This document shows positions 1 through 36,516 of a DNA stretch of 36,516 bases, piece by piece. The notes under the pieces are model-generated. The model saw nothing but the letters and a program-made list of their open reading frames with translations, had not been told where the DNA came from and searched no databases. Origin of the DNA: Amoeboradix gromovi (lineage: Eukaryota > Sanchytriomycota > Sanchytriomycetes > Sanchytriales > Sanchytriaceae); assembly GCA_018985225.1 (NCBI GenBank), contig JADGIF010000023.1, forward strand, positions 1 through 36,516, given 5' to 3'. The first letter of the stretch is position 1. Each line of letters opens with the position of its first letter. The translations under genes were made by a program, and so were the position numbers.

Positions 1-515
1 TAGCTTGATATGTAATTAAACGATCAGGTAATGGTTCTATCTTTTGAATGGGATAGGTAGATTCAAATAATTTAAACCAATATTGAAGTTGAATGATTTG
101 AATCTTGTTCTTGGTCGAGTCCAATAAGTATTGGATATCTTGTCGTTCAGCTTCCAATTCCCATGTAATTGGCAATTTAACTTTCAATTTGTCTCGATTA
201 CAAGTTTTTGTTTGTGTCTTGAATTCAAATCCTTTCATAAAGCATTTCTGTATTTGAAACCAAGAGTTGTTGCGTAACCTTGAAATCTTCTTTTAATGGT
301 TGTGTCTCGAATATCCAATTAATAAACAAGAGTGTTTGAACTTTAATGGAATGAGCAATCTCGACATATCGTCGAATCTCTTTCTTTGAGATCTTTAACT
401 TCTGTTTGATGGATTTAACACGAGTTTTGATTTCGTCTTCTTCCACTTTACGTTTCTTAGAAGATTGAAGATGTTTTTTCTCACTACTCTTTTTACGTTT
501 CTTGGGTTTTATCAT
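1..515 (-). pseudogene. Fanzor-like N-terminal region, partial, running off the left edge
   Basis: The frame opens with an ATG at 513-515 preceded by a TATA-like stretch. It encodes about 96 residues with a strongly basic start (MIKPKKRKKSSEKKH, then KKRKVEE, nuclear-localisation-like) and a helical segment. It stops at 225, but a second frame, open from about 237 to the window edge, continues with about 79 residues. The two join either by a frameshift or by removing a 31-nt GT...AG stretch at 248-278, which fuses EDFK to KCFMKGFEF. The basic start and helix-rich content resemble the N-terminus of Fanzor (eukaryotic TnpB-like) proteins, and other Fanzor relics are present in this window. The RuvC-like catalytic part lies outside the window, so the family call is inference. 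It could be an intact spliced gene or a relic. Confidence 0.35.
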
Positions 516-715
516 GTATATAAATAGAATAGTTTCAATTGTTTATAATAATTTATTGATCAATAATTTTTCAAACAAATTTGTTCAATACTCGATGAGG
601 TCAAAATGTCGTTGGATGTCCCATATGCTGTAACTATTGCATAATCTATTGCATCATCTATTGCGTGAATTTGTTTGAAGTCACTACAAAATCAGCATTT
701 CCCATAAGAAGTTCT

Positions 716-1558
716 ATGTTACTAACTACTGCCTTGTTTAGCATGCCCGCATTGCAACTTCCTGATGGTAATACCGGTTTCAGAGTCTTGTATCCGCAAG
801 ACTCTGCAAAATTACCTAAATTACAGGATAAAAGAACACCGCAACAAAGTAGGATTAGTAGAGCTGCTCAAAGTCTTACCGCTGCTTATAATCAGATTCA
901 ATCAGCGAACCCTGAGGAAAAATTAGAGAAGAGATTAATCAAACAGATTAATACATTGGATGAGGATATCAGTGTTTGTGTAAAACAGGCGAATAATGAC
1001 TGTATGAATAAAATTGATAAACTCGAAGAGATTAAGAATAAAATTTTAGCCGCAATTAGTGAGGCTGGGTTTGCTATGAACTATTTGCACATAAAATTTG
1101 ATGGAGTGGAATATGATAAAAACAAAGTAGAAGGCAAGCTGAATAGACTGGTTATAAAAATCAATTCATTGTTTCAAACTGAGAACGTAGCAAGACATGT
1201 AGTTAGACATTACGTTAAGAGCGAGAAACCCTCTGATATTTATCAATTGTTTTATGCTATGAATTACGAAGATAGAGAAAGCTATGGTTCCAAATCATTG
1301 GTAGAAGTTGCTACAGGTTTATATAGCAGAGAAGATTTACTGAAAGTTATAGTCACACAAACATTCGATGATAAAATCCCGGATAAGACAAAAGCTGTAG
1401 TTGAGAGCTTGATCGAAATTATTAACAAGGGAACTCAGGAATCGTATCGGGAAGCTAACAGAGTATATTACGATAATGCACTAAAAGGGTTAGAGTTTAT
1501 CAAGCAAATAATCGGTGATGATTATAAAAAAGAAATAGATGAGTACATCAGCGCATAA
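716..1558 (+). CDS. small secreted protein, lineage-specific family member 1
   Basis: Function unknown. The frame is open from 665, but the first ATG is at 716 and gives a signal-peptide-like start (MLLTTALFSMPALQ), so I choose that start; about 280 residues. The mature part is helix-rich. It has a C-x7-C pair (CVKQANNDC), an acidic/aromatic stretch (KFDGVEYDKNKV) and a C-terminal helix ending KKEIDEYISA. The same order of features (hydrophobic start, Cys pair, charged helices, a final E/R-Y-I motif) occurs in the proteins at 3221-4108 and 18481-19374, and more loosely at 1898-3187. I see no transmembrane segment after the signal peptide, so secretion is inferred. No known domain was recognised. 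Confidence 0.75.
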   Translation: MLLTTALFSMPALQLPDGNTGFRVLYPQDSAKLPKLQDKRTPQQSRISRAAQSLTAAYNQIQSANPEEKLEKRLIKQINTLDEDISVCVKQANNDCMNKIDKLEEIKNKILAAISEAGFAMNYLHIKFDGVEYDKNKVEGKLNRLVIKINSLFQTENVARHVVRHYVKSEKPSDIYQLFYAMNYEDRESYGSKSLVEVATGLYSREDLLKVIVTQTFDDKIPDKTKAVVESLIEIINKGTQESYREANRVYYDNALKGLEFIKQIIGDDYKKEIDEYISA

Positions 1559-1897
1559 AAGAAAAACTTACACCAGTAAACAATTGCTTCAAATAGTAAC
1601 ATCAAGCAGTAACGCAGTCACTTGGTAATTGTCTGCCTCTTTTCATTGTAGTTTTTAGAGTTCCGAAAGTACTCAAGACATATTCGAGTTCCATTGATAC
1701 TGTATCTTCAAGGCTGATATCTCGATAATTTATTGATGAAAATATCCGACTTCCGGAATAGTGGAGGCACCAAAATTTAGATCAGCGTTTTCGCAATAAA
1801 TTAACTTCAAGACTTGGACGCTATTTAGGATTTGGTGTACTTTTGTATTCCTAAGTTTGTGACACCAAATAAAACGTGGAGTGAGACTTAGGGCGTG

Positions 1898-3187
1898 ATG
1901 TTGTTGCTAACACAGATCCTTTTAAGTGAAAGCTTAATATGCCCCACAGATATAAGAGGTAAAATTGCTGCTGCAGAAGTAGTGATTGCCGATATGATCA
2001 ATATTGCAACAGATCCTTTGAAAAATGACATTGATGAATTTACATATCTCATTCAAAATTGCTTTAATGATATGTTCCAATGTCCTACGGCTCCTGTTAG
2101 TAGTCCTAGACAGTCGCATTGTCGATCGCTGTTAGATTCTGTAAGTGGAAAATTTGAGTACTTGGCAGCTGTTTTGAAAGAAAAAGGATGGAAGAAATAT
2201 GCTTTAAGTTACTTTTTAAGTAGAAATCCTGCAACCAAAATTGAGAATTTACGAGCCCTATACAAATACACATTCAACCATCGTGATCTGCTTAAAAACC
2301 CTGATGTTCTTGAGGCTCCAGCCATAAACTTTATTGAAAACGGAGGAGAAGTCAACGAGTACTTTCAATTTCTTGTAGAAATTGAGGTTGAGCCGCAGAA
2401 TGGTAACCTTATGACTCCAAATTTTGGTCCTTTTTTCATATACATGCTTTGTAATATGGATTCCAACTTGTGTACTGAAGAAAACATAAATAAGTTTCCA
2501 AGACGCATAGATTGGATATACTTGGCATCAGTCTCCAGAGTCCGAGAATTGGCAGAATCAAGTAAGAAAGTCTCACTGATTATGAACAATATTATATGTT
2601 TTGCGGAAGCTATCACGGCCGAATACTTTTTACGTTACAACCTTCAAGTAATTGCAAATGTTCACTTTTATAAAAACTTGAATCTTGATTCTACGATTTA
2701 TAAAGATTTGCTTCAATTCATACTTCAAAAATACAACTTAAAGGTCAAATATGGCTATTTCTCGCATGCTAAATATTTCATCTCCCAGAGAATTAAAAAA
2801 ATAATGCCAAATGCGAGGGCCAGTCAGCAGTTGACTGTTAATTGTTCGGAGAAAGCACAACACCTTAAATTGCTTTCTTTCTTGTCAAATGTGTATCTCG
2901 GTAGTGAAAACTACATTGAATCAGTGAGTAACAGAAGAATATTTCTTTACGAACAAAGCAAACCGATATACGACTGCATTAAAGATGGACACACATCTGA
3001 GGAGAGGTTTAAAATTATAAATTGCAGAAACGATTTTCAAAGCGTATTCAATGCTCTCCAAAAGCAAATAGATAAGACCAAATGCACAACTGACGAGCCT
3101 ACAGAAAATACCGAATGCTACCCTGATATGCCTATTGGTGGCCCGACATTAACATTTAGCAATTCTGTAAGCAGCTATGGAATATAA
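1898..3187 (+). CDS. secreted protein, possible divergent member of the same family
   Basis: Function unknown. The first ATG, at 1898, gives a short hydrophobic start (MLLLTQILLSESLICPTD). The protein is about 429 residues, longer than the other family members. A C-x6-C pair (CFNDMFQC) sits about 45-50 residues in, where the relatives have theirs. The following segment (YFLSRNPATKIENLRALYKY) loosely matches the central helices of the relatives. The second half is unique, with scattered cysteines. The frame ends SSYGI. A GTAAGC...CTAATAG stretch at 3167-3202 (36 nt) could instead be a terminal intron that moves the stop to 3281-3283, overlapping the convergent gene; I regard this as possible only. 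A 9-bp inverted repeat lies just upstream at 1830-1870. Confidence 0.7.
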   Translation: MLLLTQILLSESLICPTDIRGKIAAAEVVIADMINIATDPLKNDIDEFTYLIQNCFNDMFQCPTAPVSSPRQSHCRSLLDSVSGKFEYLAAVLKEKGWKKYALSYFLSRNPATKIENLRALYKYTFNHRDLLKNPDVLEAPAINFIENGGEVNEYFQFLVEIEVEPQNGNLMTPNFGPFFIYMLCNMDSNLCTEENINKFPRRIDWIYLASVSRVRELAESSKKVSLIMNNIICFAEAITAEYFLRYNLQVIANVHFYKNLNLDSTIYKDLLQFILQKYNLKVKYGYFSHAKYFISQRIKKIMPNARASQQLTVNCSEKAQHLKLLSFLSNVYLGSENYIESVSNRRIFLYEQSKPIYDCIKDGHTSEERFKIINCRNDFQSVFNALQKQIDKTKCTTDEPTENTECYPDMPIGGPTLTFSNSVSSYGI

Positions 3188-3220
3188 TAATAAATCTAAT
3201 AGAATAAACTTTCGCACGAT

Positions 3221-4108
3221 CTATTTACTATATACTTTATCTATATATCTATTGACAGTCATGTCAGAGATTTGTTTTGGTAACGACTCGTTCCAAGGCA
3301 CATCATACTTGGCTTTTAGTTTCAACACTCCTGTTAATGCTTCTTCACATAAGTCCGTATGTTCATTGTAATAAGTCTTGTCACTGGCACTGTAGAGAAT
3401 TTCTTGCAATCCATGAAGGACTTCCTTGACCTTACCCATCGAACCATTATTCATTGTTTCCTCAATGAGTTTCGCAAGCAATTCTTGTTTGTTGCGCCCT
3501 TGCACCACTAATTCTTCAAGAGTTTTCACGTAATCTTGAGGTTCTTTATTCTCATCGTGTTCTAGTGCTTTGATAAAATAGTAGGCATCAAGCGGCTCTT
3601 TGCTTTTAATCAAATGATCAGCAGCATTGTTAGAAGCCTGTTCTAGTGTCAATGAGTCTGCAACTAACTTAACAAGCGCCTTCCTCTGCGAGTTGGATTG
3701 TTTATAATAAACATCGTGACGCTCATCATAAGGGTCCTGATCATATTTATTTGTAAGAGCAAGAGTTAACTTGGCTTTGAAATCCTCAAGAGCATTGATA
3801 TAATCATCGCATAACATGCCCAGATCAGCTAAGCAGTTCTGTTGACTCATTACTATCTTAGAGCTATCAGTTGAAGATTGAGAACTTTGCAGAGATGGAG
3901 CCTCGGGCGGCAATTCGATGGAAGGTTGATGCATACCATCCACAGCCATCATGATCCGCTTAGCTGCATTGCTCTGTCTTGGAAGGGTTTTATGACCATT
4001 GAACCGGCCCTTTAATGGGATTAAATGTGGTAGCATTGGAGTGCCAAAAGCAACAGTGCCTCCAGGTGCCAAAACAGGAATACTGTACAGTGAAGTTAGA
4101 ATTATCAT
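3221..4108 (-). CDS. small secreted protein, lineage-specific family member 2
   Basis: Function unknown. The ATG at 4106-4108 starts a 295-residue protein with a signal-peptide-like N-terminus (MIILTSLYSIPVLAPGGT) very like that of the protein at 716. A basic/Gln-Ser-rich linker follows, then a C-x7-C pair (CLADLGMLC) and helix-rich text. The segment HLIKSKEPLDAYYFIKAL aligns by eye with HYVKSEKPSDIYQLFYAM in the protein at 716. The C-terminus (VNRYIDKVYSK) again carries the R/E-Y-I motif. It is convergent with the gene at 1898-3187, with 33 bp between the stops. Paralogy rests on by-eye alignment. Confidence 0.75.
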   Translation of the reverse strand: MIILTSLYSIPVLAPGGTVAFGTPMLPHLIPLKGRFNGHKTLPRQSNAAKRIMMAVDGMHQPSIELPPEAPSLQSSQSSTDSSKIVMSQQNCLADLGMLCDDYINALEDFKAKLTLALTNKYDQDPYDERHDVYYKQSNSQRKALVKLVADSLTLEQASNNAADHLIKSKEPLDAYYFIKALEHDENKEPQDYVKTLEELVVQGRNKQELLAKLIEETMNNGSMGKVKEVLHGLQEILYSASDKTYYNEHTDLCEEALTGVLKLKAKYDVPWNESLPKQISDMTVNRYIDKVYSK

Positions 4109-4658
4109 TTCAAAACCCTGCTGATGTCTGAGAAGTATTCACTTCAGTTTTAAGGCACGTGGACATAGAGGTCCAATCAAAATCATGTCAGATCGCGTTA
4201 TTTTAATATTACTATTTTCAGGAAAATTTAAAAGATTTTAGGAAATAATTTAAATTTATTGCGAATAAACAGCTGGAAAACCTTGTGGCAAGTCGAACAC
4301 CAAATAAACAGATGAATTATGCAGGGATATCGAAAACGAAAGAGACTTAGGACATGCGAGCATGCTCCACAGCGGTCCATCGCGACAAAAATGCCAGCTA
4401 GAATGTGCGAGATGTATTATTTAGTTACACTACTGAACACAAAACCAAGCTAGCATATTCGTCCTTCAACTGATGATACCAATTAAAGGAGCGAGAGGTC
4501 TCAATCGACACCTGGGCAATGATTTTTCTGCATAATTGTGAACCTATTTATTATTTCTATTAGTGGCTGTTTCTATAGGCTACAATAACGGCTTCATTCT
4601 CAAAAGCCATCTTGTTAAATCCTTTTGATCCCATCTTCTTGTGATACGCTTTGATTAC
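4109..4658. other. intergenic stretch without a supported gene
   Basis: This is the upstream region of the divergent secreted gene. It has no long reading frame or RNA-like structure that I can support. On the minus strand, 4570-4671 is open in the same frame as the Fanzor fragment next to it, after that fragment's stop (it reads KAYHKKMGSKGFNKM and onward). This may be debris of another gene; I do not recognise it. Confidence 0.4.
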
Positions 4659-5106
4659 TCCTCCTTAAAAGTCCTGATTTCCGAGAAAATCGAGAATTTC
4701 CACGGAGAAACTAATGCTAGTTTCTCCGTTACAGTGATCCCTAACGCTTTCACTACACTGAGGCGGGATTGAATAAGGATATATATACTTGATGTATATG
4801 TTCCTTGCAGCCATATGGTCTCTACCTGTCTCCAAATGACAATTTGTACAGGTTCAGGTTTCTAAGTTGGTTTTCTTTAGATTACCATACCTCGTACATG
4901 GCATCTAATTCTTCCATGTTTGGACCAGCTTATCAGTTTGAGACGAATGTATGCTGTACCTGTTAATTATTTATTTAGAATTGATTTACCATTTGCGAAA
5001 AGGAAGAATATCGAGTGTTTAGGCTATTAAAAAAATCTGGAAAAGTCTTGAAATGATACAAAAATATATACAAATTCGCAATAAATGATTTATTCAAGAA
5101 ATAGTC
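4659..5106 (-). pseudogene. Fanzor 3' fragment, copy 1 (zinc ribbon plus RuvC-III)
   Basis: On the minus strand, broken frames spell the end of a TnpB/Fanzor-type nuclease. They read a degraded first zinc-ribbon half (MPCTRYGNLKK), then a second half with the RuvC-III signature, TCTNCHLETGRDHMAARNI. The RD-x-x-A-A-R-N-I motif and the paired CxxC are the family hallmarks. The C-terminus runs to a TAA at about 4671-4673. There is an in-frame TGA at 4854-4856 just before the second CxxC, and another stop before the first. A second copy lies at 26431-26898, and the similarity spans about 450 bp. A perfect 11-bp hairpin lies at 4703-4728. The fragment abuts the unknown gene at 5105-5772. It is clearly non-functional as it stands. 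Confidence 0.6.
4703..4728. repeat. perfect 11-bp inverted repeat with a 4-nt loop inside the Fanzor fragment
   Basis: CGGAGAAACTA, loop ATGC, TAGTTTCTCCG. It lies in the last 50 codons of the Fanzor relic, where TnpB-type systems often have overlapping guide-RNA structure. In the other copy (26431-26898) one arm is mutated and the pairing is lost, so I see no sign of selection on it. Confidence 0.5.
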
Positions 5107-5772
5107 AAGCTGTTTCATTTTCAAACGACTTAGTTTTCAGTTCTTCAATTCTGATCACCAAGCTCTTGGAAATTTCTAATTCCAGCTCATATTTCTTTTT
5201 AGGTTCTAAACAAATAGGATCTAATTCATCTGCAATTTTATCAAAAGTTTTTAGATGCTGGTTGCGAATACTTTCCAAGTGAAAATTCGATTTTTGTGTA
5301 TTTCTAAGCCATACTTGTCGTCAGAACAAGAATCGTCGTTATCTTAGGAATGATTAACAAGTTTCCTTACTTGGTACTCAATTCCATCGCAACTGGTGTT
5401 ATTCGAGGCATCGACATGTTCGTCAACTTCGTCTTCGGTTCCGGTTTCGCTGTCTTCATCGGATGAGTTCGTATCAATATCAGTTGTTGTGTTTCCGTCT
5501 CCAAAAACATCACTGATACGCTGATTGCTTTTGGCCTTATCTAAATACTCAACAACAGGATTCTCTTCATAAGAATAGTTGGCACATTCATATAGCCTCT
5601 TAATATGGCAAGTATGGGCTTTATGCCTATAATCACTGGGATGAATATCTAGCACCATGAAATAAGACTCGATCTGGCTTACAATTTGTTTCTTTGGTGC
5701 GTCGCAGCTTAGTTTCTGACCTTCACAGTATTTAATCCATTTATAAACTGCAGACATTTTTTCATTTCTCAT
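5105..5772 (-). CDS. acidic protein of unknown function, possibly two exons
   Basis: The unspliced frame runs from an ATG at 5770-5772 to a stop at 5344. It encodes about 142 residues: a basic/aromatic N-terminal half (VYKWIKYCEGQKLSCDAPKK and a Cys/His-containing HTCHIKRLYECANY segment), then an acidic Ser/Thr/Asp/Glu-rich tail. A consensus donor, CAA followed by GTAAGG, sits at 5370, just before the stop. Splicing it to the CCAG acceptor at 5258 (113 nt, phase 0) joins a further 50 residues rich in Lys/Glu helices (starting HLKTFDKIADELDP) and ending at 5105. This join is an inference; other acceptors give short tails. No domain was recognised. The spliced end coincides with the edge of the Fanzor fragment. 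Confidence 0.5.
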
Positions 5773-5790
5773 TTTATCCGTCAAGAGCAC

Positions 5791-6191
5791 TTTGTTAGGG
5801 GTTTAATCTTGTATTTCAGGTTGTTTTCTATTGTTTGCCATTCTCTGCTATTATGAATCAAAAGATGTTTAGGCATTACTGCTTTGTACGAAAGCACTAA
5901 TCGATTTTAGTTGAATAATTCCTTTATAGCAATTAGGTGATTTTATCGCTCGAATAAATCATCTTACTAAAGTATTGAAATTGAATAAAAACAGCGTTTT
6001 CACTTCATCTCACCCATAGTACAAGAATCTAAAGAAAGAAAACGGTTAAAAGATGGGGGCTGACTGGGGGAGCATACATGAAGCATTGTCAGCTAAATTC
6101 TTGATTTTCAAGGAAATTGAGAGCTCTAGTGGGAGTATTTTGGTGCAGCAACTCATTCTAATGTGTACATATTGCAAATCAATTCGTTTAT
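5791..6191. other. intergenic stretch between XRN1 3' end and the acidic gene
   Basis: AT-rich. A reading frame opens at 6053, but it runs straight into the antisense of XRN1 and has no recognisable content. I see no RNA gene or repeat that I can support. Confidence 0.4.
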
Positions 6192-9100
6192 TTAATCCAG
6201 CTTGCGAGTTAGTCCTAGTAACGCTTTTAGATCCTCTTCTTTTCTTTTCAATCCGCTCACTGGCTTTATTTTTTCGGTTTCAACATCTTTATCCTCTGGA
6301 GCACTTCCATTTCCACTATATATCCCTCTTACTCGACTACCAGAAGATTTCTTATCATCTCTCAATTTATTTCTGTCTCTTCCTTTTGTTGATTTGTCTC
6401 TTGTTGTATTGTTCTGGGTCTGCACTTTGTCTTTATAGCTCGTACTTTCTACCACTTTACTATTTCCTCTATATATCTTTTGCTTATTGTTTCTAATTGG
6501 GTTACTTTTTTTGTTCTCCCCCCATATATTTAGACCAATCTTCTCTACTGTCTCTTTCATTGCTTGCTGTCTATTACTTAAGTTTATCATCTCATGTCCT
6601 TCTACGGTGTATCCTCTTTTATCTTGGAGCAACCCATCCAAATCACATCCCAGCTCTTCTCCACCGGGCACATACACATCATATTGTTGTCTTATACCTA
6701 CTACTACCCCAGTTATTCCAAGCAAACCTTGTTTGTTCATTACCACCAAATCTCCTATTTTAAAACTCTGTTGTCTCATTCTGTACTGGCCATGTTCTGG
6801 CATCATAAGCAGCGCTAGTGGTATGTTTTCTACCTTGGCAGTTGCTTTGGTCACAACAGCGACTGACTTGAGTTGCTCCTTACTCATTCTATCATAATGC
6901 AACGGCACTGCTTCCTCATGGTACTGCTTTACCCACTTAATTACTTCTGGGACACACTTTATTCCATCCACATTTAAAGTCTCTTTGCTAGTTATATTCG
7001 CATCCAAGTAGCCTATCAGATCTGGGTATTTGTTAATATACTGACGCAGTATTTCTACTAATTCGCTGCTATACTCCCATCTGTCGTTCACCATTCTACT
7101 CTTGTTTATTACCTTGAGCCCTCGCGCTTGATATTTCATGTTCAGTCCCAAGTTTACCAGCCGATTGTTGTACCTGCATTTTAAAGTGCTGGTTAATTTA
7201 GATAACAGCAGCCCGCTTATATTGAAGCGTTTGCATATTGCACGCGGCTGCAAGTATTGGGCACTATCTGCAGTGGCTGTATTCAGTACACTTAATGACA
7301 TGCTACTGGCCAGAAGCACAGTAGCCTTGCGGTCATTAATACTCTCGATTATGCCAATTCGCCCGTAGTTGTCATCATTTAACACAAATACCTGGTCATT
7401 AACATGATACTCAATATCGGAATCCCTCTCTATATGCCGCGCATCCATTTCAAATTCAGTATTTATCAATTCCAAAGGGCAGTAGTCTATGCCATCAAAA
7501 TGCTGAATAAATCGATTATTGCTATAAATTACATGCTTAAATGGTTTAACTGTCACTAAAGTATCACTGGTTAGAAAGATAGCAAAGGTAGATGATAAGT
7601 GACTTGATATGTTTGCGTAAATAGCAGATAGTGAAGGTTTATCATCGATGCTGTCAACACTAACTACCTTACCCATAACGCTGTTAGGCCAGTTGTACAG
7701 TACCACACTATTTAACTGCACAGGCTTTTCAATGGCCATTGGAGTTATACAGCAAGTGATACACGTAGTAGATCGGTTAAACACTCTAATAGTGCATGAC
7801 TTGAACTCATAGTCAAATGCAATGCTATACAGGCTAGGAAACCCAGGTATCACAGCATGTGGCTGGTTGTTCGGGATAGAGGATATTTGTACAGGTATAT
7901 CTAACGACACAACAGCGCAATGACTGGTAAACGATACTAAATCTTTGTTAGTGCTAACAATGTCCATGTTAATATTAGCATCAAACTTGTACATAAAGGA
8001 AGTGCCAAACTCATTAATTAACAGCTCGTCACTAGTCAACAAATGCAAAACCTCATCTATGCAATTAATGAGAACAGATTGATCAATGAATGGAATCAAA
8101 ACCAGTGCTTCCCAATCATGCTGCTTACCATTTAAATCTACAGAAAATTCACTTGGGTAGTATTCACTCAATAAGGGGTGGGTCATTAAATTTGAAATAC
8201 AATCAGGTAGCAAATATTGTGATTTTAATGGCATTACTGACAGCAGTTGCTGATATGGTGTAAATGGGGTATTAATTGTAAATTTATGATTCGTGGTGGA
8301 TGCTAATTCATAGATATCATGGATGAATGGTGAGTAATGATGTGGGTAGTACCATGACCAGGAAGGCACCCCATCGTAGTAGTACAATATAACCCATTGG
8401 ATACCAATAACATAATCCTGGACGACTATAGATGGATCACTAGGGTTGGATAATTGTAGCTTGTTAGAGTAGTAAGAGCAGCGATAATTGTTGAATGAAG
8501 TGCTGCTAGTAACAGAAGTATTAGAAGTACTACTACTAGTAGTGTCGTCAGAGTCAGTCTCTACCATTAGATATGCAGAAGCATCTCTAGTTGGTTTGTT
8601 CTCAGTAATACTGTTGCCTTTGTTGCTCTTACCTGCCATTTTACTATTCAGATAAAGTTTATCACTATGATGTTGATTAAAATGATCTATTTCAATATCT
8701 TTTAAATGAAATAACAACTGCTTGACCTTGTTTAGATCCAGCTTACCGTTAACATTAATGAACCCTTTAAAATTAGATTTATACACATTTATGATGAGAT
8801 CTAACGCGTGATGCTGCAAATGAAAGTGAGGTAAATGAGGAAGAAAGTCATTTCCAATAAACAAACATAAAAAAACATAGTCGTCGATTATAGAGTTGAC
8901 ATGGTAATTAATATTCATTGAAGCACAGCAAGACTTGACCTCGTCAAATTCCAAGTCCAAATAATCACGAAGAAGAGATAAATGTAAAAGAAAGAATTTT
9001 TGATTATAAATGTTGGTGGACTGGGAAGACTTGGAAAATGTTACTTCCTCACGAAGTAGAGAAAAGTGAGGCTCATGTGATAATAAACCAAGCATAATCA

Positions 9101-9695
9101 AATCAGCGTCTAGACCGTAAACACAATGACGAAGATTGATTGAGTAATCAGGTGAATGCTTTAATTGACGAATGTATGCTTGAATTTTATGTTCACCCTC
9201 ACCAGGCACATTTACACCCGAGTATATAACTTGAAAAGATTGCCATAACGGATCATTTGAGATCTTGTACTGGATGAAGTACTGAAAATTGAGATGCAGT
9301 TGATACATGAACTTAGTGCCAGGTGTAATGCAATTACTATCAAAGGCAGGTTTAGAAGGATCAGTAGATTTAGAATTAGTTTTTTGCAATTCATCTGCTG
9401 CTTTGAATCTTCGAGAACGTTGCTGGTTCATTTTACTACGAGGTGCACAGCCATCAACAGCTAGAAATAAGCACTTTTTAGGCCTGATTTTGGACACTAG
9501 TAGATCAAGATATGCGAAAATATCAGATATAATTTCGGGCAAATCCTTGAAGGTAGTAGTGTTGGCATGAGAGCACATGTGGATTAAGCCATTCATGTCA
9601 AGATAGAAATAATCGTATTCCGGTATATGAGTTATCAACTGACTGCAAAGTGGATATCTTTCTGAAAGCTGTCGAAAGAACTTTGGAATCCCCAT
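6192..9695 (-). CDS. XRN1: 5'-3' exoribonuclease 1 (cytoplasmic mRNA decay)
   Basis: A processive 5'-monophosphate-dependent RNA exonuclease that degrades decapped mRNA in the cytoplasm. The ATG at 9693-9695 begins MGIPKFFRQLSERYP, the canonical XRN N-terminus that forms part of the active site. Further XRN1 motifs in order: LDMNGLIHMCSH, AVDGCAPRSKMNQQRSRRFK, SGVNVPGEGEHKIQAY, YGLDADLIMLGLL and FIGNDFLPHLPHF. These contain the conserved acidic metal ligands. C-terminal beta-rich domains follow (for example DQVFVLNDDNYGRIGIIE). The C-terminal 120 residues are basic and low complexity. At 1167 residues it is shorter than typical yeast XRN1 (about 1500) but longer than the conserved core. It lacks the nuclear XRN2/Rat1 features, so the XRN1 assignment is favoured. 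No introns are evident. Confidence 0.95.
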   Translation of the reverse strand: MGIPKFFRQLSERYPLCSQLITHIPEYDYFYLDMNGLIHMCSHANTTTFKDLPEIISDIFAYLDLLVSKIRPKKCLFLAVDGCAPRSKMNQQRSRRFKAADELQKTNSKSTDPSKPAFDSNCITPGTKFMYQLHLNFQYFIQYKISNDPLWQSFQVIYSGVNVPGEGEHKIQAYIRQLKHSPDYSINLRHCVYGLDADLIMLGLLSHEPHFSLLREEVTFSKSSQSTNIYNQKFFLLHLSLLRDYLDLEFDEVKSCCASMNINYHVNSIIDDYVFLCLFIGNDFLPHLPHFHLQHHALDLIINVYKSNFKGFINVNGKLDLNKVKQLLFHLKDIEIDHFNQHHSDKLYLNSKMAGKSNKGNSITENKPTRDASAYLMVETDSDDTTSSSTSNTSVTSSTSFNNYRCSYYSNKLQLSNPSDPSIVVQDYVIGIQWVILYYYDGVPSWSWYYPHHYSPFIHDIYELASTTNHKFTINTPFTPYQQLLSVMPLKSQYLLPDCISNLMTHPLLSEYYPSEFSVDLNGKQHDWEALVLIPFIDQSVLINCIDEVLHLLTSDELLINEFGTSFMYKFDANINMDIVSTNKDLVSFTSHCAVVSLDIPVQISSIPNNQPHAVIPGFPSLYSIAFDYEFKSCTIRVFNRSTTCITCCITPMAIEKPVQLNSVVLYNWPNSVMGKVVSVDSIDDKPSLSAIYANISSHLSSTFAIFLTSDTLVTVKPFKHVIYSNNRFIQHFDGIDYCPLELINTEFEMDARHIERDSDIEYHVNDQVFVLNDDNYGRIGIIESINDRKATVLLASSMSLSVLNTATADSAQYLQPRAICKRFNISGLLLSKLTSTLKCRYNNRLVNLGLNMKYQARGLKVINKSRMVNDRWEYSSELVEILRQYINKYPDLIGYLDANITSKETLNVDGIKCVPEVIKWVKQYHEEAVPLHYDRMSKEQLKSVAVVTKATAKVENIPLALLMMPEHGQYRMRQQSFKIGDLVVMNKQGLLGITGVVVGIRQQYDVYVPGGEELGCDLDGLLQDKRGYTVEGHEMINLSNRQQAMKETVEKIGLNIWGENKKSNPIRNNKQKIYRGNSKVVESTSYKDKVQTQNNTTRDKSTKGRDRNKLRDDKKSSGSRVRGIYSGNGSAPEDKDVETEKIKPVSGLKRKEEDLKALLGLTRKLD

Positions 9696-9944
9696 GTTTA
9701 GAGAATGATGTAAGATGCTAACACGAGATTAAAACTTGTTACTCGTTAAATAAATGCAAGGACTCTCTAACATTTTAATCTCAAAAATGTAATTGCAGTT
9801 CTCTAGCTAAGAGCAAGAACTGAATTTTAATCCTAAACGAAGGAAATTCAAGCTTTACAATTTGTTAAAGTTAGATATATTTCACAATTCTACAGAGAAG
9901 AGCAATTATGATAAAACAATTTATGCTGATTTAGTAAAAAATTG

Positions 9945-10118
9945 ATGTTCTCTTTTACTATTTTGCAATTGTTTCTATATCACCACAGCCAGAACGTTCC
10001 TAGTTTTAATACACTAGAAAGATATGCAGAATATATTCTTCGAGGTCCAGAGACCGGTTTAAAAGTGAAGTTTAAATACAAAGAAACTGCTCTATCTAAG
10101 TACTTGATGCTCACTTAA
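9945..10118 (+). CDS. possible 57-residue secreted peptide
   Basis: A short frame with a true ATG, a hydrophobic start (MFSFTILQLFLYHH) and a charged remainder (ERYAEYILRGPETG and a Lys-rich stretch). It sits in the 495-bp gap between the divergent XRN1 promoter and the DOMON 3' end. Small secreted proteins are common in this window, but this one has no relative that I can see and could be chance. Confidence 0.25.
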   Translation: MFSFTILQLFLYHHSQNVPSFNTLERYAEYILRGPETGLKVKFKYKETALSKYLMLT

Positions 10119-10190
10119 GTTAGCACTATTAATGAAGAGTAGTAGGTAAAATTACTATACACTGAATTTATTACATGTCTCTTAATTTAG

Positions 10191-11497
10191 TTAAAACAAA
10201 ATCAGTGCTACTATTAATCGAAAGAAATGATCAAAAACTTCTACATTGTTTTCTTGTGGCAATATTGTAGATGTTCCCGTCTCTGTTGGCAATTCTGAGT
10301 CATATCCGATATAAACATCTATATTAATCATCACATACCTTGTACTGATCCCATTCTATCATGCTCCTGTATTATCCCATTGCTAATTGGCCCGTACGCA
10401 TATATTAGATCGTTCTTGCCATCTTTTATTACGTTGCTAAACGACCCAATTGGTGTCATGGGCAGTGAAAACTTTACTATTCTTCTTCCATTTATTATGC
10501 TAGCCGATATCACATTTAGTCCTACATCAGTGACAATAGGAGGTCGTGCGTATCCAGAGGCCTTTCTAGCATTGACTAAAATATTACTGTTGATCAGTTC
10601 AAAAGTGATGATATCTGCAGAAGTCATACTACTGCCGAAACCAAGGCCAATCCAGTTATTGCTGTTTGATGCATCTAAGGTCAAATATATATTAGTGTTA
10701 TTGTAGTAGCCACTAACACACACAACGCTCATAAACAAACAAGTCTGACTAAGTGATCTGGTAGTCGTCCACCCAGTTAATGAATCTTTGTACGTTGAAG
10801 TGGACTGTTTGAAAACTGTAGTATCTGATAAATTAATTTTATCAGAACTTGACTGCAACGGTCCATAAGTTACGGATGTTTCACGGATTGCAGTTGTTCC
10901 GTTATGTAAATCAGATTTGTTGTATTCAGCTGTTCTATTGTATACTGTAGCTTCTGCATGCCCAGAATTCATGCTAGCTGAGATTCCTGTTTTTGAGGCA
11001 GAGACAGTGGTACTGGCAACAGTGGAATTTTCAGCTAATAGCAGACCATTAGGCTGAGCACCCTTTGCAGTGTGTTTGACAATGTTACCAAAACTGTCGA
11101 CATCACCATAACTCCAGATTAGGTTGTTTAAGCCCGCTTTTACTGTGTAAGTATATCCACCACTTCCGATCAAAGACCTAGATATATTGGCGTATCGTCT
11201 GGTATCATCAGAAAACATAGAATGTATAAGAAGGTCAGGGTTATTGATTACAGGTGGTCTAGTGTGAGTGATCTCAGTCTTTCTAGCTTTGATAAACAAT
11301 TGTCCTTGTACTTTTTCAAACGTTAAAATGTCTGCATCAGCCATTGAAGTTCCAAATCCAAGCCCTGTATAAGGATTCGAGTCAAGTGCATCTATAGACA
11401 AGTAAACCCTGCCTTGACTAATGTATCCATCAAGACAGATGCTATCGAAGGAATAACAAACTTTTGTTCCAAACATTATCCCAAGAAGTTGAAACAT
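10191..11497 (-). CDS. secreted two-DOMON protein with a 20-nt terminal intron
   Basis: The ATG at 11495-11497 is followed by a short hydrophobic start (MFQLLGIMFG). Two DOMON domains (about residues 15-140 and 250-385) flank a Ser/Thr/Asn-rich linker. Each has a YLxxDAxxSN segment, GLGFGxSM, ARKxxxxxRPP and a final YG...G.I..H. The Met after GLGFGxS and the late His occupy the places of the two haem ligands in cellobiose-dehydrogenase-type cytochrome DOMONs, so haem b binding is plausible (inference). The raw frame stops at 10331. Removing GTATGTGATGATTAATATAG (10319-10338, phase 1) extends it by 42 residues to a TAA at 10191-10193, ending in a hydrophobic tail (FFRLIVALILF) that could be a GPI-anchor signal. 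Exons are 10339-11497 and 10191-10318; 428 residues in total. Confidence 0.8.
10319..10338 (-). other. 20-nt spliceosomal-type intron in the DOMON gene
   Basis: Reads GTATGTGATGATTAATATAG on the minus strand: a consensus-like donor GTATGT, an ATTAAT branch-site-like core and a TAG acceptor. The unspliced frame hits TGA within it. The spliced frame stays open for 42 codons with a coherent hydrophobic C-terminus. Confidence 0.75.
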
Positions 11498-11678
11498 ATG
11501 ACCTAGTCGTATTAACTAGAAGCATGATCATCTGGGACTTCCTACAAACATCAAGCAGCTGGGTAGTTTGGTCCAAACTTGGAAATTCAAAGAACAAGCA
11601 TAATTATTGTAACACTCCAATCAGGCGTCCTTGTTTAGATATTCACTGAATCAAAATCTTGCAACTGCTTTTGAGATA

Positions 11679-12455
11679 ATGGATCGGCTAGCTTTACACA
11701 CTATTTCACCTCAGAACCTGGCGATTGATGCATTAAAATTTAGCTTGTTTAAACACGGAGAAAAACAAAGTACAAACTTCTTTGCATTAAGACTAGCCGT
11801 ATATTTTTATAAAAATTATAAAATTCCTAGTGAGAATGAGATAGTATTTGCCAGCAGTGCATACCGTAAAGTTCCGGTTGCAGCTGCGTATCTTACTAAC
11901 CTATTTATCAGCCACCTAGAACAAATTTCGGGAAAGAAGTACAAGGTCATAAAGCTTTACAGATGCAACTTGACAAAAGGCGATTTTAGCAAGCTGTCTA
12001 AAGAAGACCGAATGACTGTTATGCGGCAGACAGATTTAAAAATAAAGGGCAGATTTCACAAGAATAAGGAAGTTGTTGTTTTGGACGACATATTTATCAC
12101 AGGATCCCATGAACAGAGGATTAAAGAGCTTTTTAAAAAGGAGAAAGTAAAGAAGCTTACTTTTCTTTACCTGGTTCTTGCAACAAGTATTGGGCAAAAG
12201 ACTATTTTAGAAAGCACTTTGAATCATTCTTATATTAACAGTCTCGATAACTGGTTAAGTGTTGCAATGAATCAACCGTACATTAATGTTCGGTTTTTGA
12301 AATATTTGCTGCAAATTGACTCTGAGAATTACAAGAGTATCGTAGAAGTATTGGGAAAGAATATATGTAAAAAGTATATCAAGATAATTAGAAAAGATGG
12401 ATTGCAGCATCAGTTTCAATACAACTTCAATGCACTCAAAGAATTAGTTTACTGA
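11679..12455 (+). CDS. phosphoribosyltransferase-domain protein
   Basis: The frame is open from 11631, but the first ATG is at 11679, giving 258 residues. The key signature is VVVLDDIFITGSHEQRI (about residues 131-147): hydrophobic beta strand, two acidic residues, then the TGS loop. This is the PRPP-binding loop of type I phosphoribosyltransferases. The upstream segment (VFASSAYRKVPVAAAYLTN) and the R-x-N-L motif fit PRTase_3-like proteins, known in bacteria and scattered eukaryotes. The substrate cannot be told from sequence. It is divergent from the DOMON gene, with about 180 bp between the starts. No signal peptide; probably intracellular. Confidence 0.7.
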   Translation: MDRLALHTISPQNLAIDALKFSLFKHGEKQSTNFFALRLAVYFYKNYKIPSENEIVFASSAYRKVPVAAAYLTNLFISHLEQISGKKYKVIKLYRCNLTKGDFSKLSKEDRMTVMRQTDLKIKGRFHKNKEVVVLDDIFITGSHEQRIKELFKKEKVKKLTFLYLVLATSIGQKTILESTLNHSYINSLDNWLSVAMNQPYINVRFLKYLLQIDSENYKSIVEVLGKNICKKYIKIIRKDGLQHQFQYNFNALKELVY

Positions 12456-12843
12456 ATCTAATTGTTTTAATAAATTATTCGGGTTTTCAATTTTGATTAG
12501 CCGTATGTCAGTATGAAGACTTGAACTATCCCTAGTGCCAGGGATACAAAATGAATGAATTTTTACTTACCAAGCTGAAAACTCTCTGGAATTACCAGTC
12601 TTTTCCAGCTAGCTAAAAGCTGAGGATCTCGAACTAGTTTGTTTTTAGATTAAAAACTGTTCATACTCCACTGCAGACAGCTGGGATAAGCTCTATAATG
12701 TTAGGCCTGTATGTAAGGGTGAAATGGCATTAGATAAAGGAGAAATAGATATTGAAATAAGCTGAGAAAGCCCGTCAAAAGGTATCCGTAGGTAATAGAA
12801 ATATGCGACATTTCTACTTAACCAGTACCACCTCATAGCAATT
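12456..12843. other. intergenic stretch, nothing coding seen
   Basis: It contains a 7-bp hairpin (TATCCCT...AGGGATA) at 12527-12546 and otherwise no supported feature before the inverted-repeat element that begins at 12844. Confidence 0.4.
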
Positions 12844-13299
12844 GGGACACCAAATATAAAAACTAGACTAACTCGTTTTTAAAGGTGCTCCATACGGAGG
12901 AAATGCTATCAATAAACATTCTTCTTCTATTATACCAATTTTCTTTCATTACTTTCAATACCCTCTTCAAAATAAAACTAGATATGAGATCTTTGAGCAT
13001 CTAAGCAAAAGGTGCATTTTCTTGGACGGCATTCTTTTCTAGAGTCATTTTGTAATGTTATACTAACATCATTACTCTTGTCTATTTCTTTGAAGTGTAA
13101 TAGTGATATTTTATTTGAAATAAAGACTGGATGAAAGAGTAAGAGAATAGCTGTACAGAATATTTATTTTCCTTTTATACTCGTCAACTCCGCAACTAGC
13201 TGAATGTCCACTCGCCTCTTAAATCCATAAAGTGATAAAGCTGAAATAATGTTCCAAGTTGTTACAGAAAGTTAGTCCAGTTTTTATATTTGATGTCTC
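12844..13299 (-). mobile_element. MITE-like terminal-inverted-repeat element, copy A (inverted)
   Basis: The left end reads GGGACACCAAATATAAAAAC and continues TAGACTA. The reverse complement of the right end reads GAGACATCAAATATAAAAAC followed by TGGACTA. These are terminal inverted repeats of about 26 bp. Next to the left end is the complement of the GGAGCACCTCCTTTAAAA segment found near the right end of copies B and C, so copy A lies in the opposite orientation. The interior is partly diverged from B, but the AAAGGTGCATTTTCTTGGACG stretch (complement) is shared. No transposase frame; non-autonomous. Target-site duplications are not clear. Confidence 0.7.
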
Positions 13300-13476
13300 A
13301 TATGTATTAGATTGAAAAACTCTGCTACAAACTATTAGAATGGTAGTATTCAAATAATCGCCATAAGCTGTTATTCAACTTAAAAGAGGTGCTTATTTGA
13401 CAGTCCCGTGTGAAATTCTTAAGCAAGTTATCTTTTTTAAATCGCAAATATTTAAAAACTATTTACTATTTCGCAA

Positions 13477-14241
13477 TCACCATTTGTAGTCGCTCTTGAA
13501 ACCTAAGCATTCGTGTAACTTCACAAATTTATATCCTTTTGCTTTATATTGAGTAACTACAGTTTTCAAGTTTTTTAGAACCACACTGTGAATTTCATGA
13601 GTAAGAATAATGTGTCCGTCGTTTGGCTGACTTAATGGATCTAGCATATTCTGGACTGATTGAGCCTCAGTCAAGGTCTCAGGTACTTTCCAGTCATTGC
13701 TGTCTACATCCCATAGCACAATCTTCATTCCTAGGCGAGGCCCAGTAATAACTTTAGTTGCAGCTGGATCCAGTGATCCGTATGGAGGGCGCATAAATGA
13801 AGGCCATCTTCCAGTCTCTTTGTTGATTAGATTGTTTGCTTTCTTCACTTCTTGGTAGACTTGTTCATCAGATAAATCTTTTGCCAAGTCATGATGGGTG
13901 TAAGTATGACCGGCAACAGAATGTCCGGCATTGTAAATCTTTCTTACAAGGCCAGGGAACTTCTCCATTTGAGTACCGACAACAAAAAACGTAACCCTAA
14001 TGCCTTGGGTTTTGAAAAGATCCAAGTATGACTGAGTGTTGCCAGATGGACCATCATCTAAGGTCAGCGCTACCATATTCTTGTTTACGCATTTTGTATA
14101 AATAGCTTGAGAAACCGCGATTCTAGCAAATAGACTCAACATCTTGCTACTATTCAGCTTACCGCATTTAAACAAATCTCTGACTTGTACAGCTGAGTTG
14201 ATTGGTGGAAAGGAAATATTCTTGCTTGGCCATTTTACCAA
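13477..14241 (-). CDS. chitin deacetylase-like polysaccharide deacetylase, 5' end unresolved
   Basis: A NodB-homology (carbohydrate esterase 4) enzyme that would remove acetyl groups from chitin. The motifs are complete: VALTLDDGPS (catalytic base and metal Asp), AGHTYTHHDL (metal His pair), FMRPPYG, VLWDVDSNDW and IILTHEIH. The stop is at 13477-13479. The first in-frame ATG is at 14140-14142 (MLSLFARIAVSQ), weakly signal-like. The open frame continues to 14262 without another ATG, and the part upstream of that ATG (VKWPSKNISFPPINSAVQ) resembles the WP...PP..S region that precedes the catalytic domain in fungal chitin deacetylases. So either a 5' exon with the signal peptide is missing from my model or the gene has lost its start. 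The start coordinate given marks a TTG codon, not a claimed initiation site. Confidence 0.8.
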   Translation of the reverse strand: MVKWPSKNISFPPINSAVQVRDLFKCGKLNSSKMLSLFARIAVSQAIYTKCVNKNMVALTLDDGPSGNTQSYLDLFKTQGIRVTFFVVGTQMEKFPGLVRKIYNAGHSVAGHTYTHHDLAKDLSDEQVYQEVKKANNLINKETGRWPSFMRPPYGSLDPAATKVITGPRLGMKIVLWDVDSNDWKVPETLTEAQSVQNMLDPLSQPNDGHIILTHEIHSVVLKNLKTVVTQYKAKGYKFVKLHECLGFKSDYKW

Positions 14242-14276
14242 GTAAAAGTTTAATTTAAATTTTCAATTGGAAAAAC

Positions 14277-14506
14277 TCAGATTTGGGATTCCTTCTTCAG
14301 CTCTTAAATTAATTTTAACTTGTTTTTGGGTCCCTATTGGCATTGCTATAAAATTCGCGCTGTTGCGACATTTTAAAACCAGCTTGTAACTGCGGAAGAG
14401 CGTTGTCAGTATCTGTTAGTGATCTCTTTAGGTTAGCGTATTCTGGATTGGAAGGTTCGAGGCCATTTGTCAGAGATAAAAAGAAATAATACCGAGTTTT
14501 TATGAA
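14277..14506 (-). pseudogene. possible Sti1/Hop co-chaperone remnant
   Basis: The minus frame, open from 14506 without an ATG, reads LTNGLEPSNPEYANLKRSL and later FYSNANRDPKT. This resembles the end of the first TPR domain and the following DP motif of Sti1/Hop (a GL..P.N..L..GL helix and a DP-K/R-T signature). The raw frame stops at TAA. Skipping GTTAAAATTAATTTAAG (14303-14319, 17 nt) extends it to the TGA at 14277. Only about 70 residues are present, squeezed between the chitin deacetylase and the ATPase, so this is probably a relic. The family call is tentative. Confidence 0.3.
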
Positions 14507-14637
14507 TTAAAAAAGGTCTAACATGATTCATCATAGAAGTGGTAGAATTCATGTAATTACAATAATGTTTAGCCAATTAAAATTCACACTTTGTAGGAAA
14601 TATTTTCAAAATTTTTACCCCAATTTGATACAGTTTT

Positions 14638-17600
14638 ATGGTAGTTGCAGAAGGGTTGTTAAATGAGCCTGAACACACTTCAATTAGGATGGAAGAAGAA
14701 GGTGTTTTAGTGATAGAAAATCAAACTCAACCTTCAGAAGCAAAAGAAGAAGGAAAGCAAAGTGATGTCACAGAACACTTGCTAACTGTTGAACAAGTTA
14801 TTGAATATTATAATTCTGATATAGAACATGGGCTAGATGATAAAATTGTAAAAGAGAGGCAAACTAGAGATGGCTTGAATCAGTTAACACCACCCAAGCC
14901 AAAAAATCCATTGCTGATTTTTGGTAAACATCTAATTGGGCCGTTCTCCATATTACTTGGATTAGCAGCCATTGGTTGTTTTATATTGTTCACAGTTGGT
15001 GCATCTACATCATCTGGAGACATAGACTACTCTAACCTGTATTTGGGATGTATTCTAGTTTTTGTAGTTCTTTTTAACTCTTTAATTGAATCTTGGCAAG
15101 AAATCAAAACTGAAAATGTGTTGAAGTCTTTCGGAAATATGATTCCGCAGAAAACAATGGTATTGCGTAACTCCAACTTCATTCTAGAGGAGTCCAAGTT
15201 TCTTGTTAAAGGTGATGTCATTAAAATCAAAGAAGGTGACAAAATTCCAGCAGATATTCGTATAATAAGTACAAACTACTGTAAGGTTGATAACTCATCG
15301 CTAACTGGGGAATCTGAACCAATTATGAGAGAGTTAACCACTAGCAAGAAAAATCCATTGGAGGCTGAGAATTTAGCATTCTATGGTACTCTATGCATTA
15401 GTGGAGAAGCTAGAGGAATAGTTATTAGATGCGGTGACTATTCTGTCATCGGTAGTATTGCTAAACTTACAGGAAACAGCAAAAAAAGAATTTCACCATT
15501 AAATGAAGAAATTACTAGATTTGTAAAATTTGTTGCGGTTGGAGCAACTTTAATGGCTGTATTGTTTTTCATCATCGGTATGGTCATTAACCCTGATCCT
15601 TATTCTAATTTTCAGTTCTTTATTGGTATCTTTGTTGCCAACATACCTCAAGGTTTGCCGGTAACTGTCACTTTGGTTTTAACATTTGCCTCAAAACAAC
15701 TAGCCAAACGTAATGTTTTAGTCAAGGATCTAGAAGGATTAGACACCTTGGGAGCCATTACTTTGTTAGCTAGCGACAAAACTGGTACAATGACTCAAAA
15801 TAGAATGACTGTGGTTAATTGTTGGAAGCCTACAAAAGGTCATGATGGTCATTTTTTTAGTAAACCTGGAATTGGCCTTACAAGTGCATCACTGGAACTT
15901 CAAGCAAAAGACAAGGAACATGAGTATCTTATAAGTTGTGCAGCGCTTAATAGAAAGGCGGAATTTGATCCATTAGATAAAGAAACAGATGTAGAGAAGA
16001 AAGTGATTTTTGGTGATGCTACTGAATGTGGAATTTTAAGATTTGTGGCTAAAAATATTGATTTTGAAAGCTTCAACAGAGAACACAAAGCAATGTTTAC
16101 TATTCCGTTTAACAGTAGTAACAAATGGGCATTGACAATTAATAAATATGAGCATTCTAGTGGCTCCTTAATGCTGTTTATCAAAGGTGCACCGGAACGA
16201 GTTTTAAGAATGTGCAGTACTACGTGCAATGGTATGGATACCACAAGTGCTGAATTTGCTGCATCATTTGACAATGCCTACAAAATTTTGGCAAGTCAAG
16301 GTCAGCGTGTTTTGGCATTTGCTTACAAACCGTTAGATTCCAATTACGACAATGTTCAATTTCAAAGAGAGCCTCCAAACTATCCTACCAGTGAATATAT
16401 CTTCGTAGGCATTATCGGTTTAATGGACCCACCTAAAGATAGAGTTGCCAAAGCCATAGCCAGTTGCCAAACAGCAGGAATTCGTGTATTTATGGTTACT
16501 GGGGATCATCCATTGACAGCGGAGGCAATTGCAAGGCAGGTAGGTTTATTAATTGGTGATACAAAGGAGCAGGCAGCAATAAAGTTGAACAGACCAATAG
16601 AGAGTATCGGAGAGGATGAGTATCGATGTGTAGTTGTGCATGGTGAGGAATTGGACAAGTTGAGTAATAGGGAGTGGGATAAAATACTTAACAAAAAAGA
16701 GGTCTGCTTTGCTCGCACATCTCCGAAACAGAAACTGGAGATTGTGGCCCGCTGTCAAGCCAAGGGTCATGTCGTGGGTGTGACAGGAGACGGAGTAAAT
16801 GATTCACCAGCACTCAAAAGAGCTGATTTGGGTATCAGTATGAACGTTAGTGGAAGTGATGTAAGTAAGGAGGCGGCTAAAATGATTCTGATGGATGACA
16901 ACTTTGCTACCATTGTAGAAGGCATAGCTCAGGGGAGGTTGATATTCGCGAATTTGAAAAAGGCCATTTACTACACTATTTGCCATCTGATGCCTGAGAA
17001 TGTTCCATTTCTGTTATTTATACTTTTGCCTATTCCTATTGCTTTGACAGCGTTTCTAATCATTTTTATTGACTTAATTGCAGACGCAGCGCCCGCCACA
17101 ACATATGCGTACGAGGTTGAAGAGGATAACTTGATGGACCAGGCTCCGAGAAAGACAGTCACGCCACCAGACAGATTAGTTGCCACCGATGAGGAAGATG
17201 CTCGTAATTTATCCAGAGTTCCTTCGTTTAGATTGGAAGAGACCCGAAGACATTCGAAACGAACCATTTGGAGCAGGTTTGTGGATTCGATTTGGACTCG
17301 TAAAAGAAATGCTAAAGATGACGCGCTAGTTGATAAGAACATGATATTTCTTGCTTACTGCCAGATCGGAATATTAGAGAGCATAGGCGGAATGTTTGCC
17401 TTCTTTTTAGTATTTGGGATGGGGAATCAAAGAGGTGATGGAAGCTCCTATTCCATTAGTATCGATGAGATGTGGGGACATCGTTTTTACAAGGATTATG
17501 GCAGCAACTTTAGAGTCAGCGAGAATGAATACAATCAGCTGTACAAGGAGGCTACAAGTGCCTATTTCATGACATTGATAATTGCTCAATGCTTCAACGC

Positions 17601-17907
17601 CGTTTTAGTTAAGATAAAAAGCGACTACATATTCACCAGAAAGATATTTTTGAATTTGTACACTTATGCAGCAATAACTTTTAGTATTGCATTTGGGTGT
17701 TTTATTGTGTATACCCCATTTATGCAAATCATAACATTGAGCATGGGGGTTAGGGGAGAAGTGTACATCGTTGGTATAGTTACTGGGGTTATCCTGATTG
17801 TTTATGATACTCTGAGGAAATGGTTATTGAAAATGGGGTACTTTGGAGGAATCAACCAGAGACCGGCAGAGAAGATTGAAGGAATTAGTAGAGTATTGAC
17901 TAGGTAG
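14638..17907 (+). CDS. P-type cation ATPase, group IIC-like (Na+/K+-ATPase alpha relative)
   Basis: An ATP-driven cation pump with ten predicted membrane segments; 1089 residues from a true ATG. Motifs: LTGESEP (about 222-228), SDKTGTMTQ with phosphorylated Asp380, KGAPERV, VTGDHPLTAEAIA and VTGDGVNDSPAL. The sequence around TM4-TM6 (VKDLEGLDTLG, IDLIAD, AYE) is closest to Na+/K+- and H+/K+-ATPases. Several canonical cation ligands differ by eye: PEGL is PQGL (Gln338), the TM5 Ser-Asn before IPE is His783-Leu784, and a TM8 Asp is Asn987. Glu787, Asp812, Asp816 and Gln984 are kept. The TM6-TM7 loop has an extra segment of roughly 40 residues (around 845-885), basic and Ser/Arg-rich. Ion specificity is therefore uncertain. 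No beta-subunit gene is nearby. Confidence 0.9.
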   Translation: MVVAEGLLNEPEHTSIRMEEEGVLVIENQTQPSEAKEEGKQSDVTEHLLTVEQVIEYYNSDIEHGLDDKIVKERQTRDGLNQLTPPKPKNPLLIFGKHLIGPFSILLGLAAIGCFILFTVGASTSSGDIDYSNLYLGCILVFVVLFNSLIESWQEIKTENVLKSFGNMIPQKTMVLRNSNFILEESKFLVKGDVIKIKEGDKIPADIRIISTNYCKVDNSSLTGESEPIMRELTTSKKNPLEAENLAFYGTLCISGEARGIVIRCGDYSVIGSIAKLTGNSKKRISPLNEEITRFVKFVAVGATLMAVLFFIIGMVINPDPYSNFQFFIGIFVANIPQGLPVTVTLVLTFASKQLAKRNVLVKDLEGLDTLGAITLLASDKTGTMTQNRMTVVNCWKPTKGHDGHFFSKPGIGLTSASLELQAKDKEHEYLISCAALNRKAEFDPLDKETDVEKKVIFGDATECGILRFVAKNIDFESFNREHKAMFTIPFNSSNKWALTINKYEHSSGSLMLFIKGAPERVLRMCSTTCNGMDTTSAEFAASFDNAYKILASQGQRVLAFAYKPLDSNYDNVQFQREPPNYPTSEYIFVGIIGLMDPPKDRVAKAIASCQTAGIRVFMVTGDHPLTAEAIARQVGLLIGDTKEQAAIKLNRPIESIGEDEYRCVVVHGEELDKLSNREWDKILNKKEVCFARTSPKQKLEIVARCQAKGHVVGVTGDGVNDSPALKRADLGISMNVSGSDVSKEAAKMILMDDNFATIVEGIAQGRLIFANLKKAIYYTICHLMPENVPFLLFILLPIPIALTAFLIIFIDLIADAAPATTYAYEVEEDNLMDQAPRKTVTPPDRLVATDEEDARNLSRVPSFRLEETRRHSKRTIWSRFVDSIWTRKRNAKDDALVDKNMIFLAYCQIGILESIGGMFAFFLVFGMGNQRGDGSSYSISIDEMWGHRFYKDYGSNFRVSENEYNQLYKEATSAYFMTLIIAQCFNAVLVKIKSDYIFTRKIFLNLYTYAAITFSIAFGCFIVYTPFMQIITLSMGVRGEVYIVGIVTGVILIVYDTLRKWLLKMGYFGGINQRPAEKIEGISRVLTR

Positions 17908-18480
17908 AGTAAATAAGTTTGATTTTATAAAACACTTTGTGCTCTTTGAAATTCATGCCGGCAAGTATAGCTGCAATTCAAAAAGAATTAGGGTGTTCTA
18001 TTTGTAGAAGTCTACACAAAATCGCTAAAACAATTCTCGATGTAATTGGATAAACCATTAACCATAATTACACGAGCTCTATCGCTGTAACATTCTCTCT
18101 TACTGAATATACAAAAACTCGCTATCTTTTTAGTAATTGCAATGGCTCCAAATCTACACATCTAGAATATGCCAAATCTCAAGGCATCATCTAGAGGGTG
18201 GTACTCTGAACAATATCGGATTCTTATTCATGAAAAAACTGTTATTAGGAAGCGGAAAACGAGGATAGGGCAGCGAAGAAAAATATGTTAATCTCCACCT
18301 TTATTTCCACATCAGGGTAACGGAAGCATGAGAGATCATTTTAACGGAGCAACTGCCATGCTAGTTTATTCGTGAAACTTCTTGATTTCAAAGAAATTAA
18401 GAATTCTAAAACACCATACTATTGGTTGTGGTTTCACGATGGCGTTATCAAGTAACCTGAAATGTAATTAATACTCCTAG
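17908..18480. other. intergenic stretch, nothing supported
   Basis: About 570 bp between the ATPase stop and the secreted-protein start. No open frame of note, no tRNA-like structure and no copy of the inverted-repeat element. Confidence 0.4.
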
Positions 18481-19374
18481 ATGTTTGCATTAATTTCATT
18501 GATATTTGGGGCTCCTGTACTCTTAAGCTGTGGTACTGAATATACAGGAAAACTTTCATATGATCCCGACCATCCTTTCCAATGCATAGAGAGTAGGCTC
18601 AAACCTCTGGATGCACCTTCTATTGCGACCGACAGCAATTTTGGTACATCTTTAAAAAGGGTCATTGAAACTGCTGATCGCATCAATGCGGTACATCACA
18701 ATTCTATTACTGGACTAAAAGATGAAATTGCAGCACTTAAGTTGAAATTAGAGAACTGTATGAAGAGTGACGGGGATTGCATCACCATAATGGAAGAACT
18801 TCATTCAATGATGCGCGATATTAAATCCGCAATCGGAAGTAGAAATTTGTTGCTGGTTACATATAAAGGGGAAACATATAAATGGTCAGAAGTTGGCACT
18901 TATTTAACCAAGGGGCTGAACTCAATTCATAAGATCTTGGCAACTGAATATGCATCTGAATACATTTTAAACGACTGCATCACAACTATGAAGCCAAACG
19001 GTTTAACTTCATTAATCACTGCAATTAGCTACACAGATCATGAAAAAGACAGTTTAACAGATATAGCTGTCGAAGTTGCTCTTGAAAGCAGCAGCAATGT
19101 GGAACTGTTAAATGGCGTAGTTGCTCGAGTAAGTGAAAACAAAACGATAGAAAAGATTAAAGAATTGATTGAAATACTGGAGCAAATATTGATAACATGC
19201 ACCATGGTAGATGATTATTTTAATCTAAATAGTAGTTATTGTAAAGCTGGGTTAGAGGCACTGGAAAAATTGAAGAAGTTAATTCCAGATTCAGATTTCA
19301 AGCAATTAAACGAGTACATTGATGGCTTTAAAGAAACTCGAGGCAATAACAATAAACTGATTAGCTCTTATTAA
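18481..19374 (+). CDS. small secreted protein, lineage-specific family member 3
   Basis: Function unknown; 297 residues from a true ATG. The N-terminus MFALISLIFGAPVLLSCG is signal-peptide-like and resembles the starts at 716 and 4108. It has a C-x6-C pair (CMKSDGDC), then YKGETYKWSEV where the protein at 716 has FDGVEYDKNKV, and the C-terminal helix ends FKQLNEYIDGF, matching KKEIDEYISA and VNRYIDKVY. It carries more cysteines than its relatives (including LITC and SSYC near residues 239-258), so extra disulphides are likely. No known domain. It is separated from the other copies by about 14 kb and lies between the ATPase and MFE-2. Confidence 0.75.
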   Translation: MFALISLIFGAPVLLSCGTEYTGKLSYDPDHPFQCIESRLKPLDAPSIATDSNFGTSLKRVIETADRINAVHHNSITGLKDEIAALKLKLENCMKSDGDCITIMEELHSMMRDIKSAIGSRNLLLVTYKGETYKWSEVGTYLTKGLNSIHKILATEYASEYILNDCITTMKPNGLTSLITAISYTDHEKDSLTDIAVEVALESSSNVELLNGVVARVSENKTIEKIKELIEILEQILITCTMVDDYFNLNSSYCKAGLEALEKLKKLIPDSDFKQLNEYIDGFKETRGNNNKLISSY

Positions 19375-19603
19375 TTTGATTTATAGCATAGGAATTTAAT
19401 TCCTACAAGCAATAGCTTGTCTTGTGCCGTGGTCATGCTACCGGAGCTTCCTTGATACTTATAGGTTGTTAAACCTGAAGTGCTTTTGAGTTATTCATAT
19501 TAAAGCAATGGCATTAGGATACAGATGTATAGCAGTCTGATGAATTAAAAACATCGATGCTTGGTAAAAACTAGCTAACATGACTAAAACTAAAGTGATT
19601 TAT

Positions 19604-22600
19604 TTATAGCTTCCCTCTTAAACCTCCCAACAAGTCTCCTAATACCATGCTCATCATAATGTTACCACTGGCTTTCAATTTCCCACTCATAAATGCTTCC
19701 TGACCACTTATCTTCCCACTAGCCATCTTAATAAAATCTTCATCTCCAATTTTTATTAAACAGTCGTTCTTTCTATTTCCCTGCACAATTTTCAATTCTT
19801 TTAAATCGATTACCCATTCTTCCTTGTTATTTGGGGTGGATATCTCTAATTGGAATACACCACCTTTGCTCTGATATTTCTTCTTTTGGTCTGCTTGCAT
19901 CCCTTGAAGGTACGCATCCAGCTTTGACAGAACTGCACTAGATTTGCTAGCAGTTGTGCTTGCTGCTTTCGATGTGGCACCTGCCTTGGTCTTTTCCAAC
20001 TTTGCACAGGCATTCATCACTACTATTTCGTTTCTCTCCTTACATTTACACACAAATACCACCAAATCACCTTCAAGCCACATCTCAACTACCAGTGTCT
20101 CACCAGGGTACACATGTTTGCTCAATCTACCCATAATCATGTTGAATGGACCGTATGCATCCATTATTGATTTACCACATATCCCAAATGTACACATACC
20201 GTGTAATATAGGCTTGTCAAATCCACCCATTTTAGCAAATGACGAGTCAATATGCATTGGGTTTAAATCTTTGCTGCTTGCTCTGAACAGCAGTGCCTGG
20301 TTATCGGTGGTTTTGTTAATAATCACCTTGTCGGGTTGTCTGCTCATAACACGAGTCAGCACATCGGTACTCACACCAATAGATGGTATATTTGCTGACT
20401 GGATACCTTGCTTAACAGAGCAGTTGCGAATAAAGAGAGTGATTTCACCATGCACAATTTGACCACGTTTATTGCTGCCCTTGACGATTAATCGGATAAC
20501 AAGAGAATTCTTAATTGACTTAATGCTGCCAACACTGGATTCAAATTGAATTACATCCTCAACTAGCAATGGAAGATTCAACTTGACAAGCTGCTCGCCG
20601 TGCACAAGATTCATCAAACTGAAATCATTGCAAATTGAATCAAAGGGGAATACAGTAGCAGAATGGACTATTGCACTGTTAATAAACGTAGGGATTATTT
20701 GGAATGAATCGGATTGCTCGTAGATGTAGTGTAGCTGGGTAGCTGTGCAGTTCAGGGATATGTTATACAAGATTATATCAGCCTGATTATAAGAATAAGA
20801 ATGAGAGGATCCAACAGATGATGCTTTGGAATTTGAGGATTTTGGAGAACTCAAATTACTGAAATTGTTGAAGATCTCCTGATAGCTTTCTTGTACGCTA
20901 CCCGGATGATGATACTTGCTAAAATCTGTGATTTCACGCCATTTGTTATAAACATCCTCAACATCAACAGATTTAAATCCAACACCTTTAGATCTTTGCC
21001 ATTCGCAAGATTGAACAATCCCGCAGCCAGCCTCATAGACTTTGTTTGTGATTGATGTAGAAGTTAACGCAACAACTAGTGGACTAACATATTCTGGCTT
21101 CAGCTGCTCAAGGACATCATTGGGCATTATCGTGGATGTAATGCGGGTGCCTGCAGTTGGAATAACTACATTCACAGTGATATTCTTAGATTTCCCTTCT
21201 ATGGCCAAAGTTTTACTAAAACCAATGATTGCTGACTTTGCGCTACCGTAATTGCACGAACCAAAATTTCCATACAGCGCAATACTGGAGGATGTGTTAA
21301 TAATACGTCCATACTTTTGCTTGACCATATAAGGCCACGCAGCATGGCACATTGCAAATGTGCCATTTAAATGTACTTTGTGGATCAACAGCCAGTCCTC
21401 TGCAGTCATTTTAGACATAGATACATCTCTTAGGATACCTGCATTGTTTATCAATATATCTACTCTACCCCATTTTTTGATTGCGGATTCCACTACCATT
21501 TGACCGTCAACTACGCTGTTGTAGTTAGGAATAGCACTTCCACCCTTGCTGATAATATCCTGCACAACTTTCTCAGCTGCATTAGTGCTATTACCGACGC
21601 CATGCGTGTTGCCACCCAAATCATTTACAACAACGTTGCACTTTAAATAAGCAAACAAAAGAGCATACTGACGACCCAGACCATTACCTGCACCTGTGAC
21701 TATCACTACCTTGTCTTTCAAATTTATTGCCGGTCCCTTAGGATTGGTGATAGACTTGCAAGCCTCCAAGTATGATAGTGGGTTCAAATCTGCCATAGAG
21801 GATGGCGATTGCGGGTTTGACATGTTGTGAATCTGGTCTAGCTTATCAAGAACCGCGCTTGGAGTAAAGGTAGAGTCCAACTTGAACAGCTGGCCTTGTG
21901 AGCGAGACCATCTAACTTTAGCGATAAAACCAGCTCCGACCTCGAACAAGCTGCCATTCTCAGTAACAGAGGGATGAGTAAGGTATAGAACCAATGGAGC
22001 AACAAATTCAGGTTTAAGATTTGCTAGTACATCAGGGGGAAGGACAGATTCTGTCATTTTAGATTTAGCTATTGGGGCAATCGTGTTAACTAATACATTG
22101 TTACGTTCACCTTCTTTAGACAAAGAGAGAGTGAAGCCATGTAGACCTAGTTTGGCAGCAGAATAATTAGCTTGGCCATAATTACCGTAAATACCTGCTG
22201 CACTGGCAGTGTTGATTATACGGCCAAATTTCTGTTTGTTGAAGATATCCCAGCAAGCCTTGGTCATTTTAAAACTGCCATGTAGATGAACATCTAGGAC
22301 TTGCTGCCATTGTTGTTCTGTCATTTTAATAAAACTAGAATCACGAAGTATACCAGCATTATTTATAAGAATATCAACTCTACCGAACGCTTTTAGAGCC
22401 GTCTGCACAATTTCTGTGCCCTGCTCACAGCTGTGTTTGTCAGCAACAGCAATCCCACCCATTCTCTGAATCTCTAAAACGACTTGCTCAGGAGCGCCAA
22501 GATCATTAACTACAATCTTAGCGCCTCTTTTTGCATATTCTAAAGCGTATACCCTACCTAGACCACCTCCTGCACCAGTGATGATAACTACAAGATTGTT

Positions 22601-22636
22601 GAAATCAAGTTTCTGATTAGACATTGTTTTGGACAT
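19604..22636 (-). CDS. FOX2: peroxisomal multifunctional enzyme type 2 (hydratase/3-hydroxyacyl-CoA dehydrogenase)
   Basis: Carries out the second and third steps of peroxisomal beta-oxidation, turning trans-2-enoyl-CoA into 3-ketoacyl-CoA through a (3R)-hydroxy intermediate. I choose the ATG at 22634-22636 (MSKTMSNQKLDF); about 1010 residues. There are two SDR domains, each with a GxxxGxG nucleotide site (ITGAGGGLGR, VTGAGNGLGR) and a Y-x3-K catalytic pair (YSAAK, YGSAK). A hotdog hydratase-2 domain follows, with KDLNPMHID and PILHGMCTFG. An SCP2-like sterol-carrier domain (about 895-1005) ends the protein. The last residues are GKL, close to but not a consensus PTS1 such as SKL or AKL. The inverted-repeat element B ends only 25 bp upstream of the start codon. 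Confidence 0.92.
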   Translation of the reverse strand: MSKTMSNQKLDFNNLVVIITGAGGGLGRVYALEYAKRGAKIVVNDLGAPEQVVLEIQRMGGIAVADKHSCEQGTEIVQTALKAFGRVDILINNAGILRDSSFIKMTEQQWQQVLDVHLHGSFKMTKACWDIFNKQKFGRIINTASAAGIYGNYGQANYSAAKLGLHGFTLSLSKEGERNNVLVNTIAPIAKSKMTESVLPPDVLANLKPEFVAPLVLYLTHPSVTENGSLFEVGAGFIAKVRWSRSQGQLFKLDSTFTPSAVLDKLDQIHNMSNPQSPSSMADLNPLSYLEACKSITNPKGPAINLKDKVVIVTGAGNGLGRQYALLFAYLKCNVVVNDLGGNTHGVGNSTNAAEKVVQDIISKGGSAIPNYNSVVDGQMVVESAIKKWGRVDILINNAGILRDVSMSKMTAEDWLLIHKVHLNGTFAMCHAAWPYMVKQKYGRIINTSSSIALYGNFGSCNYGSAKSAIIGFSKTLAIEGKSKNITVNVVIPTAGTRITSTIMPNDVLEQLKPEYVSPLVVALTSTSITNKVYEAGCGIVQSCEWQRSKGVGFKSVDVEDVYNKWREITDFSKYHHPGSVQESYQEIFNNFSNLSSPKSSNSKASSVGSSHSYSYNQADIILYNISLNCTATQLHYIYEQSDSFQIIPTFINSAIVHSATVFPFDSICNDFSLMNLVHGEQLVKLNLPLLVEDVIQFESSVGSIKSIKNSLVIRLIVKGSNKRGQIVHGEITLFIRNCSVKQGIQSANIPSIGVSTDVLTRVMSRQPDKVIINKTTDNQALLFRASSKDLNPMHIDSSFAKMGGFDKPILHGMCTFGICGKSIMDAYGPFNMIMGRLSKHVYPGETLVVEMWLEGDLVVFVCKCKERNEIVVMNACAKLEKTKAGATSKAASTTASKSSAVLSKLDAYLQGMQADQKKKYQSKGGVFQLEISTPNNKEEWVIDLKELKIVQGNRKNDCLIKIGDEDFIKMASGKISGQEAFMSGKLKASGNIMMSMVLGDLLGGLRGKL

Positions 22637-22660
22637 TCTCCGTTGCAAAAAGTAACAAGT

Positions 22661-23070
22661 GGGACATCAAATATAAAAACTAGACCTACTTTCTGAAATA
22701 GTTTGAATCATTATTTCAAGTGCGTATTAACCAGTAATAAACTAAATTAAATCAATCTGATTATTTCAAGTAAATTATTTTAGTATAAAAACTTTTCATC
22801 CATCAAAATCTTAGACACAATGATTAATAAGAAGAAGAGAAACGGAAAATAAGTTATACGAGAATGGAACAGATAAAGACTATCGTCTAAGAAAATGCAC
22901 CTTTTGTATTTGAAAGAGATAGTGGGTCATCTTATTTTATTTTAAAGAGGGAATGACATTAATGAAAGAAAATTGGTTTGAAAGAAGAAGGACTTTTATA
23001 ATAATAGTATTTCCTCCTTATGGAGCACCTCCTTTAAAATTACAGTCTAGTTTTATATTTCGAGTTCCAC
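22661..23070 (+). mobile_element. MITE-like terminal-inverted-repeat element, copy B
   Basis: The left end reads GGGACATCAAATATAAAAAC. The reverse complement of the right end reads GTGGAACTCGAAATATAAAA followed by CTAGAC. The interior closely matches copy C (shared AAGTAAATTATTTTAGTATA, ATGACATTAATGAAAGAAAA, and GGAGCACCTCCTTTAAAA near the right end). There is no coding capacity of its own. It lies between the MFE-2 start codon (25 bp) and the Crinkler-like gene (about 90 bp), so it occupies most of the shared divergent promoter region. Confidence 0.75.
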
Positions 23071-23162
23071 ATTATAACTTGACTATTGGATCTTTAGAAT
23101 TTAAGAAATGAATCTATATCATTAGATGGACAACAATCAGAATATTTTGAAACCTTACATAC

Positions 23163-24848
23163 ATGGATTTCAAAATCAGTTTTCCAGAGGATTTGGGATA
23201 TTTCGATCATATTTCGAATGCTGAGGTTTTTGAAGGCATTCCAAAGTATTTGTTCAATACTGTACCTATTGGTATAATTAAAAGTATTAGAACTTACGTC
23301 CCAGTAGATTCAATTGATGGAAAGATCAGCAATAAACCAGAACAAATGAGCTATATATTTCATGGGAGTTGGGGAATGGGAAAATCTAATCTATTAATGT
23401 TGATAGCTCAGTTTGCATCCAGTAGAAAGTTTTTGGTCTTTTATGAAAAGGAATGCGGACTTCTCCAAAAGAACGAGTCTAATCAGGATTTTGAGTATTT
23501 GAATAAAGACGCCATATCGCATTGGAAGATGATAATCGGAAATCACGCAGATCCAGAAAAACGTAAACTTTTGAAGTACTTGAGTTTCAATACCGAACCA
23601 AACCATGTTATCATTTCAAACCTAAGGAATATTAGATTAGCAGTACCCGTTTGCTTTGTATTGGATCAATGGCATCTTCTCGACCCATCATTTCATTTCT
23701 ATAAACTACCAGGGAATATAATGGGATTTGTGAGTGGCAGCGGTAGTTGGAAACCTGAAATGTCATTGAATCGTGTTCCTGACAGAGCTAGGTATAGAAC
23801 GTATCATATAGAAATGAAGAGATTGACAGCAGACAAGACTAAAATGATTTTATCAGCCTTTCTGAAATTTGAAGTATCTGATGATCTTGCAGACAAAGTA
23901 ACTGACATTTGTCAAGGTGCTTTTGTACTGGTAAACCAAGTATACGACATTATAAGTAACAATAGCCATTATTTACCATTTGATCTTTCTATGGCACCCT
24001 CCTTGATGGATGATTTAAAAACTACCATTAGAACTTATTATAAAGGCATCGTGTCCGGAATCATATCAAGCGATAAACATGAAGAAGGTCAAATTACAAA
24101 ATTGCTAAATTCTGCAAATCTGGAATCGCCTATCATTGACACATATTGGCTAGATACGGGGATTTGTACCGCAGGTAGTTTCTTTCATCCGGTCTTGCAA
24201 GACGAGATTGCTAAATGTTACCAAGTGGAGGACAATGTTACCACATTGATTTCAAAACTGACGTATAAGACTGAAGAGGCATTTGAGACTTTATTTTCTT
24301 ATTTATTTTATAGACACTATGAAGGTAGATTAGCTTTACATACTGGGTGTACTGTTGTTGTTAAAGGTAAATGTGAGCTTCAATGGAATTCTTTCTTTGA
24401 GTATGAGTACTCCAATTCAAATACTGTTTCTTTTACTGATGATCGTATCTATCACTTGAAGATGGCTGGTGGTAATTTCCCAGCTATTGATTTTTGTTGT
24501 AAAAACGGGAATTTTATCTATGCCATTCAAGTATCAGTTGAAGCAACCAGAGAGGATCATGATAGGTCCAGTGTTAGCGAGGTTCTCAGATTGAAAGGAA
24601 ATCTACCACAACCAGTCAAAGATTGGCTAACGGCACAGTATAAGACACCAATGGCCGAGATAAGATATGTTTACTTGTCGCCTTATCAATTCAAACGTAC
24701 TCAAAAACAAGAGCCATACTGGGTGCCTGAATCATTTGATTATTTTAGAGATTTATGTGGGAATATTAAATTGTACACATTCATTTTGAGTAGCTATAAG
24801 CGCAATGAACCAAAACAAAAGAGAAAGAAAATTGAACAAATTAATTAA
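23163..24848 (+). CDS. Crinkler (CRN)-type protein: P-loop NTPase plus nuclease-like domain
   Basis: 561 residues from a true ATG. A P-loop (HGSWGMGKS, about 67-75) is followed by a strand of Walker-B type (VCFVLDQWHLL, Gln in place of the usual Glu). A helical STAND-like middle comes next. The C-terminal domain has FPAIDFCCKNGNFIYAIQVSV (residues split here as FPAID and IYAIQVSV), matching the D...Q-V-T/S core of PD-(D/E)xK-like nucleases found in CRN proteins of chytrids, oomycetes and Rhizophagus. The classic LFLAK host-translocation N-terminus is not seen and there is no signal peptide. In this family some members act in other organisms and others within the cell, so the role here is unknown. 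Inverted-repeat element ends flank it on both sides. The C-terminus is basic (KRKKIEQIN). Confidence 0.65.
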   Translation: MDFKISFPEDLGYFDHISNAEVFEGIPKYLFNTVPIGIIKSIRTYVPVDSIDGKISNKPEQMSYIFHGSWGMGKSNLLMLIAQFASSRKFLVFYEKECGLLQKNESNQDFEYLNKDAISHWKMIIGNHADPEKRKLLKYLSFNTEPNHVIISNLRNIRLAVPVCFVLDQWHLLDPSFHFYKLPGNIMGFVSGSGSWKPEMSLNRVPDRARYRTYHIEMKRLTADKTKMILSAFLKFEVSDDLADKVTDICQGAFVLVNQVYDIISNNSHYLPFDLSMAPSLMDDLKTTIRTYYKGIVSGIISSDKHEEGQITKLLNSANLESPIIDTYWLDTGICTAGSFFHPVLQDEIAKCYQVEDNVTTLISKLTYKTEEAFETLFSYLFYRHYEGRLALHTGCTVVVKGKCELQWNSFFEYEYSNSNTVSFTDDRIYHLKMAGGNFPAIDFCCKNGNFIYAIQVSVEATREDHDRSSVSEVLRLKGNLPQPVKDWLTAQYKTPMAEIRYVYLSPYQFKRTQKQEPYWVPESFDYFRDLCGNIKLYTFILSSYKRNEPKQKRKKIEQIN

Positions 24849-25086
24849 CTTATTTTCCCAACCTTTCAAAACGAAATCAAACTTCAAAAAGAAAACAAAC
24901 CAAGCAATTGATGTAATTTTGAATGTTTATGACATTACACTTTAGAGGCATATGGAAAAATTATCTTTTAAGTAACTCAGTGGCATGAATAATGATTATA
25001 TCAACTCGAAATTGGTATTTTTGAAAATATCACGGTCCGGGGGCTCTAAAAAGTCTATTTTTTAAATTTCTGATATTTTTGAGTTG
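24849..25086. other. AT-rich 3' flank of the Crinkler-like gene
   Basis: No gene seen. It leads up to an isolated element terminus at 25087-25112. Confidence 0.3.
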
Positions 25087-25112
25087 GTCTGGTTTATATA
25101 TGTGGTGTCCCC
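25087..25112 (-). repeat. solo terminal inverted repeat of the MITE family
   Basis: The reverse complement reads GGGGACACCACATATATAAA then CCAGACC, which matches the element terminus GGGACACCAAATATAAAAAC TAGAC at about 21 of 26 positions by eye. No partner end or interior is attached on either side. Confidence 0.5.
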
Positions 25113-25399
25113 TGTATTCAATACATGCTGGTAAGATCGAATAAACATGATTTTCGTACTTCTTTTTATGATATGACTGAAGCTTAATTATCTCTATTTA
25201 AAAAAGCTAGCCAATAAATCTGGTTAATTTTAAATAATATAGTATTTGCCATTTACACCTTTGCCCAATCGCTTTCAAAATACAGACGAACAGTCCAAGA
25301 CACCCATATCTCTTTTGGAATATCGTTAATGTAATCACTTATAATGTTAACTTAACAAGAACATGGAATAACATGATGTATTTCCATATTTAATGAAGT

Positions 25400-26204
25400 T
25401 ATATACCTTTGGAATATTTTGGGAAGCATTTAGGATATGATTCTCTAAGTTTAGGACTACCTTGCAGCAAGCCATAATGATCTGGAATCTTTAAAGCATA
25501 ATCATATCTTTCTTGTCAAATTTCTTGCCAGGATCATTAAGCAATTGCTTGAAAGTATGACCAAATGCGTAAATGACCAACTCAATCGGAATTGGATGCA
25601 TTAAGTGTTGTTTGGATGCTGTAAATAATGGATTTGTTGCTTTATCAGATGTATTTTGTGATTTAGAACATCGGAAATAGAGATTTAGAAAAGATTCTTT
25701 ACGTAGAATGATTGATGATCTAGCATATGCAATTGATGACTGGCAAGAAACAATGTTGCAATTTCTATTTCCACGACAAAAGAAGAGCTAAGCAATGATT
25801 TAGGACTACAGAGCATGAAAAGAGAAACATTTATTGGGGAGATGGTTCCTATGGTCATAGTAAAGGGAATCCAGTAGTTCCAAATAAGTGGTTGATATAC
25901 GCATTATGTAATAGAGCTAGAGTGATTACTACACCAGAATTCAGAGCTTTCAAGTTGTGTTGCAATTTTCATCACGATTTGCCAAAAGAGATGGCATCCG
26001 TTCATGGCCAAACAAAATCAATGTATATATACAAATTGTAATGTTACAGTTGATCGTGACATCAATGAATCTATAAAAATAGAACAAGTTGTAAAGAGTT
26101 ATTGTTGCACCTATGAGAAACCAAAGTGGCAAGAATTGGGCTTTGATGCAAAGATTCCTTTGGGACACACATTATGTACATCAATCATAACTTCTATTCA
26201 ATAG
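25400..26204 (+). pseudogene. decayed Fanzor (eukaryotic TnpB-like RNA-guided nuclease) gene
   Basis: Frames broken by stops and shifts spell the C-terminal half of a Fanzor protein. YWGDGSYGHSKGNPVVPNKW (about 25832-25891) contains the family G-D-x-S/A-x-G motif. It is followed by VITTPEFRAFKLCCNFHHDL, matching the RuvC-II Glu and the first zinc-ribbon half, with a Cys replaced by Phe. One base out of frame comes CIYTNCNVTVDRDINESIKI: the second CxxC half and the RuvC-III DRD-x-N motif. An internal TGA precedes the glycine motif, and a frameshift lies within the zinc ribbon. The 5' half before about 25700 is too eroded to define. In working Fanzors this protein cuts DNA guided by an omega-RNA; this copy cannot make a full protein. 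Confidence 0.75.
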
Positions 26205-26430
26205 GGTTAGTTTCTGATTGCATGTCTCATGTGCAATTATAAATATAAACTAATTTAATGTTTCTAAGAGCTCCATAGTACCAAGAAATGAGCAAAAAAA
26301 CACCAAACCAACATTAGCCCACTCATTAAAGAAGTTTGATTGTATATCTGAGTGCAGAGAGCATATTAATAGAACTACAGCTAAAGGGCATCCGAAAGAG
26401 CTGAAAATAAATGATTTGAATTTCAACTAT
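26205..26430. other. spacer between two convergent Fanzor relics
   Basis: A plus-strand frame (containing CISECREHINRTTAKGHPKE, about 26341-26397) looks protein-like but has no recognisable family and runs into the antisense of the Fanzor fragment. It is probably debris. Confidence 0.3.
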
Positions 26431-26898
26431 AATTTACTCCTCGTTAAAAGTCCTGATTTCCGAGAAAATCGAGAATTTCCACAGAGAAACTAATGCTAGA
26501 TGCTCCGTTACAGTGATTGCTCACGCTTTCACTACCCTGAGGCGGGATTGAATAAGGATGCATATACTTGATGTATATGTTCCTTGCTTGCATATGGTCT
26601 CATCTATCTTCAAATGACAATTGGTACAGGTTCAGGTTTCTAAATTGGTTCTCTTTAGAGTGCCACAAATTGTACATGGCATCGAATTTCCGTGTTTGAA
26701 CTAGCTTATCAGTCTGAGACGAATCTATGCTGTACCTGCTAGTTATTTCTTTAGATTTGACATATTCAGGATTACATCTATTAATTCCATTTACCATTTG
26801 CGAAAAGGAAGAACATCCAGTATTTAAGCTATTGGAAAAGTCATAAATTATACAAAAATGCATACAAATTCGCGATAAATCATTTATTCAAGAAAACA
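26431..26898 (-). pseudogene. Fanzor 3' fragment, copy 2
   Basis: A diverged duplicate of 4659-5106 in the same relative layout. The minus strand reads MPCTICGTLKRTNLET, a TGA at 26632-26634, then TCTNCHLK. A frame change then leads to RDHMQARNIYIKYMHP. This copy keeps the intact first zinc-ribbon half that is damaged in copy 1, whereas RuvC-III is better kept in copy 1. The TGA between the two ribbon halves is shared by both copies. It is convergent with the unrelated Fanzor relic ending at 26204. A 7-bp hairpin (GCTACCT...AGGTAGC) lies just outside at 26916-26934. Confidence 0.6.
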
Positions 26899-27099
26899 AT
26901 CGAGCCATAGTTTTTGCTACCTATCCGAGGTAGCCTTTGGTATCGCTGTTATTTATCAGCCTTTTTTAGTCCCAATACGTTATTGTAGTCTCTTTAAATG
27001 CCTGTTCTAACTTGCTTCAGTTATCTTAGTATTTACCCGGGCTCCCGCTAGTTTTTCTAGCAATTGGTTTTTATACTTAAAATCTCCTTGTTACAATTA

Positions 27100-29266
27100 A
27101 TGGGATTCAACAAATTTTACCAGTTTGGAATCACTTTTGAGCCCAATTTTCTTGATCGCACAAACAACTACGATATTTACGAGTGGCGCCAATTAAAACA
27201 AGATTACATCAATCGTATGAATATTTTCCAAAATGAAATTAATGGTTCCACTCCCCATCCCTCCCCATCTGTTGAGGTTGAAAAGTCTTTCATTTCAAAC
27301 AACGATTCCATCATTTTGCCCAATGTTGTACCTGTTCCGTCCAATCAATTCCACAGCATATCTGTTCAAACTTCATTTATTAAATCTCCAATAAAAGATA
27401 CGGATAACACCATAGGTTGTGCGGTTGATTCTGAAAATGTATCTGAGATTGATTACAGCCTCTTGGTTTATAAGGAGGCGTTTTTAAAATCTTCCAAATT
27501 AAACGATTCACCTGATGCATCTGAAATACGCCTGTTCGCTGATGACGAATCACCATCTCCTATTATCAGTCCTCCAATAAATGTGCCTGCTTCCTCTCTT
27601 GCACTTCCATTTACTTCTGACCCTCAGGAGTTATTGAAGTCCGATTCTGTAGAAAACGAAAATACAAATCCTAACGATAAGCGAGACATTTCTTTCAATG
27701 AGCAGTCACCTTCTGGTCCATTCAAGTCTCATGTTCTAAACCGGATAGCTACAATTGTCGGACCTTCCCAGTCAACTCGTGTTCCTATTGATCAATCATC
27801 AAATGCTTCATCATTACGTAATGCACCACTAGATGTTCCGTTTGATCAATCAAATCCTACTGATATAATGTCTACTTCTTCTGAAATTTCTCTCAACGAT
27901 TACCTGTCTGAACTAAAACAGTTGATTTCTTATAATCAGGATCTTATGAATAAACCACTTGATATAATCCCCAACCATCATATTCCCAAAATTGTGGAAT
28001 ACTCTACCAGCGAGTTAGATGACTCACCTGATACACCCAAAAGGAGAGTCAGAAACAGGTATAGAAAGCCGGTTGAGAAATCTGCAGGTGATGAGCAGTT
28101 GGATGAACACAAAATTCTGGAAGTTGCGACTGCAAAGTCAATACTTGCTGCAGAATCTGCACTTAACTCACCAATACCCTCACCTCGTTTAAACTATTCC
28201 TCTACACCCCGTACTAGATCTTCATCGCGTATCGCCAATAGGCCAATTACACCCCCATCTGCTATATCTTTAAAGAGACCTTCTTCTGCAAGTAGAAAGC
28301 ACAAAAAGACTAAGCTGTTAGATCTCGATGAAGCTGATCATCAGAATGTTGATGTCGATGAAGCCGATCATCAGAATGTTCATGACGATGCCCATGATGT
28401 CGTTGTAGCTGAACTGGAACCGGATGAGATATCTGAACAACAGTTGGATAATATGAATGAAATCGATAGAGCTGATGACAATGCTGTAGACAATGAGAAT
28501 GGCAATTTACTGGATGATTTGCTCAGCAAACATGAAGCCCCGTTGGATATTCCAGATATCGAGGAATACAACGAGATACAGCAACCGACACCTAAGCCAA
28601 GGAAACAAGCCAAAGTGCCTAGAAAGAGGGGAGTGAAAAATACAAAATCAACACCTGTGGCCCAAACCGGTGCAATAGGATTGAGAACTAGGAAAAAGAA
28701 CTTGAGAAAGTCATTTATCGACAATGAATGGGTAGACGCAGATAACATCAGTAACAAACAAATGAATGTTGTAAGCAAATGTGATGACGGGGAGTACATA
28801 GTAATTGAAGAGATAGAAAAGACTATACATGGTGTCAAGAGAGACAAGCATAAAAAAAGTGCTAGCAGGAAAAGCGTTGATGTTAAGTCAGCAAAAAAGG
28901 ATAATAAAGATACTGCAGTTCCGTTTAAAATTGCGAATTCAATCGTAAAAAAACCGACTGTAAAGCAAGTAAAGCAATCCACTTCTGATGTATTCATTGA
29001 TTTAAAGGAACAGGAAAATTATCATATTGGATACATAGGACTCACAAAGGGTGTGGAGTTGAATGGGAAAGAGATAGGAAATGCTGTGTATATAGTAAGT
29101 AGTGGAAGAGTAACATTTAATCGGAACAATGAAGAAGATTGTATCGGACAAGCTAAAGATGTGCTGATTGTGAATAAAGGTAACAATAATTAATTTAGGA
29201 AGCAACTACTCCATAACGTGTGAGAGTGCTGTTAGTATACTACAAGTACGAATAATATATGATTAG
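27100..29266 (+). CDS. CENP-C/Mif2-like inner kinetochore protein with a 19-nt intron
   Basis: CENP-C proteins bind the CENP-A nucleosome and dimerise through a C-terminal cupin. The first ATG, at 27100 (MGFNKFYQFGITFEP), gives a 715-residue spliced product (exons 27100-29179 and 29199-29266). The middle is Ser/Pro/Asp-rich and disordered, with basic patches and a 30-bp tandem duplication (DEADHQNV twice, 28328-28387). GLRTRKKNLRKSF then IDNEWVD may be a degenerate CENP-C motif. The end (YHIGYIGLTKGVELNGKEIG, then YIVSSGRVTFN) fits the Mif2 cupin. The raw frame stops after NKGNNN. Splicing gives NKGSNYSITCESAVSILQVR, which matches the last cupin strands (G-N-x-Y-S-I...L-F-x-Q) and ends IIYD. 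The assignment rests on by-eye motifs. Confidence 0.6.
29180..29198 (+). other. 19-nt spliceosomal-type intron in the CENP-C-like gene
   Basis: GTAACAATAATTAATTTAG, phase 1. The unspliced frame meets TAA inside it. The spliced frame completes the C-terminal cupin strands and ends at a TAG at 29264-29266. The last 12 nt are identical to the intron at 35408-35426. Confidence 0.8.
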
Positions 29267-29471
29267 CAAGATAAATAACAACAGAGCACCAGAGTAACTA
29301 ATGATGTTTGTAATAAACTACAGTATGTGTATTATATGCAGCCCAAGATTATTAAGCTGCTCCACTATGCTGATTGTGTGGCCATTAGTATTCAGATTTA
29401 AATAAAACGTTTTTTTGCTTTTAAACTGTCTTGCCGGATTTCAGTAGAAAAAGTCATCGAATAGAACAGTC

Positions 29472-29573
29472 ATGTCTTTAGAGGTCTTGTTCGACCTGAA
29501 TGATTTTATTAAATCCCTCGAAACACAATTATATGCTAAGCAGGATAAGCAGACTATCTACAAGCACTATTAA
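29472..29573 (+). promoter_or_regulatory. 33-codon upstream reading frame overlapping the ARG5,6 start
   Basis: The first ATG upstream of ARG5,6 (29472, MSLEVLFDLNDF) opens a frame that ends at 29571-29573, past both candidate ARG5,6 start codons (29500, 29533) and out of frame with them. If it is in the transcript it would repress translation. The peptide does not resemble the arginine attenuator peptide of CPA1/arg-2. The transcript start is unknown. Confidence 0.35.
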
Positions 29574-31800
29574 TCAGCTTCTATATAACATTGGCAGTAA
29601 GAATGAGGTTGAATGGTACTTGAATCATTTCAGCAGTGCAGATCAATTTGCTGTAATCAAAGTTGGTGGCGGCGTGCTGGAGCAGAACTTGGATGAGCTA
29701 TCCACTGCATTGGTTTTTCTTCAAAATGTTGGTTTATATCCTATAGTAGTTCATGGAAGTGGTCCTCAGATGAATCTTGAACTTGATAGGTTGAATATTA
29801 AAAAACATTATGAGAATGGGATCCGAGTAACGGATCTAGACACTTTAAAAGTAGCAAAACGTCTTTTTGTTAAGCAGAATATAAAGCTTTGTAATGCTAT
29901 TGAAAAGCTCGGCACTCGTACCCGTCCATTCTATTGTGGGATATTTGAAGCCACTTATCTTGATAAGACTAAATATGGATATGTTGGGAATATCACTAAT
30001 GTAAATAAGCAGCTTTTGAAAAGTGCTATTCATCATGGTGCCTTGCCTATCTTGACCAGCTTAGCTGAGACTGAAACCGGTCAGACTCTAAATATCAATG
30101 CTGACGTAGCAGCTGTGGAACTAGCTAAAGCTTTGAAACCTCTTAAAATTGTTTTTATAAATGAATCCGGTGGCATGTTTGACAACCACAACAATAAAAT
30201 CAACGTTATAAACATGGATCAAGAATATTTGCACTACATGCAATTAGATTGGGTAAAGTACGGGACTCGTCTTAAATTGGAGCAATTTAACAATCTTTTG
30301 CTTCAACTACCGCGATCTTCCTCCATTTCTATAACTAAAGCTAACCAACTTCAGCGTGAGTTGTTCACTCACAGGGGTGCAGGCACATTGATCCGTCGTG
30401 GCTTTAAGATCAACAAGCACACTATGTCTACAGTAGATTTGGCTCTTCTAAAATCCAAGTTGTCTAATTATTATTTATTCAAAAAGATAACGCCTGAGTG
30501 CTTTTTTGGATTATTAAACAACTGTTCGATTTACTGCGATGAACAGTTAGATTGCATAGCTATTGTGCTTCTGATGGACGATATTCCTACGATGGTTACT
30601 TTTCATTCTAATAACAATGCTCGGTTGCATGATGTCGATGAGTTGATTATGGACAGAGTGTTGTCTGATTATCCTAGTCTAATGTGGGTCATCAATATTG
30701 ATGACCCCAACAAGTTATGGCATTTTAAACAGGCTCAGGGTACTTTGAAATGCGAGGATGACATTGTTTGTTGGATTGATAATGATTTGCAGCATGTTAC
30801 ACAGCAATACAAGAAATATAAGCAATACTTTAAGAGACAGCATCATACCTTGGCTAGACGTGGCCATTCTTCTAGCCCTAAGTTCTCCGTTGGTATTGTT
30901 GGTGCTAGGGGACATGTTGGTAACGAATTGCTCAAACTACTCGACAATCACTCATGCTGTGAAGTCTCTGTTGTAGGCAGCAGAAGTGTCGGTATAGTGG
31001 AGCAGTACACTCGCAGCAGGGTGGAATATACGCATGTTAAACCAAGCAATATTAACGATTACAATGTAGATGTATGGATACTAGCACTACCTAACGGACA
31101 CGCGCAACCTTACGTAGATGCTCTGAACACGAATAATGGTTCTGAGCGCCCTCGCATAATAGATTTATCAGCCGATTATAGATTTAACAAAGAATGGACT
31201 TATGGATTACCAGAACTAAATAGAAGTAAGATCAGATCTTCCAGGCTGATAAGTAACCCAGGGTGCTATGCTACAGCATGCCAGTTAGGAATAGCGCCCC
31301 TAATTACAAGGCTGAAAAGTTGCAACATATTTGGAGTCAGTGGATACAGTGGAGCAGGGCACATAAACGATAAAGTGATACATGGAATCGAGGAAGATAA
31401 TATACAAGCATACAAATTGCAGCAACATATACATGAGAGGGAAGTTAAAGAACATACTAGGGAAGTTACATTCACACCACATATTGCTAGCCACTATAGA
31501 GGAATACTGGCGACGTTACAGATACGACTAAACGACAATAGCAATAACAAGCAGTTACTGGACATATACAGGGATTATTATAAAAATGAAGGATTGATAA
31601 AGATTAAAGAAGAAATACCACGATTACGAGATATCATGAATAAAGATCATGTAGAAATTGGAGGATTTAGTGCGCATGGCAATTCTGGAGTGATTGTATG
31701 TACTTTGGATAACTTGTTAAAAGGTGCAGCTACACAATGCATACAGAATTTGAATTTAATAATGGGAGTACCAGAATATACTGGGATATTGGATAAATAA
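29500..31800 (+). CDS. ARG5,6: ARG5,6 polyprotein: acetylglutamate kinase / N-acetyl-gamma-glutamyl-phosphate reductase
   Basis: Precursor of two mitochondrial enzymes for steps two and three of arginine/ornithine synthesis, normally cut apart after import. The ATG at 29500 gives 766 residues. An ATG at 29533 (MLSRISRLSTST) gives a better mitochondrial presequence and may be the real start. Kinase motifs: VIKVGGGVL, IVVHGSGPQMN, LNINADVAAVELA and THRGAGTLI. A DUF619/NAT-type domain (about 320-450; WHFKQAQGTL) is retained, as in yeast Arg5,6. The reductase part opens with VGIVGARGHVGNELLKLL (nucleotide binding) and has the catalytic Cys589 in SNPGCYAT and FTPHIASHYRGI. The linker of about 455-465 (RRGHSSS) is a plausible processing site. 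Complete by comparison with the yeast layout. Confidence 0.95.
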   Translation: MILLNPSKHNYMLSRISRLSTSTINQLLYNIGSKNEVEWYLNHFSSADQFAVIKVGGGVLEQNLDELSTALVFLQNVGLYPIVVHGSGPQMNLELDRLNIKKHYENGIRVTDLDTLKVAKRLFVKQNIKLCNAIEKLGTRTRPFYCGIFEATYLDKTKYGYVGNITNVNKQLLKSAIHHGALPILTSLAETETGQTLNINADVAAVELAKALKPLKIVFINESGGMFDNHNNKINVINMDQEYLHYMQLDWVKYGTRLKLEQFNNLLLQLPRSSSISITKANQLQRELFTHRGAGTLIRRGFKINKHTMSTVDLALLKSKLSNYYLFKKITPECFFGLLNNCSIYCDEQLDCIAIVLLMDDIPTMVTFHSNNNARLHDVDELIMDRVLSDYPSLMWVINIDDPNKLWHFKQAQGTLKCEDDIVCWIDNDLQHVTQQYKKYKQYFKRQHHTLARRGHSSSPKFSVGIVGARGHVGNELLKLLDNHSCCEVSVVGSRSVGIVEQYTRSRVEYTHVKPSNINDYNVDVWILALPNGHAQPYVDALNTNNGSERPRIIDLSADYRFNKEWTYGLPELNRSKIRSSRLISNPGCYATACQLGIAPLITRLKSCNIFGVSGYSGAGHINDKVIHGIEEDNIQAYKLQQHIHEREVKEHTREVTFTPHIASHYRGILATLQIRLNDNSNNKQLLDIYRDYYKNEGLIKIKEEIPRLRDIMNKDHVEIGGFSAHGNSGVIVCTLDNLLKGAATQCIQNLNLIMGVPEYTGILDK

Positions 31801-32302
31801 ACTGCTTATATTAAAATGGCTAGGCTTCTTTTGGTGTTTTAATGAACATTTGGCTTAAATTTCAAACTTTAATCACTGAAACTTAAGGATTGTAGATTAG
31901 TGTTTCTGTAGCTAATACTGTGGATATGAATGATATAGCAGTAAAACTTTAATATCAGTACAAGGCTATTTCAAGTATCTGTAACATAGATCTCACTCAA
32001 CGAGTCTAACCAGTCGCTATGCCCACAATCTTGTTTTGAATTGATGATTTGGACATAAAACAAATACTCGCGACTCACATGTAAGATAGAAATTTCCGAG
32101 AGAGAAAAATAAGACTCGAAAAAAAGAAAAAAAAAGAAACAAAAGAAAGAAAAGAAAAGTAAGTAATCCAAGCTTTAGCATAAATTAGCTATTACGTTGA
32201 CGTTTTCCTGATATTTGCTATTTTCAGAAAAATTGCAGGTGTACAAAGGTCTGACTGTCTGAGATAGCATTTAAATAGGAACTAGAGCCATTCAGATACT
32301 AA
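31801..32302. other. intergenic stretch with a polypurine tract
   Basis: A nearly pure A/G run on the plus strand spans about 32093-32160. A minus-strand frame over it (31971-32171) lacks an ATG, and its Phe-rich start is just this tract. Its remainder (REYLFYVQIINSKQDC, SDWLDSLSEI) is protein-like but not assignable. Confidence 0.4.
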
Positions 32303-32497
32303 ATGACGACTTTGAAAATTAATACTAATGAAGAAATCATGACAGAGATTAGAGGCTATTACGATGATGATGAGGTGCATAGTTTAAGAGAGTTGATATC
32401 TGATTTAGAACAAGACTTGTTTGACATTAACGTAAGATTAAACTATTTGAGATCGTTGGAAAAGAAGAAGCAGCGCAAGCTGAACAAATCCAAATAA
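32303..32497 (+). CDS. small coiled-coil protein
   Basis: 64 residues from a true ATG. An acidic helix with leucine heptads (LRELISDLEQDLFDINVRL) ends in a basic tail (EKKKQRKLNKSK). Its size and composition resemble small subunits of coiled-coil complexes, but no family is recognised. It lies 50 bp upstream of the membrane-protein pair. Confidence 0.5.
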   Translation: MTTLKINTNEEIMTEIRGYYDDDEVHSLRELISDLEQDLFDINVRLNYLRSLEKKKQRKLNKSK

Positions 32498-32547
32498 ATA
32501 AAAATCAATTTAAGCGTTACTAGACTAATGGCTAATTAAGCCACTTT

Positions 32548-33210
32548 ATGTTTTGGATTGCACTAGACTTAATTAGTGCTCAGACTACTATCGATACTAT
32601 TAACAACTCTGATACCACCAGTTTAAGCAGTATTATCTCAAGCGGATATGAAGCAACCTCTTATGGATATCTGACTGCAAACACGTCTTTGAGTGATTTT
32701 GTGACATCTAAAGAAATTAAAGGGAAGATAAGCAATTATAAAATTAGCACAAACAATGAGAATATTAGCGATAACAAGAATGTCAGCGATAACGAGAGTA
32801 AGACGCTTTTACTTCAAGCAGAGAGAACCAGATCGGAAGAAACGACTGAGTTTATGTACCCATTTACAGCTTCACACGAAATTGGAAGCCGATATGACTT
32901 TGGTGGAATAACAACTGCATCTCTAAAGTCTTCTAAAATTTATACGAATACAGTTTTAAATTATGAAATATCAAGCACTGATCAAGCCAGTTCATTTCAG
33001 ACAGTAGAATCGGTATCTGTTGACATTTCAAACTTGCCTAATTTTCCAGAGCCAAAGAAATTCACTTCCTTATTTAGTAATTTGGAGGGATTGTTTGTGT
33101 TTATAATTTTTTTGGCTATTATCATTTTACTGTTTGTAATTGTTGGTTGCAAGTTATGTTTCCCAAAAAGGCGTTCTGAAGTTAAATTCGCTAGCCACGA
33201 TATGTTGTAA
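32548..33210 (+). CDS. Ser/Thr-rich single-pass membrane protein, short
   Basis: 220 residues from a true ATG. A hydrophobic start (MFWIALDLISAQT) serves as signal peptide. About 160 Ser/Thr/Asn-rich residues follow, likely an O-glycosylated ectodomain. One strong transmembrane segment (FVFIIFLAIIILLFVIVGC, about 178-197) is followed by a short basic tail (KLCFPKRRSEVKFASHDML). The layout is that of fungal cell-surface sensors or mucin-like proteins. It is in tandem with, and organised like, the longer protein that follows, but there is no clear sequence identity. Ligand and role unknown. Confidence 0.65.
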   Translation: MFWIALDLISAQTTIDTINNSDTTSLSSIISSGYEATSYGYLTANTSLSDFVTSKEIKGKISNYKISTNNENISDNKNVSDNESKTLLLQAERTRSEETTEFMYPFTASHEIGSRYDFGGITTASLKSSKIYTNTVLNYEISSTDQASSFQTVESVSVDISNLPNFPEPKKFTSLFSNLEGLFVFIIFLAIIILLFVIVGCKLCFPKRRSEVKFASHDML

Positions 33211-33364
33211 TTTAACCAACAAAGGCTATTAGGATTATATCTCAGAGTGAAATTCGATTCTTATGCATTTGAATAAATACTTTTAATTCAAATCTCAGTT
33301 GACTTTGTTTTAGAATTTTAGTATATTAATGGGTTGAAAATTTTCATGGCTTGACTTTCGTCAG

Positions 33365-35513
33365 ATGTTGGTACATGTACTTGGTGCCATTGCACAAGCT
33401 ACAGATTGCACGAATATCGAATCTGTTTTGAGCTTTAACTCTTTCGAGGACTTGACAGAAACAATCATGTTAAATGTCTGTCAAAATACCGCGATAAACA
33501 CGTCCTTTATATGGTCTGAAGTGCCGGAATCCACAGATTTTGATGCTTCAGAAACATACACCACTTTTGGACATACTGAATACGTAGAGAGTGAGTCGGC
33601 TGAACTCACAGGAATTAATACGAATGAGACCGAGTTTCTCTCGTCAGAATATATGACATACACCCAGGAACCCCAAGTAGCTTCGACAAATGACAAGAAT
33701 TTTGATTCCTCATATATCACAATTGATGCAACAACTCTAGAAAGCTCGTTAGAACTGTCTACCGCTGAGTTGGCATCTATTACATCTACAGCATTAACCA
33801 ATTTGTCTTCAGATACAACAGTGGAGCTGATTCTTTCTACTGAGGACCTTATTTCAGAGAGTTCTGATTTTTCTACAACAATTTTAGATACAAGCCAAAT
33901 ATCTAGTACTGTGGAACTTATTTCAGAAATTTCCGACTTTTCTACAACTGTTTTAGAAACCAGCCAAATATCTAGTACTGTGGAACTTATTTCAGAAATT
34001 TCCGACTTTTCTACAACTGTTTTAGAAACCAGCCAAATATCTAGTACTGTGGAACTTATTTCAGAAAGTTCTGACTTTTCTACAACTTTTTTAGAAACCA
34101 GCCAAACATATAGTACAAGTGCAAGTTCAACAGAAACCTCTGAAAACGAGACAAGTGCTTACGAAGATATTTTTTCAATCATGCAGAGTGAGTCCACATA
34201 CTCTCATTTATTTAGTAGCATATATACCGTACAGAATGTGTTTGAAAGCATAACTAGATCGACTATAGCAACGGACGAGTACGGTTCAAATCTTGTTGGT
34301 GTATCATTGTATTTCACAGCAGAGGGCAACAAATCAAAATTTACAACAATAACTCAACCAGCACTAGATTACTTAACTTCAGTTTCTAACTCAGACATGT
34401 ACGAATCATCAAGTTACCTATCAGAAAATGCAAAACCTTCAACTTTGTCTTTATCATCTAAAACTGTTACATGGAACTCAATATCGCAACAAATAGATAC
34501 AGAATCTTACATTGACATATATTCTGAGTTTTCAACTAAATCGATGTTATCAAATAGCATAGAATCATTAGGCACCAAGAGAGACTCAATTTACATAACA
34601 TTATCTATGTTGGAAACACCAATTGAGAGCGATAAAACATCAGCATTTGCATCTTCAAGGCGATTGATAATTTTGGAGTCAGGAAATATTGCAACAAGCT
34701 CATCACACACGGTGGCAGCTGCGTTATCCTCAGGGCATGTAATTGTGAACACAGTAACCCCAGTCGCAACTGTCTCATTAGCCCAAAGTTTAGCAAAAAC
34801 AGTTTTGAGATCAGACGAAGAAAACATTATACAGTACTACATATCTACTGTATCTGCTAGCGACCATTCACAAATTGTTTCCAGTTCTACAGCTACTGAA
34901 CAATCAGCGACCACCACTACGCCCAACAATCCTGATGTAAATTCACTGTTGAGTACACCAGGGGGAATCACTGGTCTCGTAATCATAATAATAGTAATAT
35001 TGTTGCTGGTAGCAGCACTTTTTTATAAGCTTTTTACTTCCGGTAAGAAAAACAGAATCGCACTACTTGACGAAGAAATAAGTGATTACGGCGAAGAAAG
35101 TACAATGGCAAATAGGGCCCTTTCACCAGTTTCGCCAAATAATCAAACCGGATTTACAACTTCAGGGCTATCTAAAAACATCGAACCTCAGTCTCCTCAA
35201 CAGAAGCAAAGTAGTTTAGTAATCGAAAGTTTGGGAGCATCCAATTTATTCAAACAAAAGAATCGCAAAAAGTCTGATGCGGCCGCTTTAGAATATACCG
35301 CTCCCCCTAGACGTGAAAGTGTGAATAGCGCTGTAAGAAACAAGATGATGGAAGAGCAATTCAATGCCAACGCATTTCTTAATGTAGTTCGAGAGTTGGA
35401 CAAGAGAGTATTCCTAATTAATTTAGATTCAATCTCAATCTCCAAGTGCCACATCTGAGTTTTCAGAATCTTCAATGCCATCATCTGCGTTCCAGAGGAA
35501 TCCTCAATCCTAA
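33365..35513 (+). CDS. Ser/Thr-rich single-pass membrane protein with tandem repeats and a 19-nt intron
   Basis: The ATG at 33365 begins a signal-peptide-like MLVHVLGAIAQATDC. About 520 Ser/Thr-rich residues follow, including four 23-residue repeats (VELISEISDFSTTVLETSQI, then SST; 33842-34117). One transmembrane segment (TGLVIIIIVILLLVAALFY, about 538-556) leads to a cytoplasmic tail of about 150 residues, beginning with basic residues and an acidic LLDEEISDYGEE. The raw frame ends at 35458 with an isoleucine-rich oddity. Removing GTATTCCTAATTAATTTAG (35408-35426, phase 0) gives DKRIQSQSPSATSEFSES and a Ser/Pro-rich end at a TAA, 35511-35513. Exons are 33365-35407 and 35427-35513; 709 residues. 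Probably a surface adhesin or sensor; no named domain. Confidence 0.7.
33842..34117 (+). repeat. four in-frame 69-bp tandem repeats
   Basis: The unit encodes 23 residues. Copies 2 and 3 are identical or nearly so; copies 1 and 4 are more diverged. The high identity of the inner pair suggests recent expansion and likely length polymorphism. Confidence 0.85.
35408..35426 (+). other. 19-nt spliceosomal-type intron in the Ser/Thr-rich membrane protein gene
   Basis: GTATTCCTAATTAATTTAG, phase 0. The sequence has no in-frame stop within it (it is 18 nt plus one, shifting the frame). The unspliced frame ends 51 nt downstream of the start of the intron. The spliced frame keeps the Ser/Gln/Pro bias of the tail for 28 more residues. 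It shares TAATTAATTTAG with the intron at 29180-29198. Confidence 0.7.
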
Positions 35514-35689
35514 TTACTTGAAATAAAATTGTTTTTTCCATTTTGAAGCTGCTCTCTTCTTTATGAGACAAAGTGATGCTTTAAAATAAAATGACGTTTT
35601 TTCATCATATTTCGACAAATTATTACTATATCTCTTTATTAGACTTCAAAAAAGTTAAGATATCTGAAAATGTGTACCTTTAAACATAT

Positions 35690-36083
35690 GGGACATCAAA
35701 TATAAAAACTAGACTAATTTTCTGATACAGTTTGACTCGTTATTTCAAGTGTGTATTAACTGATAGTAAATTAAATTAAATTAGTCTGTTCAAGTAAATT
35801 ATTTTAGTATAAAAGCTTTTTATCCATCAAAATCTTAGAAACAGTGATTAAGACGAGAAAACAAAAAATAAGTTATACGAAGAAAAAGAAAGTGGAACAG
35901 CCAAGACACTCCAAGACCTTATTTGAAAGAGCTGGTGGGTCATCTCGTTTTATTATAAAGAGTGGAATGACATTAATGAAAGAAAATTGGTTTGGAATAA
36001 GGACTTTTATTAATAATAGTATTTCCTCCTTGTGGAGCACCTCCTTTAAAATGACTTGATCTAGTTTTTATATCTGGTATCCC
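35690..36083 (+). mobile_element. MITE-like terminal-inverted-repeat element, copy C
   Basis: The left end reads GGGACATCAAATATAAAAAC then TAGAC. The reverse complement of the right end reads GGGATACCAGATATAAAAAC then TAGATC. This is the best-preserved TIR pair of the three; the similarity may extend outward by CATAT/CACAT. The interior is colinear with copy B. A 71-codon frame inside (35844-36059) starts at GTG and is not conserved in B, so I treat it as non-coding. Confidence 0.75.
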
Positions 36084-36516
36084 ATGTGAATTATGAGCAG
36101 AAGTGGAACAGTCCAACTTTTAGGGTTGTCACCGTACAGAAAGAGTACAAAATCTGCAGTACACATTCTTAAGTAAGCGGTATTGCGTATCCCCTCCGTT
36201 AATTGCGAACATTTGAATAAATCGGTGGTCAGATCTTCTAAATGTATACCACTTGGGATACCACTTAAGGATATTTTTGCATGCTATGGCATCTCTACGG
36301 TATTCGTGATCCAACTAAAGCTTTGAGCCTTTTCGAATAATGCTTTATCTTGATTGATCGTAGCATTTAAAACACTCGATGGTAGAATACACCTCGTTTG
36401 TAATAAGCAGTCTCTTATTTTATGCCTTACGCGTATGGGATAGTATCTGCTTGAAAGTGTAATGCCAAAGGGACTGCAGCTCTCTTTTGATATCTAGGTA
36501 GATTCTTCCTCTGCAC
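36084..36516. other. right edge, no supported gene
   Basis: A minus-strand frame at 36129-36311 contains YRRDAIACKNILKW, which recalls a Fanzor/TnpB RuvC-III motif. However, there is no ATG and no zinc ribbon in phase with it. See the findings. Confidence 0.3.

Follow-up and report, generated by a model that had tools for sequence, protein, structure and literature searches.

Ultrashort introns are already known in other groups, including a few protists. In the nucleomorph of Bigelowiella natans they are reported to range from 18 to 21 nt (PMC10245619), with a mean of 19.1 nt, a donor largely limited to GT(A) and, as described there, no branch-point signature (PMC2483917); the latter source likewise describes some lineages with introns of about 20 nt as lacking a branch-point signature and presenting little donor signal past GT(A). 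In Stentor coeruleus, about 96% of introns are reported to have a branch adenosine 5 nt ahead of their 3' end (PMC9505925), and the reduced genome of the parasite Mikrocytos mackini is reported to contain 224 sequence-conserved introns of 16-17 nt (PMC10245619). The shortest intron of Trichomonas is given as 23 nt (PMC12316389). The distance from the branch motif to the AG is listed as 2 nt in Yarrowia and 4 nt in Trichomonas and Giardia, with Yarrowia introns presenting a median length of 204 nt and mostly ACTAAC, and those of Encephalitozoon cuniculi a conserved CTAAYTT branch (PMC2483917). The latter species is reported to have 37 introns of 22-76 nt, with a relatively strict donor (PMC3629993).

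Here we describe a fungal variant of such introns, detected in a 36,516-nt stretch of Amoeboradix gromovi DNA (hereafter, the window) and traced through the small genome of this fungus. In a protein tree, the host could be placed only broadly, as a fungal lineage. The sequence data argue strongly that these are U2-type spliceosomal introns cut down to near their physical minimum, a reading in which we place high confidence.

Putative introns in the window

The three stretches proposed as introns in the first-pass annotation were recovered exactly at the positions listed in Table 1, and those in the CENP-C-like and mucin-like genes share, as had been noted, their final 12 nt. Removal of each stretch opens the C-terminal frame, joining 392 open codons to 41 in the DOMON-domain gene, 706 to 21 in the CENP-C-like gene and 690 to 28 in the Ser/Thr-rich membrane protein gene; when unspliced, the first of these frames meets a stop after 2 codons. 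The DOMON intron has a single exact copy in the genome. The pattern GTAN{6,7}ATTAATNTAG was observed 3 times in the window, against a mean of 0.04 expected from 200 second-order Markov simulations, none of which reached 3.

Table 1. Features of the three intron-containing genes in the window.
Feature	Position	Strand	Remarks
20-nt putative intron GTATGTGATGATTAATATAG, phase 1, DOMON-domain gene	10319..10338	minus	frame opened by splicing
DOMON-domain protein exon 1	10339..11497	minus	428 aa when spliced
DOMON-domain protein exon 2	10191..10318	minus	42-residue tail, hydrophobic stretch at its end
19-nt putative intron GTAACAATAATTAATTTAG, phase 1, CENP-C/Mif2-like gene	29180..29198	plus	frame opened by splicing
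CENP-C-like protein exon 1	27100..29179	plus	715 aa when spliced
CENP-C-like protein exon 2	29199..29266	plus	
19-nt putative intron GTATTCCTAATTAATTTAG, phase 0, Ser/Thr-rich membrane protein gene	35408..35426	plus	frame opened by splicing
Mucin-like protein exon 1	33365..35407	plus	709 aa spliced, one hydrophobic span
Mucin-like protein exon 2	35427..35513	plus	Ser/Pro/Gln-rich tail

None of the three introns crosses a strongly scoring domain. The DOMON-domain protein matches PF03351 (61.4 bits, residues 265-369), a match that does not test splicing because the domain ends upstream of the junction (residue 386). The second gene is tentatively taken by us to be CENP-C/Mif2-like. Pfam returned no confirmation of this identity and no match at 0.001 to the end of the protein, spliced or unspliced; a PDB search with that end returned nothing credible, and a weak cupin match of 13 bits, under the cut-off, appeared in the spliced form only. 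Exon 1 of the mucin-like gene contains 69-nt tandem repeats (33838-34182). An Rfam scan of the window returned no match.

A genome-wide class of uniform length

The genome-wide scan recommended in the first-pass annotation identified 416 matches to GTAN{7,8}YTAAYNTAG, compared with 85 for the reversed pattern, which is an inexact yardstick for chance. When 18-25 nt were allowed, 120 matches were obtained against 36, and the 100 listed among them peak at 19 nt (42) and 20 nt (33). The excess over the reversed control was seen at short lengths only, and the wide pattern GTAN{5,30}YTAAYNYAG (17-42 nt) presented no overall excess (1398 vs 1425).

Frame support was evaluated in a 235-kb sample, comprising the window and 20 stretches chosen without regard to the pattern. 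In this sample, 17 of 32 GT..YTRAYNYAG sites of 19-20 nt presented frame support and 15 did not, compared with support for 3 of 60 sites at 15-18 and 23-26 nt (Fisher p 2e-7) and 2 of 19 at 21-22 nt. All 17 supported sites start with GTA, and five of the 22 GTA-starting motif sites of 19-20 nt lack support, one of which passes a looser rule; donor triplets other than GTA showed no comparable peak at these lengths. The sample contains 20 frame-opening sites in total (13 of 19 nt, 5 of 20 nt and one each of 21 and 22 nt). Among 30 pattern matches examined with their surrounding DNA, frame support was present for 22 and absent for 8.

A catalogue of 40 introns, with 18-22 nt allowed, contains 26, 10, 2 and 2 members of 19, 20, 21 and 22 nt, nine of the 40 having no in-frame stop inside. 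The presence of YTAAY in these introns follows from their selection, but its association with a length of 19-20 nt and with frame support emerged from the data. Scans requiring YTRAY near the acceptor, covering 15-26 nt and lengths of up to 80 nt, outline an ultrashort and uniform class in which nearly all introns are shorter than 25 nt and differ from a single length by only a few nt. A motif-free scan of all GT-AG pairs, which yielded 1751 candidates in 454 clusters, was set aside, as the matches listed were mostly noise.

Predicted splicing restores conserved proteins

The Pfam score across the junction was higher for the spliced form in six of seven paired tests: Histone in histone H3 (145 bits vs 107), FBPase_C (146 vs 117), Actin in an actin-like protein (267 vs 171), MFS_1 (192 vs 81), Nuc_sug_transp (377 vs 298) and the BBP-type KH of SF1 (66 bits vs no match). 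The seventh was the CENP-C-like end, unmatched both ways. In a comparison at the protein level, the SF1 of a 75%-identical relative is continuous through the junction. These introns combine GT-AG ends with reading-frame restoration in conserved proteins, as expected of U2-type introns. The spliced tail of a Rab protein carries two cysteines.

These results bear on the possibility that the sites are chance AT-rich matches located beside regular stop codons, the short frames that follow having no meaning. The tails restored in the window span just 21-41 codons and are poor in known domains, the reversed control assigns about one fifth of the 416 matches to chance, and the wide pattern gave no excess. 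Against this stand the length peak, the frame support at 19-20 nt and the H3, FBPase, actin-like, SF1 and transporter domains restored elsewhere in the genome, in view of which we consider chance matching extremely improbable as a general account, although individual sites may have arisen in this way. The three window introns are very probably real, and members of a family several hundred strong with lengths of mostly 19-20 nt.

Donor, branch and acceptor signals

The examined introns present a composite 3' element, AYTAAY-N-TAG, with invariant spacing. The first-pass annotation had outlined a shared ATTAATWTAG core; a common core does extend genome-wide, but that form is too narrow, AYTAAYNTAG fitting the data and ATTAAT being only the commonest variant (ATTAAT 7, ACTAAT 6 and other YTAAY 7 in the 20 supported introns of the 235-kb sample). 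Likewise, ATTAAT is present near the acceptor, but ends 2 nt before the AG and not 4. With offsets of 0-9 allowed, all 15 distinct GTA introns of 19-22 nt with frame support presented a branch-acceptor offset of 1, which indicates a fixed spacing of the Yarrowia type; in one of them, a further motif overlapping the first also matched, at offset 5. The branch adenosine likely lies five nt before the intron end, and not 6-8 nt from the 3' splice site as previously proposed, since the A in TTAAT is 5 nt before the last intron base. The donor signal is limited to GTA and a bias towards T at +5 and +6 (consensus GTANTT). Minor (U12-type) introns have the donor RTATCCTTT and the branch TCCTTAAC, and are ruled out by this donor consensus and the AYTAAY branch.

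The short introns could also represent just the detected fraction of a broader length range, which would include longer introns of other architecture. The search required YTRAY near the acceptor and sizeable frames, and could miss other builds. A 31-nt GT-AG stretch at 248-278, moreover, is flanked by open frames (88 codons before and 82 after, in a contig-end frame), and may be an intron of another kind. It had been put forward as a class member together with 14303-14319 and 29298-29321, a grouping that does not hold, the YTAAYNYAG end being missing from all three; the latter two have no long frame pair flanking them (at best 62 and 8 codons on the GT-AG strand, and 39 and 19, respectively). 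In a scan with branch-to-acceptor offsets of up to 9 nt and lengths of up to 80 nt, the 14 GTA candidates longer than 25 nt did not exceed the control triplets GCA, CTA and ATA, and six of them end at the 3' end of a short intron. Together with the uninterrupted 2233-codon frame containing the Prp8 domain, this makes a population of longer introns unlikely.

Splicing machinery and proposed mechanism

The machinery is partly documented in the genome. U2 snRNA (102 bits) has an intact core and an unchanged GUAGUA, the U6 snRNA core is also intact (65 bits), and Prp8 (658 bits) and SF1 are encoded. Among the components singled out for inspection by the earlier annotation, U2 and a branch-binding protein (SF1) were thus found, while U1 had no match in the genome with the Rfam model, which may not suit fungal U1. 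Several splicing factors are without a match above cut-off: Slu7 returned none in the genome by profile or by vertebrate protein query, and Prp18 a single one of 20.4 bits (cut-off 32.5) inside a 1102-codon frame. Yju2, a widely kept factor used as positive control, was also unmatched in the genome, and we therefore do not claim that Slu7 and Prp18 are absent.

The undetected U1 and splicing factors would suit a scenario in which the stretches are kept in the mRNA and skipped otherwise, for instance by translational bypassing or by a non-spliceosomal cut-and-ligate step. The GT-AG ends, the YTAAY at a fixed place and the presence of U2, U6, Prp8 and SF1 suit a spliceosome instead, and the many copies across unrelated housekeeping genes are unlike bypass elements; the only ones we know of contain hairpins. 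We deem this scenario very improbable. The spliceosomal class of 19-20 nt originally proposed is in turn supported by the length peak, the frame restoration, the Pfam gains and these same components.

AYTAAY is able to pair with the GUAGUA of U2, and in the mechanism that we propose it would do so, G-U pairing accommodating the motifs with U in place of C. Branching would occur at the second A of YTAAY, 5 nt from the 3' end of the intron; the acceptor would be the first YAG past this A, set by position, and the donor would be chosen 13-14 nt upstream of the same A, so that excision would yield a lariat ring of 14-15 nt with a 5-nt tail. The second-step factors Slu7 and Prp18 are predicted to be unnecessary because the branch-to-acceptor distance is so short. 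More tentatively, and with considerable doubt, the whole intron set of a fungal nucleus may have collapsed to 19-22 nt, with a composite branch-acceptor element, a donor set by distance, a spliceosome devoid of Slu7 and Prp18, and a concentration at 3' ends.

Position within genes

The 3'-end placement remarked upon for the three window introns applies to all of them, but is not theirs alone: 26 of 32 introns map to the last third of the gene and none to the first. This late placement runs counter to the bias usually seen in intron-poor genomes. The 5' bias has been used as an argument for intron loss driven by reverse transcripts (PMC532390), and the placement observed here is the reverse of the bias behind that argument. 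Conjecturally, siting at gene ends would limit the cost of a missed splice to the C-terminal tail.

Comparison with known systems

The introns described here are similar in size to those of the B. natans nucleomorph, but reside in a fungal nucleus and have the branch motif among their strongest signals. As in S. coeruleus, they constitute a narrow length class with a putative 5-nt tail; the Stentor introns (8806) are 15-16 nt long, with a weak branch consensus and a 5' positional bias, in contrast to the 19-20 nt, strong consensus and 3' bias seen here. M. mackini differs in belonging to the Rhizaria and in its shorter introns, whereas E. cuniculi resembles this system in its kinship to fungi, its genome reduction and its conserved branch motif. 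Measured as distance to the AG, the AYTAAY-NT-AG spacing equals that of Yarrowia. Gene prediction that assumes a longer minimum intron would lose C-termini such as the Rab tail. The combination of nucleomorph-size introns with a rigid branch-acceptor element suggests that an intron of minimal length can still have a strong branch motif, and provides a fungal system, nearer to yeast than ciliates or Rhizaria, for addressing the limits of minimal introns and the dispensability of second-step factors.

A genome-wide class of very probable 19-20-nt introns

The three short stretches that the first-pass annotation had picked out in the window are present there as described, and the 20-mer at 10319-10338 has a single exact copy across the host genome (6.78 Mb in 366 contigs, with the 36,516 bases of the window making up the entire contig C166). 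Taking the backwards-read pattern as a rough yardstick for chance matches, the genome contains 120 matches of GTAN{5,12}ATTAATNTAG, which permits 18-25 nt, versus 36 reversed, and 416 matches of the strictest form, GTAN{7,8}YTAAYNTAG (19-20 nt only), versus 85 reversed. Lengths of 19 and 20 nt account for 42 and 33, respectively, of the first 100 matches listed for the former. The wide pattern GTAN{5,30}YTAAYNYAG (17-42 nt) showed no overall excess (1398 vs 1425 reversed), its intron signal being confined to short lengths.

Frame support was assessed in a pattern-blind sample of 235,453 bases, made up of the window together with 20 stretches from contigs C1-C10. At 19-20 nt, the sample holds 32 sites of the form GT..YTRAYNYAG, 17 of which join long frames on both sides, all of them starting with GTA; five further GTA sites of this length lack frame support. 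The corresponding figures are 3/60 at 15-18 and 23-26 nt combined and 2/19 at 21-22 nt. No 19-20-nt peak was detected for the donor triplets GTG, GTT, GTC, GCA, CTA or ATA. Examination of 30 GTAN{5,12}ATTAATNTAG matches in their loci revealed frame support for 22, the eight unsupported ones being every match of 18, 23 or 24 nt (4) and four of 19-21 nt. A scan permitting branch motif-acceptor offsets of 0-9 nt placed a single free base between YTAAY and YAG in every distinct frame-supported GTA intron of 19-22 nt (15/15).

Intron catalogue and consensus

A catalogue was compiled under the rule YTAAYNYAG, 18-22 nt, with GT as the only donor requirement and at least 8 codons on each side, both sides being treated alike (a frame rule slightly unlike that of the sample scan). 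It contains 40 distinct introns: 20 from the 235-kb sample (3 in the window, 17 outside) and 20 from loci brought in by GTAN{5,12}ATTAATNTAG, two of these being additional sites within those loci. Lengths of 19, 20, 21 and 22 nt are represented by 26, 10, 2 and 2 introns, and by 11, 4, 1 and 1 among the 17 sample introns outside the window. Though the scan required GT alone, all 40 introns start with GTA (20/20 in the sample). Donor position +5 is T in 27/40 and G in 1/40, +6 is T in 28/40, and the acceptor is TAG in 39 introns and CAG in one, the free base ahead of it being A (9), G (11) or T (20), never C. Phases 0, 1 and 2 account for 15, 16 and 9 introns, and 31/40 contain an in-frame stop. 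Extrapolation from 20 introns per 235 kb yields ~576 in the genome; the excess of the strictest pattern (416 minus 85) corresponds to ~330.

The ATTAATWTAG core proposed as common to the class stood only in part, since ATTAAT is found in 7/20 sample introns, ACTAAT in 6/20 and other YTAAY forms in 7/20; the first core position is A in 16/20. The initial observation is confirmed, and its interpretation as spliceosomal introns, as corrected, is supported at the sequence level.

Restored proteins

Spliced and unspliced forms were paired in Pfam searches for 7 of 26 spliced genes, picked as seemingly conserved or window-located. Splicing raised the match in six of the seven tests: Histone (145.2 vs 107.2 bits), FBPase_C (145.8 vs 116.6), Actin (267.5 vs 171.4), MFS_1 (192.5 vs 81.2), Nuc_sug_transp (377.3 vs 297.9) and BBP-type KH (65.7 bits vs no match). 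The end of the window's CENP-C-like protein has no Pfam match at 0.001, spliced or unspliced, and at a threshold of 10 a weak cupin match (13 bits) in the spliced form only. For the Rab, EF-Tu-like GTPase, DOMON, MyTH4 and aminotransferase proteins the search used the spliced form alone and does not probe the junction. The histone H3 junction joins ...DTNLAA to IHAKRVT..., and splicing adds a tail with two cysteines to the Rab protein. Together with the genome-wide excess and the frame support, these gains support the proposed 19-20-nt intron class.

Position within genes

Relative position was computed for the 32 catalogued introns with complete frames, taking the first ATG of the frame as the start. 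The 3'-end placement first noted in the window extends to most of this set: the median is 0.84, with 26/32 introns in the last third of the gene (binomial p ~4e-8) and 0/32 in the first third (p ~4e-6). Without the window's three introns these counts become 23/29 (p 5e-7) and 0/29, and 11/14 sample introns outside the window lie in the last third. One possible 5' intron, at locus L037, has 7 codons before it and 66 after, and falls below the frame rule. The opposite positional bias is described as usual in intron-poor genomes (PMC532390).

Splicing machinery and proposed mechanism

Of the components singled out by the first-pass annotation (U1, U2 and branch-binding factors), U2 was found at 102.1 bits with GUAGUA intact, as was the gene for the branch-binding protein SF1, and U1 gave no match to the Rfam model in the genome search. 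U6 (65.1 bits, ACAGAGA intact) and Prp8 (PROCN domain 657.6 bits, frame open for 2233 codons) are also encoded. Prp18 returned a single match below the cut-off; Slu7 had no match, and neither had Yju2, so the Slu7 result cannot be read as absence. The SF1 gene itself contains a 19-nt intron of the class inside its KH domain, and the predicted SF1 of a relative, 75% identical, reads through this junction at the protein level. Because it carries such an intron, the SF1 gene would rely on its own product for expression.

These introns combine a fixed 3' element, a poor donor and a narrow length range. U2 would pair with AYTAAY, with G-U pairs wherever U replaces C, the branch A would lie five bases from the intron end, and the first YAG would serve as acceptor. 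The GTA serving as donor would lie 13-14 nt before the branch A, giving a putative lariat ring of 14-15 nt. G at +5 normally pairs with U6, and its scarcity here agrees with recognition driven from the 3' side. In yeast, Slu7 and Prp18 are important to splicing efficiency at branch-acceptor distances of at least 12 nt, and Prp22 at distances of at least 21 (PMC11651659). Since the importance of these factors there is tied to longer distances, we predict that Slu7, Prp18 and Prp22 should be unnecessary for the present introns.

Host lineage and other features of the window

Among the best 120 matches listed for each of SF1 and the fused ARG5,6 enzyme, all those with an organism name come from fungi and show 35-48% identity. 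Two ENA proteins outrank these in each list, with identities of 75 and 79% to SF1 and of 62 and 58% to ARG5,6. In an arbitrarily rooted tree of 34 ARG5,6 proteins, the window copy and the two ENA copies cluster with full support as a single long-branched group, and all three are unusual in residue composition. The host is probably an early-diverging, reduced fungus; sanchytrids, whose genomes are likewise small and close in GC content (10.5 and 11.2 Mb, 36.3 and 34.6% GC; PMC8371127), are possible relatives.

Among the remaining features, the leader-bearing ORFs look like lineage-specific secreted proteins and the AT-rich repeats are possibly non-autonomous mobile elements. The decayed frames resemble TnpB/Fanzor-type transposon nucleases.

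Features of the window and of one further locus of the genome
Feature	Coordinates	Strand	Description
Intron, DOMON-domain gene	10319-10338	-	20 nt
Intron, CENP-C/Mif2-like gene (tentative)	29180-29198	+	19 nt
Intron, mucin-like membrane protein gene	35408-35426	+	19 nt
ORFs	716-1558, 1898-3187, 3221-4108, 18481-19374		hydrophobic leader; no Pfam match above cut-off
Decayed frames	4655-4910, 26434-26688		repeated; zinc-finger-like end
Decayed frame, locus L002	8813-9529		same repeated type and end; LDPGVRKFL stretch
AT-rich repeat pieces, direct	22654-23043, 35683-36055		dispersed, ~390 nt, 75-92% alike
AT-rich repeat piece, inverted	12883-13305		as for direct pieces
Multifunctional enzyme	19604-22636		two short-chain dehydrogenase domains, hydratase domain, C-terminal SCP2 domain
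Tandem repeats	33838-34182		in-frame, 69 nt; Ser/Thr-rich repeat of mucin-like membrane protein

Comparison with known systems

A literature search largely without subscription papers, and without bioRxiv preprints, returned no report of a genome-wide 19-20-nt intron class in any fungus, and the class may, on weak evidence, be new for fungi. In its accessible text, a fungal intron survey gives means only, the shortest named being 63 bp (PMC8476143), and E. cuniculi introns are reported to span 22-76 nt (PMC3629993). Comparable lengths are described for nucleomorph (18-21 nt) and mikrocytid (16-17 nt) introns (PMC10245619). Stentor introns measure 15-16 nt and have their branch A five bases before the intron end (PMC9505925), and the shortest Trichomonas intron is given as 23 nt (PMC12316389). 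Yarrowia, Giardia and Trichomonas already provide examples of fixed branch-acceptor spacing (PMC2483917). The surprise lies in the combination of nucleomorph-sized introns, a rigid branch-acceptor element and a 3' bias in a fungal nucleus.
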